Shown here in pieces: positions 1 through 64,000 of a stretch of 64,000 bases of DNA. Each line of letters opens with the position of its first letter. Within the stretch, counting starts at the first letter, position 1. The notes under the pieces are model-generated. The model did no database searches, was not told where the DNA came from, and worked only from the letters and a program-made list of their open reading frames with translations. The stretch comes from Labilibacter sediminis. Lineage in GTDB: Bacteria; Bacteroidota; Bacteroidia; Bacteroidales; Marinilabiliaceae. A program made the position numbers and the translations under genes. The stretch covers positions 62,001 to 126,000 of the forward strand of contig NZ_VCHY01000010.1 in NCBI RefSeq assembly GCF_005877885.1, in the 5' to 3' direction.

Positions 1-1719
1 AGTTGATTGTAGCTTTGACTCAAAATACTCACTATTGGGTTTTTCAGGTACAACACCCCCACCCATATTATAAACACCCAGGTCATTAATTACAAACCCT
101 GTGTTAGTGGCGTCATTGTACCAATCTGTTCTATTGTTATAAGAAACCCCTGCAACAGCATTAATACTATGCTTATTAAAAGATTTCATATAAGTAAGTG
201 TCGACTCAGCTAATAAATTGGTTTTATTATTGTTTGAATAAATATTAAGACCATTCTTTTTACTTCCTCTACTTGTGTAACCTGGATAAAACTGTCTTCT
301 ATCGGCATAACTGATAGTATATCCTCCACGTACCATAAAAGTCAATGCAGGCGTAATATTAAATAAGAACCTGGTATTAACCATCATATCAGTGTTCTTC
401 TTTACGTTCTTAACATTATTTATATCAGTAAGCGGGTTATGTGGATTTTCTTCATCCTCTAAATCCTCTTGGCTATCCTTACTTTCTGGAGATTTAGTAG
501 GTGCATAAGAAAGAGCCTTTAAAACTGAACCATATGATGTATGGGTTCCACCTGTACCACCTGTAGCTGAGGCATTATTACCAGCAGTCCCTAATTTTAA
601 ATCAACAAACATATTCATCCATTTGCCGGCCTTATGGTTTAACTTAAAGGCTCCACTGAATTTTTGTAACGATGAGTTTTTTACAATTCCCGATTCATCA
701 GTATAATTGAAATTCGTACGGAAAGTCGTCTGTTTAGTTCCACCGCCAATAGCTAAATCATAACTCTGAGAAAAGGCATAACCATCTCCATAAATTTCTT
801 CCTGCCAATTGGTATTGGTAGAGTCCTTATAAGATGCAGGATCCATCCAGTCCTCATGATCTGGATAATGTTCGTGTTGATAGAATGCATAATCAACAGA
901 TTCAAGCACATCCATCTGATCTCTGGCAAGGAGCTTTTTAACACCATAACGCACATTTAATGAAATATCTGTTTTACCAGCCTCACCTTTCTTGGTTGTA
1001 ATAATAATAACACCATTTGCTCCTCTGGCACCATATATAGAGGTTGCTGATGCATCCTTTAACACCTCAATAGATTCAATATCATCGGGGTTAATGTTTA
1101 CCAAAGGATCCAAGTGACCTTCCTCACCTAATACTGTCTTTTCTTTATCGTAGCTATATTCAATAGGAAATCCATCAATAACATATAAAGGTTGAGTATT
1201 TGAATTGATGGATCCAACACCACGAATGAAAATTTCAGATGCTCCACCCACACTACCATCACCTGACGATACCTGCAGCCCAGCTACACGACCTTCCAAA
1301 GCCTGATCCAGTGTTACATTTTCAGTCATTTTAAACTGCTCAACACCTACAGATGCAACACTACCTGTTAAATCACTCTTTTTCATTACACCATAACCTA
1401 CTGCGATTACCTCATCAAGCTCAGTAATATCTTGCTTTAAAAGAATATTAAGCTCTGACTTTTCTCCAACTTTAAGTTTCTTTTGCTCGTAGCCTATAAA
1501 GGAAATGACCAATACATCGCCTGTTTTTACATTTGATAATCTAAAAGCACCTTCCATATCGGTAATTGTACCAGAGCTGGTATTTTGTATGACAATATTC
1601 ACACCCGGAATAGATTCTCGTGTATCTGAATCCACAACTCTTCCTGTCACGGTTCGCTCTTGTGCGAGCGCCACCACAGGCAAAATTGTACACAGTAAAT
1701 AAATTAAGACTTTCTTCAT
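1..1719 (-). CDS. susC: SusC-type TonB-dependent receptor, 3' part outside the window
   Basis: Outer-membrane transporter that imports oligosaccharides with a SusD lipoprotein and TonB energy. The visible 573 codons run from an ATG at 1719 to the window edge without a stop. They start with a Sec signal peptide ending near VALAQ, then a carboxypeptidase-D-like domain (about residues 22-100). A TonB-box-like stretch (DEVIAVGYG) follows, then the plug domain with the family motifs DGSVGG, PLYVIDGFPI and SIYGARGANGVI, then the beginning of the barrel. The rest of the barrel and any partner susD lie beyond position 1. It is a different, more diverged SusC from the one at 31906-35133. Family call is firm; the transported sugar is not readable from sequence. 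Confidence 0.95.
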   Translation of the reverse strand, partial: MKKVLIYLLCTILPVVALAQERTVTGRVVDSDTRESIPGVNIVIQNTSSGTITDMEGAFRLSNVKTGDVLVISFIGYEQKKLKVGEKSELNILLKQDITELDEVIAVGYGVMKKSDLTGSVASVGVEQFKMTENVTLDQALEGRVAGLQVSSGDGSVGGASEIFIRGVGSINSNTQPLYVIDGFPIEYSYDKEKTVLGEEGHLDPLVNINPDDIESIEVLKDASATSIYGARGANGVIIITTKKGEAGKTDISLNVRYGVKKLLARDQMDVLESVDYAFYQHEHYPDHEDWMDPASYKDSTNTNWQEEIYGDGYAFSQSYDLAIGGGTKQTTFRTNFNYTDESGIVKNSSLQKFSGAFKLNHKAGKWMNMFVDLKLGTAGNNASATGGTGGTHTSYGSVLKALSYAPTKSPESKDSQEDLEDEENPHNPLTDINNVKNVKKNTDMMVNTRFLFNITPALTFMVRGGYTISYADRRQFYPGYTSRGSKKNGLNIYSNNNKTNLLAESTLTYMKSFNKHSINAVAGVSYNNRTDWYNDATNTGFVINDLGVYNMGGGVVPEKPNSEYFESKLQST

Positions 1720-1894
1720 AGATTTTTTTTTAAGCTATTTTCAATTTAAATTTTGATTAAATGTACTTAAGGAATATTTACAATTATTAACAATTAACCC
1801 AATAAGGTTTTATGGAAATCAATCCTTGTACCAATGCTTTTTGATACCTGAATTTGACCTTACATTTTGAACGGGAAGAATTAATTTTAAACTT

Positions 1895-1902
1895 CAAACA
1901 TA
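1895..1902 (-). promoter_or_regulatory. Candidate -7 box for the left susC
   Basis: The minus strand reads TATGTTTG, matching the Bacteroidota -7 consensus TAnnTTTG. It lies about 175 bases upstream of the susC start. A TTG at 1927-1929 could be the -33 element, but the spacing is a little long. Confidence 0.25.
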
Positions 1903-2120
1903 AACTCCCTACTTTTTTTTTCGGAACAATATCTCTTTAGCCTATTCGCCATTCATAATTATCAAAACGAAAGTATCAAAAGAGCATACAATACATGCAT
2001 CAAATAGTATGAAGTAAGTGTCATTTAATATAGTGAGAGAAAAAAGTGTACTATATGCACATATTTCACACTACTTGTTCATTCTGTGTTAATGTGTGAA
2101 TAATTGTTAAATTACGTTTA

Positions 2121-2302
2121 CGTAACACTACGTGTAAAGACTGCTAAATCCCCGAACTAATTTTTCGACCTATTTTCCTTTCTACTTCGTTAAGCTTTTT
2201 CGCCGTAGCTACGGCTATGCCTGTAAATCTTGCCTTGTATAAAGAAAAAACACCTTCAAAAACTTTAATTCGTTTATTTAACGCACTTCACACTAGTTGC
2301 GG
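2121..2302. repeat. MITE-like long hairpin, copy 1
   Basis: The two halves of this stretch are imperfect reverse complements. The outer arms (about 2121-2160 against about 2262-2302) pair through blocks such as ACTACGTGTAAAG with CTTCACACTAGT. The centre, at about 2211, is the core CCGTAGCTACGGCTATGC (2203-2220). The same core with one base changed lies at the centre of the hairpin at 35452-35612. No transposase is encoded, so a non-autonomous element or mobile palindrome is the best description. Confidence 0.5.
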
Positions 2303-2615
2303 TCTATTATGTAGTAACGTGAACTACTTTTATTAATATACTGGATTTGAAAAGTTATAAGCAATTTTCATATTCAAACACGATTATATGCTTTCTTTTT
2401 CATAAACCATAATAAACGATTCTGTCTGACCATTTATCCATTTGGAAGCATAAACATTAAATAAACAATCATTGGTTACACGTCTCACATAAAAGTAATA
2501 CTCCTTTTAGGATAGATGATTTCAATACTTAATTAAACAGACTTACAATTGAAGATATATGACTTAATTGCTGATCATCTATTTGAGTAAGCAGTTATAT
2601 TAATATTCTACAACT

Positions 2616-4646
2616 ATGTCAGGCATCAAAAAATCAATCCTTCTTATAGGCTTAATTATTATTTCCTCCATGGCCACTTCTCAACAACCAACACCCAACA
2701 TTCTTTTTATCATGTCGGATGATCATTCTGCAGCAACCATAAGTGTCTATGAAAGTCATCTACAAACCTTTTTAAAAGATAACCATGTAACACCCCATCT
2801 GGATAAACTAGCTAGTGAGGGTACTACGTTAACAAATTGCTATGCCAATAATTCTTTATGTGCACCTTCAAGGGCCTCTATAATTACCGGTAGATACAGT
2901 CATACTTCCGGAGTATTTACTCTACGCGAAAATCTGGAAGGAGAAAAAATACCAACAGTAGCTCAATTGTTTAATGCAAATGGTTATCAAACAGCAGTTG
3001 TTGGGAAATGGCATGTGGAAGGAGACTGTTTGCAAGGATATGATTACTATGCTATAACGCATGGACAAGGCTCCTATTATAAACCTTCTGTTACCCTAAA
3101 AGATGGCAGTAAGATTAAAGGAGGTAGCGCCTATGTAACGGATTTTTATACTGATTTAGCTGTAGATTGGTTGAATAAATACAACAATACAAAACCTTTT
3201 TTTTTAATGGTACATCATAAGGCTGCTCATGGGCCTTGGCAATACAAACATGAAGATCCTGCCATTGCGAATATGTTTGATGGGCAAATAGTACCTGAAC
3301 CAGCCACTCTGTTTGATGATTATTCAGAGCGACATGCAGAAGGCATCCCAAAGAAACAGCATCAGCTCATTTCTAATGGCGGAAAAGACGAATTAACAAA
3401 CCGTTTTTCTTCAACAGACTGGGCTACCGGACAAATTGATTATACTGGGATGACAGATTCTGAAAAAAGAAGTACTACCTACCAAAAATACCTTAAAGAT
3501 TACCTGCGCTGTGTTAAATCTATTGACAATAGTGTTGGTACTCTTTACAATAAAATCAAAGAGATGGGTATTCTTGAGAATACAATCATTATATACACCT
3601 CAGACCAAGGTATGTTTATGGGTGAACACAATTTTTATGACAAACGCTTAAGCCTTGACGAAGCGTTGAGAATGCCATTTATCATCAGATATCCACCTGA
3701 AATTGCAGCAGGAATAAAGGTTGATGAGATAGTGAATAACGTAGACTTTGCCAATACATTTTGCGATTATGCGGATATAACACCTGACGAGAATATGCAG
3801 GGGATTAGCTTCAGGCCCATTCTTGCCGGAGGAGACCCTGTCAACAAACGCACATCTACTTTCTTTCAATATTATTCGAGTAGTTGTCCCAATCATTATG
3901 GAATAAGAACTAAGACACATAAATTACTAAGATACACTGCTAGTCAAGAAGGAATTATTATAGGAAATGATTTATTTGATTTGGAAAATGACCCTGATGA
4001 ACTGGTCAGTATTTATAATGACCCAAAGCACATCACAATAAAAAACACCATGGAAGATATGTTGGACCAAGAAATTAATCAAGTAAACATTCCTGAAGGA
4101 TTCCTTCCTGGAAGACGAGAATGGAAACTTCATAATGTTAATTTCATACTAACAGATGGTAACAATCCGGTTTCCAATGCGATAATAGAGATATATGACG
4201 AAAGATTATATACCCCGAACATTGTATTGAAGGCTGATCAGGAAAACAACTATCTTACTAATTTACACCCTTACGACCATATTAACATCAAAATATCTGC
4301 TCCAGGCTATGAAACAATATTTTCATCAATAGACATCCCCGAAACAAAAAATATTACTGATTATAGTTTTTCGTATATACTTACTTCAACTCCTACTGGC
4401 ATCAAAGACTTTATTACAACAAATACATATATTTTCCCAAACCCAACTCGTAGTCACTTTAAAGCACTATGTCCATGTCATGATGGAGTTTTAATCGTAT
4501 CCAACCCTGAAGGAAAGGAGTTTTTTAAAGCAAAGGTTTCAGAAAAGGAAGTTGTAATTGACTGTAGTAGATGGCCATCAGGTATTTATATGGCAACCAT
4601 TTTGTGTCAGCAGACCAGGGTAACACAAAAGTTGATACTTAGGTAA
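2616..4646 (+). CDS. S1 sulfatase with C-terminal T9SS sorting domain
   Basis: Type-I sulfatase predicted to remove sulfate esters from the polysaccharide. It has a Sec signal peptide (about 1-23), the metal-binding Asp pair in IMSDDH (35-36), and the formylglycine motif C-A-P-S-R with Cys82. GKWHVEG, HHKAAHGPW and SDQGMFMGEH complete the metal and sulfate site. After the catalytic part (about 25-510) comes a carboxypeptidase-regulatory-like beta-sandwich (about 520-590). A T9SS type-A tail starts with an FPNPT motif and ends in KLILR, so this sulfatase should be exported across the outer membrane, unlike most others here. It is closely similar to the 528-aa sulfatase at 21079, which lacks these C-terminal domains. 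It converges on the beta-helix gene at 4824. Confidence 0.93.
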   Translation: MSGIKKSILLIGLIIISSMATSQQPTPNILFIMSDDHSAATISVYESHLQTFLKDNHVTPHLDKLASEGTTLTNCYANNSLCAPSRASIITGRYSHTSGVFTLRENLEGEKIPTVAQLFNANGYQTAVVGKWHVEGDCLQGYDYYAITHGQGSYYKPSVTLKDGSKIKGGSAYVTDFYTDLAVDWLNKYNNTKPFFLMVHHKAAHGPWQYKHEDPAIANMFDGQIVPEPATLFDDYSERHAEGIPKKQHQLISNGGKDELTNRFSSTDWATGQIDYTGMTDSEKRSTTYQKYLKDYLRCVKSIDNSVGTLYNKIKEMGILENTIIIYTSDQGMFMGEHNFYDKRLSLDEALRMPFIIRYPPEIAAGIKVDEIVNNVDFANTFCDYADITPDENMQGISFRPILAGGDPVNKRTSTFFQYYSSSCPNHYGIRTKTHKLLRYTASQEGIIIGNDLFDLENDPDELVSIYNDPKHITIKNTMEDMLDQEINQVNIPEGFLPGRREWKLHNVNFILTDGNNPVSNAIIEIYDERLYTPNIVLKADQENNYLTNLHPYDHINIKISAPGYETIFSSIDIPETKNITDYSFSYILTSTPTGIKDFITTNTYIFPNPTRSHFKALCPCHDGVLIVSNPEGKEFFKAKVSEKEVVIDCSRWPSGIYMATILCQQTRVTQKLILR

Positions 4647-4823
4647 AGTCAATATGCACCTAGGGAATTCTTTTTTAAAGACATATAAAATTGAAAGAAT
4701 TATATAAAAATATACCTATGCGAAGTGCAGAGTATATGGTTAAACAAATTATGAACAATCACCATGTGATTGAATACTAAATAACCCTGACACTAAATTA
4801 TAATCGAATTCAGATATATAGAA

Positions 4824-7800
4824 TTACTCAGACTTTTTTATGAACTTCCCCACCCCTTTCAAATTACCTTCTGCTGATTTGAGTAACAAAACATATTGTC
4901 CGGGTAGTAATGATTTTACCTCTACAACACTACTCAATATCGGGGATGACATTACCACCTGACCAGCAAGGTTTATAATTTCAAAATAGGTATCCTCATA
5001 CACATCCTTTTTAACATTGATATAATTGCTTGTTGGATTTGGATATATTACCAACTGCTTGGCATCACTCCAAATATCACCCACAGATGTGAATTCTCCA
5101 TCTAATTTAAAGTTGTATAACGGTGATTCCAGAACTCCGGAACTAACATATAATGGAATATTCCATTGCCCATTTTGATCCTGTGTTGGAATGACAATGT
5201 TTCCATTTAAGTTATAATCATTTCCTGACATTAAATTTAAACGTGGCGTACCTGACAGTTCGTTCAAATTAATCACTTCAAACATATTCTCTCCTTCAGG
5301 GAAATCAGGAATTTTGACAGAAAGTTGAATATGAGGCAATCCAATATAGACCGGCGTACCCACTTCAGCTCCTTTATTCTGCTGTCCTGTTATCACCAAT
5401 TCTTTTGTTTGATCTTTTAAGCAAATAAAACCCAATCTGAAATTCTCAATTCTGATTTTATTTGTTCCTTGATTTGTAGCTTCATCGTGGTATGAAAATC
5501 GAATATCATATTCTTCCAGATGAGTCCAATTCTCTTTACCATGAAGATTATCCCAAGTGGTAAACGCCTCTTTAATATTTATGATAACATTTTCAAAATA
5601 AGGATTCTGATTACATGCAACAATTGATTCGAACCACCCCCCAACTTTACCATCTGCAGATACTACTCTTACTGAAACACTTAAGTCTTTATTTAGTGCC
5701 GCCGCTAAATAATCAAATTGCATCAGCGGTGCAGGACGAAGGATCATATCGAGCGCCTCTATGCGCATATAATCATCGTTACCAATATTTTCTGCAGGAT
5801 CAATAAGCAACTGGTCATCCAATAATTCTACCTTATCAGAAAGAACATGATCTTTTACCCACAAGATATCATTCCATGGATCACCCTCTGAATCATCCGC
5901 ATTATAATCAAATAGTTCCTCATATGAAGTCGGGTAACTCACTTGATCTAAATTACTTCCTGCTGGAACGAAGTACCACAAAGAGCCTTCTAATTCAGAA
6001 CCATCAACAAGCATTTCATCAATACGCCAAAAATAAACTTTATCAGAATCTAATTCCCCAGGATCAAACACATTGTTTGTTTGCGTACTTACCAATTTAA
6101 GATTAGAAGGATTCGCTCCCAAATACACCTTATGCTGAACAGCGTTCAAGCCCTCCTTCCACATTAAATCACAATTAGGCATCGCTGTTACACTTTCATT
6201 CGGGGGTACAGGTGTAGAGGCTTTAGTGAGTTTACGACCCGGAACATTGTAGTTCTCTGCATCCCATTCGTATGCACCCATATCCGGTGCCGATTCATTA
6301 TAAAATAGATTCAAGGGCAAACCGGGCAAGCTTTGTTCTCCTTCATTAATAATTACTGACTGCTCTTGTGGTCTGAAATCCAAGTTATATGGATCACGCA
6401 ACACCTGAGTCACATCCATATTTGTTACAAAACCATTCCAATTATTGCCTGACAAGCCAGGAAGAGGATGCTCCAAGACAGTTCTAACTCGATGGCCTGA
6501 CATACGTTCTGTTACATTATTAAATATGCGCGTTCCTTTATTCCCTCCAAATTCAACATCTGCCAAAACAGAGATATCACATCGCTTGCCGTTATCAAAA
6601 AAGGTGTTATTAACTACAGTATGATCATCCCCTTTAATTTGCAATCCTTGCCATAAATTCCAGCCTACATTGTACATATGTGTAGCTAACTCCCCTCCGG
6701 GTTCTCCATCACAACGTATTCCTTTGTTTTCTGTATCATGAAACCAGTTGTAACGAACAGTATCTTTTTTTTGTGATCCGCTCTGTATCTGAACGCAACT
6801 AGCATCCGAACGATGCGAAGCCAGATTATGAAAATGGTTGTATTCAGCTACCAACATTCCCTGAGGACTTTTAAAATACTTCAGCCCGTTACCACGTTGG
6901 GATGCATACATTGTATTTCTGCAGAAATATGCGCCCATACAGTTTGTCATCCGAACCACATGATCGTGCCGTCCATTGTGAAAAAGACAATTCTCAACAA
7001 CAGGTGTCGTATGCTCCTGTCCATCTAGAATGATAGCCGAACCGTCGAAATACCTAAACTCACAATTATAAATAACTACATCTGCTGGAGCAAATAACGT
7101 AGGTGAATATGATCTTGAGAGCCTTAGTGCATCAGGCGCATTGGATAAAGACCAATTCACATAACTAGGATAATTAAGTGTACAATCCTTTATTTTTAAA
7201 TTATATGTATCTGATGCTGACAATGTTGTTCCAAGAAAGGAAAAACCCTTAATTTCCAGCCCGGAACAATTACTTAATGAAAAAAACTTTTGCTTTGTTT
7301 TTGCAATAAAAACAACATTATTCGGATTATCGATACCATTTAAAGGGATATAATACAAATAATTACCCTCCGCATCATAATACCATTCTCCAGGGAAATC
7401 TAAGCAGTTTTTATGAGAAGTAATAAAAAAGTATTGTTTATTACCTCCAACAGATGTTTCCGCAAAATTGACGGAAGTTGATTTAATTTTCTGGTTATCG
7501 ATATCAGTATTCACAATACGTTCCCCAACAACTTCATATCCCATTTTTAACACAATTACTCCTCCTGTAAAATCATGCTCTATTACACGCTGTGAATCAC
7601 CATTGTACCAAAAAGAAGAATCGACAAACACATTGGTATTGTTTTTTTTATCCTGAATAGCCAGTGCAGTCCAAACAGCATCATAATCCCAACATGTTCC
7701 TTTTTCCGGATCACGAGCCGTATAATCAAAGTTAAACGGATATGAAAAATTATCTGATACATTAGGCCATCGGGCCATCGTTTGCATCACCAGATTTTCA

Positions 7801-9431
7801 TCGTTCTGTATCCACAATTGCTGAATATTTACATCTGAAGGCAGTGGTAATCGCCATGCCCCATTCACATCCGGATCCGGCTCCCACATCCCGGTTAACC
7901 TTTGGGTACCAGACAGCTGGACATCAGCCCCCTCAAAGGGCATAATCACAACAGGGTCGCCTTCCACTCCATGAACATTATTCACCATCACTTCTTCAGT
8001 GTATGTACCAGCTAATAAATAACACTTATCTCCAGCTTGCCAGTAGTGACTATCAAGCGCATGCTGCACCGTATGAAAAGGATTTTCCAATGAACCATCT
8101 CCACTGTTATCATTTCCATAAATTGAGGATACAAATATATTGGTGTAGTCAGATGGATCATTTGCATTGACTTCCTCCATCACCTCTATCTGATCAAAGT
8201 AATAATCTACTCCATTGGTTCGCAAACCCAGAAATACCCCTAGCATTCCGTCCATATCTGATGTAATTTGAATACCTGAGACTTTATGCCAGGAATCAAC
8301 ATCAGGATAGTAATAAGTATTACCTTGCATATATTTACTGTTTGAACCTGAAGTAAGATAAAATTCGAGTTCAGCATTCTTTGCAGACGCCTTAGTATAA
8401 AATGACAAAGTATATTTATATCCCTTCTTGACCGGAATAAAAGTAGTCCCTCCTGTTCGAACTCTTCCTGAGGTATTGCTTCCTGTCAAACTAGCCTTCA
8501 CTGCCTTCAAGTGAAATCCATCAACAATGCTTTTATCCACATTTTTACTCCCCCAGCTTTGAAATTCATCTGTATTCAGAGTCTGATCAAATGTGCTATT
8601 TTCAAAGGTTTGTAGCTCATAAAGTCCGGTTTCCTTATTATACTTTTCAACTTTTATATCATCAATATCATAATTTATTGATTTTCCTTTGAGCCAAAAA
8701 CCAACTCCCAGTTCACCATTAAAACCTGTATTGAAACTTATCATATACTCAGTCCAATTGTTTACCTCCAACCCCTGACATACATTAACATAGTTCAAAT
8801 ATTGCCTGTTAGAACCATAAGTAAGGAATTGCTTAATTTCTCCATTCGAGGGGTCTGAGCAACGAGCTTTAAAATAAATACGATACTTACCTTCTCGCTC
8901 TGCATGTATATATTTAGTTACATCAGTGCGAACCTTCAATGAATCCTTTAACGATGTATAAACGCGCATAAACTGATTTCCTGATTCCTCTTCTATTGAT
9001 GCATCTTTATAATGCTCAAAAACCCATGGTGTTATATTAAAGTTGCGCACAGCATTATCAAAATCACTATTGGGAAAAGTAATTGTTTGATTGTCTAATA
9101 CATTCACTTTAATGATGAAAGGAACTTCTTTTGTATCATACAAAATATTAACCTGTAGATTCTGCATTCCCGCTTTATTGAATATCACTGTCTCACCAGA
9201 CACCATATAATAATCACTTTCAGAGGCCTGCAATTGAAGTTCAAAATTACTAACACCGGTAATGTAAATACAGTTATTAGTAATGGTTAATGGTTGATTT
9301 AACTGAACCTCTAACCGTTGTTTTTGAATAATATTAGTTGCATACAGGTGATTAGCACTCAGAAAAAGAAGAAAAATCACAAAGAAACCTAAGCTCCCTG
9401 ATTTAAATAAATGATGTAGGTGTTTATTCAT
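4824..9431 (-). CDS. Large T9SS-exported beta-helix protein with CBM-like modules (ARWPN family)
   Basis: A 1535-aa secreted protein. Order: signal peptide (1-31), a short beta-rich segment, and two CBM4/9-like jelly-roll modules (about 115-265 and 270-425). Next is a right-handed parallel beta-helix domain (about 430-1070) that opens with the DUF1565-like pattern GDGSLENPFHTVQHAL. A fibronectin-like segment (about 1075-1170, YFWRIDE), another beta-sandwich (about 1180-1350) and a T9SS type-A tail (last 80 residues, IYPNPTSNYINV) follow. Signature elements are ARWPN (553-557), HDTENKGIRCD and KGDDHTVVNNTFF, all shared with the proteins at 27346, 47083 and 50611. The fold suggests a polysaccharide hydrolase or lyase acting outside the cell; the reaction is not known to me. 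Start chosen at the only ATG preceding a good signal peptide. Confidence 0.85.
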   Translation of the reverse strand: MNKHLHHLFKSGSLGFFVIFLLFLSANHLYATNIIQKQRLEVQLNQPLTITNNCIYITGVSNFELQLQASESDYYMVSGETVIFNKAGMQNLQVNILYDTKEVPFIIKVNVLDNQTITFPNSDFDNAVRNFNITPWVFEHYKDASIEEESGNQFMRVYTSLKDSLKVRTDVTKYIHAEREGKYRIYFKARCSDPSNGEIKQFLTYGSNRQYLNYVNVCQGLEVNNWTEYMISFNTGFNGELGVGFWLKGKSINYDIDDIKVEKYNKETGLYELQTFENSTFDQTLNTDEFQSWGSKNVDKSIVDGFHLKAVKASLTGSNTSGRVRTGGTTFIPVKKGYKYTLSFYTKASAKNAELEFYLTSGSNSKYMQGNTYYYPDVDSWHKVSGIQITSDMDGMLGVFLGLRTNGVDYYFDQIEVMEEVNANDPSDYTNIFVSSIYGNDNSGDGSLENPFHTVQHALDSHYWQAGDKCYLLAGTYTEEVMVNNVHGVEGDPVVIMPFEGADVQLSGTQRLTGMWEPDPDVNGAWRLPLPSDVNIQQLWIQNDENLVMQTMARWPNVSDNFSYPFNFDYTARDPEKGTCWDYDAVWTALAIQDKKNNTNVFVDSSFWYNGDSQRVIEHDFTGGVIVLKMGYEVVGERIVNTDIDNQKIKSTSVNFAETSVGGNKQYFFITSHKNCLDFPGEWYYDAEGNYLYYIPLNGIDNPNNVVFIAKTKQKFFSLSNCSGLEIKGFSFLGTTLSASDTYNLKIKDCTLNYPSYVNWSLSNAPDALRLSRSYSPTLFAPADVVIYNCEFRYFDGSAIILDGQEHTTPVVENCLFHNGRHDHVVRMTNCMGAYFCRNTMYASQRGNGLKYFKSPQGMLVAEYNHFHNLASHRSDASCVQIQSGSQKKDTVRYNWFHDTENKGIRCDGEPGGELATHMYNVGWNLWQGLQIKGDDHTVVNNTFFDNGKRCDISVLADVEFGGNKGTRIFNNVTERMSGHRVRTVLEHPLPGLSGNNWNGFVTNMDVTQVLRDPYNLDFRPQEQSVIINEGEQSLPGLPLNLFYNESAPDMGAYEWDAENYNVPGRKLTKASTPVPPNESVTAMPNCDLMWKEGLNAVQHKVYLGANPSNLKLVSTQTNNVFDPGELDSDKVYFWRIDEMLVDGSELEGSLWYFVPAGSNLDQVSYPTSYEELFDYNADDSEGDPWNDILWVKDHVLSDKVELLDDQLLIDPAENIGNDDYMRIEALDMILRPAPLMQFDYLAAALNKDLSVSVRVVSADGKVGGWFESIVACNQNPYFENVIINIKEAFTTWDNLHGKENWTHLEEYDIRFSYHDEATNQGTNKIRIENFRLGFICLKDQTKELVITGQQNKGAEVGTPVYIGLPHIQLSVKIPDFPEGENMFEVINLNELSGTPRLNLMSGNDYNLNGNIVIPTQDQNGQWNIPLYVSSGVLESPLYNFKLDGEFTSVGDIWSDAKQLVIYPNPTSNYINVKKDVYEDTYFEIINLAGQVVMSSPILSSVVEVKSLLPGQYVLLLKSAEGNLKGVGKFIKKSE

Positions 9432-9679
9432 TATTTAATTTTTTAAGGATATTTCTTCAAAATTAAATAATGAATTATTATACGAGATTTTATAAACCTA
9501 TTAGGGTAACAAATTATACATCTGTAGTCCCAAATAGAATTAGCACCCATAATTTACCGCACAACAATGCATTATATGTATCTATAAAAAACACTAATTC
9601 TTTTTTTGCCTTGAGGATTGGGTGGTTTTATTACCTGAATATGACTGTAATCGGATAGGAACATTTAAAGATATATACA

Positions 9680-12487
9680 CTATATACCCTTATCCATTTT
9701 TTCCATTACTTTCTTCTGATACTCTGAAGGTGTTAGTCCTGTGTGCTTTTTGAATATTCTATAAAAAGAAGATTTGGAATTAAAACCTGCATCAAAACCT
9801 ATTGACAAAAGAGTATAATGAGCCATGTCTTTGTTATTCAACATCATTTTCACATGCTCAACTCTATAGTTATTTACATAATCATAGAAGTTTTGATTGA
9901 GAAGATCATTAAATATAGAAGAAAGAGTATTGGTTGAAACATTCAGTTTATCGGCCAAATCCTTTAGGGAGAGTTCCGGATTTAAATATTCTTTTTCCTC
10001 TTCCATTATTCTCTTCAGTTCCTCTATTCTTTGTTTATCTGCCAGACTTAATTTATCCTCCTCAACTTTCTTTTTCCTCTTTCTAACAACAACTTTTCCA
10101 GAAACATAATAGCCTATTAGCACGAATAAAACGATAAGAATAGGCAATACTATCCGAAGGATCTTACCTCCAAAAGAAGGATTAACATTTAATGTAGTAC
10201 TAACAACTTGTGTAGACCAAATCCCATCATTATTCGCAGCCTTAAAATCTATAAGGTATTCACCTGAACCATGAACAGGAATACTTACCCATGGTGAATG
10301 TTCATTAACCAGAGTCCACTCTTTTTCACCTCTAAATTTCCACGCGACTTTATTTTGGTGAGCGGAAGTAAATGACATTGGAGCAACATATAGTTCAAAT
10401 TTCTTATGGTTTTTACCAATTGTTATTTCATAGTTCTCCCCGGATAGTCTTATCAAATTATTAGATTCTTCTATTCCATCTAACCTATACTTCTTAATAA
10501 CTACACCTGGCGCATTGTGATTAACGACCATAGTGGAAGGGTTAAAATAAATCCATCCTTGAGTATTGGCAAAAAATATGATCCCATTCTCAGATTTCAG
10601 TCCTGCTTTTTGAATAAACTGCCCGGATAGAAGTCCATTTTCATATGAGTAATGAGTAAGCTTAACTTCCGGGAGCTCAATACGAGTTAGGCCTTTAAGG
10701 TGACTAATCCAACTTACTTTCTCATTTTCAAAAACAATGGCACAAACTTCATTTTCTTTTAAACCATTTTTTGTTGAAATAGTAACAAACTCACCTTTTA
10801 CTTTATCAAAGAAAGCAACTCCGCTATCTGTAGAACCCAACCAAATAGTTCCTCCCGGAGTTTCGTTAATGCTAGTCAGTTTAGTAAAACCTTTTTTTGT
10901 AGCTTCGTCATTACCAATAGTATAATTAAGCCATTTATTTGTTGATGGATTATACTTGAATATACCTAAATTTCGAGCACATATCCATAACTTACCTTCG
11001 TTGTCATAATGTACGTTAGTAAATAACCTATTGTTTAACTTAGGATTCTTAGCATCATAATGTTTAGCCACCTCTATTACGTCATAAGGTCGCTTATTAT
11101 ATTTAACATTAAATAACCCTTGATTAGACGCTAACCAAATCTCATTACTTTTCCCATTACATAGGTCATTGATTTCTATTTCTTCGAAATCTTTTAAGTG
11201 AACATGAAAATATTTCTCGAATCTGAGATCTATCCAGATCAATCCTTCACTTTTTGAGACTGCCCATAGAGATCTTTCGCCAGCCCTTTTTAGTATGGAT
11301 ATATCGTTGGGCAGATCGAAAGACAATTCTGTTGTTTTTCTTAATCCATTATCCAGTATGGGCGAGATTCTTGCTTTATACAACTTTGAGTTATCTTCCC
11401 CTCCTTCAATCCAATAAAAAACATTACTAACAACTATTCCTAACTGAGCTCCTTGCGATAAGGATAAGTAATCCCCTCCTCCTTTTATAGGTCGGTTATA
11501 AAAAAATTGTTTAGTCCAATCCAGTTTATAAAGTCCGTTCAATGTACCCACAAAAAGCACTCCTGAACGATCTGTATGTAAGGCAAATATATTTTTACTC
11601 CCTAAATAGCCATGCTGTTCAAGCTTACTCTCCACATGAATTAACTTACCCGTTTTCTGTTCATAATAAGCTAATTCCTTAAAGGCATCATTCAACCACA
11701 GTCGATTATTTTTTCCAAAAGTAAAATCTATAATCTCATTTTTAACCGACAGTACATGTTTAAATGAATCGCTATCCAATATATATTGATATATATTATT
11801 CCCCACGCTAGCCCATAACTCACCAGATGGGCCTCTAGAAATTTCACCAGACTTAAATTGTCTTACTTTTCTTTGAAGTTTAAACTTATAATTTTTAACA
11901 ATACTATCATTTTTATTTATCTCTGATATTACATCATCATCATGTAAAACCCATGTGGATTGCAATTGCTTATCATACCAAACATTAAACACCTTTCGAA
12001 AATCCCCAATGGATAACAACTCTCCATCATTAATAACCTTAACAAGCCCTTTGGTTAGTCCTATCCATAAGTGAGACTCATCATCCAGTTCCATTGAAAT
12101 CGCTCTGCCATATTGATATTTAGTTTCTCCTTTAAGAGGATATACCCTTTGTATTGTTTTGTTTTGTAGATTATATTTCATTACATCCCCATTGTGTAAT
12201 GAAAACCAAAGGGTATCCTCACGAATCAAAAGAGAAATGACTTGATGTTTTCTCCAATTAATAGAATCACTAACTGCAGGGAAAACCTTTTCCATTTCAA
12301 AACCATCATACCTATATAATCCTTCTCGCGTTCCAATCCACATAAAACCATCGTCATCCTGGTCTAAGGCAGTCACCTTCATCTCATAATCTAAAGGAAA
12401 AGACACTTTCTCAAAAAAAGGTGTTGCTCCTTTAAGTATGAAGATATATAGTATAAATATTGTTGTAGTAAATATTCTTTTTTTCAT
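9680..12487 (-). CDS. Membrane-bound propeller-sensor AraC-family regulator (no kinase)
   Basis: One-component regulator with the sensor of an HTCS but no signalling cassette. A signal peptide is followed by a two-component-regulator-type beta-propeller with repeats such as DGFMWIGTREGLYRYDG. A Y_Y_Y-type domain (about 650-770), one transmembrane helix (ILRIVLPILIVLFVLIGYYV, about 770-795) and a charged, possibly coiled linker lead into a C-terminal AraC helix-turn-helix (LSLKDLADKLNVS and IGFDAGFNSKSSFYRIFKKH). I see no histidine-kinase H-box and no receiver domain. An ATG 12 bases upstream (12499) is possible, but the start at 12487 gives a standard lysine-led signal peptide. It is divergent from the GH141/sulfatase run at 12943 and upstream of the beta-helix gene at 4824, its likely targets. 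Confidence 0.88.
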   Translation of the reverse strand: MKKRIFTTTIFILYIFILKGATPFFEKVSFPLDYEMKVTALDQDDDGFMWIGTREGLYRYDGFEMEKVFPAVSDSINWRKHQVISLLIREDTLWFSLHNGDVMKYNLQNKTIQRVYPLKGETKYQYGRAISMELDDESHLWIGLTKGLVKVINDGELLSIGDFRKVFNVWYDKQLQSTWVLHDDDVISEINKNDSIVKNYKFKLQRKVRQFKSGEISRGPSGELWASVGNNIYQYILDSDSFKHVLSVKNEIIDFTFGKNNRLWLNDAFKELAYYEQKTGKLIHVESKLEQHGYLGSKNIFALHTDRSGVLFVGTLNGLYKLDWTKQFFYNRPIKGGGDYLSLSQGAQLGIVVSNVFYWIEGGEDNSKLYKARISPILDNGLRKTTELSFDLPNDISILKRAGERSLWAVSKSEGLIWIDLRFEKYFHVHLKDFEEIEINDLCNGKSNEIWLASNQGLFNVKYNKRPYDVIEVAKHYDAKNPKLNNRLFTNVHYDNEGKLWICARNLGIFKYNPSTNKWLNYTIGNDEATKKGFTKLTSINETPGGTIWLGSTDSGVAFFDKVKGEFVTISTKNGLKENEVCAIVFENEKVSWISHLKGLTRIELPEVKLTHYSYENGLLSGQFIQKAGLKSENGIIFFANTQGWIYFNPSTMVVNHNAPGVVIKKYRLDGIEESNNLIRLSGENYEITIGKNHKKFELYVAPMSFTSAHQNKVAWKFRGEKEWTLVNEHSPWVSIPVHGSGEYLIDFKAANNDGIWSTQVVSTTLNVNPSFGGKILRIVLPILIVLFVLIGYYVSGKVVVRKRKKKVEEDKLSLADKQRIEELKRIMEEEKEYLNPELSLKDLADKLNVSTNTLSSIFNDLLNQNFYDYVNNYRVEHVKMMLNNKDMAHYTLLSIGFDAGFNSKSSFYRIFKKHTGLTPSEYQKKVMEKMDKGI

Positions 12488-12499
12488 GCTGCAAAACAA

Positions 12500-12942
12500 T
12501 TATAAATCTCATCCAAAACTCCAATTGATTAAATTTAAAATCTTTATCAAACCAGATATTTATAGAGAAAAATAGCGGTTCAAAATAGTTATTTTCTTTT
12601 TGCATTCAAAGAATATCTAAGTCCTAAAAATGTAATATATAAATAGACACTATAAATCAAACTAATATCAACAAGGTAGAATACTATTATATTTTATTCT
12701 GCACAGACTACTATCTTTGACAATGACAATACATTACGCTTAAAATATTTATCCATACATGTTTTTAGTCCTTACTACAACTATATATGTAATCACACCT
12801 AATTTATTCAATGCAAATTAAGTCTAACTAAAAGATAAGACGTACTAACCCACCATTAAGACAAGATCAAGGCTAGTAATACAGTATTTTGGAATGAAAA
12901 TAATTAATTGCAAGTATTATATAAACATTCATTACTAATGTC
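12500..12942. other. Divergent intergenic regulatory region
   Basis: AT-rich 443-base stretch between the propeller-AraC regulator (-) and the GH141-like gene (+). TATCTTTG at 12712-12719 on the plus strand fits the -7 consensus TAnnTTTG, but no good -33 element precedes it. No open frame or RNA gene was seen. Confidence 0.4.
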
Positions 12943-15576
12943 ATGATGAGAATAAGAAAAACCTTAATACTAACAGTACTTATTATTTACCCATTTCTAT
13001 TGTGGTCGAAAGAGATTCATATTAAATCCGGTGGCAATGATCACAACGTTGGAACTTATGAGAATCCTTTGAAGACAATAAAAGGAGCTCGAGATATAAT
13101 TAGAAAGTTAAGCATGAAAGAAAGACATCAGAATATAGATGTAATATTACATGATGGAAAATATTTCATGGATGAAACTGTTGTCTTTTCCATAGAGGAT
13201 AGTGCTCCTGATGGATATATATATAAATATAAGGCTGCAAAAGGAGCTACCCCTATTTTAACTTCAGGAGTTACCATAACAGGGTGGAAAAAAATAAAAA
13301 GCAAACCCAAAGGACTACCTGAGATTTCAAAAGAGCATATATGGGTAGCTGATATCCCCCACAACACTGGAAAATTTTATGTGCTTTATGATGGGAATAA
13401 AAGATTGACAAGAGCTCGTAACAAAGGCTTTAATATGCCTGAAGTGAAATTTAAAAAATTTGCCAGTCGTAATGTTGCACAAAATAAAGATAGGGCGCTA
13501 TTGAAAAAACTTCCTTTCCCTCAAGAGGTGATCAAAAAATGGGAGAACCTTAATGATATTGAAGCATTCTTTTGTCCGGTTCCATGGTGTGTTAACTATT
13601 CACCTATTGAAAGAGTTGATGAAGAAAACCAGATAGCCTGGCTTAAATACGAGGCTAATTCTCCTCCATTCACCACACCCAAAAACTACAATCCGGCCTA
13701 CATTGAAAATGTAATTGATTTTCTAGACGAGCCGGGAGAATGGGTTGTAAACACCAAAACAAAAAAAATATACTACTGGCCAATAAATGGAACACCGGGA
13801 AATGACATTATTGCTCCTTCTCTTATAGAATATATAAAAGTAGAAGGTGATATTAATTATAATGAGGCAGTTGACATTCCTGTTCGAAATATAAATTTTA
13901 AAGGCCTAACTTTTAAGCATGGAAACAGATATCAATGGTGGGATGATCATAAAGGATGGGGTATTCAACACGATTGGGATAAATTTGATACCCCCAATGC
14001 TCTCATACGCTTTCGAGGTGCAGCGAATTGTACGATTGAAGAGTGCCACTTTACTGCTTCAGGATGTTCGGCAATTAGATTAGACTTACATGCGCAAAAT
14101 ATCAACATCAAAAATAATCTAATCAACCATGTAGGACACATGGGAATATTACTGTGTGGATATGGCCCAGGTACTAAAGATGTTAACAAAAATAACATAA
14201 TCACAAATAATATAATCGACCACTGTGGTGAAGTTATCTGGCATGGACATGCGATTTTTGTTTGGCAGAGTGGGGAGAACTACATTGCCAATAACTTAAT
14301 TCAAAATTGCCCGAGAAAAGCCATAGGCATTTGTGGTGTACGAGGTCCCATATTTAAAGAAGGGCCTTCAGTAGATTGGGATGAAGCAAGCAAGACCTTA
14401 CGGTGGAACGAAATAGATTCTTCCTTACAAAACAGCCACAATATAACTCAAGAAGCCATATTACCATATTTACATGCCCGAAATAATTTGGTAGAATATA
14501 ATGAGGTATATCGATGCAGAACTAAAATTGGGGATGGTGCAGCTCTGAATGTTTCCGGCGCCGGAACAGGAAACATTGTTCGCTCAAACATATTAATTGA
14601 TGTGGTTGGAAATGGAATGAGAACAGATGACTGGCAAAGAGGAACTGAGTTTTCGAACAATATAATTTGTAGTGGAGGAATTGTACACAAGGGACACAAC
14701 CACATTACTAACAATATTTTTCACAACACAAACATTAGATTCACCACTTATCCAGAGCAGCAACCTAATCCTGGCTCAAAGGTAAACAATAACATCATGT
14801 TTTTTACGCGTAAAAATATATCTCCTTATACAGAGAGAAAAACCAAAGACATTTATACACCTGATGATTGCATACTAAAGAACAATATTTACTATTCTAC
14901 AGAGGATCCAGAGAAAATAAGTGATTTTATCAATCTCAATCAATCTGAAAAAGGATGGGAAGAGGGTTCGCGTGTAGTTAACCCAATGTTTGCAAAGCCA
15001 ATTCCAAACTTCCGAAAAGTTAAAGCTCAGGACTTCAAGCTGTCACCTAATTCTCCGGCCTATAATACCGGTTTCTCGAAAATTGAATATGATAAATTCG
15101 GTTTAAGAAAAGACTTCCCTCTTAAATTGCAAAAAAAGATATTTCCCATAGCAAGTGGGGAATGGATTTCAAAAGATGCTGACATATCCTTTTCATCAAC
15201 GCAAAATGCGATACCCGATTATGCTCAGGTTTTATTGCATAGCCATGAAGAGCCCGATATTGAGTATGCCATTCGAAGCCGGAAGGAACACATGCCTTAT
15301 ATCATCCTTGATTTAAAACAATCGAAACAAATAAATTCCTTAAGGGTGATTGGTTCGGGTAAAGATGGAGACGACAATAACAAAACACTAACCATTTATT
15401 TATCTTACGATAAGACAAATTGGACAGAGATATGGAAAAATGACCCCTATAATACTAAGTCGGGACGAATGTGGGATATTTTTCCAGATAGTCAGAAACA
15501 TGCCAGATATGTAAAGATTGGCTTAAAAGAAAAAGGTATATTAACTTTGAAAAACATTAATATTTATGGAAAATAA
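12943..15576 (+). CDS. GH141-like beta-helix glycosidase with C-terminal discoidin-like domain
   Basis: An 877-aa secreted protein with a Sec signal peptide (about 1-22; ATGs at 12943 and 12946 are both possible). The parallel beta-helix domain starts GTYENPLKTIKGARDII and contains conserved blocks GHMGILLCGYGPGTKDVNKN, FVWQSGENYI, NVSGAGTGNIVR and RTDDWQRGTEF. It is clearly homologous to the 780-aa lipoprotein at 54289. The last about 130 residues (YIILDLKQSKQINSLRVIG and ARYVKIGL) resemble an F5/8-type C (CBM32-like) sugar-binding domain absent from that paralogue. GH141 contains alpha-L-fucosidases and occurs in fucoidan loci, so a fucose-directed exo-enzyme is likely, but the GH141 assignment rests on my recall of the family. 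It overlaps the next sulfatase gene by 11 bases. Confidence 0.75.
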   Translation: MMRIRKTLILTVLIIYPFLLWSKEIHIKSGGNDHNVGTYENPLKTIKGARDIIRKLSMKERHQNIDVILHDGKYFMDETVVFSIEDSAPDGYIYKYKAAKGATPILTSGVTITGWKKIKSKPKGLPEISKEHIWVADIPHNTGKFYVLYDGNKRLTRARNKGFNMPEVKFKKFASRNVAQNKDRALLKKLPFPQEVIKKWENLNDIEAFFCPVPWCVNYSPIERVDEENQIAWLKYEANSPPFTTPKNYNPAYIENVIDFLDEPGEWVVNTKTKKIYYWPINGTPGNDIIAPSLIEYIKVEGDINYNEAVDIPVRNINFKGLTFKHGNRYQWWDDHKGWGIQHDWDKFDTPNALIRFRGAANCTIEECHFTASGCSAIRLDLHAQNINIKNNLINHVGHMGILLCGYGPGTKDVNKNNIITNNIIDHCGEVIWHGHAIFVWQSGENYIANNLIQNCPRKAIGICGVRGPIFKEGPSVDWDEASKTLRWNEIDSSLQNSHNITQEAILPYLHARNNLVEYNEVYRCRTKIGDGAALNVSGAGTGNIVRSNILIDVVGNGMRTDDWQRGTEFSNNIICSGGIVHKGHNHITNNIFHNTNIRFTTYPEQQPNPGSKVNNNIMFFTRKNISPYTERKTKDIYTPDDCILKNNIYYSTEDPEKISDFINLNQSEKGWEEGSRVVNPMFAKPIPNFRKVKAQDFKLSPNSPAYNTGFSKIEYDKFGLRKDFPLKLQKKIFPIASGEWISKDADISFSSTQNAIPDYAQVLLHSHEEPDIEYAIRSRKEHMPYIILDLKQSKQINSLRVIGSGKDGDDNNKTLTIYLSYDKTNWTEIWKNDPYNTKSGRMWDIFPDSQKHARYVKIGLKEKGILTLKNINIYGK

Positions 15577-17350
15577 AATAAATATCACTACGCATATCTT
15601 CTTAAAATGGCTTTTATCCTGCCTTTTTATATTATTTATCGTTACACCTACAGAAGCCATAGAAAGAAAAAAAAGCAAAAAACCTAATGTTATCATAGTA
15701 CTAACGGATGACCAAGGTTATGGGGAAATAGCTGCACATGGCAATCCATATATAAAAACACCAAACCTGGATAAACTATGGGGAGATGGTGTCAGACTTG
15801 ATAATTTTCATGTTAACTCTGTTTGCTCGCCTTCAAGAGCTGCTTTGCTTACCGGAAGATATGCAAGCAGAACAGGCGTCTGGCACACTTTAGGCAGCCG
15901 AAATATGATTTGGGATAATGAAAAAACAATGGCAGACTATTTTAAGGCAGGAGGTTATCATACTATGATGTCAGGGAAATGGCATCTTGGAGACAATTAC
16001 CCTTACCGACCCGAGGACAAAGGGTTTGATGAAGTATTTAGAATTGGTGGAGGCAGTCTAGGTCAAATAGCTGATTATTGGGGCAATGGATTATGGGACG
16101 GTCATTATTGGAATGGTGCAAAATGGGTTGAAACAAAAGGTTTTTGCACCGATGTTCAATTTGAAGCCGTTTTTAATTTTATCAAGGAACATAAAAACGA
16201 AGCATTTTTTACTTATTTAGCTACAACTGCACCTCACTCTCCAATTGGTGCTGATGACAAATATGTAGATCCTTATTTAAAAATGGGATTAAAAGAAAAT
16301 GTGGCAAAATTTTATGGCATGGTCACTAACATCGACGAAAATTTAGGTAAACTGCGTCATTTACTGGATGAACTACATATGGCTGACAATACCATTTTAA
16401 TTTTTGCATCGGATAATGGTTCTGCATGCGATAAACAAGGAGATTCATATAATGCTGGTATGAGAGGACATAAAGGGGATTGTTATGATGGCGGACATCG
16501 TGTTCCCTGTTTTATATATTGGCCCGATGGTAAAATTACCGGAGGCAAAGACATTAAACAAGTTACCGCACATATTGATTTACTACCTACGCTTTTATCG
16601 GCCTGTAACATCAAAAACACTTTTAAAACAAACGTTGATGGTATAAACCTACTCCCTTATTTATCCGGGAAAGAAGATTCTTGGCCTTCGCGTACCCTGG
16701 TAACCGAATCAAAAGTAAATTCCAGAACAAAGCTGTTTAAGTCAAGTGCTGTTATTACTGATGAGTGGCGTTTGGTACAAGGGGAAGAATTATTCAACAT
16801 ACAAACAGATCCTGGTCAAAAAGAAGATATTTCAACAGGTAATCCTGAAAAAGTAAAGGAACTAAAAAATTCATATACGCAATGGTATAATTCTGTTTCT
16901 TCAAAATTCGATCAAAAACAATTAATCCCCATTGGTCATCAAGTGGAGAAGGAAGTGCTACTCACAGCAATGGATGTATTTCCCTTAAAAGAAGGTGCCA
17001 GTGCTAAAACGGTTTGGAATCAAAAAGGTGTGGTTAAAGGCCAAATGAATCATGGCCTTTGGGCCATTGATGTAAAGGAAGAGGGCACCTATGAAGTTGC
17101 ACTATATCGCTGGCATCCTTCTTTAAATTATGCCTTTAATAAATCAGTGCCCAAGTCAAGAGCAGTAGACTTCACTGAAGGTCAGGTAATCATACAGAAC
17201 AATTCACTTACAAAAACAATTAGCCCAAAGGCATTTAATACTATATTTCAGGTTACTCTCCAAAAAGGCGCCTGTACTTTAGATGCTAATTTTGCCAATT
17301 CTAAAGGAGAAAAGACTTCTGCATACTATGTAATTATTAGCAAAATATAG
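15566..17350 (+). CDS. S1 sulfatase with C-terminal beta-sandwich
   Basis: Type-I sulfatase of 594 aa. It has a Sec signal peptide (about 1-31), the LTDDQGYG metal-binding motif (Asp48-Asp49), and formylglycine motif C-S-P-S-R with Cys87 followed by LLTGRYASRTG. GKWHLGDNYP, APHSP and SDNGSA are the other active-site motifs. A roughly 120-residue beta-rich extension (about 470-594) follows the usual sulfatase end. The ATG lies inside the last 11 bases of the GH141-like gene, so the two are translationally coupled. A strong terminator follows at 17377. Confidence 0.93.
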   Translation: MENKINITTHIFLKWLLSCLFILFIVTPTEAIERKKSKKPNVIIVLTDDQGYGEIAAHGNPYIKTPNLDKLWGDGVRLDNFHVNSVCSPSRAALLTGRYASRTGVWHTLGSRNMIWDNEKTMADYFKAGGYHTMMSGKWHLGDNYPYRPEDKGFDEVFRIGGGSLGQIADYWGNGLWDGHYWNGAKWVETKGFCTDVQFEAVFNFIKEHKNEAFFTYLATTAPHSPIGADDKYVDPYLKMGLKENVAKFYGMVTNIDENLGKLRHLLDELHMADNTILIFASDNGSACDKQGDSYNAGMRGHKGDCYDGGHRVPCFIYWPDGKITGGKDIKQVTAHIDLLPTLLSACNIKNTFKTNVDGINLLPYLSGKEDSWPSRTLVTESKVNSRTKLFKSSAVITDEWRLVQGEELFNIQTDPGQKEDISTGNPEKVKELKNSYTQWYNSVSSKFDQKQLIPIGHQVEKEVLLTAMDVFPLKEGASAKTVWNQKGVVKGQMNHGLWAIDVKEEGTYEVALYRWHPSLNYAFNKSVPKSRAVDFTEGQVIIQNNSLTKTISPKAFNTIFQVTLQKGACTLDANFANSKGEKTSAYYVIISKI

Positions 17351-17376
17351 CTGTTCTATTTTCGCTTTAAACTGCC

Positions 17377-17412
17377 AGGCTGATGTATCAACATCAGCCT
17401 TTATTTTTATGA
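17377..17412 (+). terminator. Rho-independent terminator after the GH141-sulfatase pair
   Basis: A perfect 10-bp stem (AGGCTGATGT with ACATCAGCCT), 4-base loop ATCA, then a T-rich run. It separates the GH141-sulfatase pair from the sulfatase operon that starts near 17986. Confidence 0.85.
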
Positions 17413-17979
17413 AAAATCACTAGTGACCGAGTATTTTGAAAAATCTATTCAATCCCTCTGGATTTGTTAGGTGTTGGGCATTTTTCGTTTGCTATAAATA
17501 TGTACCTTCTGAGGAGTTGAATATTATCTTTTAGTCCGACACCAATGATAAAAACTTTTATTCCCCTATTCATTCAAAATAAATACCACTGAAAAGCATT
17601 TATAGTAGAACCCTCAACTTTAAACAAAGAGTTCTAAATGTTCTTTAGGATCAAACCGCCTATAAATAGTGTGATTCAAATAAAAATTAAGAAGATTAGC
17701 AGGCAATATTTAATAACCTGACTTTCAAACTAACTTGTTAATTAAAATCTGAACTTTAAAATCTTAATAGAACACAGGTTTATACGGCATTCAGTATAAT
17801 TAATTGCTTTAAGTAAGTCTTGCACATTCCTTACTAATATACGTGAAATAAATGCTAATTATTGGCATGTATCAATCGTTATTTAGTGTCCTAACAGTAT
17901 CTGAGACCTTAATAAAAGTTCATTTGTACCTGATTTTATCAATTGCTACCATTCTTAATAAATTGTTGACTAACATTGT
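17413..17979. other. Intergenic region upstream of the four-sulfatase/GH29 operon
   Basis: About 570 AT-rich bases. No open frame, RNA gene or clear TAnnTTTG box was found. Its position implies that it holds the promoter of the operon at 17986-26077. Confidence 0.4.
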
Positions 17980-17985
17980 TTGAAA

Positions 17986-19467
17986 ATGAAATCATCTATG
18001 AAAAAACAGTTAGTAATTATAACCTTCATTTGCTTTTATAGTTTTCTGTTAGTGGCGCAAAAAACTGGAGTATCTAAACAACCTAATATCATTTTAATGA
18101 TGTGTGATGATTTAGGTTATGGGGATACAGGTTTTAATGGCAGCAAAACTGTATTAACACCAAACCTGGATCATTTGGCTCAAAAGGGAATAAAGTTTAC
18201 TCGCTTTTTTTCAGGTTCACCTGTATGTTCACCCACAAGGGGTACTTGTTTAACTGGGCGTCATCACTTCCGTTATGGTATTTGGAAAGCCAATACCGGG
18301 CGTGTTCCTGAACAGGAAATCACCATTCCTGAAGTACTTCATAAAAATGGATACGCTACAGGGCACTTTGGGAAATGGCATCTTGGTGCTCCACACAAAG
18401 AATATAAGGGAAAAGGTGGTGGTGAAAACGCCTTTTGCCCACCTGAGTGGTTTAAGTATGATGAGTCCTTTATTACACACCACTCTGTAAAATTATACAA
18501 CCCCTATGGTGAAAATGGAGAGGAAGCATTAAACTCTGGTAACCCATACTGGCACAACGGTGAGCGTGTCACGAAAAATATCACAGGCGATGACAATCGC
18601 ATTATCATGGATCGGGTAATACCCTGGGTAGAACAACAATCAAAAGCTGAAAATCCTTTTTTTATGGTTCTATGGTGGCATACTCCCCATACTCCTGTTG
18701 ATGCTAGTCCAAAACACAGGGCCATTTATAAGCATTTGCCTGAAAGAGAACAAAAGTATTACGGAGCCATTACAGCCATGGATGAGCAAGTAGGTCGATT
18801 GATGGAGAAATTAAGAGCCATCAGGCAACTTGAAAATACTATAATATGGTTTTGCAGTGATAATGGCCCAATAAAACCTGGATCTACAGCTGGCTTAAAA
18901 GGTTCCAAAGGACAGTTATATAATGGCGGTGTAGTGGTTCCAGCCTTTCTTTTTTGGGAAGGGAAAGCCAAAGCAGGAAGAGTGGTTGATATGCCCTGCT
19001 CTACTTTGGACTATTTACCTACTCTTTTTGATATTACAGGGATTCCCCAGATTACAGATAGACCAATAGATGGAATCTCACTTCTGCCTATGATCAATGG
19101 CGAGAATGAGAAACGCAGCAAAGGCATTCCATTTAGGTTTGAAAATGCACGTGCTGGTGCTCCTCGTGGCGGATTGTTGAAAGGAAAATACAAATACCTC
19201 ACCTGGTTTGATCAAGCAGGGAAAAATAAAGATTTACTGTTTGATATTATGGCAGATATACATGAGACAAACGATATTAGCCAACTGCATCCTGAAATAG
19301 TTATGGAACTTAAAGCAGAAACCGATGCGTTTTTACAATCAGCAAAAAAAAGTTTTGAAGGTGAAGATTATAACGATGACAAATATGTTCCTTCAGCCAA
19401 GTGGATGACCACCAACTATAAAGCCTCTGGTGGAAAAAAAGGAAAGAAAGCAAACAAAAATAAATAG
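17986..19467 (+). CDS. S1 sulfatase with C-x-P-T-R motif and lysine-rich tail
   Basis: Type-I sulfatase of about 493 aa and first gene of an operon with three more sulfatases and a GH29. It has a Sec signal peptide (an ATG at 17998 is also possible; TTG at 17980 is less likely), the MMCDDLGYGDTG metal-binding motif, and the formylglycine site C-S-P-T-R (Cys81 from this start) followed by CLTGRHHFRYG. GKWHLGAPH, WWHTPHTP and CSDNGPI follow. Thr replaces the more common Ser in the motif, which formylglycine-generating enzymes tolerate. The protein ends in a basic tail GGKKGKKANKNK. The stop lies 10 bases before the next ATG. Confidence 0.93.
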   Translation: MKSSMKKQLVIITFICFYSFLLVAQKTGVSKQPNIILMMCDDLGYGDTGFNGSKTVLTPNLDHLAQKGIKFTRFFSGSPVCSPTRGTCLTGRHHFRYGIWKANTGRVPEQEITIPEVLHKNGYATGHFGKWHLGAPHKEYKGKGGGENAFCPPEWFKYDESFITHHSVKLYNPYGENGEEALNSGNPYWHNGERVTKNITGDDNRIIMDRVIPWVEQQSKAENPFFMVLWWHTPHTPVDASPKHRAIYKHLPEREQKYYGAITAMDEQVGRLMEKLRAIRQLENTIIWFCSDNGPIKPGSTAGLKGSKGQLYNGGVVVPAFLFWEGKAKAGRVVDMPCSTLDYLPTLFDITGIPQITDRPIDGISLLPMINGENEKRSKGIPFRFENARAGAPRGGLLKGKYKYLTWFDQAGKNKDLLFDIMADIHETNDISQLHPEIVMELKAETDAFLQSAKKSFEGEDYNDDKYVPSAKWMTTNYKASGGKKGKKANKNK

Positions 19468-19477
19468 TCTTAGAAAA

Positions 19478-21067
19478 ATGAAAAACTCAATACTAATAAG
19501 TTTCTTGGCATTACTTATATCTGGAATATCCACAGCTAATATGCTTGCATCAGATAAGGGAAATAAAAAACCCAACATCATTTTCCTACTTGCTGACGAT
19601 TTAATTTATGACGGGCTTGGCTGTATGGGTAAATCGGAATTTAAGACGCCGAACATAGATAGACTCGCAAATAATGGTATTTTATTTTCTAAATCCTATA
19701 ATACTACGGCTATATGCATGGCTTCCAGAGCTCAGTATATGACAGGTATGTATGAATTTTCAACAGGATGTAATTTTACGCATGGTAACTTAAGTTATGA
19801 ATCCTGGAAACAATCCTACCCTTATATCCTAAATCATAACGGATATATTACTGGCTTTGCAGGGAAATTTGGTTTTCATGTGGATAGTGAAGATGGTTCA
19901 AAAGGTAATGTATCCACGGTTAAACCAGCTTTCGATTGGTGGTGTGGATGGATGGGACAAGGTTCGTATGTGATGCAAAAGAATAAAGATGCTGATGCGT
20001 ATTTGGAAAAGTATGCCGATCAACCTGAACATACCACTTATGCGCTAGGTAAAATGGGGGCTGAATTTATTGCTGAGAATGCAGGTAAGTCAGATCCATT
20101 TTGCTTGTCCATAAGTTTTAAAGCACCTCACACGCCTTACGCTATTGATCCCAGATATTCTAACATTTATGATGATACCAGATTTACCAAACCTGGGAAC
20201 TATGGAGAAGGTGATAAACTACCAAATCAAGCAAGAAGTGGTCGCCCTTATTCAAAAGGAAATGGATGGATGAAAGATTATCAAGGAGCGATGACTAAAT
20301 ACCATACCATGGTTTATGGAATGGATGTTGCAATAGGACTCATGGTAAAAGAATTGAAACAACAAGGCATTGCGGACAATACAATCATAATTTTCACTTC
20401 TGACAACGGCCATTTTAATGGTTCAAAGTCTTTAGGTGGTAAACTGTATGCCTACGAAGAAGGTTCAAGAGCTCCACTCATTATTTACAATCCATTTCTC
20501 CCAAAAAATAAACGTATTCAAAACATAGATGCGTTAGCTGGAAATATCGATTTGGCACCAACCATTTTGGATATGGCAGGTCTTGAAACACCAGAACAAT
20601 GCCATGGTAAGAGTTTACTTCCTATCATAGAAGGAAAGAAAAAAGAAAACCATGAATCATTGATGCTCATTAATGTATGGGGTACAAGATCGGCCCAGTC
20701 ATTAGGTGTAGTCACAAAAGATTCTAAATACATTTATTGGATGTATGGTGCGGAAGGATATAAACCCGAAGAAGAATTGTTCAATATCAAACAAGACCCT
20801 CTGGAACAAAATGATTTAAGTAAGTCTCCTGAAAATGCTAAGCAATTAGAAACTATGAGACAATACTACGATCAATGGTTAGGCATCTGGAACAAAAACA
20901 TGGTTCATAAGGCTGGTTATCCCAAATATGTAGAACTTGGCAATAGAAATATTCCTTTCGACTCTCACCCTTGGGAAACGGTGAAAGAAATGTATCCGGA
21001 TCAGGATAAAGTAAAAAACAAAACCGCTAAAAAAAATAAGAAAAGCAAGAACCACAAGAAGAAATAA
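19478..21067 (+). CDS. S1 sulfatase with C-x-A-S-R motif and lysine-rich tail
   Basis: Type-I sulfatase of 529 aa. The ATG at 19478 gives a proper signal peptide; an in-frame GTG at 19430 would overlap the previous gene and place a basic stretch first, so I rejected it. Motifs are FLLADDLIYDGLG (metal site), C-M-A-S-R with Cys80, FAGKFGFHVD where most S1 enzymes have GKWH, KAPHTPY, and TSDNGHF. The GKFGFH variation replaces the usual Trp-His and suggests a distinct substrate geometry. The C-terminus is a strongly basic tail (KNKTAKKNKKSKNHKKK). Eleven bases separate it from the next gene. Confidence 0.92.
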   Translation: MKNSILISFLALLISGISTANMLASDKGNKKPNIIFLLADDLIYDGLGCMGKSEFKTPNIDRLANNGILFSKSYNTTAICMASRAQYMTGMYEFSTGCNFTHGNLSYESWKQSYPYILNHNGYITGFAGKFGFHVDSEDGSKGNVSTVKPAFDWWCGWMGQGSYVMQKNKDADAYLEKYADQPEHTTYALGKMGAEFIAENAGKSDPFCLSISFKAPHTPYAIDPRYSNIYDDTRFTKPGNYGEGDKLPNQARSGRPYSKGNGWMKDYQGAMTKYHTMVYGMDVAIGLMVKELKQQGIADNTIIIFTSDNGHFNGSKSLGGKLYAYEEGSRAPLIIYNPFLPKNKRIQNIDALAGNIDLAPTILDMAGLETPEQCHGKSLLPIIEGKKKENHESLMLINVWGTRSAQSLGVVTKDSKYIYWMYGAEGYKPEEELFNIKQDPLEQNDLSKSPENAKQLETMRQYYDQWLGIWNKNMVHKAGYPKYVELGNRNIPFDSHPWETVKEMYPDQDKVKNKTAKKNKKSKNHKKK

Positions 21068-21078
21068 AAATCTAAAAT

Positions 21079-22665
21079 ATGATAACAAATACTATTCAAA
21101 GATTTAAAGCATTATTCACTGTTGCTATTCTTTTAGGTGGAATAGTTTGTGCACAAAACAAGCCCAACATATTGTATATCATGGCTGACGATCATGCTTC
21201 GGCTACTATAGGTGCTTACAATAGTTATTTAAAAGATTATGTACAGACGCCTAATATTGATCGCTTGGCAACTGAAGGTGCACTTTTGGAAAACTGTTTT
21301 TGTACAAATGCATTGTGTGCCCCAAGTAGGGCCACAATATTAACCGGACAGTACAGTCATAAGAGTGGAATGTATACACTACGAGAACATGTTAGCACAC
21401 AAGAAAAACCATCCATTCCAAAAGCCTTAAAACAAGCAGACTACCAAACTGCGGTTGTAGGAAAGTGGCACATACACGGTGATAACCTTAATGGCTTTGA
21501 TTATTATGCCGTAACCTTAAGTCAAGGTGCCTATTATAATCCTTCATTTAGCACAAAAGAAGGAAAAATAAGACGAGAAGGGTATTCTTCTGATATAATA
21601 GGAGATGTATCGCTAGAGTGGTTAGGTAAAAGAGACAAAACAAAGCCGTTCTTTTTAATGACACATTTTAAAGCTGCACACGGACCTTGGCAGCCTGCAA
21701 AAAGGCATGAATCTATGTATGCAGATGAAACTATTCCTGAACCGACAACTCTCTTTGATGACTATACGAACCGCAGTGCAGAAGGAATAGCAAACACGCA
21801 ATCTCGTATTCATAATCCGGGAAGTAACTCTTCTCTTTCATTATGGTTTCAAAAAGGAAAAAAAGGAAAAGGCGGATGGCCAACTGGAAATATAACATTC
21901 CCTGAAGAGGCAAGTGAAGAAGAAATTAAAAAAGCAACCTATCAAAAATATGTAAAGGATTATTTGCGTTGCGTTAAAGGTATTGACGAAAATGTTGGTC
22001 GCCTAATTGAATACCTTGAAAAAGAGGGAGAATTGGATAATACTATTATTGTATATACTTCCGACCAAGGAATGTATATTGGAGAGCATGGTTTATTTGA
22101 TAAAAGGATTGGATTTGAAGAAGCATTAAGAATGCCTTTTGTAATCAGATATCCTGACGAGATAAAAGCTGGACAGAGAATTGACAATATCGTTAACAAT
22201 GTAGATTTTGCCGAAACATTCATTGATTACGCTGGTGTTAAAATACCCAACCAAATGCAAGGCTATAGTTTTCGTGCTATCCTAAAAGGCGAAAAACCTC
22301 TATATGATCGAAAATGCTCGTTTTATGCTTTTTATTCAAACGGTTGTCCTAAACACTATGGTATACGAACCAAAGAATACAAACTTCTGTATTATGCTTC
22401 GCAAAAAGGAAGCAAACTAGGTGTTGACCTATTTGACCTTACTAAGGATCCGAATGAAATGATAAACCAGGCTAATAACCCTGAATATAAAACAGTGCTT
22501 GAGGAAATGAATTCCCTCCTAAAAGAGGAGATGAAAGAAATTGATATAACCCAATCGTTTCTTCCCGGGAATGAAGACTGGAAGCTCTATGTGAATACAG
22601 GGGATAAATTGAGTGAAAAAAAAACTAAAGCAAATAAGAAGACCAAAAAACTAAAGAAACAATAA
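21079..22665 (+). CDS. S1 sulfatase with lysine-rich tail, paralogue of the T9SS sulfatase at 2616
   Basis: Type-I sulfatase of 528 aa. It has a signal peptide (about 1-25), the IMADDHASATIGAY metal motif, formylglycine site C-A-P-S-R with Cys80, GKWHIHG, FKAAHGPW and TSDQGMYIGEHG. Its residues match the 2616-4646 sulfatase along the whole catalytic domain, including the C-terminal FLPG..DWKL block. There the two diverge: this one ends in a basic tail (KKTKANKKTKKLKKQ) instead of a T9SS domain, suggesting a cell-retained counterpart of the exported enzyme. Its TAA overlaps the next ATG by one base. Confidence 0.93.
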   Translation: MITNTIQRFKALFTVAILLGGIVCAQNKPNILYIMADDHASATIGAYNSYLKDYVQTPNIDRLATEGALLENCFCTNALCAPSRATILTGQYSHKSGMYTLREHVSTQEKPSIPKALKQADYQTAVVGKWHIHGDNLNGFDYYAVTLSQGAYYNPSFSTKEGKIRREGYSSDIIGDVSLEWLGKRDKTKPFFLMTHFKAAHGPWQPAKRHESMYADETIPEPTTLFDDYTNRSAEGIANTQSRIHNPGSNSSLSLWFQKGKKGKGGWPTGNITFPEEASEEEIKKATYQKYVKDYLRCVKGIDENVGRLIEYLEKEGELDNTIIVYTSDQGMYIGEHGLFDKRIGFEEALRMPFVIRYPDEIKAGQRIDNIVNNVDFAETFIDYAGVKIPNQMQGYSFRAILKGEKPLYDRKCSFYAFYSNGCPKHYGIRTKEYKLLYYASQKGSKLGVDLFDLTKDPNEMINQANNPEYKTVLEEMNSLLKEEMKEIDITQSFLPGNEDWKLYVNTGDKLSEKKTKANKKTKKLKKQ

Positions 22666-24194
22666 TGAAAAAACGAAACTTTTTAAGACATAGATTAGTG
22701 GCCATTGCAGTTCTTTCTGTTTTAACCTTTGCTGCAGATGCTAAAGAAAAAAACAAAGACCTTCGTCCTAATTTAGTGGTAATCATGTGCGACGATGTGA
22801 GTCACGACATGTTTGGTTGTTATGGAAATAAAAAAGTGAAGACACCAAATATCGATAAACTTGCAGCAAATGGTGTTGTGTTTGAGACAGCATGGAACTC
22901 AGCTTTATGCTGCCCTGCTAGAGCTGAAATAATGACCGGAAAATACGCTACAACAACTGGATTCTGGAATAATGGCTTTGCCATTCCTCAAAAAGACAAC
23001 AGCAATGACTTATTTAAACACCATCCTGCATTTTCAAAAATACTGAATGACAACGGATATGCTACTGCTGTTGCAGGAAAATGGCACATTGGAGGTGCTG
23101 AACATGAGTTTGAACCCATTGTTGGATTTGATGAATATTGCATGTGGCAAGGCCTTAAAGAAGTAAAAATACTCCTCAACCAGGATAGCTGGGAAGGTGG
23201 CTGGGAAGCCACTGGAAAAACGGCCAGATACTGGAATCCATGTGTCATCCAAAATGGAAAATTAATTAAAACTACGCCAACTGATTTTGGTCCTGATATT
23301 TATACTGGTTTTATCTGTGATTTTATCAAACGCAAAGCTAAGGAAGATGCCCCGTTTTTAGCTTATTATCCCATGACAATGCCACATGGTCCTTATGTTG
23401 AGATGCCTACCAGAACCAAGCAAGGAAGTAATAATCCTCAAAAGGAATCAAAAATACCTAACGAACAACGTTTTGTGGAGATGATTGATTATATCGATAT
23501 TCTGGTGGGTAGAATTTTAACTCAACTTGAGGAATCAGGTGTAGCTGAAAATACAATCGTATTGTTTACCGCTGATAACGGCACTGCTGTAACTGCTAAA
23601 TCAAGAGGAGTAGAAAGAGGTTGCCACATCCCTTTCGTAATTTCAGGCCCGAAAATTAAGCTAAGAGGTATGACCACAGAATTGTGCGATGCCACAGACA
23701 TACTTCCTACACTGGTTGACTTTGCAAACGCAAAAACAGCAAAAGATTTTTCCTGCGATGGAGAAAGCTTAGTACCCTTTTTAAGTGGGAATAAAAATAA
23801 GCATAAAGAGGTTATTCATTCCTGCATTGGAACTACCCAACTTCTTAGAACAAAGTCTCACTTACTAGAGGTAATAAATCCAATATTAGGTGTGCCTCAA
23901 GGTCGATTTTATTATACCGGCAAAAACCACAGTGGTAACAATTACGTGCGTGCTGAGGGAATTCCTGAACATGATGAAGTACGTATGATGTTCAAAAATA
24001 TTTTAGACAATAAGTATGTAGGTCTAACTAAAGATCATCCTTACTTTAACGAAAAGGGTGGTAAAAAATTCTTAAAGGTGTATTTAAAACCTAAAGCTGC
24101 TGATAAGCACCTACACAACCATAAAGAATACCAGAAATATGATGAGTCAACTGTTTTTGATGAGTCAACTATGATGAATGATGATAGAGATTAA
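22665..24194 (+). CDS. S1 sulfatase with C-C-P-A-R motif
   Basis: Type-I sulfatase of 509 aa, translationally coupled to the previous gene (TAATG). It has a signal peptide (about 1-26), VIMCDDVSHDMFGCYG, formylglycine motif C-C-P-A-R with Cys82 as the modified residue, GKWHIGGAEHEF, TMPHGPY and TADNGTA. The second Cys and the Ala of the motif are less common but fit C-x-P-x-R. The active-site neighbourhood suggests activity. It lies 38 bases upstream of the GH29 gene. Confidence 0.92.
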   Translation: MKKRNFLRHRLVAIAVLSVLTFAADAKEKNKDLRPNLVVIMCDDVSHDMFGCYGNKKVKTPNIDKLAANGVVFETAWNSALCCPARAEIMTGKYATTTGFWNNGFAIPQKDNSNDLFKHHPAFSKILNDNGYATAVAGKWHIGGAEHEFEPIVGFDEYCMWQGLKEVKILLNQDSWEGGWEATGKTARYWNPCVIQNGKLIKTTPTDFGPDIYTGFICDFIKRKAKEDAPFLAYYPMTMPHGPYVEMPTRTKQGSNNPQKESKIPNEQRFVEMIDYIDILVGRILTQLEESGVAENTIVLFTADNGTAVTAKSRGVERGCHIPFVISGPKIKLRGMTTELCDATDILPTLVDFANAKTAKDFSCDGESLVPFLSGNKNKHKEVIHSCIGTTQLLRTKSHLLEVINPILGVPQGRFYYTGKNHSGNNYVRAEGIPEHDEVRMMFKNILDNKYVGLTKDHPYFNEKGGKKFLKVYLKPKAADKHLHNHKEYQKYDESTVFDESTMMNDDRD

Positions 24195-24232
24195 CCAAAA
24201 TTATTGCGATATCTAATATTAAAAGAAATAAA

Positions 24233-26077
24233 ATGAAGCACATAGTAAAACTATTCATGTACATTCTGGCTGTGGGTGTTATAGGTTGTAATCACCCCCT
24301 AAAAGAAGATACAAAGAACACTAAAGAAACAGACAGAAACCTTGCTATAAAACAATGGAAGGATATGAAATTTGGAATGTTCATCCATTGGGGAATTTAC
24401 TCTGTACCTGCGGGCATGTGGAACGGCAAACAAATTGAAAAACTAGGAGAACAAATACAAAGGCATGCCTATATACCGAGTGAGGAATACGTGCAAATCG
24501 CATCTCAATTTAATCCAGTACATTTTAATGCCGATAGCATTGTGACTTTGGCTAAAAGTGCAGGTATGAATTACATTGTACTCACAGCAAAACATCATGA
24601 TGGATTTTGTATGTTTGAAAGTGCTTATACGGATTTTGACATCATTGATGCCTCTCCATATAAGAAAGATATACTTAAAGAACTAGCTAATGCTTGCCAA
24701 AAACACGGATTAAAAATAGGGATCTACTACTCTACTCCTGACTGGCACTTTAATGGTCCTTCACCTGAGGTTAATCCTCATGATGGCAAAATTTCAGTAT
24801 TTAGTAAAGTTTCTAAAGCTAATGAGGATTACCAGGTTAACCAATTACGTGAATTAATGACCAACTATGGGGATATTGTTGAGTTGTTTTTTGATATGGG
24901 AGAACCTACCCCTGCTCAAAGTAAAAGATTTGCCAATACCATACATGAGTTACAACCCAATTGTGTAATTAACGGGCGCATTATGAATAACCAAGGTGAT
25001 TTCCTAACGATGCCTGACAACCATGTTCCGGATGTTCCTATTGATTCTTTAGCTTGGGAAACTCCAGGTACTTTTTATCACACTTGGGGATATAAATCAT
25101 GGGTTAAAGGTGCCCCTGTAAAAGTACAGGTGAAGAAGCAGATAAACAAACTGGCCCAGATAGTTGCCCGTGGAGGTAACTTCCTTTTAAACATTGGACC
25201 TAAATCTGATGGTACCGTAGTACAATATGAAAAGGATGTACTATCAGGAATCAGCGCCTGGATGAATACTAACAGCGAAGCCATTTATCATACCGGGACT
25301 ACTCCATTTTTAAGGCTACCTTTTGGAGAATGTACAACCAAAGACAATAAGCTCTACTTTTTTGTTGCAGACTGGCCTGAGAATAATAAGATCACTATTC
25401 CTGGATTGGAAAATGACATAATCAAAGCTTATGCTATAAACAATCCGGAAAAATCAATTCCATTTGCTTCGAAGCAGGATAGAAAAGTACTTGACCTATC
25501 CAATACATTAAAAGATCCAAACCTTACTGTAATTGCCGTTGAGTACGAAGGAAAACTAAATGTAATTCATCCTGCTGAAAAACAAAACGAACAAGGTGAC
25601 TTCTCTGTATCAGGAAATAATGCCATTAAACATGGTAAATATGGACGAGAGAGTTATCGATCTATCCTCAAAGACTATTACAGATCCTGGTTGTTAAATT
25701 TTACTGAGAAAGGTATATATGATGTTTACATTACTTACGATATGAAATATGATGAAAAAGATTTTATACTGGAGATAGCTGGTAATAAAATTGACTTTAC
25801 TCTTACCGGTGACGGATCTGTTAAAGCTGTATCAACAATTATTGATGGCAATGAAGAAATTCAAAACCCCTTGAACTCAACAAAAGTAGGAAAATACAAC
25901 CGCGTTTCAATTGGTCAGATAAATATTAACAAACCATTAAAAACCAGTTTATATTTAAAACAAGGACAAGAATTTGAATTTAAAGCCACAACAGTTGAAT
26001 ATAAAAAACAAGACCCAAAATATAGATCTATGAATATTAATATACAATCCATTGAATTAATCCCATCCGAATCATAG
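24233..26077 (+). CDS. GH29 alpha-L-fucosidase-like lipoprotein
   Basis: A 614-aa lipoprotein (lipobox VIGC, Cys19) of glycoside hydrolase family 29, a retaining alpha-L-fucosidase family. It contains KFGMFIHWGIYSVP near residue 47, the AKHHDGFCMF motif (119-128), and the nucleophile region VELFFDMGEP with Asp221 as likely nucleophile. RGGNFLLNIGPKSDG completes the catalytic domain. A C-terminal beta-sandwich region follows, and the last about 150 residues form a further CBM-like segment. It is the last gene of the sulfatase operon, followed by a terminator at 26113. That fits removal of fucose after desulfation. Confidence 0.93.
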   Translation: MKHIVKLFMYILAVGVIGCNHPLKEDTKNTKETDRNLAIKQWKDMKFGMFIHWGIYSVPAGMWNGKQIEKLGEQIQRHAYIPSEEYVQIASQFNPVHFNADSIVTLAKSAGMNYIVLTAKHHDGFCMFESAYTDFDIIDASPYKKDILKELANACQKHGLKIGIYYSTPDWHFNGPSPEVNPHDGKISVFSKVSKANEDYQVNQLRELMTNYGDIVELFFDMGEPTPAQSKRFANTIHELQPNCVINGRIMNNQGDFLTMPDNHVPDVPIDSLAWETPGTFYHTWGYKSWVKGAPVKVQVKKQINKLAQIVARGGNFLLNIGPKSDGTVVQYEKDVLSGISAWMNTNSEAIYHTGTTPFLRLPFGECTTKDNKLYFFVADWPENNKITIPGLENDIIKAYAINNPEKSIPFASKQDRKVLDLSNTLKDPNLTVIAVEYEGKLNVIHPAEKQNEQGDFSVSGNNAIKHGKYGRESYRSILKDYYRSWLLNFTEKGIYDVYITYDMKYDEKDFILEIAGNKIDFTLTGDGSVKAVSTIIDGNEEIQNPLNSTKVGKYNRVSIGQININKPLKTSLYLKQGQEFEFKATTVEYKKQDPKYRSMNINIQSIELIPSES

Positions 26078-26112
26078 TCGTCCAATACTAATACTCACAT
26101 CAACTGCTAAGT

Positions 26113-26152
26113 AAAAAGAATAAGTTCAGTTTTGAGCTTATTCTTTTTTTTT
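26113..26152 (+). terminator. Rho-independent terminator of the sulfatase-GH29 operon
   Basis: A 12-bp stem (AGAATAAGTTCA with TGAGCTTATTCT, one G-U pair), 4-base loop and a run of T. It lies 36 bases after the GH29 stop. Confidence 0.85.
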
Positions 26153-26309
26153 ACTACCAATCATGCATATAAGCAAGCAATGTATAGGTTTCATTGCTCA
26201 ATAATACCTCTTAAGTGTTACTTAAACCTTATTTATTCTTTGCGGTCACCCAATGATATTTAATACTCCATACTTTCGAAATAGGTAATTAATAATAAAA
26301 CTTTATATC

Positions 26310-27248
26310 ATGAAAAAATTTACCCTATCTACTGTAATTGCAGTTTTTTTGATCTCTATAACTGCAAAATCTCAAATATTACAAGCAGACTTCCCTGCTG
26401 CGAGTGCATTAGCAACAGGAGCGGCAAACAACCAGGACCTTGTTGCTATTGATGCTGATGGAGACGGAAAAATTAATGGTCCAACAGTTAGTTATATAAA
26501 GACAACTGTTATAGAGGAGGCCGCTATTATTTCCGGAGGTGGAGAAGGCTTCTCTTTTCTTTATAATCAAAATGATCCGGTCCTAGAAACACAAGCAACT
26601 AATATTCCCTGGAATACAAAAAGTAGAAAATCAGGTAATGACATGTTTGGATACTGTAATTTAGCAGTCGTTACTTCATATACAGATGTAATGTTACTAA
26701 CTCCTTCTTGTACTTTAGAAGCGGGCAAAACATATACCTTCAAGCAAGGCATGAATAATCCTAATACTTCTAATGGTACAGCCATTTTTGGAATTGCTTT
26801 AATGGATGGAACACCTGATAATTTTGATCCTGCTAATATAGGAGCTGAATTAGGAACAATTGACCTAAATACAGAAGCAAAAGTTGATTTTACATTAGAT
26901 AACATCACAGTTACAACAGATGCTTCGTATTACTTTGTTATTTACTTAAAGGAGGTATCTCTAAATTGCACAGCTACACCACGATTTTATGCAACATCTT
27001 TAGAAGAAAACATCACTACTTCAATTACAAACCATGCAACAGCTTATCCAGTTGTATACCCTTCTCCAGCAAATGAATTTATTACTGTTAGTAATACACA
27101 GGGATTAATTGAAATTTATAATTTAACAGGAAATAAAGTAAAATCTATATCAAACTACAACGGCGGAAAAATTAACATCTCATCATTTAAAAAAGGAATG
27201 TATGTTATTAAAACTACTGATTCTGCAATTAAATTCGCGAAAGAGTAG
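26310..27248 (+). CDS. Secreted protein of unknown function with T9SS tail
   Basis: A 312-aa protein with a Sec signal peptide (about 1-21) and a T9SS type-A sorting domain in the last about 75 residues (VVYPSPANEFITVSN). Between them is a beta-rich region of about 210 residues that I do not recognise. It contains an acidic loop DADGDGKI at 48-55, reminiscent of a calcium-binding EF-hand or dockerin-type loop. Its own upstream region and a bidirectional terminator at 27277 make it a single-gene unit. A surface sugar-binding or adhesion role is possible, but nothing in the sequence proves it. Confidence 0.8.
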   Translation: MKKFTLSTVIAVFLISITAKSQILQADFPAASALATGAANNQDLVAIDADGDGKINGPTVSYIKTTVIEEAAIISGGGEGFSFLYNQNDPVLETQATNIPWNTKSRKSGNDMFGYCNLAVVTSYTDVMLLTPSCTLEAGKTYTFKQGMNNPNTSNGTAIFGIALMDGTPDNFDPANIGAELGTIDLNTEAKVDFTLDNITVTTDASYYFVIYLKEVSLNCTATPRFYATSLEENITTSITNHATAYPVVYPSPANEFITVSNTQGLIEIYNLTGNKVKSISNYNGGKINISSFKKGMYVIKTTDSAIKFAKE

Positions 27249-27276
27249 TCGATATTAAGAATAAAGATCTATAAAA

Positions 27277-27305
27277 AAAGGTTATCAATTATTGATAACC
27301 TTTTG
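27277..27305. terminator. Bidirectional terminator between convergent genes
   Basis: A perfect 13-bp stem (AAAAGGTTATCAA with TTGATAACCTTTT) and a 3-base loop, A-rich before and T-rich after. It sits between the T9SS protein (+) and the beta-helix gene at 27346 (-). Confidence 0.85.
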
Positions 27306-27345
27306 AACTATATGATGTACTTTCCATACATCGTTTTTGGGGGAA

Positions 27346-30045
27346 TCATTCTTTTGTCATAAAGCTCCATATATCGCCTTTAACCCTGCCATTAGCTTTA
27401 ATCTCATCAACTCGCCAATAATACTGTACTCCAGACTCTAGCTCTGGGGTTTTCACAATATTATTCTCAAAAAATCCAATATATTCGACTGAGCTTTTAT
27501 CTGCTTTTTCAACCTTCTCATAGGATGTTCCTAAATAAATCTCACTCCCTTTTGATTTATATGCCTTTAACCACATCAATTCGAGATTAGCAAAATCAAC
27601 AGGCGCTACTCCTCGAGGTACAGGTATGGAAGCTTTTTCTTCTTGTCTACCTGCAATCCAATAATTTATAGCTCCATGTTCGTAGGCCCCTATATCCGGA
27701 TTTTCACCCAAATATCCTTCATTTACACCTTCGATAGTAATCCCTGCATCAATCAATTCTGAATTGTCTGCCGGACGAAAATCCCAGTTGACTGGATCTT
27801 TTAATTGCTGAACCACATCTCTGTTAGGTTCAAAATATATCCCAAACCAATTGTGATCTAAAACACCTCTCACAGGAGTAATTCCCTTCCCATTTTTACC
27901 GCTTATTACATTCGCTGCATTATTTCTGGTAATGGTATGATGATTATAACCACCGTGCTTCATTTCTGAGAAAATGCTCACATCTATTTGATCATTATTA
28001 AAGGCAGTATTATTATAAAAAGTATGGTAGTCCCCCTTAGGTATCAGCGCTTTGGCATTCCAAACTACATTATAATGCATCAGACCATTAATACCATATT
28101 TGGTAGAATCGTTCCACGGCGTATCAAACCTTAATCCAAACTTGGGAGTATCATGAACCCAATTGTATCTCATCTCAGTACCATCAACAAACTCGGCATC
28201 GGCTTGAGCCCCCGCTCCATCATTCTGAAGTTTACCAATTCCCGTAATTCTTGTAAGTTCAATTTTATTTTTATTGCCCATTTTTAAACCTACAGAATTA
28301 CCTCCGGTGTCTAATGTATTGTGCGCAAAATAAAGCTCACTGGCAAAACGCGCATTTACCATTACATCATCCTTGGTACCCACGCAACTGTAATCGATGT
28401 TTTTAAACAGGCAATTGATCACACTGTCCTTTTTACCCTTAATCACTAAGCCACTTCCATCGGCATTCGTAAATGAACAGTTTCGTAACACATTACAAGA
28501 TATTTCATTTGCGGTTCCTGCATCAACAGAGCTTGGAGCCGCTTGTGCCAGCTCTCCCAACATACGCTTTGAATAACTTGGAAATTCAAAATTACAATCT
28601 TCGACCTTGGTATGTTTCACCCTTTGCATATCAAGTGTACAAGCGAAAAAATCAATTCCTATAATTTGTACATGTTCAGAATTAGATAAGGTTAATCCGT
28701 ATGTAATATCCTTCCCTCTGATAACCATGCTTTCAGGGTTTTGACCATTGGGTGCATATAAATAAAGCTCCTTAGATTCTGGATTATAATACCATTCTTT
28801 TTCAGCATCCAAACATGCCAAAGAGCCTTCTATAAAATATTTCCCTTCAACTATCTTCTTATGGTACATCCCTTTGGGAAAGTTCTTTGAATAATTAAAG
28901 AAATTTGTACCTGCATGGTGATGAGTTACCTTTTCTGCAAAAGATAACCACGAACCAACATTTAAAATGGCAATAGCCCCTTCAAAACTCTTTGTTACAG
29001 AAGCTAGATTCATTTTTCCATCATCCACCATTTTTCCATATTCACTAGATTGATGCTGGTGTCCCCAGGTATTCTCTTTATCCCACATTTCCTCACTCCA
29101 AGCTTCAGCATTGGGCCAACGTGCAGAGGTCATCATCTCTTGATTCGCAAATAATTGCCATACATCTGTATCTAACTTTGTTTTGTATATGCGATCTTCG
29201 TGTATTTCCCACTTATTATCAATTTTAATAGTACCATCAATGATCACTTTGTGATTGGGAAATGCTTTAATCACTTTCTTTTGAGAAGAACTCCCTATTA
29301 AATAACTTGCTATCACAGCCTCGTGATAACGGCCTTCCATAATAATACAAGTATCAGCACTGCGTAAAAATTTCAAAGCTTTTTGAATCGTCTTTAAGGG
29401 TGCCTCTTTGTTTCCCTTATTTTGGTCTGAACCCTTTACTGCAGATACATAAACAGTTTGCTGCGTTGGATCCCATTGCTTGTTTGTTTCAACAGCAAAA
29501 AAATCCTCTTTCTCGTAACTTACCTCATCTAACCAATACATGCCCGATGCTGCTGAAAATCCTATATGAAGACCATAAAATCCATCTTTAGGTACACTAA
29601 ATTCAAGCAAATACTTCTCGTATGAACTGGTTAGGGTAAATTGACTACTCAAAATATTTTTAGTACTTCCTTTTTGTCGAATATCAACATTAATTCTATT
29701 TCCTGCTTGATCAGCTTTTGCATAAAAAGAAACATATATTTTATCTCCAGCTTTCTTAAAGAAAGCAGACTTTTGCCAATTTGAAACGTATACTTTTCTT
29801 GGTGACGCTCCATTTGTATTTTCTACTTTAACCTTTAAGGCTTTTTTACCTTTAACAACAGGTGATTTAACCACATAAAATGAAGCCTGAGCTCCCCCCC
29901 ATGCATCCAATCTCCAACCTACAATTGAACCATTATGATTTCCTGTAGATTCTTGTTCAAATCCTCCATTCTCAATTTGAGCCAATAAATGACTACCTGT
30001 TAAAACACTTATTGTCGTTAATATAAATATGCACAAATACTTCAT
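27346..30045 (-). CDS. Secreted beta-helix protein with N-terminal CBM-like module (ARWPN family)
   Basis: An 899-aa protein. An in-frame ATG at 30141 would add 32 residues before the signal peptide, so 30045 is preferred. Order: signal peptide (1-23), CBM4/9-like jelly roll (about 24-180), parallel beta-helix (about 195-790), then a fibronectin-like segment ending YYWRVDEIKANGRVKGDIW. Family signatures are KGNKEAPLKTIQKALKFL, WQLFANQEMMTSARWPN (ARWPN at 308-312), WVHDTPKFGLRFD and KGDYHTFYNN. Unlike the paralogues at 4824 and 47083 it has no T9SS tail, so it should stay periplasmic or be exported by another route. It follows susC-susD but is separated from them by a terminator. Confidence 0.85.
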   Translation of the reverse strand: MKYLCIFILTTISVLTGSHLLAQIENGGFEQESTGNHNGSIVGWRLDAWGGAQASFYVVKSPVVKGKKALKVKVENTNGASPRKVYVSNWQKSAFFKKAGDKIYVSFYAKADQAGNRINVDIRQKGSTKNILSSQFTLTSSYEKYLLEFSVPKDGFYGLHIGFSAASGMYWLDEVSYEKEDFFAVETNKQWDPTQQTVYVSAVKGSDQNKGNKEAPLKTIQKALKFLRSADTCIIMEGRYHEAVIASYLIGSSSQKKVIKAFPNHKVIIDGTIKIDNKWEIHEDRIYKTKLDTDVWQLFANQEMMTSARWPNAEAWSEEMWDKENTWGHQHQSSEYGKMVDDGKMNLASVTKSFEGAIAILNVGSWLSFAEKVTHHHAGTNFFNYSKNFPKGMYHKKIVEGKYFIEGSLACLDAEKEWYYNPESKELYLYAPNGQNPESMVIRGKDITYGLTLSNSEHVQIIGIDFFACTLDMQRVKHTKVEDCNFEFPSYSKRMLGELAQAAPSSVDAGTANEISCNVLRNCSFTNADGSGLVIKGKKDSVINCLFKNIDYSCVGTKDDVMVNARFASELYFAHNTLDTGGNSVGLKMGNKNKIELTRITGIGKLQNDGAGAQADAEFVDGTEMRYNWVHDTPKFGLRFDTPWNDSTKYGINGLMHYNVVWNAKALIPKGDYHTFYNNTAFNNDQIDVSIFSEMKHGGYNHHTITRNNAANVISGKNGKGITPVRGVLDHNWFGIYFEPNRDVVQQLKDPVNWDFRPADNSELIDAGITIEGVNEGYLGENPDIGAYEHGAINYWIAGRQEEKASIPVPRGVAPVDFANLELMWLKAYKSKGSEIYLGTSYEKVEKADKSSVEYIGFFENNIVKTPELESGVQYYWRVDEIKANGRVKGDIWSFMTKE

Positions 30046-30218
30046 ATCACTATTTATTTTGAACTTCAAAATTGAGATTTTTGTCCTTTTAATAACAAAT
30101 AGATATTCCCAAAGAATAAGACTCATTTCACAAACACCCACTGAACATCATGTTTCAACTACAATAAAAGACTGGTTTTCAACCTTATTAAACATGCATA
30201 TTAGATTTAAATTGGATT

Positions 30219-30259
30219 TAAAAAATTAAGGGCTGCCGAAACTATCCGACAACCCTTAA
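30219..30259 (-). terminator. Terminator after susD
   Basis: On the minus strand, TTAAGGGTTGTCGG pairs with a segment ending CAGCCCTTAA through Watson-Crick and G-U pairs, followed by TTTTTT. It lies just after the susD stop and probably limits read-through into the beta-helix gene. Confidence 0.8.
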
Positions 30260-30283
30260 CAAAACTCAAACTACTTATTTTTT

Positions 30284-31894
30284 TTAATTATATCCGGGGT
30301 TTTGATCATCTGCAACAGCCGAATTGGTGCTCATTTCAGCTTCAGGTATTGGATATAATAAGTGCATTGGTGTAACAATTCGATTATTCCACTTAACCGT
30401 TTTTGTATTTGCTATTGGATAATAATTATAACCTTCATCATCCACACTTGGTTTAGGATCAAAAGTTGCTTCCTGCTGTCCTATAACCTCACGTTCAAAA
30501 ACTTCTTGCCCATAACGGAAAATATCAAACTTGCCATGACCTTCAAAACAAAGTTCGCGAGCACGTTCCCACATAATAAAGTAATCCAAATCATCAGCGG
30601 TTAAAGTACGATCCACTAAAGCAGGATACGCTGTTCCACTTTGTGCTCTTGAAATAATCATATCTAAAGCATCGTAAGCCTCTGTTTCCAGCCCAATATT
30701 AGCTGCAGCTTCTGCTAATATCAAAATTACATCAGCATAACGTAAAACTGGCACATTCATGTCTGTTTTAAACCCTGCAACAGGCTTAACTGAGAAACGA
30801 AATTTATGTGGATACCATTTCTTATGAAGTTTATTGTATTTAATCGAGTTGTCAGCATTTAAGATTCCTGGCGCAATATTATGAATAAAGCGAGGGTCTC
30901 TATAATCATAACTTTCGATTAAATTAAGTGTTGGATTGGTACGGGCAAAACTTTTATCAATAGCTGCACTGTTACCTGCTGGTCCATTCACACCTCCCCA
31001 TACACCACCTCTTAAGAAGTCGTAATTATGCTGAACCTGAAAAATCCACTCTTTTGACTTCTCTCCTTCAATAGTAAATAAACTACCATAGTTACTTTCT
31101 AACGCATACTCACCATCATTCTTCACTTCAAGAGCTTTATCGTATGCATCTTGATAATACTCTGTCATATTTAATGGTGCTCCTGCCATTGTTAAATATA
31201 CTTTGGCTAATAATGCCTTAGCGGCTCCAACAGTGGCTCTTCCCAAATCAGATTCAGGATATTTCTCACTAGCAGGTGAAAAATGAGCATGATAAAGTGA
31301 GTCCTCAGCGTATTCAAGGTCTTCAATAATCACATCATATACATCTTTAATTGGCATTCGTGGATTATTTGATTCACTATCATATTTAAATTCATCCAGA
31401 ATAATTGGTACTCTACCCCAAAATCGTACAAGATTAAAATACCCCAGAGCCCTTAAAAATTTAGCTTCACCTTTTAAGCGTTGTTTTAAGCGAATATCCT
31501 TTGCTGAATCTACCTGAAATCCGTCAAAACGTGATAACACCTGGTTTGCTCTGGCTATCATTGTATAATTGGTCTGCCAAATATTATAAAGTCCTTTATC
31601 CGAGTTATCGAATGTAAACTGACCATATTGATTCTGAATGGCATTAGCATGAAATGTTGTTACTGAATGCGATCCATGCATGGATAATTTGATGAATTCT
31701 TCTCCAAAAACACCTTTTGCGGGTGTCATAGTATTGTATATTCCGTTAACCGCAATTTCAAACTCTCCTAAATTATTAAAGAAATCATCTGATGTATAAG
31801 ATGAATTTGGGAATTGCTCCAAATCATCATGACATGCTGTTACTGTAAGAAGCAACACTGCCATTAATATTAATATATATTTAAAATGCTTCAT
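30284..31894 (-). CDS. susD: SusD/RagB-type glycan-binding lipoprotein
   Basis: A 536-aa lipoprotein (lipobox TVTAC, Cys21) of the SusD family, the surface lid that captures glycans for SusC. It shows the N-terminal LEQFPNSSYTSDDFF segment. Helical TPR-like parts contain RANQVLSRFDGF and GEAKFLRALGYFNLVRFWG, and the C-terminal part has RYADVILILAEAA and LCFEGHGKFDIFRYG. It begins 11 bases after the susC stop and is co-transcribed with it. It is the only SusD inside the window. Confidence 0.96.
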   Translation of the reverse strand: MKHFKYILILMAVLLLTVTACHDDLEQFPNSSYTSDDFFNNLGEFEIAVNGIYNTMTPAKGVFGEEFIKLSMHGSHSVTTFHANAIQNQYGQFTFDNSDKGLYNIWQTNYTMIARANQVLSRFDGFQVDSAKDIRLKQRLKGEAKFLRALGYFNLVRFWGRVPIILDEFKYDSESNNPRMPIKDVYDVIIEDLEYAEDSLYHAHFSPASEKYPESDLGRATVGAAKALLAKVYLTMAGAPLNMTEYYQDAYDKALEVKNDGEYALESNYGSLFTIEGEKSKEWIFQVQHNYDFLRGGVWGGVNGPAGNSAAIDKSFARTNPTLNLIESYDYRDPRFIHNIAPGILNADNSIKYNKLHKKWYPHKFRFSVKPVAGFKTDMNVPVLRYADVILILAEAAANIGLETEAYDALDMIISRAQSGTAYPALVDRTLTADDLDYFIMWERARELCFEGHGKFDIFRYGQEVFEREVIGQQEATFDPKPSVDDEGYNYYPIANTKTVKWNNRIVTPMHLLYPIPEAEMSTNSAVADDQNPGYN

Positions 31895-31905
31895 TTTCTT
31901 ATTCT

Positions 31906-34900
31906 TTATAGTCCAATATTAACTCCAAATGAAATATTAAGTGTACGAGGATATGCTCCGTAATCCAGATTAGCACTTGTAATTGACTTTTGTCCGGTTG
32001 CTACGCTTACTTCAGGGTCATAACCCGAGTAATTAGTCCACACATACACATTATCAATTACAGTATATAACTTTAAGCTTCTTATACCTATTTTGCGCGC
32101 AATACGTGAAGGGAAGTTATAGCCTAAATTAATGCTTTGCAAGCGAATGAATGAACCATCTTCTACCACCCAGTCAGTGAAGTTACCATCATGGACATAA
32201 TCTGGTCTAAAATATGATCCTTCAGGATTTTCAGGTGTCCATGCATCAACAAATTCAGATGTTTTATTCCATGCACTATTTCCTTTAAAGTTCATACGAT
32301 GCTTATTACCATTAATCACATCAAAACCATATTTGTATGTAAAAAACACTCCTAGATCAATACCCTTGAAGCTGAAGTTATTGTATAAACTTCCATAATG
32401 CTTTGGCTGAGTACGTGCAATAATGGTCTTATCGTTTGAATCAATTAATCCATCCTTATTACGGTCAATATACCTGATATCACCAAAACTTGGGTCTGAA
32501 TCATTATAGTTACCATATAATTCATCCACCTCAGGCTTTAAAGTTGCATTGGCATAATCCAACTCACCACCTGGCAACACAGGAATATCAAAGTCATCGT
32601 AGGTAAATACTCCATCGGTTTTATATCCAACCCAATTACCTAAACTCTCACCTACCCGAAGTAAACCGGTATATTCGCCATTGGTAAACTGATCCCTAAA
32701 GGTTTGCTCATATTGTCCACCCAAATTAAGCACCTTGTTTCGGTTCATGGCAAAAACAAATTCGGATGACCATTTAAAAGCTTTATCGATATTAATGGTT
32801 GTTAAAGAAAGCTCAATACCTTTATTTTCCACACTTCCATTATTCATGATAATATTATCGTGACTTGTAGAAATTGGTGTTGGAACATTTAATAATAAGT
32901 CCTTAGTTTCTTTATAATAGATATCTGCATCTAAGCTTATACGATCATTAAAGAATCCCAATTCCAAACCAACATCATATTGATCAGTAAATTCCCATCT
33001 TAAATCCGGATTTCCAACCGAACCAGCACCTAATCCTCCTTCAAATGAATTAGCTACACCAAAGACATAGTTCTGAGGGTTCATTGTTGGATATGTTGTA
33101 TAGTAACCAATACCTGCATTACCCGTTTGACCATAACTAGCTCTCACTTTCACCTTGGATAATTGAGAGAAGTTATCCATAAAGTTTTCATTATGAACAT
33201 TCCAACTAACAGCCATAGCAGGAAAATAACCCCACTTATCTTTATAAAAAACAGAAGAACCATCTGCACGGAAAGAAACATTTACATTAACTCTGTTATC
33301 AAAGTTATAGAATATACGTCCCATGTATGACTTCATCACTTTCTTATATAGATATGTTTCAGGTATATTTGGAGTTAATCCATAATGTATACCGTCATAT
33401 CCTTTATCTTCTAATGGGAAATTCGTATTGTAAATATACTCTGTATCTCTTGTTAAAAATTCCTGTTCAAAAAGAGCATCAAAATTCAAATTATGCCTTC
33501 CTAACCTCCTTTTGTAAATCAACATATTTTGATTTGTCAAACGACTTTGCATAAAATGAAAACGAGTTCCTATACCATTATTCTGGTATCCTCGACCAAA
33601 CTCCTTTGGAAAGTATGCTTTTTGCTTTGAATCTGTATAATTAAGACCCAAGGTTACCTTTGCACTTAAACCATTAAGGATTTCATAAGTTAAGTCAGCC
33701 TTTCCGTTAAAGTTAAACACTTGTGTTCGGTTTTGTGTTTTTAAAGCTTCTGTTACCGGGTCTACCCAAACACCATCTTGTTCATTCTCATCATCCTCAA
33801 CAATTTCACCAACTACTCTATTGGGCTGACGCGATAATGTTTTGATTACCGAACTCATATTACGAGATGTAAAACCACCTGCACTTGTTGGACCAATCTT
33901 ATCAGAAAAACTTGGTGCCAGGTTGGTTACTAACTTCAGTTTTTCTGTTAAGTTATTTTTTAGATTAACACTAAAATTATAACGTTCAAAATAAGAATTC
34001 TTTAGTGTACCTTCATTTTTTAGATAAGCACCTCGCACTCCAAAAGTATTCCCATCTTTACCTCCATAAGCAGAGAGAGAGTGATTTTGAATAATTCCCA
34101 CACCATAATATTCTTTCTGCCAGTTGGTATTCGGGCCATTATCATATAAAGCTTGTAATTCTTCCTTATTCGTATAAGGTTGTCCATATAACTCACCCAC
34201 AAAACTCACCTCCGGGTCATAAATACCTTCTGGATACTGAAGTTTATTTATACGATGTGTTCCATATTGGGAAGCATCCATTACACCAACAAATCGGTCT
34301 TCAGGCACATAACTAACACTAACTTTAGAGTCAACGTTTATTTTTGTTTTACCTGATTTACCAGACTTTGTGGTTATTATTATTACACCATTTGCTCCTC
34401 TTGAACCATAGATAGCAGCAGCTGATGCATCTTTTAATACTTCCATCGATTCAATAGAACCTGGGTCAAGATTTGCTAATGGAGAATCCTCACCCATACC
34501 ATCCATTGCACCTTTTACTGAGTTGGTATTATAATCCACTTCAATAGGAATACCATCAATCACATATAAAGGCTCATTATTTGCATTAATAGAGGTACCA
34601 CCTCGAACGCGAACACGAATTCCACTTCCTAAAGATCCATCGTTACTGGTTGTATTAACACCGGCAATCCGACCTTGAAGAGCCTGCTCAATTGTTGTAT
34701 TGGTTGTTTTTTCAATATCCGCAACACTTACTTTGCTAATTGCTCCGGTTACATCTTGTGCTCTTTGAGTACCATAACCAACAGCTACTACTTCTTCTAG
34801 GTGGATTCCGCTTTTTAGGATAACATTGAATACTCTTTTATTACCAACCTGGATATCCTGCGCATCCATACCAATAAATGAAAAATGTAATATATCATTT

Positions 34901-35133
34901 ATACTGGTTACTGATAATTTAAAATTACCGTCCATGTCGGTAATCGTACCTACAGTGGTACCTTTTATAATCACATTAACACCAGGAATAGATTGTCCTG
35001 TATCGTCACTAACATTTCCGCTTACATTAATTGATTCCTGCGCCCAAACATTTGAGCTAAACAGTATCATTAAAACGAAAACCAACATCTTTGAAGTCGA
35101 GAAATACCTACTTCGTTCAAAAAAGATTTTCAT
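31906..35133 (-). CDS. susC: SusC-type TonB-dependent receptor
   Basis: Complete 1075-aa outer-membrane oligosaccharide transporter. A signal peptide (about 1-31) precedes a carboxypeptidase-D-like domain (ESINVSGNVSDDTGQSIPGV, to about 110). Next come a TonB-box-like segment (EEVVAVGYGTQ), the plug (GRIAGVNTT, PLYVIDGIPIEVDY, AIYGSRGANGVIIITTK) and a 22-strand-type barrel ending in an aromatic-poor ISFGVNIGL. It forms a transport pair with the adjacent SusD. The HTCS gene lies upstream on the same strand, the standard arrangement for inducible PULs. Confidence 0.97.
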   Translation of the reverse strand: MKIFFERSRYFSTSKMLVFVLMILFSSNVWAQESINVSGNVSDDTGQSIPGVNVIIKGTTVGTITDMDGNFKLSVTSINDILHFSFIGMDAQDIQVGNKRVFNVILKSGIHLEEVVAVGYGTQRAQDVTGAISKVSVADIEKTTNTTIEQALQGRIAGVNTTSNDGSLGSGIRVRVRGGTSINANNEPLYVIDGIPIEVDYNTNSVKGAMDGMGEDSPLANLDPGSIESMEVLKDASAAAIYGSRGANGVIIITTKSGKSGKTKINVDSKVSVSYVPEDRFVGVMDASQYGTHRINKLQYPEGIYDPEVSFVGELYGQPYTNKEELQALYDNGPNTNWQKEYYGVGIIQNHSLSAYGGKDGNTFGVRGAYLKNEGTLKNSYFERYNFSVNLKNNLTEKLKLVTNLAPSFSDKIGPTSAGGFTSRNMSSVIKTLSRQPNRVVGEIVEDDENEQDGVWVDPVTEALKTQNRTQVFNFNGKADLTYEILNGLSAKVTLGLNYTDSKQKAYFPKEFGRGYQNNGIGTRFHFMQSRLTNQNMLIYKRRLGRHNLNFDALFEQEFLTRDTEYIYNTNFPLEDKGYDGIHYGLTPNIPETYLYKKVMKSYMGRIFYNFDNRVNVNVSFRADGSSVFYKDKWGYFPAMAVSWNVHNENFMDNFSQLSKVKVRASYGQTGNAGIGYYTTYPTMNPQNYVFGVANSFEGGLGAGSVGNPDLRWEFTDQYDVGLELGFFNDRISLDADIYYKETKDLLLNVPTPISTSHDNIIMNNGSVENKGIELSLTTINIDKAFKWSSEFVFAMNRNKVLNLGGQYEQTFRDQFTNGEYTGLLRVGESLGNWVGYKTDGVFTYDDFDIPVLPGGELDYANATLKPEVDELYGNYNDSDPSFGDIRYIDRNKDGLIDSNDKTIIARTQPKHYGSLYNNFSFKGIDLGVFFTYKYGFDVINGNKHRMNFKGNSAWNKTSEFVDAWTPENPEGSYFRPDYVHDGNFTDWVVEDGSFIRLQSINLGYNFPSRIARKIGIRSLKLYTVIDNVYVWTNYSGYDPEVSVATGQKSITSANLDYGAYPRTLNISFGVNIGL

Positions 35134-35201
35134 AAATTATAGATTTACATTAATAAACTCCTTACTCTAAAATTGTGTGCATCCTTAAAACGCCCACAAT
35201 A

Positions 35202-35209
35202 CAAACTTA
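35202..35209 (-). promoter_or_regulatory. Candidate -7 box for susCD
   Basis: The minus strand reads TAAGTTTG, matching TAnnTTTG, about 70 bases upstream of the susC ATG. No clear -33 element sits at the expected spacing. Confidence 0.3.
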
Positions 35210-35451
35210 GAACAGAAGTCCATTGTGTTGCTAAAGATATTTCCCATTTGATCTAACACAATGCACAAATCAGAAATAAATCTTCAACTAAGTATTGACT
35301 ATCAATACATTAACATTTTTTTAAATTTTAACAACTAAAATTACATTTGTGAGAATATTTTTATCGCTTGCAATATTTGTTTTGGTGATTCGAGTCAATA
35401 ATTGACTTTGTATTTACAAATTACAAACATCTTTCCTGAAAAGAAGTATTA

Positions 35452-35612
35452 ATACCAATTAAACATCAAAATGCGCCATGTAATTATATTCTTATCAGCT
35501 TGCTTATCATCATCAACTCATTCCGTAGCTATGGCTATGCAATAAGTCTCTTCTTCAAGCAAACTAATGATATTTAAAATTCTAAAGTTTCATTTTGAAA
35601 TTCAATTGGTAT
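35452..35612. repeat. MITE-like long hairpin, copy 2
   Basis: Terminal inverted repeats of 22 bases (35452-35473 and 35591-35612) match at 19 positions; both begin ATACCAATT when read inward. The interior is also an imperfect inverted repeat centred on CCGTAGCTATGGCTATGC (35523-35540). That core matches the core of the hairpin at 2121-2302 at 17 of 18 bases. No coding sequence inside. Confidence 0.6.
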
Positions 35613-35822
35613 AACACACATTAACTTCAAAACGGATTGAATGAAATGGATTTGGAACTTAATAAAGTTCAGTTATGTATATTTAAAATCCTATGAGAGT
35701 GCAATACACTGAGTACTTGCATAATCCATAATCAGTATAATTGAATGGAAATGCCTTTATGAATGGATACCATCATTCAAGAATACATTAACAGCTTAAT
35801 TAATAAATGCCTGCACAATAAC

Positions 35823-38800
35823 CTATAATGATCTAACATCCTTAACAAACTCGGATGGTATTTTACCATATTTAGCTTTAAAACATTTACCGAAATATGA
35901 TACATTAGTAAAACCTACATTAAAAGCAATTTCAGTTACTCTTAAACTGGTAGAGTGCATCATATCTACAGCTCTTCTTAAGCGATAACTTCTCATAAAC
36001 TCAACCGCAGAAAGATCTGAAATAGATTTAAGCTTACGATACAGCTGCATTCGACTATACCCCATATCTTTCTCTATATCTTTTACCGTATATTCAGAAT
36101 TAGACAGGTTTGTTTCAATAACCCCTTCCAAGTTCTTTAAAAACTCTTTATCTTCTAAATTAACATCAATCTCCTCCAGAGGTTGTTCTCCTGCATGGTC
36201 GATATATTTTTTCTTAAGCTTTGATCTTAGTTCAAGCAGTTTTTGAATTCTGATTTTTAAATGCTCCAAATTAAAAGGCTTTGGAATATATGAATCTGCC
36301 CCTGCTTTTATACCTTCAATTCGATGCTCTGTTTGTGCATTGGCCGTAAGCAATATAATTGGAATATGATTGGTTTTTTCATTTTCCTTAATTTTTGAAC
36401 ACATTTCGTATCCATCCATTTCAGGCATCATCACATCCGATATAATTAAATCCGGGATACGCTCCTCGGCTAGCTTTAATCCCTCTACCCCATTTTCCGC
36501 CTCATACACTTTAAAACCCGGAGCCAAAAAATCCTTTAGAAATGCTCTAATCTCAACATTATCTTCAACAATAAGTATTTCCTTATCATGAAACTGAATA
36601 TGATCTTCGGGTTTAAATACATTTATGATCTTCTCTTCTGCAACAGGAGCAAATTCCTCTTTTACATCATTAAGTACATTTCTAATATGTACGTCTGACT
36701 TGATCTCTTCTTCATTAAACCCTTGCTGATATTTAGGTAAGATCACATAAAAAGAACTTCCCGCACCTAATTCTGATTCTACAAATACAAATCCCTTTTG
36801 TAGTTTTATTAACATATTTGTAAATGCCAATCCCAAACCAGAACCTTTATCTACTTCTTTATATGAAGAATGATATTCTACTTGATAAAATTGATCAAAA
36901 ATATTGTCTATTTGATCCACGGGAATACCTTTCCCATTATCCGATATTTTTAAAACAATATAATCAGATGACGCCTGCCTGAATTCATCCGGAATTTTTG
37001 AGTGAGATAAGTCATTTTCAAGCGAATCTACTATTAATGATATCTCACCCCCATCGTTTGTATATTTAAATGCATTTGAAACCAAATTGGTAATAATTTT
37101 CTCCATTTTATCAGGATCAAATACCACATCTAAATCAGCTTGTTTTGCCCGAAATTTAAATTTAATATTTCGCTGAGCAGTAAACACTTCAAATGATTCA
37201 CTTAACTCAGTTAAAAAAGCGATTAAATCACTCTTTACAAAATTTGTTGGTAAATGACCAGCTTCAACTTTTCTAAAATCTAAAAGTTGAGAAACCAAAC
37301 GTAACATCCGCTTGGTATTCTTCATTATAACTCCAAAATCACGACCTACTTCATAAGGTAAAGCTATCTGAGACAGATTCTTATCTACCAATCCGGCGAT
37401 AATAGTTAACGGTGTTTTTATTTCATGCGAAATATTAGTGAAGAAACTAAGCTTAGCCTTATTTAATTCTAATACAGAGGTTCTCTCGTGTTTCTCAACC
37501 TCTAGCTGGGTGCGTAATTTATGTCTTCGATACTGCATTCGTAGCCCAATAAACACAACAAGTCCTATAAAAACAAAGTACATAAGTATAGCCCACCATG
37601 TTTGATACCAATAAGGCTGAATGTAGATATTTAAAGCTGCATATTCATTATTCCATACTCCATCTCCATTAGAAGATTTAACCTTAAAAGTATACGAGCC
37701 TGGCTTTAAGAATGAATATGATGCATATCTTTTATCAGCACTTGTTTCTATCCACCTATCATCCACGCCTTCTAATTTATACTGATAACTTGATTTATGA
37801 GGATTATCAAATTGCAAAGCAGCAAATTCTAAGGCTAAGGTATTTTGGTTTGGCTCCAATACAATTATATTATTCTTGTAATCAATAGAGTCACTAGCGT
37901 GATACGAAAATGATTGAAAGGCAAACTTCTTGTGCCTAACGTTCATCTTAGTTATCTGAACAGTAGAAGTACTTTCACGAGATTTTACTTCCAAAGGATC
38001 GAAATAGGTGAATCCATTGGTACCTCCAAAATACATGATCCCATCTTTACTTTTCCAAGCAGACCATTTTCTAAAATTATTATTTTGAAGACCATCATAA
38101 AAATTAAAATTTTGAAAGACTTCCTTTACCGGGTCAAACTTGGATATTCCTTCATCTGTACTCAACCATAAAAATTTATTGTCATCTTCCAGTATTGAAT
38201 ACACAGCTGCACTTGGAAGACCATCTTTCTTTTGGTAATATTTGAATTCAAGCTCTCCCGATATCTGATTAGTCATTAACTTAATCAATCCTGCGCCAAA
38301 AGTTGCCATCCATATTACTCCTTCACTATCTTCCTTAAATCCAAAAACAGGATTACTTCTTAAAAATTCAACATTTGAATTGCTATGAACTATATTGATA
38401 ACTTCTAATACTTTTAAGTTCTCATCTAAACTAACTTTAAAAACCCCACTATTCAAGGCGCCTATCCAAAGTCCACCTTTATTATCTCTGTAAATTGCTG
38501 AAACAGACAAATTATTTAACTTATCATGTTCAAGTTGGATAAATTTTTCTTCAGCTCCACTTTCATCAATATATCCAATCCCATGTTCATTATGATTACC
38601 CATCCAAACAACACCCGTTTGATCTTCATAGAACATATAGGTTAAATCAATATTGAACCCTTCATAATCCTTACTATTAAAATAGGATACTTTCTTTCTA
38701 TTTCCACTTTTGTCATACTGAACTTTAATTAATCCTGATCCCAAAACACTAATCCACAAGTTATTTTTGCTATCAAACAACGTCCCCCAACATCTGGCGT

Positions 38801-40052
38801 CGCCTTCAATTCCTAATTTTTCATTAAAATCAGGAAACACTTTTACTTTTGGTCCGTCAATATGAATTTTATTCATACCTCCATTTATGGTTCCCAGCCA
38901 AACATTTCCATTTTGATCACTTGAAATCTGGTTAACAAAACGATCCGACAAACCTGTGTTATTTGCTGTAGCAGCTTTAATGGTATAAAATGGTTTCCTT
39001 TTCAAACTTGCCTTATACAAGCCACCTCTATAGGTACCTATCCATAAAACATCTGTATTGTCTATATAACATTTGCTAAAATTTCCTTTATTAAATTTAT
39101 CGATGGATTTAAATGTGGGATAAAACTGACCTAATTCCCCATCTGCGCTTATTTCTTGTATCCCATTTTCCCAACTAAAAAGACGAGTTGAACCATCATT
39201 GGATGAAATGATTTGATTTATTCTTTCCCCGCTGAGGCCAGGTAAGAGCTTCAGTCTAGTATCAACTGTATTGTAAATTAGATCATCTTCTGTTATAATC
39301 ACTTTTGAAGCTCCTATTGCATAACCTACTAACAAATTATCATTGGAATCTAATTCCATACAAGTAATAAAACCATGACTCCCTGTATGCGTAATTTTTA
39401 TATCACCATCTTTTTCCGTAATTCTGCAGAGCTTATTTCGGTAGGCCACCCACATATTACCTTTAGAATCTTGCTCTAATAACCTTACAATAAAATCACG
39501 ATACTGATTACGCTTAACATTCTCTATTATGGGGTAATAAATTTTTTCAACTTCAAATGATTTTTCATTTAATACTATTAACCCAAGATTCTCTTTTGTC
39601 CCTATCCAAATATGGTTAGGTTTATTTTTATCGGCATATACGGTTCTATAGCTTTGTAATCCTAATTCTTTAAGTGGATATCTATGAAATGTTTTTGTTT
39701 GCGGATCAAATCTATTTAAAACATTTCTATTTAATATCCAAAGGTGACCGTTTACAGATTCACTAATTTTAATAACTTCATTATTTGAAACAGTAGTACT
39801 ATCATATGGATCATTCTCAAATATTTCAAATTCATACCCATCATATCGATATAATCCATTTGGTGTTGCAAACCACATAAAGCCATCATTGTCCTGATGT
39901 ATATCATATACCGTATTTTGGGCAAACCCATCTTTCATTCCTACATTTTGAAAAAGATATTTTGATATATCTAACTCCACCTGACAAAACAAGGATTGAT
40001 GAAAAGAAGAAATTAGTAGAATAGCACTAACAATTATGGATATATATTTCAT
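35823..40052 (-). CDS. Hybrid two-component system sensor/regulator (HTCS)
   Basis: A 1409-aa single-chain sensor and transcription factor, the usual inducer of susCD-type operons. It starts with a signal peptide (about 1-23), then a two-part beta-propeller (Reg_prop repeats such as DGFMWFATPNGLYRYDG, to about 690). A Y_Y_Y domain (about 700-790) and one transmembrane helix (about 800-825) follow. The histidine kinase has H-box ISHEIKTPL with His876 and ATP-binding GSGLGLAF. The receiver domain carries DVMMPEMDGYEM with phospho-acceptor Asp1206, and an AraC helix-turn-helix ends the protein (about 1300-1409, VTEIAFNVGFTNVSYFGKCFK). All catalytic residues appear intact. The ligand is presumably an oligosaccharide released by this locus. 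Confidence 0.97.
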   Translation of the reverse strand: MKYISIIVSAILLISSFHQSLFCQVELDISKYLFQNVGMKDGFAQNTVYDIHQDNDGFMWFATPNGLYRYDGYEFEIFENDPYDSTTVSNNEVIKISESVNGHLWILNRNVLNRFDPQTKTFHRYPLKELGLQSYRTVYADKNKPNHIWIGTKENLGLIVLNEKSFEVEKIYYPIIENVKRNQYRDFIVRLLEQDSKGNMWVAYRNKLCRITEKDGDIKITHTGSHGFITCMELDSNDNLLVGYAIGASKVIITEDDLIYNTVDTRLKLLPGLSGERINQIISSNDGSTRLFSWENGIQEISADGELGQFYPTFKSIDKFNKGNFSKCYIDNTDVLWIGTYRGGLYKASLKRKPFYTIKAATANNTGLSDRFVNQISSDQNGNVWLGTINGGMNKIHIDGPKVKVFPDFNEKLGIEGDARCWGTLFDSKNNLWISVLGSGLIKVQYDKSGNRKKVSYFNSKDYEGFNIDLTYMFYEDQTGVVWMGNHNEHGIGYIDESGAEEKFIQLEHDKLNNLSVSAIYRDNKGGLWIGALNSGVFKVSLDENLKVLEVINIVHSNSNVEFLRSNPVFGFKEDSEGVIWMATFGAGLIKLMTNQISGELEFKYYQKKDGLPSAAVYSILEDDNKFLWLSTDEGISKFDPVKEVFQNFNFYDGLQNNNFRKWSAWKSKDGIMYFGGTNGFTYFDPLEVKSRESTSTVQITKMNVRHKKFAFQSFSYHASDSIDYKNNIIVLEPNQNTLALEFAALQFDNPHKSSYQYKLEGVDDRWIETSADKRYASYSFLKPGSYTFKVKSSNGDGVWNNEYAALNIYIQPYWYQTWWAILMYFVFIGLVVFIGLRMQYRRHKLRTQLEVEKHERTSVLELNKAKLSFFTNISHEIKTPLTIIAGLVDKNLSQIALPYEVGRDFGVIMKNTKRMLRLVSQLLDFRKVEAGHLPTNFVKSDLIAFLTELSESFEVFTAQRNIKFKFRAKQADLDVVFDPDKMEKIITNLVSNAFKYTNDGGEISLIVDSLENDLSHSKIPDEFRQASSDYIVLKISDNGKGIPVDQIDNIFDQFYQVEYHSSYKEVDKGSGLGLAFTNMLIKLQKGFVFVESELGAGSSFYVILPKYQQGFNEEEIKSDVHIRNVLNDVKEEFAPVAEEKIINVFKPEDHIQFHDKEILIVEDNVEIRAFLKDFLAPGFKVYEAENGVEGLKLAEERIPDLIISDVMMPEMDGYEMCSKIKENEKTNHIPIILLTANAQTEHRIEGIKAGADSYIPKPFNLEHLKIRIQKLLELRSKLKKKYIDHAGEQPLEEIDVNLEDKEFLKNLEGVIETNLSNSEYTVKDIEKDMGYSRMQLYRKLKSISDLSAVEFMRSYRLRRAVDMMHSTSLRVTEIAFNVGFTNVSYFGKCFKAKYGKIPSEFVKDVRSL

Positions 40053-40120
40053 GATTACATTTCGAATTGATATACAATACCTTTTACTGAATATTAAAAT
40101 AGTGATATTTTAACACATAA

Positions 40121-40150
40121 CAAACATAGACAAACTACCTTAAAACCAAA
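40121..40150 (-). promoter_or_regulatory. Candidate promoter of the HTCS gene
   Basis: On the minus strand, TTTG (40147-40150) is followed after 18 bases by TATGTTTG (40121-40128). This agrees with the Bacteroidota -33 TTTG / -7 TAnnTTTG promoter. It lies about 70 bases upstream of the ATG. Confidence 0.45.
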
Positions 40151-40221
40151 AACCCATTTCGAAGTGATAACTAAGAAACAGGTTTAAATTTATAATAGAC
40201 TATTCTCCCTTTATAAGGCGA

Positions 40222-40563
40222 CTATCCTTTATTCTTCTGACTTTTACGATACTCAAGCATTTTTTTCATATTATCCTCACCTACTATCGATTTTAACTTA
40301 GACCCATAAGATTTATTAATTTCTTTTGCCTTTGCTTTAAAAGCAGTTTTATCAGTTTTATGAGTCATTTTAGCCTCATACATTTCTTTTTGCTTTTCGG
40401 TTAGTACAACTAACAAATCCTTAGATTGTTGATCAGTTAACTCACAAATATCGACCCATGTGGCATGATTTTTTGCAGCAACTTTTTCGTATTGTGCCTG
40501 CTTTTGAGCGAAGGCACTTGTTAATAATGTTACCATGAATAACAGCAGAGATAATTTCTTCAT
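40222..40563 (-). CDS. Small exported helical protein, LTxxQ-like (CpxP/Spy-like)
   Basis: A 113-aa protein with a Sec signal peptide ending near AFAQ and a highly charged, helical mature part. It contains LTDQQSKDL, matching the LTxxQ motif of the Spy/CpxP family of periplasmic chaperone-like proteins. Its tandem neighbour at 40592 has the same length and layout (QYEKVAAKNHATWVDICELT against QYQIVANNNYIVWVENCDLS), so the pair arose by duplication. One conserved Cys precedes the motif. Function in a PUL is unknown; CpxP/Spy similarity is by motif and size only. Confidence 0.75.
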   Translation of the reverse strand: MKKLSLLLFMVTLLTSAFAQKQAQYEKVAAKNHATWVDICELTDQQSKDLLVVLTEKQKEMYEAKMTHKTDKTAFKAKAKEINKSYGSKLKSIVGEDNMKKMLEYRKSQKNKG

Positions 40564-40591
40564 TTTTTTTATTTTTTGATGTTTAACAAAA

Positions 40592-40954
40592 CTATTCTAT
40601 AGAACCAAAGTCCCAAACAGGTTTTAATTGTGACTTAAAGTATTCGTTCATCTTTACCATATTATCAGCTCCCACCAATTCCATAATCTTATGATCATAC
40701 TCTTTTTTTATTCCGGGAGCCAATTCTTTTGCTTTCGCTTTATCCTTTTTATAAGTTCTTCTATTGTCATATAGGGCTTTTTGCTTATCCGTTAAAAGAG
40801 TTTTTAACTCTTTTTTCTGCACATCGGACAAATCACAATTTTCTACCCATACTATATAATTGTTATTGGCAACAATTTGATACTGTTTCTCTTTTTGCCC
40901 AAAAGCAATAGAGGTTACGAGCATTAGTGAAAAAAATAAGACAACTGTTTTCAT
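40592..40954 (-). CDS. Small exported helical protein, paralogue of the next gene downstream
   Basis: A 120-aa protein with a signal peptide ending near AFGQ, then a lysine-rich helical region. It carries LSDVQKKEL at the position of the LTxxQ motif and one Cys just before it. It is 28 bases upstream of the 113-aa paralogue and probably co-transcribed with it. The end of the chain (KPVWDFGSIE) is longer and more acidic than in the paralogue. No enzymatic motif is visible. Confidence 0.75.
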   Translation of the reverse strand: MKTVVLFFSLMLVTSIAFGQKEKQYQIVANNNYIVWVENCDLSDVQKKELKTLLTDKQKALYDNRRTYKKDKAKAKELAPGIKKEYDHKIMELVGADNMVKMNEYFKSQLKPVWDFGSIE

Positions 40955-41108
40955 GCGTTTAAATTTTATTTTTTATGGTCGCATGGAACTCGCATAATAT
41001 AATCATCCTCCATTGTGAGAAATCTTTTATCATGCTCGTTTCATATGAATACTTTTTAATTTGTTTAACCTATAAAGGCCAATAGAAGATATTTAATATA
41101 TATTGAAT

Positions 41109-41142
41109 TAGGGTAAAGAAGGTACTTCTCTACTTTACCCTA
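41109..41142 (-). terminator. Possible terminator after the lipoprotein sulfatase
   Basis: A 10-bp perfect stem (TAGGGTAAAG with CTTTACCCTA) around a 14-base loop just after the stop at 41151. The following U tract on the minus strand is weak, so it may be a stabilising stem-loop instead. Confidence 0.45.
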
Positions 41143-41150
41143 TTTAAATT

Positions 41151-42782
41151 CTACCAATTTTCATTTATTACTTCCTGAATTTCAGGATACTTTTCATCTC
41201 CCTCATTCAAATCTTCTCTCATTTGTTTAAGTTGATTTTTTAAGTCAGTAATCACCTCGGCATATGCCGGATCATTGTATCTATTATCCATTTCCTGAGG
41301 ATCTTTTGATAAATCATAAAACTCCCATGCTGCAGGTGTTTGAAAATGTGACATTGATGCAGGATTATGTGAAAAACCTTTTGGTTTTTTTCCACGTTTC
41401 ATATAATCCAAACCATAAAATAATATGAGTTTATATTTTTTTGTACGAATACCGAAATGTGCAGGATTACTGTGCTTATGGGCCATATGCATCCAATAAC
41501 GATAATAAGTAGCTTTTTTCCAATCTTCAGGTTCTTGTCCTGATTCTAAAATTTCAGCAAAGCTTTCCCCCTGCATATATTCAGGAGTTGTACCACCTGC
41601 TAAATCAATAATTGTTGGTGCAAAATCTGTATTATTAATCATAGCATCTGTTCGTACTCCAGCCTTAATACCTTTAGGGTATCTTACCAAGAAAGGCATA
41701 CGCATAGCTTCTTCGTACATCCATCTTTTATCGATATAATCATGCTCTCCTAACATAAACCCCTGGTCGCCTGTGTAAATGATAATTGTATTATCCATAA
41801 GACCCTCTGCTTCCAGGTAGTCGAAAATACGTTTCACATTATCATCAACCCCTTTAACACAACGTAAATACCTTTTGAGGTACTCCTGATATGCAAGTCT
41901 TTTGTATTCCGGATCTGGAATAGATGGATCAATTTCCATATGCATACCCATATTTCTAATGATATTCCTATGACCAACAGAAGATCCTATGGTATCAAGC
42001 AACGAGTCATTATACCCTCTGGTTCCAACTGAACCGTTATTTTTATTATCCCACAGACTTTCTGGCTCAGGAATAGTTACCTCTTCCAAATAATCAGCAT
42101 AACGAGGTGCAAATTCAAACATATCATGAGGAGCCTTAAAGTGATGCATTAAAAAGAAAGGTTTATTTTTATCTCTCTTATTTTTTAACCACTCAAGAGA
42201 TAAGTCTGTAATGACATCTGAAGAATGTCCCTGATATTGCGTTCCAGGCCAAATACCTTTTTTTCCATGAAATTTAGTGGCAATAGAATCTGAAGAACCT
42301 TTCTCCGCTAAAATTGGATTAAAATAATCACCTTGTCCATACAAGACATTGTAATAATCAAATGCCGACGGACTTCTTTTTAAATGCCACTTTCCTATGA
42401 CAGCTGTTTGATATCCTAAGGCTTTCATTTCATGAGCCAGATACTGACGTTCTTCCGGTAAGTTACCATCCAGATCCTGTACTCCATTGGCCTGACTATA
42501 CTGTCCTGTCATGATGCATGCCCTTGAAGGCGTACAAATAGCATTGGTACAAAATGCATTTTCAAATAATATACCCTCATGAGCCAACCTATCAATATTT
42601 GGTGTTGGATTTAACTCTGCCAACCGACTACCATAAACGCCAAATCCCTGGGTTGTATGATCATCGGACATAATATAAAGAATGTTTGGCTTTTTAGTTT
42701 TTTTTGTTTCTGATTTGTTTCCTGCACAAGCCGTTGTTATAAAAGCAAGTACAATTATGGAAAATGAGATTACTTTATTCAT
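41151..42782 (-). CDS. S1 sulfatase lipoprotein
   Basis: Type-I sulfatase of 543 aa with a lipobox (TTAC, Cys19). Motifs are YIMSDDHTTQGFGVYG (metal site), C-T-P-S-R with Cys83, VIGKWHLKR, HHFKAPHDMF and TGDQGFMLGEHDY. The last shares its layout with the sulfatases at 2616 and 21079. It lies 17 bases downstream of the GH29 at 42800 on the same strand, so the two form an operon. Membrane anchoring suggests action at the periplasmic or surface face of a membrane. Confidence 0.93.
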   Translation of the reverse strand: MNKVISFSIIVLAFITTACAGNKSETKKTKKPNILYIMSDDHTTQGFGVYGSRLAELNPTPNIDRLAHEGILFENAFCTNAICTPSRACIMTGQYSQANGVQDLDGNLPEERQYLAHEMKALGYQTAVIGKWHLKRSPSAFDYYNVLYGQGDYFNPILAEKGSSDSIATKFHGKKGIWPGTQYQGHSSDVITDLSLEWLKNKRDKNKPFFLMHHFKAPHDMFEFAPRYADYLEEVTIPEPESLWDNKNNGSVGTRGYNDSLLDTIGSSVGHRNIIRNMGMHMEIDPSIPDPEYKRLAYQEYLKRYLRCVKGVDDNVKRIFDYLEAEGLMDNTIIIYTGDQGFMLGEHDYIDKRWMYEEAMRMPFLVRYPKGIKAGVRTDAMINNTDFAPTIIDLAGGTTPEYMQGESFAEILESGQEPEDWKKATYYRYWMHMAHKHSNPAHFGIRTKKYKLILFYGLDYMKRGKKPKGFSHNPASMSHFQTPAAWEFYDLSKDPQEMDNRYNDPAYAEVITDLKNQLKQMREDLNEGDEKYPEIQEVINENW

Positions 42783-42799
42783 TTTTCTAAATTATGGGT

Positions 42800-44389
42800 T
42801 TACTTAATATTAGAAATTTTAATAGTATAAATATGATTACATGGTAAGTCGTTAATCCCTATATTCGATAAATCGATATGAATATTATTCCCTTCTATCG
42901 TATAGTTTAATAATTTAGCAACACCAAGCATTTCGACTGTTCCTTCTTTAGACAGTTCTACGTTGCGTATTGTTAACTGATTGTCTTTAGGCCACCCTGG
43001 TGTTAATGCATATAAATCCTGACCTTTTTTCGTAAACCACGCTTCTTTGTATGCATTACCCGGTTTAGGATCTATTGTCATCTCAAAAATAGGGAAACCT
43101 GCATGAAAATCATGTTTTGTAAACACCGGTCTTTTTCCTTCACTCCACTGAGCTGACTCCTTATATGCTCTGGTTCCATAAATAGCTTCGCCATTAACGT
43201 TTAACCAGTTTCCTATTTCAACAAGTCTTTGTTGCATTATTACCGGAATTGTTCCATCAGGGTTTGGTCCAATATTTAGCAATAGATTTCCTCCTCTACT
43301 AACTAAGTCGGCCAACATAAAGAGTAACTCCTTCTCTGTTCTATAGTCATCTATATTTTCAATACGATTAACACCAAATGACATACCAATGCCTCTATTT
43401 TCTTCCCATGGCTTATCAATTCCTTCAAAACCTGAACCATACTCAGTAGTGTAATAACCTCCATGTTTACCTCTACCTTTACCCCATCTGTCATTAATAA
43501 CAACTTCATCTTTATTTGGAGCATTATTATATAACCATGCTAACAAAGGCTTGGTTTCCCACAACTCATCATTCATCCACCAGTCTCCATCAGAAAAAAG
43601 TAAAGATGGCTCATACTTATTAACTATTTCTTTAAATTGCGGATACATTACTTTATGCACGTAATTTGATAATCCTTGTTTAGCTTCTTTCAATTCTTTC
43701 TTTTTTACAGGAGCTGCCATATCAGCTTTCTCATTGAAATTAACTGCCATATTACCAGAGCTCATTAATTTCTGCTGTTCTTTGGTCCACAAAGGATTAA
43801 ACCAATCCCAAATAGAATAATACAATCCCATTTTTAAACCTTCGTTTCTTACAGCTACCGTAAGATCACCAACTAAGTCCCTCTTAGGTCCAGACTCAAC
43901 GCTATTCCAAGCCATACCATAACTTTCTGAGGCTTCCTTATTTGGCCATAAACAATAACCATCATGATGCTTTGATGTTAACACCACATATTTGGCCCCT
44001 GATCTTTTAAAGATATCAGCCCATTCTTCCGGGTTAAATAGTTCACAGGAAAATCCTTCTCTAAAATCGGAATATTTAAAGTCCTCTCCGTAGGTACTAT
44101 TATGAAACTTGGTAATCGCATGATGTCTTTCCTTTCTTTTTTCACTAGAAGTATTTGGATCTTCTAATAAAGCATTCCAATACCATTCGGCGTAGGTTCC
44201 TTTATTGGTATACCCTGGCACTGAGTACAAACCCCAGTGAATAAAAATCCCAAATTTGGCGTCAGGAAACCATTGAGGACAATCTCTTGAATCAAGAGAT
44301 TCCCAATTTGACTCATATTTTCTTTCCTGAGCAACTACAATAACAGAAAATAAAATCCCTATAAATAATAATACATATCGATTCTTCAT
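42800..44389 (-). CDS. GH29 alpha-L-fucosidase-like enzyme
   Basis: A 529-aa secreted GH29 enzyme. After a signal peptide (about 1-21) come AKFGIFIHWGLYSVPGY (44-60), TSKHHDGYCLWPN (138-150), YYSIWDWFNP, and the nucleophile motif LLFSDGDWW with Asp267 as likely nucleophile. ADLVSRGGNLLLNIGPNPDG and a C-terminal beta-sandwich finish it. The SDGDWW form is close to classical alpha-L-fucosidases and differs from the FFDMGE form in the 24233 paralogue, so the three GH29 copies probably differ in linkage preference. First gene of a pair with the sulfatase at 41151. Confidence 0.94.
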   Translation of the reverse strand: MKNRYVLLFIGILFSVIVVAQERKYESNWESLDSRDCPQWFPDAKFGIFIHWGLYSVPGYTNKGTYAEWYWNALLEDPNTSSEKRKERHHAITKFHNSTYGEDFKYSDFREGFSCELFNPEEWADIFKRSGAKYVVLTSKHHDGYCLWPNKEASESYGMAWNSVESGPKRDLVGDLTVAVRNEGLKMGLYYSIWDWFNPLWTKEQQKLMSSGNMAVNFNEKADMAAPVKKKELKEAKQGLSNYVHKVMYPQFKEIVNKYEPSLLFSDGDWWMNDELWETKPLLAWLYNNAPNKDEVVINDRWGKGRGKHGGYYTTEYGSGFEGIDKPWEENRGIGMSFGVNRIENIDDYRTEKELLFMLADLVSRGGNLLLNIGPNPDGTIPVIMQQRLVEIGNWLNVNGEAIYGTRAYKESAQWSEGKRPVFTKHDFHAGFPIFEMTIDPKPGNAYKEAWFTKKGQDLYALTPGWPKDNQLTIRNVELSKEGTVEMLGVAKLLNYTIEGNNIHIDLSNIGINDLPCNHIYTIKISNIK

Positions 44390-44778
44390 CGTTAACCTTT
44401 CTTTGCGTCCTTTTAAACAATTAATTTAATCACAAATCAAAGAAATTCATATTTTACACAACCCCCTAAACCATATCTCTCATTTTATGACACATATTGA
44501 ACACAACTATTTTTCAAAACCTACAACCATATACATAACAAACTACATATCAATAACATTACCCACACCTACCATAGAATTTACGATGCAATATTTGGTG
44601 TTACCCTGAGGTTAAACTTTACAATATCCCTCCCCAAAAGCATTCACTAATTAAATCCAATTCTTAGTTTATTTTAACAAAAAACCTTAATGAAATAAAT
44701 GAACGAGTAAAAATGAAATATCTGCTACTCTAGATGGTAGTGTTTGTATATTTTTGAATAAATATTTAAATACTCACC
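44390..44778. other. Divergent intergenic region between GH29 and sulfatase
   Basis: About 390 AT-rich bases. TATTTTTG at 44749-44756 on the plus strand fits TAnnTTTG just upstream of the sulfatase start, without a convincing -33 element. Nothing else is recognisable. Confidence 0.35.
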
Positions 44779-46230
44779 ATGAATATATTTAGAAACTACA
44801 CTTGCATTTCAACTTTTTTTTGTTGCCTATTGGCACTTGGTCTGTTTTCGTGTAAAGAAGAAGTCAAAAAGCCAAATATTATTTTTCTATTTGCTGACGA
44901 TCAGAATTTCAATACCATTCATGCAGCAGGCAATACCGAAATATTTACTCCTAACCTGGATAAAATGGTTCAGGATGGAACCTACTTTTCTCACAATTTT
45001 AATATGGGAGGTTGGAATGGAGCTGTATGTATCGCATCAAGAACTATGATTAACTCTGGTCGTTCTATTTGGCGAGCCCATCAAATTGAGAAACAACTCA
45101 AAACACCTGAAATAAGCGATGGACTTTGGGGTAATATTATGAAAAAGGCCGGATATGAAACTTATATGACAGGCAAATGGCACATCCAAAATAATCCTCA
45201 GGATTGTTTTACCCATACAGGATCAATACGAGCTGGTATGCCAAAGCAATCGGATGCTCGTTACAGTAGAACATTTACAGAAAATGATACTTTGTGGCAA
45301 CCTTACAAAAAGGAATTTGGTGGTTTTTGGGATGGTGGAAAGCACTGGACCGAAGTGTTGGGTGATGAAGCTCTCGAGTTTTTGGACGATGCAAAAGAAA
45401 AAGACAAACCATTTTTCATGTACCTGGCTTTTAATGCTCCACATGATCCTCGTCAATCACCCAAAGAGTTTGTGGATATGTATCCTTTAGAAAATATTGC
45501 TATTCCAAATTCATATATGCCTTTGTATCCTTACCGGGATTCTATAGACAGTGGAATAGCTTGTAGAGATGAACGATTAGCTCCATTCCCAAGAACAAAA
45601 CATTCTGTAAAAGTGAACCGTCAGGAATATTATGCAATAATCACTCATCTTGATCAGCAAATTGGACGAATACTGGCAGCACTTAAAGCTACTGGTAAAA
45701 TGGAAAATACTTATATATTTTATACTGCCGACCATGGATTAGCTTGCGGTAATCATGGTTTGATCGGAAAACAAAGTTTATTTGATCATAGTGTAAGAGC
45801 TCCATTAATTGTTATTGGTCCGGATATTCCAAAAAATAATAAAGTTAATGCTGAAGTCTATTTACAAGATATTATGCCTTCATCCCTGGAGTTGGCAGGA
45901 GTTGAAAAACCAACTTACGTTGAATTTAGCAGCTTATTAGATTTAGCTAAAGGGAAACAGACTAACAGCTCATATAAAGCTATATATGGATGTTTTAAAA
46001 ACGTACAACGAATGGTCAGAAAAGATGGGTACAAACTGATTTTATATCCTAAAGTTCCTAAAGTTCTTTTGTTTGATTTAAATAATGATCCTGAGGAAAT
46101 AAATGATATTTCAATGATTCCTGAGAATGAAACCAAAATAAAAGAGCTATATGCTGAATTGGTTGAACTACAAAAGGAGTTTAATGATACTCTTGACTTA
46201 AGAAAAGCTTTCCCTATGCTTTCAAACTAA
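44779..46230 (+). CDS. S1 sulfatase lipoprotein with C-x-A-S-R motif
   Basis: Type-I sulfatase of 483 aa with a lipobox (LFSC, Cys25). Motifs are FLFADDQNFNTIHAAG, formylglycine site C-I-A-S-R with Cys84 within NMGGWNGAVCIASR, TGKWHIQN, LAFNAPHDPRQSP and TADHGLACGNHG. It is a clear paralogue of the sulfatase at 59593 (same NMGxWNGAVC, APHDPRQSPKEFVDMYPL and ITHLDQQIGRI blocks). Transcribed alone, with its own terminator at 46237. The DHG in place of DNG/DQG is shared by the pair. Confidence 0.93.
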   Translation: MNIFRNYTCISTFFCCLLALGLFSCKEEVKKPNIIFLFADDQNFNTIHAAGNTEIFTPNLDKMVQDGTYFSHNFNMGGWNGAVCIASRTMINSGRSIWRAHQIEKQLKTPEISDGLWGNIMKKAGYETYMTGKWHIQNNPQDCFTHTGSIRAGMPKQSDARYSRTFTENDTLWQPYKKEFGGFWDGGKHWTEVLGDEALEFLDDAKEKDKPFFMYLAFNAPHDPRQSPKEFVDMYPLENIAIPNSYMPLYPYRDSIDSGIACRDERLAPFPRTKHSVKVNRQEYYAIITHLDQQIGRILAALKATGKMENTYIFYTADHGLACGNHGLIGKQSLFDHSVRAPLIVIGPDIPKNNKVNAEVYLQDIMPSSLELAGVEKPTYVEFSSLLDLAKGKQTNSSYKAIYGCFKNVQRMVRKDGYKLILYPKVPKVLLFDLNNDPEEINDISMIPENETKIKELYAELVELQKEFNDTLDLRKAFPMLSN

Positions 46231-46236
46231 TATTAT

Positions 46237-46272
46237 AGGACTGTCCTTTCGAAGGGACAGTCCTTTTTTTCA
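46237..46272 (+). terminator. Rho-independent terminator
   Basis: A 10-bp stem (AGGACTGTCC with GGACAGTCCT) around a short loop, then TTTTTTT. It directly follows the sulfatase stop. Confidence 0.88.
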
Positions 46273-46321
46273 TAGTAATACGGAAAAAGTGTATTACCTG
46301 ATGATTTAAAAGACAAAAAAA

Positions 46322-46531
46322 ATGAAAATATTAGACAGCACAATCCTCCCTAACATAGATCCTTCCAATATTGAGTATGTCAATATATTTTGTTTAAATA
46401 GTGGTAATTGTATTTATAAAGATCAACTAGGATTAAATTATACTATACCTAAAGAATTGAAATCGGGTCCATATATGCTGGTTATTAATTATTCTAATGG
46501 CAAATTTGAATCTTTAAAGATTAATATTTAG
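46322..46531 (+). pseudogene. Orphan fragment resembling a T9SS C-terminal domain
   Basis: A 69-codon frame from an ATG at 46322. It reads like the last two thirds of a T9SS type-A sorting domain: VNIFCLNSGNCIYKDQL, then TIPKELKSGPYMLVINYSNG and a short basic-hydrophobic end. There is no signal peptide, and the frame is closed by a stop at 46307-46309. It is therefore most likely the tail of a lost exported protein rather than a working gene. A translated small protein cannot be excluded. Confidence 0.5.
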
Positions 46532-47082
46532 TATAATTGAGATAACAATGCATACCTATTCACAGATATATGTAAACTTTCTTAACCCTCAGACATTCAT
46601 GCATACAAGGTCAACATACATCAAATAAACTCTCTCTTCATCTGCAATAATTAATTCCTCTACCAATAATATCAATAGGATATTTTAAATATTTCACACC
46701 AATGTTGTCCTAATTATTTTCCACTCAAGCCGTGTAGGCTATTACTTTTTTCTACAGTCAAAAGAGTAAGCAAAAAGTCCGCCGGCTGCACCCATCTCAC
46801 TCAAAAAACTAGGATTCATGACTCAAATTGTTTTAAACTCACACTTTTTCGTACCTCAAAGTGCTTAGACAGAAAAACAATTTTTAACCGTCACTTTAAC
46901 CCTGTTTTTTGGCTCACTGGCTGAGGCAGGTTCGCAACAAGACTTTTCGAGAATTGAATAAAAACGTTTTGGACGCTATTAATTTCACACCTATAATTAC
47001 TTCCGTTTTTCCAAAAGCTTAAATAAAAAAACCCGCTTCTCAATTAAAAAAAGCAGGTTAACTAACTAAAAAACTAAAGGTA
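46532..47082. other. Intergenic region with a possible decayed repeat
   Basis: About 550 bases without an intact gene. The part at about 46720-46970 is richer in G+C than its surroundings. One frame reads ITFFYSQKSKQKVRRLHPSHSKN from 46741 before a stop; from memory, similar translated fragments recur in intergenic DNA of many Bacteroidota. It may be a dispersed repeat or relic. A terminator for the gene at 47083 lies at 47023-47060. Confidence 0.4.
47023..47060 (-). terminator. Terminator of the beta-helix gene at 47083
   Basis: On the minus strand AACCTGCTT pairs with AAGCGGGTT (one U-G pair) around an A/T-rich loop, followed by TTTTTTTA. Confidence 0.75.
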
Positions 47083-50079
47083 CTATTGAACTACAATTTT
47101 ATTAACATGAGTTGTGTTATCATCCAAAACACTCATTACCATATAAAATCCAGGATTTAAACCGCTTGTCTGAAAGTGTTTATTCCCACAAATATCCTTC
47201 AACACAACATTCCCACTTAATGAATACACAGTAATCATTTTCACATTCCTTTCAATGGATAAATAAATCTTCTCGCCCTGTGAAGCAGGTTGTGGAAATA
47301 GTGTAATATCAGATTCCTTTTTTACATTAAAAATAGATGTTGAAGTATTCGTAATTGAAGAAGAAAAGTCATCAACGTATACATTGCCACTGAGGTTACC
47401 AAGCCATAATTCTATATGTGTTTTATAATTTTGCTGGAACGGTTGATTATTCCAGGTGTAAGTTATCTCTTGCCATCCCGAATTTACATCAAAATGCCCT
47501 GCGACAATCTGCGCATTAACAACAAAGTTAGTTGTTCCATCTGCATTAAGATCTTTGACTACAAGTTTAATTCTATCCAGATCTCCATTATCCTGAGCTT
47601 GATCCACTTTAATCCAAAAAGAAACGGTAATGGATACTGAACTTGCCGTAAAATCAGGAGAAAAGTTGAATTCCTGATCGCTATATATCACCGCTTTATT
47701 TTGGAGGGTTTTGGTGTCAATACCATCCCAATTCTCATTTGGAGCTAGTATGGTGTATGATTTGGTCCCTTCATGCGCCTCAGCTGTTACAATTTGTCCA
47801 TTGATCCCGGGACCTGTTACACTCCAATAACTTGCATCATCATCATACTCGAAGGTTGGTCTGTTAATAAAACCACTAGACTTATCATTCGATGGTGGAT
47901 TTCCTTCATCATCAGGCCATGTCCATGGATATAATTCTGGTAAAAAATCTATTCCGGGAATCCATTTATTACCACCTAATTCATATGCTCCAACATCAGG
48001 ATTTCCTACTTGTGGATTAAACGAATCGTTAGTAATATTTACATCCACCTCTGTACTTCCAAACAGTTTTGTTGATAAGATTTCAAAACCTGCATTAATG
48101 ATATTTGATTGATTACTTTTAGGATTAAAATCATAATTGGCCCTGTTACCCACAACGTCATTTACATCATATTGTATGGCCCCTGCTCCATTATTAGCTC
48201 CTGAAAAATAGTGATAAACAGGTTTTTCTATACTTAGATTAGTTACATCATAATCTACACTTCCTGTAGATGCTGTTGGCACATCATCTTTCCATTGACT
48301 TACATTATTTGTTACACCAATACCTGGAATATCCCCAACATTATCATAAACACTCGTTCTATGTCCACTGATGAAATCTGTCCAGTTATTTCGTGTATAG
48401 GAATTATTATTTGTAGATGTTGTTGATCCACTTCCACATGACTCATCAATGATTAATATATCAGTCTTCAAACAATTAAAAACGGTATTATTATATATTT
48501 GCTGATGATCACCTTTAATCATCATGCCGATACCACCCGTATTATCAGCAGGATCTCCAATATTCCATATTACATTATGATGTGCTAAACCATATTCCCC
48601 GGCAGTACAAGGGGTTTTTGCAGGTGCATCGAATCTAAATCCATATTTACCTGTATCATGAATCCAATTATAGGCAGTTTCTGATCCAGCCACAGAATTG
48701 GTTGTATGCTGTACCACTGAGCCATCACTCTGCGCATAACCAGTATCTGACATATCGTTAAATTTAACTACTGACTTTGTTCCTAAATTTAATGTTGCAG
48801 ATGCCCCGGTGGTATGCAAGACGTTATTTGTAAATTTAAAACCGCTCCCCTTTGCATATACTGTTAGTCCAAGACTTTGAGTACTCGCGCACGACCAATC
48901 GATATGGTGGATATAGTTATTGTTAAAAATATGGTTATCACCTTCACAGATAAAAGCCTCTCCATCTGTATATTCAAAAACACAGCCATCAAACTTACAA
49001 TATGAGCTCCCATAAGAAGCACTTAACGATCCTGTTGATAAACTCTGATCGATACTGGTAACCAAAGGTGCTGAACTCACCTTTAACATACGTTTTGAAT
49101 AATTTGGGTAACTAAAAATGCAATTTAAAACTTCTGAGTAATCACATGCTTGCATGCGAATCGTGGTTCCAAAAAACTTTAATCCTTTAATTGTAACCTG
49201 GGTCGAATTACGAATATCAATGGCATAAGATTGTACCTTTCCTCTTATTACAGCGGATGGATCATTTAAATCAGAACCATCACCAACTTTACTCCAGGCG
49301 TATACATATTTCTTACCATTTTCTTCCTGAAAAAACCATTCATCTTCAGTATCTAACAAATGAAGCTTCCCTTCAATAAAATAGTAGCGATGCTTTGTTC
49401 TTAAATCTCCATTAGGCACTGTTGCATATGCAAATGAGTTTCCAGAAATATCACTCGTTATGCCTCTTGCCCAAGTTCTGAAAGAACCAAAATTTGCAAC
49501 GATCATACCTCCTGCAATATTAGCATTAAGAGAAGGTGGAAATTCATAACCATGGTTGGAAGAATTAACAATATTATTAACGGTTCCATTTGGAGCGTTA
49601 TTTTCGTTTACAGCCCAATGTTCATGTTTATATATTTCGTTATTTTCAAATGTGGTATTTGGCCATCTGGCCATAATTTGCTCTTCATCATTTATAAATA
49701 ATTGCCACATATCTTTAGGCACCTCTGCCTTGTAAACATTGTTCATTCCTGCTACTACATTCCATGTAGAAGTAATTATTTCCGTACCATCCAATACAAC
49801 GTTTGCATTCTGATAGGGCAATATATCTAAATTACTATAGCCATCAATAAGCACTTCTTCTCGATATACCCCCTCCATTAAGTAACATATACCTCCTTGT
49901 GCCTTATCAATCTCCTGAATGGCTTTGGCTATAGTCTTATAAGGCATTTGTGGAGACAAACCATTGTTATTTGTATCATCTCCTAATATGCCTGGCGATA
50001 CAAAGAAGGTCTGTTGAGCATTTATTGACGAAGCAAGTAATATAAAAAGTAATATTCCAAGAAAAGCAATTCGTTTCAT
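47083..50079 (-). CDS. T9SS-exported beta-helix protein with CBM-like module (ARWPN family)
   Basis: A 998-aa protein; the start at 50079 gives a direct signal peptide, whereas an ATG at 50115 would add 12 residues. Order: signal peptide (1-22), beta-helix (about 24-720), CBM-like jelly roll (about 740-905) and a T9SS type-A tail (last about 80 residues, LFPQPASQGEKIYLS). Family signatures are MPYKTIAKAIQEI, MWQLFINDEEQIMARWPN (ARWPN at 137-141), WIHDTGKYGFRFD and IKGDHQQIYNN. The fibronectin-like YYWRVDE segment found in its relatives is replaced by the CBM-like module. Probably an extracellular polysaccharide-active enzyme of unassigned activity. Divergent from the paralogue at 50611. Confidence 0.85.
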   Translation of the reverse strand: MKRIAFLGILLFILLASSINAQQTFFVSPGILGDDTNNNGLSPQMPYKTIAKAIQEIDKAQGGICYLMEGVYREEVLIDGYSNLDILPYQNANVVLDGTEIITSTWNVVAGMNNVYKAEVPKDMWQLFINDEEQIMARWPNTTFENNEIYKHEHWAVNENNAPNGTVNNIVNSSNHGYEFPPSLNANIAGGMIVANFGSFRTWARGITSDISGNSFAYATVPNGDLRTKHRYYFIEGKLHLLDTEDEWFFQEENGKKYVYAWSKVGDGSDLNDPSAVIRGKVQSYAIDIRNSTQVTIKGLKFFGTTIRMQACDYSEVLNCIFSYPNYSKRMLKVSSAPLVTSIDQSLSTGSLSASYGSSYCKFDGCVFEYTDGEAFICEGDNHIFNNNYIHHIDWSCASTQSLGLTVYAKGSGFKFTNNVLHTTGASATLNLGTKSVVKFNDMSDTGYAQSDGSVVQHTTNSVAGSETAYNWIHDTGKYGFRFDAPAKTPCTAGEYGLAHHNVIWNIGDPADNTGGIGMMIKGDHQQIYNNTVFNCLKTDILIIDESCGSGSTTSTNNNSYTRNNWTDFISGHRTSVYDNVGDIPGIGVTNNVSQWKDDVPTASTGSVDYDVTNLSIEKPVYHYFSGANNGAGAIQYDVNDVVGNRANYDFNPKSNQSNIINAGFEILSTKLFGSTEVDVNITNDSFNPQVGNPDVGAYELGGNKWIPGIDFLPELYPWTWPDDEGNPPSNDKSSGFINRPTFEYDDDASYWSVTGPGINGQIVTAEAHEGTKSYTILAPNENWDGIDTKTLQNKAVIYSDQEFNFSPDFTASSVSITVSFWIKVDQAQDNGDLDRIKLVVKDLNADGTTNFVVNAQIVAGHFDVNSGWQEITYTWNNQPFQQNYKTHIELWLGNLSGNVYVDDFSSSITNTSTSIFNVKKESDITLFPQPASQGEKIYLSIERNVKMITVYSLSGNVVLKDICGNKHFQTSGLNPGFYMVMSVLDDNTTHVNKIVVQ

Positions 50080-50610
50080 GTGTTTAATATTTTCTTTGTT
50101 ACAAATGAATCTCACAAGAAAATCTCATCATTCCCCATTGAGGTGTATTGGAATAATGATATTTTAATGATGGGTTCAACCTAACATGTTGTACAAACAA
50201 TTTTAATGCTTGCTAAGGTATTGGCATAAATACATATTGAATAGAAAATATATCACAAAATATAATATAAAAATAGCAGCCTCAACCAATAGAATATATA
50301 CGACATAACTACAACTATACTTCCAGGTAAAGACTTCAGAAGTTTATTTGATTACAGACAATAACTAAATGAAATTTACAATAACAGAAATAATCCTTTC
50401 TTCGCCCCTTGTACGTATTGTAAGAGCTGCAAATCCCATTAAACATTACAAATCCCAATTAATACATTTATCAACCAGTAGAGTACCTCTAATAATATGA
50501 CATATAATTCAGCAATGATGTAATATTTGGTTGATTTTTTGTGAAATCAATTTTAAAACCTTTAGTAAATTGTAAATAGTTTCACAGAACAAAAACAGAA
50601 ACAATATTTA
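50080..50610. other. Divergent intergenic region between two beta-helix genes
   Basis: About 530 AT-rich bases that should hold both promoters. I could not place a full TTTG / TAnnTTTG pair on either strand. No gene seen. Confidence 0.35.
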
Positions 50611-53190
50611 ATGATGAAGAGAATACTATTTTTAATACTTGTTATTTGCATTGGCTTTAATTTGAGGGCAAAAGAATATTTTGTATCTCCATCAGGCAAG
50701 GACTCCAACAAGGGATCCCAAGAATCTCCATTTAGAACTATTAATACTGCAATTAAATTTCTTAAAGCTGGTGACACTTGCTTTCTGAGAGAAGGAACCT
50801 ATAATGAGGAGGTAGATATTTCGAATTTAAGGGGATCAAAAAATAATCCAATAATAATATCAGCGTACAATAATGAAAAGGTAATTTTTGATGGAAGCGA
50901 TCCCATTACAGGAAAATGGGAAAAGCATTCAGAGAATATTTACAAACTAAAAATAAAAGAACCTATTTGGCAATTATTCCAGGGTGATGAAATGAAAATT
51001 TTAGCGCGATGGCCCAATGCTTCCTTCACGGATGGATCCATATGGGATATGAAAAGTACATGGCGTCATCAGGGAAAGGCCAGTGTATTTGGTACACTTG
51101 TAGATGAAAGGCCTGTAGCTGCAGATTATATGCACAACGAAGATGAAGGAGCATCTACTTTCGAAGTAAAAGAGGGGAAGAACCTGGAATCTCTCGCTGA
51201 TACTAAGGTAGATTTTACCGGAGCTACTGCTGTATTAAATATAGGATCATGGTTATCATGGGCTCAACCTGTAATTGAACATGCGGCAGGTAGTAATACC
51301 TTTAAATACAGTAAAAATTTTAGTCGCCCTGGCAAAAAACCAGAACCTAATGGACCTTCAATCTTACGCAGAAGTTCATTTTTTGAAGCGAAAAAAAACC
51401 AAGGCCACTACTACATGGTAGGTCTGATGGCACTAGACGCTCCTAATGAGTGGTTTTATGATGACGCAAAAAAAACAGTATATGTATATATTGAAAATGG
51501 TAAACAGCCTAATGAAATTTCCTTCAAAGGAAAGCGTCGCACCTTCAACATCAAAGGTAAAAACGCATCTTTTGTTACAATAAGTGGCATCGATTTTTTC
51601 GCAACTACTTTTCAATTTACCGATGCACAAAATGTAACTGTAGAGAATGGAGACTTTAAATATCCATCTTACCATAAATTGGCTCTAAAAGATTACCGCG
51701 AACCTGAAGTAACAGGTTTTATAATGAGTAACAAACTATACAGAGAGCAAAAAACAGAATCAAATAATGTTATTTTCAATTGTAAATTTGAATATGCAGA
51801 TGGTCCGGGTTTTAAAATTAAAGGTATTGGCGACCGGGTTGAAAATTGTTATTTTCATGATATCGACTGGACATGCCTGGGCTCAGGCTCTTCCGGAACC
51901 CTGGATGCCTCCAATACGGAAAAATTTGTTTTTAGAAGTAATACAGTGCATACCGGAGGGAACAGTGAAGGTGTACGACTCGGGCATGCTAACCTGGCTG
52001 AGTATAACCATATTTATAATTTAAGCCTGTTGCAACATGATGGTTCAGGTATCAATGTAGGTACCAATGCTATTGATCAAACCATTGTGAGATATAATTG
52101 GGTGCACGATATGAAAAAGTCAGGTATCCGTTTCGATTCCAGAGGTTTTATGACTGTAAATGTCGAATGGGGTGAACATGGAACCATCGATCATAATGTA
52201 GTATGGAAAACGGGTAGTATTAAAGCCAAAGGAAATCATCATACCATTACCAATAACATTGCTTTCGACTCCAATAAAGGAATGTATGACATTGGGGTTC
52301 CAAGAGTTTTAGTGATGGGCAGTAACAACAGCCAATCCGTCATCCACAATAATATTGCAGGATCAATTGGTGGCCATTTTAGTCAGAAAAAAGGATTTGC
52401 CTGCCCGGGTGATTTCCAGAATAACAAGGAAGGTGATATTGGTTTATGGCTTAAAGATCCTAATAATTGGGACTTCAGACCCCAGAAAAACATAGGAGAT
52501 ATTGGAGCCTACAAGTTTACTGATCAAAATTACTGGATCCCTGGTTGCAAAATGGAAACAGCAAGTGTTCCTATTCCATTTAACGGTGCGGTAAATCTGC
52601 CAAGTAACCTTGATTTGATGTGGAAGGAAGCATTAGTTGCAAGCGAATACCATATTTACTTTGGCAACGACTCTTTAGCCGTATTAACTGCGCACACATC
52701 ATCCAATGAGTTTAAGGGTAGCACAAAGGCAACAACCTTTACACCTAAAAGCTTTAATCCCAACTTAAAATACTTTTGGAGAGTTGATGTTGTAAATAGC
52801 TCTGATATTATTAAGGGAGAACTTTGGAGTTTAGGAGGAAAAACTACAGTTTTAAGTAGAACTAATAAACTTCCCCTAGTGAAAAAAATTAAATATCAAG
52901 AAGTCACCTCTCTTCCTGAATCAATAACAAAAGGCGGATTTTCTGATGATACATTAGCCAAACTTCACAAACTATATAATTCATTTTGGAGTGGGTACGA
53001 TAATAACAAGTGGTTGAGTCAGATACAGAAAGAACTTAAAAAAGAAGGCTTGTCAGAAGACAAACGTAAACACCTTGAAGTTTTTTATAATACTGTCATG
53101 AAGGAAAGCCTGGATTATATATATAATAATAGCAGTAACTTCCTTAATATAGAGGAGAAGGAAGCTTTAGCAAAGATTGTTTCAAAATAA
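50611..53190 (+). CDS. Secreted beta-helix protein with helical C-terminal extension (ARWPN family)
   Basis: An 859-aa protein (ATGs at 50611 and 50614). It has a signal peptide (1-20) and then a beta-helix (about 22-650) opening GSQESPFRTINTAIKFLKAG. Signatures are IWQLFQGDEMKILARWPN (ARWPN at 132-136), WVHDMKKSGIRFDS and KGNHHTITNN. A fibronectin-like segment (LMWKEALVASEYHIYFG, YFWRVDV) follows. There is no T9SS tail. Instead the last about 85 residues are charged and helical (LSEDKRKHLEVFYNTVMKES), a feature not seen in the paralogues. It is more similar to the 27346 protein than to the 47083 one. Followed by a strong terminator. Confidence 0.84.
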   Translation: MMKRILFLILVICIGFNLRAKEYFVSPSGKDSNKGSQESPFRTINTAIKFLKAGDTCFLREGTYNEEVDISNLRGSKNNPIIISAYNNEKVIFDGSDPITGKWEKHSENIYKLKIKEPIWQLFQGDEMKILARWPNASFTDGSIWDMKSTWRHQGKASVFGTLVDERPVAADYMHNEDEGASTFEVKEGKNLESLADTKVDFTGATAVLNIGSWLSWAQPVIEHAAGSNTFKYSKNFSRPGKKPEPNGPSILRRSSFFEAKKNQGHYYMVGLMALDAPNEWFYDDAKKTVYVYIENGKQPNEISFKGKRRTFNIKGKNASFVTISGIDFFATTFQFTDAQNVTVENGDFKYPSYHKLALKDYREPEVTGFIMSNKLYREQKTESNNVIFNCKFEYADGPGFKIKGIGDRVENCYFHDIDWTCLGSGSSGTLDASNTEKFVFRSNTVHTGGNSEGVRLGHANLAEYNHIYNLSLLQHDGSGINVGTNAIDQTIVRYNWVHDMKKSGIRFDSRGFMTVNVEWGEHGTIDHNVVWKTGSIKAKGNHHTITNNIAFDSNKGMYDIGVPRVLVMGSNNSQSVIHNNIAGSIGGHFSQKKGFACPGDFQNNKEGDIGLWLKDPNNWDFRPQKNIGDIGAYKFTDQNYWIPGCKMETASVPIPFNGAVNLPSNLDLMWKEALVASEYHIYFGNDSLAVLTAHTSSNEFKGSTKATTFTPKSFNPNLKYFWRVDVVNSSDIIKGELWSLGGKTTVLSRTNKLPLVKKIKYQEVTSLPESITKGGFSDDTLAKLHKLYNSFWSGYDNNKWLSQIQKELKKEGLSEDKRKHLEVFYNTVMKESLDYIYNNSSNFLNIEEKEALAKIVSK

Positions 53191-53257
53191 TTATTACCAT
53201 TAGTTTATTCTTCAGCTTCGGCGAATGATTAATAATATCTTAATGGATTGAAAATAC

Positions 53258-53297
53258 AAACCTATTCTGGAGTTATTTCAGAGTAGGTTTTTTTTAA
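53258..53297 (+). terminator. Rho-independent terminator of the 50611 gene
   Basis: A 12-bp stem (AAACCTATTCTG with CAGAGTAGGTTT, one G-U) with a 9-base loop and a T tract. Confidence 0.87.
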
Positions 53298-53870
53298 TTA
53301 TTCTGCCAAAGAAAGTAACAAAATGCTTTAGATATATAAATTACCATCGGGCAGATTAAATGACAACTTGATTTTTGATGACTGCTAAAACCCAGACTCT
53401 TAACATTACACAAACCTTTCTGCTCTTTTATATATTGATGCACTTAAAATGAAAGAAAGCCTACGTAAACTTTCTTCTAAATATGAATTAATCTAAAATT
53501 AATTCATAAAATACAACCAACACTATAATTATAGCTCATGCCTATTCTTGAAGAGAACACGGAATTAAAGAATGACTATCTTATAGAACTATGAGTTTAT
53601 GACAATACAAAGAGCTGCTAAACAAGGACTCACTATGTGCACTACCACACTAACTACAAATGACTTAAACTTACAACAAAGTAGTTTAAGCCTCTTGTAA
53701 TCTGGATATAAATTCTTACACAATACCATTGCAATTAATTAATTGCAAAAATAAAGGCTGTCCTCTAACGAAAGACAGCCTTATTTTACAGACTAACAAC
53801 CTGAGTTCAGGATAAAATTTCAATCTATCTCAGGTTAATAAAATACAATTGAATGTATCTATATTATTGA
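53298..53870. other. Intergenic region between convergent genes
   Basis: No gene seen. It contains a perfect 20-base palindrome at 53729-53748 (TTGCAATTAATTAATTGCAA) directly next to a terminator-like stem-loop at 53744-53782. The remainder is AT-rich. Confidence 0.45.
53744..53782 (-). terminator. Terminator after the small LTxxQ-like gene
   Basis: A 9-bp stem (AAGGCTGTC with GACAGCCTT). On the minus strand it is followed by TTTATTTTT, as expected for the end of the transcript containing the gene at 53871. Confidence 0.7.
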
Positions 53871-54212
53871 CTATTTATTTTCTCTGTTTTTCCATTTTTC
53901 AAGTTGTTCTGAAGTAGTGCACTTTCTCAACATAACGTTCCATGATTTAACTATGTCTTTTAGCACCATGTTATATTCGTTACTTCCCTTTTCATACTTT
54001 TCAGCGCACTCCGTCTTTTTAACTATGACAACATTGCGATATTTTGTTAACTCCTGGATCTGATCATCAGTCAAATCCATCACATCTTTCATTCTATTTA
54101 AATATTTTTCAACATTTTGCTTTTGCTTACTAGTGAGCTCTTGTGCATTTATACTCAATAATGGCAAAGCCGAAAAAATTACGATTGCTACGATTCTTAA
54201 TAATACCTTCAT
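53871..54212 (-). CDS. Small exported helical protein with LTxxQ motif
   Basis: A 113-aa protein with a signal peptide (about 1-23, ending INAQ) and a charged helical mature part containing LTDDQIQELTKYRNVV, an exact LTxxQ match. It resembles the two proteins at 40222 and 40592 in length, export and motif, but is more diverged. It is the last gene of the minus-strand group headed by the sulfatases at 59593 and 57882, 76 bases after the GH141-like gene. Function unknown; a periplasmic chaperone-like or accessory role is a guess from the motif. Confidence 0.72.
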   Translation of the reverse strand: MKVLLRIVAIVIFSALPLLSINAQELTSKQKQNVEKYLNRMKDVMDLTDDQIQELTKYRNVVIVKKTECAEKYEKGSNEYNMVLKDIVKSWNVMLRKCTTSEQLEKWKNRENK

Positions 54213-54288
54213 TTTGCGTTATTTTTTTTAGATCCTATAAAAACCAATTAAAGGATGACTAATTGAAAATAAAAGAAGTGCCAACTCT

Positions 54289-56631
54289 CTACCAAAAATC
54301 ATAAAGTTTTTCACCACTCTTTATTTGACGATGAAAATTAGCTCTTCGCCCATTATCAGGCACATCCAATTTCAAGTATTCCTGAGGGAACTCACTGGTT
54401 AAACCAATAGCATCAAAATCAATATCCTCAAAACCCAAACCATAAGCAGGAGATTCTGGCTTCAAACGAAAATCTGCATGTGCAACATCTTCAAACATCG
54501 GGTCTTCAGAAATACTGTTCTTCTCTACTCCGCGCTTATTCCAATTTGAAATATGTTTTTCACTATCCTTAGGATTATTTGCTACCCAGAAAAGATTATT
54601 GTCAGTTTCACAGTTGTGAGGTAATGAAATACCTTCTGAAGCTCTGTATGATTCACGGTAATAATTGATTTTTTCACCTGATTCATAAAAGATATTTTTC
54701 TGAATTTTAGATCCATAATCAGCTTCCTCATCCGGGTATGATGCAAAACGAATACTTTCCTTGATACTACAATCAATCACCATATTATTTACAATATGAT
54801 TATACCCTTTGTGAACAATACCGGAGATATTAGACATGTAAATTATGTTCTTCTCAAAAGTAGTTCCTCTTTGCCAATCATCTGTTCTTAATACCCCCGA
54901 AGCATGGCTGGCAATATGATGCACAAAATTATTACGAACGATATTACCTGTGCCCGCACCAGACACATTCAAAACAGATCCATCTGCCAGGTACTCTAAG
55001 GCTCTGTACACTTCATTAAATTCTACTACATTATTACGTGCATGTAAATATGGTAGTGTTTTTTTCCAATAATCTCCCAACGATACATTTCCAGTCTCTA
55101 AGTCAGTTACGATAGCCTCATCAATTTCATGCCAACGTATGGTTTTTGATCCCTCATCGAAATCGCACCATTTTTTAGCTAAAATAGGCGTTCTAACACC
55201 ACACAAACCAACTCCTTTGCGAGGTACGTGATGAATTAGGTTGTGAGAGATAGTATTTTCTCCACTTTGCCATGCAAAAATACCCGCTCCGTGCGTAATA
55301 ACCTGTCCTACGTGATGAATCAGGTTGTTGGTTATCGTATTGTTCTTGTTTACATCCTTGGTTCCAGGACCATAACCACAAAGCAGAATACCCATATGGC
55401 CAACATAGTCTATGATGTTATTTTTTACTGTTATATTTTGACAATGTAGATCCAATCTAAGAGCTGAATTGCCCGAGTTGGTAAAGCGACATTCCTCAAC
55501 AGAACAATTCTCGGCTCCTCTAAAACGAAACATAGCGTTGCCATTATCAAATTTATCCCAATCGTGCTGAATACCCAATCCTTTATGATCCTCAGTCCAT
55601 GTATATCGATCACCATGCATAAAAGTAATGCCTTTAAAAGCAAGACCTTGTACAGGTTTATCTACCGGGCCATTATAATCAGTTTCTCCCGCTACCTTCA
55701 TATACTCCACTAACGATGGTGCAAGAATATTATCAGTATTAGCACCCTCTTTAGGCCAATAGTAAACATTTTGTCCTTTGGTTACAAAAGTTCCTTCGCT
55801 GATATATTCAAGAACATTCTCCACCCATGGTTTGGTATGACTATTTTTCGCACCTGCAGGAGCATTGGCTTCAATGGTGAAGTAACCCAATTGTTTTTTA
55901 AAATCAATTTTATCTAATGCCAAAATGTTTAAGGCCCATGGCACAGGAGCAAAACCGACCTCAATTTCATTCATATTATCCCAATCCTTTAAAATACCTT
56001 TAGGATCATCAAAGTTGAACTGTTTAAGAAGATACCTGTCCTTTTGATAATAGACATTCATGCTCCTGGAAGCATTATATTCTTTTCTATCATCTGTAGT
56101 TTCCTTATGGTCTGCTAAACCAATAGCATCCATTGGTAAAATTTCAAACCCTTCTTTTTTTGCTCTGGGGATACGACTTTCACCATCAAATAAAGTATAA
56201 AACTTCTCGATGTCTTCAGGAAAATCAGCTACCATCACCTTACCTATGGCCTCTTCACTAATACCATTGGGTAAATCTTGTGCTACGGCCCAACCCTTCA
56301 CTTGAACACCAGAACTAACAATTGGTGTTTCTCCAGGGTAGGCCTTATATGTATAGGTTACACCTTCAGGTGCTCCATCAGAGATCCCAAAATGAATAGA
56401 TTCCGTTAATCTATATATACCTCCTCTTAAAATAACATCAATATTTTGTGATCTTTCAGCATCAGAAAGTCCTCGGATAACTTCTTTTGCCTTTGCTATT
56501 GATGCAAATGGAGCTTCAATTGTTCCTTTATTTTCATCATTCCCGATTGGGGATACATAATACTCCACAGTTGTTTTTTTACAAGCAAACAATAGGGGGA
56601 GTATCCCTATGATCATCAATACTTTTTTCAT
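54289..56631 (-). CDS. GH141-like beta-helix lipoprotein
   Basis: A 780-aa lipoprotein (lipobox LFAC, Cys17) whose whole length is a right-handed beta-helix protein. It is highly similar to the 12943 protein: GHMGILLCGYGPGTKDVNKN is identical, with FAWQSGENTI, NVSGAGTGNIVRNNF and RTDDWQRGTTFEKNI. It lacks that protein's discoidin-like C-terminal domain. In the GH141 context an exo-acting alpha-L-fucosidase or related activity on desulfated oligosaccharides is the best guess. It lies 86 bases after the GH29 gene on the same strand, in an apparent operon with GH29 and a sulfatase. Confidence 0.76.
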   Translation of the reverse strand: MKKVLMIIGILPLLFACKKTTVEYYVSPIGNDENKGTIEAPFASIAKAKEVIRGLSDAERSQNIDVILRGGIYRLTESIHFGISDGAPEGVTYTYKAYPGETPIVSSGVQVKGWAVAQDLPNGISEEAIGKVMVADFPEDIEKFYTLFDGESRIPRAKKEGFEILPMDAIGLADHKETTDDRKEYNASRSMNVYYQKDRYLLKQFNFDDPKGILKDWDNMNEIEVGFAPVPWALNILALDKIDFKKQLGYFTIEANAPAGAKNSHTKPWVENVLEYISEGTFVTKGQNVYYWPKEGANTDNILAPSLVEYMKVAGETDYNGPVDKPVQGLAFKGITFMHGDRYTWTEDHKGLGIQHDWDKFDNGNAMFRFRGAENCSVEECRFTNSGNSALRLDLHCQNITVKNNIIDYVGHMGILLCGYGPGTKDVNKNNTITNNLIHHVGQVITHGAGIFAWQSGENTISHNLIHHVPRKGVGLCGVRTPILAKKWCDFDEGSKTIRWHEIDEAIVTDLETGNVSLGDYWKKTLPYLHARNNVVEFNEVYRALEYLADGSVLNVSGAGTGNIVRNNFVHHIASHASGVLRTDDWQRGTTFEKNIIYMSNISGIVHKGYNHIVNNMVIDCSIKESIRFASYPDEEADYGSKIQKNIFYESGEKINYYRESYRASEGISLPHNCETDNNLFWVANNPKDSEKHISNWNKRGVEKNSISEDPMFEDVAHADFRLKPESPAYGLGFEDIDFDAIGLTSEFPQEYLKLDVPDNGRRANFHRQIKSGEKLYDFW

Positions 56632-56717
56632 TATATATGATTTAAATTATTTAGATTTTTAATGATATTATATCCTTCAATTTCGAAAGTATTACACGGT
56701 AACCGTTGGGTTAGTCA

Positions 56718-57857
56718 CTACTTATTTCTTAAACGTTTACCCACCTCTCTCAGCGTAATAATATCGTTTTTATGAATAGAACCATCCGGTAAAGGTCCTG
56801 TATTCAGTAATAAGTTGGCGCCCATTTTTTCAGAATGAGCAAGCATGGTCATTACATCATCTGCGGTTTTATGTCCCAATGAATCATTTTTATCGTAGCC
56901 CCATGAATAAGGCTGTAATGTATTGCAGATTTCAAGAGGCACTTCAGAAGTGCCTTTAAAGTGTCGTTCCGGTGCTTTAAAATCTTCAGTACCCAATAAC
57001 CCTTGTTTATAGGAAACCAGCACTTGTGGCTGTAAGGAATGAATATGATCGTATAGTTCCTGAACTTTAAATAAGTCAATCTTTTGGGGCTGAGAAAGTG
57101 GAGTTCCAATTCCATCTAACCATATTCCTCCAATTGGTCCATAATTGGTTAGTAGCTCGGTAATCTGTTTTTTCATGAAATCCACATAAACTTGCAGGTC
57201 ATGTTCCTCTCCGTATTTATAATAAGCTTCTGGTGGATCATACTTTGGTCGTGCAGCACCTCCCCAACTATCATTATTCGGAGCATGAGGATGACGCCAG
57301 TCGCGCCCATGAGAATAGTACAAATAAAAACCCAATCCCTTTTGCTGGCATTGTTCAGACAGTTCGGCTACAAGGTCTCTTTTAGCCGGACTATTGGTGC
57401 TTTTAAAATTAGTGAATCCTGAGTCGAACAAACAAAAACTATCATGATGCCTTGTGGTCAGGTTAATATATTTCATACCGGCATCAAGTGCCATATCTGT
57501 AATAAAATCAGCGTCAAATTTCTTTGCTGTAAATTGAGCCGAGAGCTTCTCATATTCTCTGACTCTTATCTTACCACGTAACTGCACCCACTCCGCTGGT
57601 TTGGCATGATTACCCTTCCAAAATCCTTCTAAAAGGCTGAATAAACCATAATGAATAAATAATCCGAACTTTGCTGCACTGAAGTATTTAAGTGCTGCCT
57701 GACGTGGATCAATAGCATAGAGATCTTCATAGCCTTGTAAATATGAAGGAATAGCTATCTTGTTTTTAGGCCCCGATGCAAACCCAAATACTGATGGGTT
57801 TACTGCACCGGCACAGGCAATTGCTGCACTGGCTTTTAACATTTCACGTCTATTCAT
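56718..57857 (-). CDS. GH29 family protein with Tat-type signal, single-domain
   Basis: A 379-aa GH29 protein, short because it lacks the usual C-terminal beta-sandwich. The N-terminus MNRREMLKASAA carries a twin-arginine (Tat) type signal, unlike the Sec and lipoprotein signals of its neighbours. Motifs are AKFGLFIHYGLFSLLEGFW (62-80) and TRHHDSFCLF (135-144; Ser replaces the usual Gly). GGIWLDGIGTP has Asp248 as likely nucleophile, and GANLLLNTGPLPDG follows. Folding in the cytoplasm before export may imply a cofactor or quality-control need. It follows the 57882 sulfatase by 24 bases. Confidence 0.9.
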   Translation of the reverse strand: MNRREMLKASAAIACAGAVNPSVFGFASGPKNKIAIPSYLQGYEDLYAIDPRQAALKYFSAAKFGLFIHYGLFSLLEGFWKGNHAKPAEWVQLRGKIRVREYEKLSAQFTAKKFDADFITDMALDAGMKYINLTTRHHDSFCLFDSGFTNFKSTNSPAKRDLVAELSEQCQQKGLGFYLYYSHGRDWRHPHAPNNDSWGGAARPKYDPPEAYYKYGEEHDLQVYVDFMKKQITELLTNYGPIGGIWLDGIGTPLSQPQKIDLFKVQELYDHIHSLQPQVLVSYKQGLLGTEDFKAPERHFKGTSEVPLEICNTLQPYSWGYDKNDSLGHKTADDVMTMLAHSEKMGANLLLNTGPLPDGSIHKNDIITLREVGKRLRNK

Positions 57858-57881
57858 TATGGCATCAGTTTTATGATATAA

Positions 57882-59459
57882 CTATTTTGATTTTAACTCA
57901 GCAAATGTACCAGGCTTATTGGCTAACTCCTTTTTCAGTGCAGCTTTCATCTCTTCCAATTTTTCTTTGTATTCAGGATGCTTAGCCAGATTCACCATTT
58001 CTGTTGGGTCTTCCTTAAGATTATACAACTGGTCAGGCTCATAATAAGCTGGATAAAAAGCCATCGCCGGACTTTCGCCTCCTCGCCCTCCGGGTCTATC
58101 ACAAATATGTGTAAAAGGGTCATTAATATCCTGACCTTTAATTACTAATTTTCGTCGTTTTTCAACAGACCATTTATGACGTTCTTCAGGTACCCTAAAG
58201 GCAAGATATTTCCACCCATCTTTTATAATTGCACGCGTTGCACCCACTTCCAGATAAAGGTTCTCTCTAACATGTTCTTTTTCTCCTGTTAAAACAGAAG
58301 CAACACTTACGCCATCTATTATGTTTTTATTTGATAATTTAATACCGCACAATTCTGCCAGCGTAGGCATAATATCAATATTGGAAACCAATGCATCACT
58401 CCTTCTTCCTCCTTGAATATATTTAGGAGCCCAAACCACAGCAGGTGTATTTGTTCCACCCTCGTAACATGTAAACTTACCATGTTCAACTGCATTATCT
58501 GTCATAAAATAGAAGATGGTATTATCCAGCTCCCCCATAGCTTCAAGTTTATCCATGACTGTCTTCATGGCATCATCCAACCAAAGCGCATCTTTAGCTT
58601 CATCGCTTAAACCAAGCTCTGCTATACGATTTTCGATACTTTGCTGATCAGGCATCACATTTACAGGTTTTTCCAAAAAACCAACTGCTGTTGCAGATCG
58701 ATCACCAATATATTTAGATCCCAGTTTGGCTGGTCCATGAGATACTGTTGTTGCACAATAAAGGAAAAATGGCTCCTCTTTTTCTGACGCCTCATCTAAA
58801 AATTCTAAAGCGCCGTCAATGATCCAGTCGGTATTATGAAACTCCAGGTATTTTGGTAGAAATCCGGGAAGATTTCCGGGATAAATATTCGTGGCAAAAT
58901 CAAAACCACAAGCTTTATAAGCAGCTATATTTTCTTCCTGAATATGCTTTAACCTTTTTGCTTCCTCCGCTTTTGTTAAATTCTTCTTTAAACGGTGCGA
59001 TACTTTTCCATCTCCGTCAATCACATGGTTTTTACCTACACCTCCTGTGAAATAACCAGCATTTTGAAACATGTTGGCCATAGTAAAATTTTTTGTGGTA
59101 ATGCCCACATTAAAGTGAGGGTTTTTTTGAGAGCAACTTTTCTCTTCGTTTAAAAAGCCCTTAGTTACGGCTCTTGAAGGTACCTGCCCTGTTAATAAGG
59201 AATATCGTGATGGAGTACAAATCCCTGCCACTACATGTTGGTTTTCCAACACCACACCCTCTCGCACTAATTTATCTAATGTAGGCTGTAGATTTCTATT
59301 TTCTCCTTTTTCATTTTTACCTTCTTTCAAAAAGTTATATTCCAAACGATGCTGATCATCTGTAATAAAAAACACTACGTTAGGTTTTTTATTTTGTCCA
59401 AAACAAATGGACGAAAACATCATTACAGATAATGATAATATTAGTTTTATTCTTTTCAT
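57882..59459 (-). CDS. S1 sulfatase
   Basis: Type-I sulfatase of 525 aa. It has a signal peptide (about 1-21), FFITDDQHRLEYNFL (metal site), formylglycine motif C-T-P-S-R with Cys81, GVGKNHVIDGDG where GKWH is usual (Asn replaces Trp), TTVSHGPA and MTDNAVEHGKFT where DNG/DQG is usual. The two active-site variations set it apart from the other nine sulfatases, although the catalytic Cys, Lys and His are retained. First gene of an operon with GH29 and GH141-like genes. The gap to the 59593 sulfatase upstream is 133 bases. Confidence 0.92.
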   Translation of the reverse strand: MKRIKLILSLSVMMFSSICFGQNKKPNVVFFITDDQHRLEYNFLKEGKNEKGENRNLQPTLDKLVREGVVLENQHVVAGICTPSRYSLLTGQVPSRAVTKGFLNEEKSCSQKNPHFNVGITTKNFTMANMFQNAGYFTGGVGKNHVIDGDGKVSHRLKKNLTKAEEAKRLKHIQEENIAAYKACGFDFATNIYPGNLPGFLPKYLEFHNTDWIIDGALEFLDEASEKEEPFFLYCATTVSHGPAKLGSKYIGDRSATAVGFLEKPVNVMPDQQSIENRIAELGLSDEAKDALWLDDAMKTVMDKLEAMGELDNTIFYFMTDNAVEHGKFTCYEGGTNTPAVVWAPKYIQGGRRSDALVSNIDIMPTLAELCGIKLSNKNIIDGVSVASVLTGEKEHVRENLYLEVGATRAIIKDGWKYLAFRVPEERHKWSVEKRRKLVIKGQDINDPFTHICDRPGGRGGESPAMAFYPAYYEPDQLYNLKEDPTEMVNLAKHPEYKEKLEEMKAALKKELANKPGTFAELKSK

Positions 59460-59592
59460 CTTTATATAATCTCGAACGCCATTAAAATAAATGATTGTTC
59501 TTCACAATTTTAAATAAGATTAACTCATACTCTACTTGAGATAACCAAAATTATTTTCTTGATTGGTAAATTCATCCTATAATAAATAGGTT

Positions 59593-61116
59593 TTATTTAT
59601 TAATATATTGAGGAAACAGTTTGACTAAATCTAAAGGATCATCCATTTCTTCCTGAAGTTTAACAAGATCTGCAAACAACTTCTTAACTTTCTTACTATT
59701 CTTTTTCTCCTTAGAAATATCATTCATCTCCTTAGGATCTTTTTCTAAATCGTACAGTAGAACCGTTTTTGCTTGTGGATATACGATTAATTTATACCCA
59801 TCTTTACGAATCATACGTTGCAAGTTTATTTGATAACAACCATAGATTGCATCATAACTCGATTTTTTTTGCTCACCACGAACAATAGGCATTAAACTAT
59901 TAAATTCAATATACTCAGGCTTTGGTATGCCTGCCAAGTCTACTGTTGATGCCATAATATCTTGAAGATACACATCTACATCAAACTTCTTATTTTTAGG
60001 AACATCAGGTCCTATGACAAACAAAGGTGCGCGCATAGAGTGATCATACATACTCTGTTTTCCAAGTAAGCCATGATTACCCATAGCCAATCCATGATCA
60101 GCTGTGTAAAAGATATATGTATTATCTAATTTACCACTCTCCTCCAAAGCCTTCATGATACGACCTATTTGTTGATCTAAATGAGTGATTATAGCATAAT
60201 ATTCTTGCTTATGTGTTTTTACAGCCGCCTCAGTTCTTGGGAAAGGGGCCAAAGCTTCATCTCTTAAAGTCTGACCACATCCAATCTTATCTTTATAAGG
60301 GTACTCCGGAATAAATGTTTCAGGCACGCTTAACTGATCTAATGGATACATATCTACAAATTCCTTAGGTGATTGACGAGGATCGTGGGGGGCATTAAAT
60401 GCCAGATACATAAAAAATGGTTCATCCTTGCTTTTGGCTTCATCAATAAAGTCAATCGCATCATCACCTAATATTTCAGAAAAATGTTTTCCTTCCTCCC
60501 AATATCCACCGTTACTTTTATCCCATGGTTTCCAATCTTCTTTTTCGGTGTTGCTGGATCTGTTGTATCCAAATGGCATATACTCCTCTGGATTATACTC
60601 TCCTGATTTTAAGTTTTTGGTTGCTGCTTTAAATTGTTTCCAGTTATCACTCGGCATTCCTTTTCGCATATGAACAACTTTATTAAATAATTGCTCAGGT
60701 TTAGCTTTCACATGCCATTTTCCGCTCATATATGTGGTATAACCTGCCTGCTGCATCAATTGTCCCCACATCTCTTCTCTTTTAACCAGTTCTTGTTGAC
60801 GACCATCAACTTCGTAAGCTCGCCACACAAAACGACCTGTATTTATCATGGCTCTACTTGCAGCACAAACAGCCCCATTCCAAGCACCCATGTTATAAGC
60901 ATGTGTAAAAGTAGCCCCATCCTCAACCATTTTATCGAGATTAGGTGTTTTAATTTCTTTATTGCCTAAAGCATTCACAGTATTATAACATTGATCATCT
61001 GCAAACAAGAAAATTATATTAGGTTTATCTTTTGCCTGTTGAGCATTTGCACTTACTCCAACAAATAGAAAAAATAAACATATTCTTATACCGATTGTAA
61101 TATTTCTCAATTTCAT
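59593..61116 (-). CDS. S1 sulfatase with C-x-A-S-R motif
   Basis: Type-I sulfatase of 507 aa with a cleavable Sec signal (about 1-25). Motifs are FLFADDQCYNTVNALG, formylglycine site C-A-A-S-R with Cys84, SGKWHVKAKPEQ, LAFNAPHDPRQSP and TADHGLAMGNHG. Paralogue of the lipoprotein sulfatase at 44779, but exported as a soluble protein. The two probably share a substrate and act in different places. Upstream is the decayed beta-helix gene. Confidence 0.93.
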   Translation of the reverse strand: MKLRNITIGIRICLFFLFVGVSANAQQAKDKPNIIFLFADDQCYNTVNALGNKEIKTPNLDKMVEDGATFTHAYNMGAWNGAVCAASRAMINTGRFVWRAYEVDGRQQELVKREEMWGQLMQQAGYTTYMSGKWHVKAKPEQLFNKVVHMRKGMPSDNWKQFKAATKNLKSGEYNPEEYMPFGYNRSSNTEKEDWKPWDKSNGGYWEEGKHFSEILGDDAIDFIDEAKSKDEPFFMYLAFNAPHDPRQSPKEFVDMYPLDQLSVPETFIPEYPYKDKIGCGQTLRDEALAPFPRTEAAVKTHKQEYYAIITHLDQQIGRIMKALEESGKLDNTYIFYTADHGLAMGNHGLLGKQSMYDHSMRAPLFVIGPDVPKNKKFDVDVYLQDIMASTVDLAGIPKPEYIEFNSLMPIVRGEQKKSSYDAIYGCYQINLQRMIRKDGYKLIVYPQAKTVLLYDLEKDPKEMNDISKEKKNSKKVKKLFADLVKLQEEMDDPLDLVKLFPQYINK

Positions 61117-61285
61117 TTCTCTGTTGTTTATTAATTGTAATTTGATGTGAAAATACTTGTCCTATAGATCTATCTAAAGTACATTTTTCACATTTCCTTG
61201 ACCGAATTGCACAATCTGCTCTGCTAACTTAAATGAGACATACAACATCTAATTGGCACTGTATCCAGTGTATTCTTAAGAAGGT

Positions 61286-62275
61286 TCACATTTTTATAAA
61301 CCGTATTGGCATAATAGAGGTATCCTTTAATGCCAGATAATACAATCCTGACGGAAGATGTGAAATAGACAATATTTCTTCTGTATCAATAAAGCAACCT
61401 TCCATTATTTTTATACCGTTAATATTAAAAACTTTATAGTCTGAATGTAAAGGGATATTAGTAATTGTTATAAAATTACTACCTACAGTAGGAAATAGTT
61501 TAAGAATATCTTTCTTATTCTTTGCGCTAAAAATCCCTGTTCCCTTCGTGGTTGAAAACTCCCACACATCTCCTTTAGAAATATTTTTATATAAAGCATC
61601 CTTAAACAGGTAAAATGATGAATAATCATAATTAAACTGGTTACTCCCTGCAGAATGATTACGAACCGTATCCTGGTAGGTAATCATAGAGTTTATATTT
61701 AGAACAGCTATGGCTCCCGTAAAATCCTTTTGTGTGGAAGATAAGTTATGCTGACCTCCATCTACAATTGTTCCTTTGGGACTTGTGCCATCCACTTTTT
61801 CCCATGTTGATTCCCGATCCCACCAATTGCTATTCTCAAACCATGGATTAATTGCGTTTGGCCATCTGGCTGTAACCATCATCGTATCTTCAACAAACAA
61901 CTGCCAAATATCATTGGTAAAATCAGACTTTAAATGTAAAATACTTGTTTTATAAACATTCTCATTTTCATTCCACTTTGACCAATTAGATACTATTTCT
62001 TTTGCTCCGGTAAATATCACTTCCCCATCATCAAATGGCATAATTGTAATGGGCAAATCCGGTGTTCCATCAACATTACTAATAATTGCTTCCTCATGGT
62101 ATATAACTGATTTAATTTTTATTGTTGAACCCGAAACAGCATTATTAATAGCTTCCTCTAAAGTTTTATAGTCACCAGCTCCACTTTTATCAACTATAAT
62201 ACTCTACGAATACAAAGGAAATAATACAAATAGGAATATTCCCATTGGCACTAACTGGTACATTTTAAAGGTCAT
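61286..62275 (-). pseudogene. Decayed ARWPN beta-helix gene: nonsense codon and internal deletion
   Basis: From an ATG at 62275 the frame reads a 23-residue signal-peptide-like segment, then an in-frame TAG (62204-62206). It continues in the same frame with VDKSGAGDYKTLEEAI, WQLFVEDTMMVTARWPN and SKGDVWEF, then a T9SS tail (LFPTVGSNFITI) to 61286. The beta-helix start and ARWPN block are joined almost directly to the GDVWEF/T9SS end, so some 500 residues of the beta-helix are missing compared with its relatives. The tail strongly resembles the C-terminus at 63517. A short product from an alternative start (TTG at 62056) is possible, but it would lack a signal peptide. Confidence 0.8.
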
Positions 62276-62591
62276 ATCTGTAATTTTTAGATGGAATTAT
62301 TTTAAAGACGAACAGGAAGTAAAATAGGTACAATAAATTATATCTATAGAACCTTTCTATTCTTCTTCTATGAAGAATCTAAACTATACAATGATCCTTA
62401 TGGTAACAGGACCAGATTTCACCTTTTTTTGAATCTATCGAACACCCACAACCCATAAAGCACTGATACTAAACACACAAAAACCTTTATGCTCATTTGT
62501 GAATATCGTTCAAATCTTTGTGAAAACTGAACACAAAACACAATCTTATAAAAAGTAATTTAAATCATTATTAATTCTAAAATAAACAATT
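62276..62591. other. Divergent intergenic region
   Basis: About 315 AT-rich bases upstream of the CBM-like gene. No consensus promoter pair, gene or repeat could be supported. Confidence 0.35.
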
Positions 62592-63440
62592 ATGAAAAGA
62601 AAAATTACTTTATCAGTATTCATTTTAGTAACAGGATTTATCTATGCCCAAACAATGAGTGGTTATGTCTCCAATCCTTCATTCGAAGACAACCCAACTC
62701 TAACCGACTGGGAATTGTCCCTTAGCAATGGGGCTGTAGCAACAGCTTCGATAGTTACTAATGCTGAAGACTCTAATGTGCCAGTTTCGAAGGGACAGGT
62801 GGTAAAAGTTGTAATTTCCAATGCAGGATCAGGTAATCATACTGATGTAAAACTCATGAATACTACTTACGCCTTTACTGATTACTATAGTATTCCTGTT
62901 GGAGATGTTGAAGTTAATCTGTCGTGGGATATAAAAGCAGCGGCAGCTGCAGAACATCAGATGAGAATTGTATATAATAAGAATGGAGGAGATATGGCAA
63001 ATAGTGCAAGTGTTAGTCAGAAAAAGGCAAGTGCCTCGACAGATTGGGAAAGCTTTGCTATTTCAAAAACCATTGATGCAGCTAATGTAGATGTCACTAA
63101 ATTGAGTTTTAGACTTGATATAGCTTTAGCCTATGCAACAGGTACTTTTTATATTGACAATATTACATCATCCGTTACCGATGCCGTGAATATTCCTACT
63201 ACAATAGATGATGTTGACATCTCAAACATAAAAATTTGGTCTGGTGCACAAGTGATAAAAGTGGAAAACATGGAGTCTGCTACTGGCAATATTTCTGTAT
63301 ATGATATATCAGGACGCGAAATCAAAAATCAATTATTAAATCAAGGAGAGAATACAATTGAGTTAGGATTAACTGGATTATTTATTGTTAAAACTTTGGT
63401 TAATGGCAAGGTACTTACAGGTAAAGTATTAGTGAAGTAA
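62592..63440 (+). CDS. Secreted CBM-like protein with T9SS tail
   Basis: A 282-aa protein with a signal peptide (1-19). One jelly-roll, CBM4/9-like module follows (about 20-195), starting SGYVSNPSFEDNPTLTDWEL and ending FYIDNITSSV. A T9SS type-A sorting domain takes the last about 75 residues (VENMESATGNISVYDISG). There is no catalytic domain. It probably binds polysaccharide at the cell surface. It sits between a decayed and an intact copy of beta-helix tail sequences, with its own terminator. The CBM family was not assigned. Confidence 0.82.
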   Translation: MKRKITLSVFILVTGFIYAQTMSGYVSNPSFEDNPTLTDWELSLSNGAVATASIVTNAEDSNVPVSKGQVVKVVISNAGSGNHTDVKLMNTTYAFTDYYSIPVGDVEVNLSWDIKAAAAAEHQMRIVYNKNGGDMANSASVSQKKASASTDWESFAISKTIDAANVDVTKLSFRLDIALAYATGTFYIDNITSSVTDAVNIPTTIDDVDISNIKIWSGAQVIKVENMESATGNISVYDISGREIKNQLLNQGENTIELGLTGLFIVKTLVNGKVLTGKVLVK

Positions 63441-63458
63441 TAAAAAATTTACAGCAAC

Positions 63459-63498
63459 AAAAAAGCCGAATCATTTGAAATAGATTCGGCTTTTTTTT
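63459..63498. terminator. Bidirectional terminator between convergent genes
   Basis: A 14-bp stem (AAAAAAGCCGAATC with GATTCGGCTTTTTT) and a 10-base loop, with A and T tracts on the two sides. It serves both the CBM-like gene and the gene at 63517. Confidence 0.88.
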
Positions 63499-63516
63499 AT
63501 GTCATTTTACGTATGC

Positions 63517-64000
63517 TTATATTTTAATAAACCTCACCGGTAGTATTAAAGGATCCTCTAAAGCGATATAATATACTCCTGAAGGAAGGTGAGATATAAA
63601 TAATGATTCTACCGTATTTTCAAAGCTACTTTCTAATATTTTAACGCCATTACTATTGAATATACTGTAATTAGCTTGCATAGGAATATTGGTGATGGTT
63701 ACTTTATTTCTTGACACAGTTGGATATATTTTTAATAAATCACGCTTCTTTGGCTGATTAAAAATTCCAGTTCCGCTACCTACAGTAAACTCCCAAACAT
63801 CACCTTTAATGATTTCATCACTTGTTACTGCATCCATACGCCAGTAATAAACGTTATTATCATCCAAATCTTGAGGATAATAAGTTGAATACATTAAACT
63901 TCCTTTATATTCCTGAGAGGTTTGATCAGCACCTTCAACAAGGGATTTTGATTCTCCGAAATAAACATGAAACATAGTAGCTTGATATGCAGGTTTACAT
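63517..64000 (-). CDS. 3' end of a T9SS-exported protein, probably ARWPN beta-helix family
   Basis: The frame is open to the window edge; only the last about 160 residues are visible. They show a fibronectin-like segment (ATMFHVYFGES, YYWRMDAVTSDEIIKGDVW) and a T9SS type-A tail (IYPTVSRNKVTITNIP to RFIKI). This arrangement and wording match the end of the beta-helix proteins at 4824 and 27346, and the tail is near-identical in layout to that of the pseudogene at 61286. The catalytic part must lie beyond 64000. Confidence 0.8.
   Translation of the reverse strand, partial: CKPAYQATMFHVYFGESKSLVEGADQTSQEYKGSLMYSTYYPQDLDDNNVYYWRMDAVTSDEIIKGDVWEFTVGSGTGIFNQPKKRDLLKIYPTVSRNKVTITNIPMQANYSIFNSNGVKILESSFENTVESLFISHLPSGVYYIALEDPLILPVRFIKI

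Follow-up and report, generated by a model that had tools for sequence, protein, structure and literature searches.

We consider it likely that a family of divergent β-helix proteins in Labilibacter sediminis consists of GH141-like hydrolases, probably endo-acting, that are directed at sulfated fucose polymers. Four full members are encoded in the 64,000-nucleotide stretch of DNA analysed here, which we refer to as the window and for which the initial annotation had proposed a new class of enzyme. Fucan-active β-helix enzymes for a sulfated polymer are still the best reading, in which the substrate and the endo action would follow from resemblance and gene context. A new active site is not borne out: GH141 has the same predicted fold, the same kind of inserted domain and an Asp pair in register, and is thus to a large extent a known CAZy family that shares the catalytic residues. 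Judged by sequence and predicted fold, the enzyme type appears known in outline, as a GH141-like hydrolase with its Asp pair, and the novelty that remains seems to lie in a separate, deep branch next to GH141.

The four full proteins were correctly delimited and, as the initial annotation had stated, differ in their accessory parts. The largest (4824–9431, reverse strand, 1535 residues) runs from an N-terminal CBM-like part through the β-helix core (window ~6177–8138) and a fibronectin-like segment to a T9SS tail; the CBM-like part includes a CBM_4_9 module (residues 276–386) above the curated Pfam cut-off. The 931-residue open reading frame at 27346–30141 (reverse strand), with a probable true start at residue 33 (MKYLCIF, judged by eye), comprises an N-terminal module, the core (~27682–29460) and a fibronectin-like segment. 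This module has no Pfam match at E 0.1. In the 1010-residue frame at 47083–50115 (reverse strand; probable true start at residue 13, by eye), the core (~47836–50016) is followed by a C-terminal module and a T9SS tail. Finally, the 859-residue protein at 50611–53190 (forward strand), of which the core (~50668–52545) was modelled, continues into a fibronectin-like segment and a C-terminal tail that looks helical by eye. The T9SS tails of the 4824 and 47083 proteins exceed the curated cut-off, and a search for such a tail in the 27346 and 50611 proteins found none. The annotated sequence motifs are present as well: QLF/QLW..ARWPN, HD..G.R.D and KG(D/N) occur in 4/4 full proteins, and the fibronectin-like (Y/F)WR(V/I)D in the 4824, 27346 and 50611 proteins, being absent from the 47083 protein. 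The four cores, each about 600 residues long, have 85 invariant alignment columns in common and score E 6e-275 or better against the joint profile built from themselves.

The predicted fold is that of GH141. AlphaFold2 models the 50611 core with confidence (pLDDT 88.8, pTM 0.91), and the best four Foldseek matches of this model are chains of 5mqp (E 5.4e-19 to 6.1e-18), the RG-II α-L-fucosidase BT_1002 of Bacteroides thetaiotaomicron, with a TM-score of 0.50 to 0.57 and 14-16% identity in the structural alignment; GH120, GH136, GH110 and lyases follow. The model, Foldseek and the GH141_M insertion domain all indicate a right-handed parallel β-helix with an inserted β-sandwich domain, the layout that the available text of PMC10154630 describes for 5mqp. 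GH141_M is matched at E 0.01 by 28/51 members of a larger profile set and by 6/9 of the organism's own members, one of which (C2:44930) exceeds the curated cut-off; the two family members matched in the window stay below it.

Sequence searches lead to the same group. With the 51-member profile, the PDB entry 9rx2 (‘Parallel beta-helix repeat protein’) is found at E 3.7e-40, GH120 (3vst) at E 4.6e-28 over the first hundred residues and BT_1002 at E 4.3e-26; the single 50611 sequence matches 5mqp weakly in phmmer (E 3.6e-4). We found no paper for the code 9rx2 in the open-licence literature, and the entry is absent from the best 50 Foldseek rows of the 50611 model. The match to the GH120 xylosidase XylC (3vst) is confined to its first ~100 residues (E 3e-9 with 50611), while the rest hardly aligns; at the position that corresponds to Asp509, where the profile alignment is weak, XylC has an Asp that we take to be its nucleophile D382.

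The two Asp residues of GH141 are in register with those of the family. In profile–profile comparison, the family matches the GH141-type neighbour at 12943 and two of its kin with 99.9% probability (E 3.3e-32) over an alignment that spans both Asp. Against a BT_1002-like set (E 5.9e-29) the local alignment ends before the two Asp, and the match there consequently rests on the multiple alignment, in which the Asp pair coincides with Asp residues of 10/10 9rx2-like and 8/8 BT_1002-like proteins. Asp477 (codon 52039–52041, forward strand) and Asp509 (the D of G.RFD, codon 52135–52137, forward strand) of the 50611 protein fall on chain positions 528 and 569 of 5mqp, as counted by hand, which at an offset of 5 correspond to D523 and D564; both are reported to be critical in BT_1002 in the available text of PMC10154630. 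From these alignments, the GH141 catalytic Asp pair appears to reside in the HD..G.R.D motif and in the DG that precedes it.

Conservation was assessed in 66 cores from loci L001-L077 (at least 150 bits and 450 model positions; duplicates, shorter and weaker ones dropped), extended by nine cores from Bacteroidia genomes to a set of 75. Asp276, Glu280, Trp281, Asp477 and Asp509 (50611 numbering) are among the residues identical in 66/66 cores, and the Asp pair is kept in 75/75. In contrast, Arg507 (codon 52129–52131, forward strand) and Lys540 of KG..H..NN (codon 52228–52230, forward strand) are specific for one clade. This marine or Arg clade of 60 cores (nine own, 28 other bacterial and 23 archaeal) has Arg507 in 60/60 and Lys540 in 58/60, whereas the side clade has Tyr in 15/15 and Lys in 0/15. 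His499 is His in 70/75 cores. Among the His, Asp, Arg and Lys residues put forward initially as an active site, only Asp509 is hence invariant, and the equally invariant Asp477 had not been named.

The motifs that seemed new have counterparts in GH141-type proteins and are accordingly GH141 motifs in another spelling. ARWPN, found in 73/75 family cores and in 0/10 9rx2-like proteins, aligns with RAR or RAK in most GH141-type proteins; BT_1002 has QLW.NG..A.RAR where the family has WQLF...ARWPN, and both have GEW at the end of the insertion. KG..H..NN aligns with K(G/D)..(H/Q/T)..NN-like letters of 9rx2-like proteins, 10/10 of which in our sample share DG, R.D and the K of KG.NH..NN in register with the family. 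Unlike the family, the eight close relatives of BT_1002 that were aligned have no KG..H..NN, and BT_1002 differs from the Arg clade by a Tyr two residues before the second Asp and by a longer loop preceding it.

The genome (6.36 Mb, 372 contigs) holds nine intact members and one fragment according to the four-member profile (E 5.7e-39 or better). Contig C2, to which the window belongs, carries seven of the intact members as well as the fragment, and contig C144 carries the other two; the five intact members outside the four-core profile match it at E 9.7e-87 to 2.4e-211. Six further rows follow at E 2.4e-5 to 9.3e-4, two of which belong to a 9rx2-like gene (C144:50804); with the 51-member profile, the GH141-type genes of the genome score E 1e-30 to 1e-48. 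The copy at 61286–62278 (reverse strand) is decayed, as initially annotated: it covers model positions 22-200 of 644, passes directly into a T9SS-type tail and has an in-frame stop codon upstream. Because it stops at position 200, it lacks the part with both catalytic Asp. The tail at 63517–64000 (reverse strand) was also rightly assigned to the family and is the C-terminus of an intact member of 864 residues (from the first start codon) that continues to contig position 128111. Moreover, the 51-member profile finds two more distant relatives (C2:26231-28675, E 6e-25; C2:28681-30921, E 4e-25), which were left out of the family trees and residue counts. These adjacent, similar genes upstream of the window, beside a SusC/D-like pair, have (A/S)RWPN and, by eye, Y.D in place of R.D; their sequences suggest a more remote lineage within the same superfamily.

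For most copies, the annotated family expansion is not one by recent duplication. In a quick tree supported by SH-aLRT values only, 3/9 own copies pair with copies of Carboxylicivirga marina, the 4824 protein pairs with a member from a Synechococcus single-cell genome (L049), both on long branches, and one copy stands alone on a long branch. The other four copies pair among themselves, 27346 with C144:100586 and C144:1919 with C2:44270, and these two pairs are far apart. Recent tandem expansion was thus rejected, and most of the nine copies represent old lineages of their own.

The neighbourhood is as rich as the initial annotation had stated. Ten sulfatases are present in the window, together with three GH29 α-L-fucosidase family proteins (24233–26077, forward strand; 42800–44389 and 56718–57857, both reverse strand) and two 9rx2-like genes. 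The first of the latter (12943–15576, forward strand) matches 9rx2 at E 4.4e-126 and GH141_M above the Pfam cut-off; the second (54289–56631, reverse strand) has no GH141_M match itself and groups with the first in the tree. Contigs C2 and C144 make up 4.8% of the genome and hold all 10 family loci of the four-member profile search, 9/17 of the GH29 matches and 33/150 of the scored sulfatases. The genome encodes at least 150 sulfatases (150/160 candidates scored), a very high load for 6.4 Mb. Because of this number, nearby sulfatases are weak evidence when taken alone, and we do not use them as proof of the substrate.

In the window, a hybrid two-component regulator lies beside a SusC/D-like pair (35823–40052), as in polysaccharide utilisation loci, and a second regulator, of propeller/AraC type by eye, likewise lies beside a SusC/D-like pair (9680–12499). 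Close to a family gene on C144 (L123:5604-12644) are genes for an alcohol dehydrogenase (ADH), an SDR protein, an aldehyde dehydrogenase (ALDH), an enolase-superfamily protein, an aldose epimerase and a RhaT-type transporter; this set of genes would suit an oxidative pathway for fucose or rhamnose. Several family genes are also accompanied by small secreted proteins with an N-P-x-F/I-E-like stretch after the signal, seen by eye (window 62592–63440; C2:23482-24339; C144:18419-19222, 83483-84370 and 99064-99852), which are perhaps lone binding modules.

A similar neighbourhood is seen in other bacteria. Within the fetched flanks of 21 Arg-clade bacterial loci, a sulfatase is present at 13/21, GH29 at 9/21 and a 9rx2-like gene at 6/21; any of the three occurs at 14/21 of these loci, at 0/6 Tyr-clade and at 0/23 archaeal loci. 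This contrast is only indicative, since the search profiles were built from the window's own genes plus one C144 gene, the flanks differ in length and the loci are related. In Colwellia (L027, L068) and a gammaproteobacterium (L069), the 9rx2-like frame starts within ~100 bases after the family frame.

Relatives are spread widely. Two short patterns, applied to the GTDB release 220 species genomes, give at least 56 loci from 75 matching stretches, a lower bound because the patterns are narrow. They include Carboxylicivirga marina, Pontiella, Planctomycetes, Neomarinimicrobiota, Colwellia, Lentisphaera and one Synechococcus, and 24 of the loci are titled as marine or other euryarchaea. Among 295 Bacteroidia genomes, with at most four candidates scored per genome, 29 have a match at E 1e-30 and ten, L. 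sediminis included, at 1e-80; the matches weaker than 1e-80 may be other β-helix proteins. The genomes of nine relatives contain 1 to 24 family matches each at E 1e-40. The 24 belong to Pontiella sulfatireligans, described as a fucoidan degrader in the available text of PMC10880615; two of these come from a single frame that is split in half, and a few score weakly.

In the family tree, the 23 archaeal rows group together among the bacterial ones, a placement that points to transfer from bacteria, and they keep the same Arg, Asp pair and Lys as the marine bacterial members. In marine group II archaea, the family core lies at the N-terminus of frames of up to ~3950 residues, often cut by the end of the locus (L048, L050, L055, L056, L058 and L059 among them); no sulfatase was found at E 1e-15 in the 4/4 archaeal genomes checked. 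Together with the 0/23 archaeal loci that have such neighbours, this speaks against sulfated fucose polymers as the substrate. The Tyr-clade members in Bacteroidia (L089, L091, L093-L097) are short, at 576-636 residues, with Tyr for Arg507 and no Lys540; they belong to the side clade, whose likely target is another, perhaps unsulfated, polymer. At the level of whole genomes, we found no tie between Arg507 and sulfatases, as the six Tyr-clade genomes checked encode 32, 94, 3, 10, 0 and 2.

In a quick, unrooted tree of 79 rows, from which 14 archaeal rows were left out and which samples two GH141-type groups (10 9rx2-like and eight BT_1002-like proteins, without the Wf141 proteins), the Arg and Tyr clades occupy one side of a branch each, as do the 9rx2-like and BT_1002-like proteins, and the family as a whole likewise occupies one side, apart from both GH141-type groups. 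For Wenyingzhuangia fucanilytica, the available text of PMC12786026 reports four GH141 proteins as endo-fucanases, two of them in detail. Going by that description, Wf141_1 to Wf141_4, with their signatures DG...N....N and R.D, electropositive groove and fucoidan locus, would resemble the family. R.D is given there as a signature of the endo-fucanase branch, branch 6; its DG and R.D are in register in the family, with R.D in 60/60 marine-clade members. The further branch signature xHQxWxxxD is missing: HQ.W...D occurs in 0/75 family cores and in 0/10 9rx2-like proteins, while QH.W...D is present in 10/10 9rx2-like proteins and in 0/75 family cores. According to the same source, Arg residues stand in the endo-fucanases where BT_1002 and a xylanase have other residues, Tyr included, and are presumed to assist in binding sulfated fucose. 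We read the Arg of R.D as the one meant, and by analogy with that presumption Arg507 is a candidate sulfate contact. Like the BT_1002-like proteins, the Tyr side clade has Tyr two residues before the second Asp; the distribution of Arg and Tyr requires two changes on the 79-row tree, so that the difference would have arisen in both families, given this sample. We put forward, tentatively and short of favouring it, a separate GH family beside GH141 in which the marine-clade Arg, together with the Lys, reads sulfate, in which the Arg/Tyr difference is independent of that in GH141, and which is spread over Bacteroidota, Kiritimatiellota, Planctomycetota, Neomarinimicrobiota, Gammaproteobacteria and marine group II archaea.

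These observations also bear on a simpler account, by which the proteins are ordinary GH141 members with GH141 endo-fucanase activity, possibly of the Wf141_3 type. We regard it as rather doubtful, since the family stays on one side of a branch against both GH141-type groups and lacks the QH.W...D of the 9rx2-like proteins, and since only six of the nine own members match GH141_M, one of them above the cut-off. Still, the shared predicted fold and Asp pair speak for this account, as do the GH141_M matches in 28/51 members, and Wf141_3 is described in the available text of PMC12786026 as a GH141 singleton on a branch of its own with reported activity. A peptide derived from the published Wf141_3 forward primer partially matches a 9rx2-like gene of L023, and no family member in the frames of loci L001-L077. 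CAZy may already list the family under GH141. A hydrolase acting on some other fucose- or xylose-containing sulfated polymer, in exo mode or on short chains, rather than on fucan backbones, would agree with the RG-II fucosidase and the xylanase that GH141 also contains (available text of PMC10154630), and with XylC as the best single-sequence match of 50611, limited to the N-terminal part; surroundings rich in GH29, sulfatases and 9rx2-like genes make it unlikely. Beyond GH141, the marine endo-1,3-fucanase Fun174A of GH174, which acts on sulfated fucan, was compared only by its description in a review, as far as available; it has D119, E120 and E218 as candidate residues, and the family has no invariant neighbouring Asp-Glu pair.

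β-Elimination was the other mechanism considered initially. PL6 and other β-helix lyases carry a conserved Lys/Arg base-acid pair in the groove, and Arg507, Lys540 and a His could serve as base and acid on uronic-acid-containing sulfated polymers, as in PL6 or the fucoidan lyase FdlA. The same broad fold class, weaker matches to PL6 and chondroitinase B in sequence and fold, and the conservation of Arg507 and Lys540 in the marine clade point in this direction. We set this reading aside as very improbable because the two Asp are invariant in 75/75 cores and Arg, Lys and His vary. Further, the alignment with PL6 covers the N-terminal part only, the PDB lyase matches stay within the first hundred profile positions and cover these in part, GH141 is far ahead in Foldseek, and no entry named fucoidan lyase appears in the PDB sequence list or the best 50 Foldseek rows. 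That at least part of the family, for instance the archaeal giants, consists of non-catalytic surface β-helices with a binding role has hardly any probability in our view: several archaeal members do form the N-terminal part of frames of up to ~3950 residues without catabolic neighbours, but the Asp pair is kept in 23/23 archaeal cores.

Taking the family as GH141-like hydrolases for sulfated fucose polymers, we propose that its members would cut the backbone of sulfated fucose-rich polysaccharides from inside, with each lineage adapted to its own linkage or pattern of sulfation. Next to the cleavage site, Arg507 and Lys540 would bind sulfate, the GH29 fucosidases and sulfatases of the same loci would finish the oligosaccharides, and the oxidative deoxysugar catabolic gene set of C144 would use the released sugar.

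Fucoidan resists degradation and acts as a carbon store in the sea, and few families of endo-enzymes are known for it: a 2025 review, in its available text, names four, and GH141 has been added according to that of PMC12786026. Pfam and NCBIfam scans yielded no family of their own for the proteins described here, and in the open-licence literature, which was not searched by the string ARWPN, we recognised no paper that links the motif family to fucoidan. The family thus offers a putative catalytic pair defined by alignment, a candidate sulfate-reading residue and targets for expression, with 24 matches in the reported fucoidan degrader Pontiella and nine intact members in L. sediminis. Its interest lies in the separate branch, its abundance in a reported fucoidan degrader, its occurrence in marine group II archaea, in which an enzyme of this kind would be unexpected, and the split between Arg and Tyr. 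If the tentative reading as a separate family is true, one residue would mark the enzymes for sulfated as opposed to unsulfated fucose or pentose polymers across both families.
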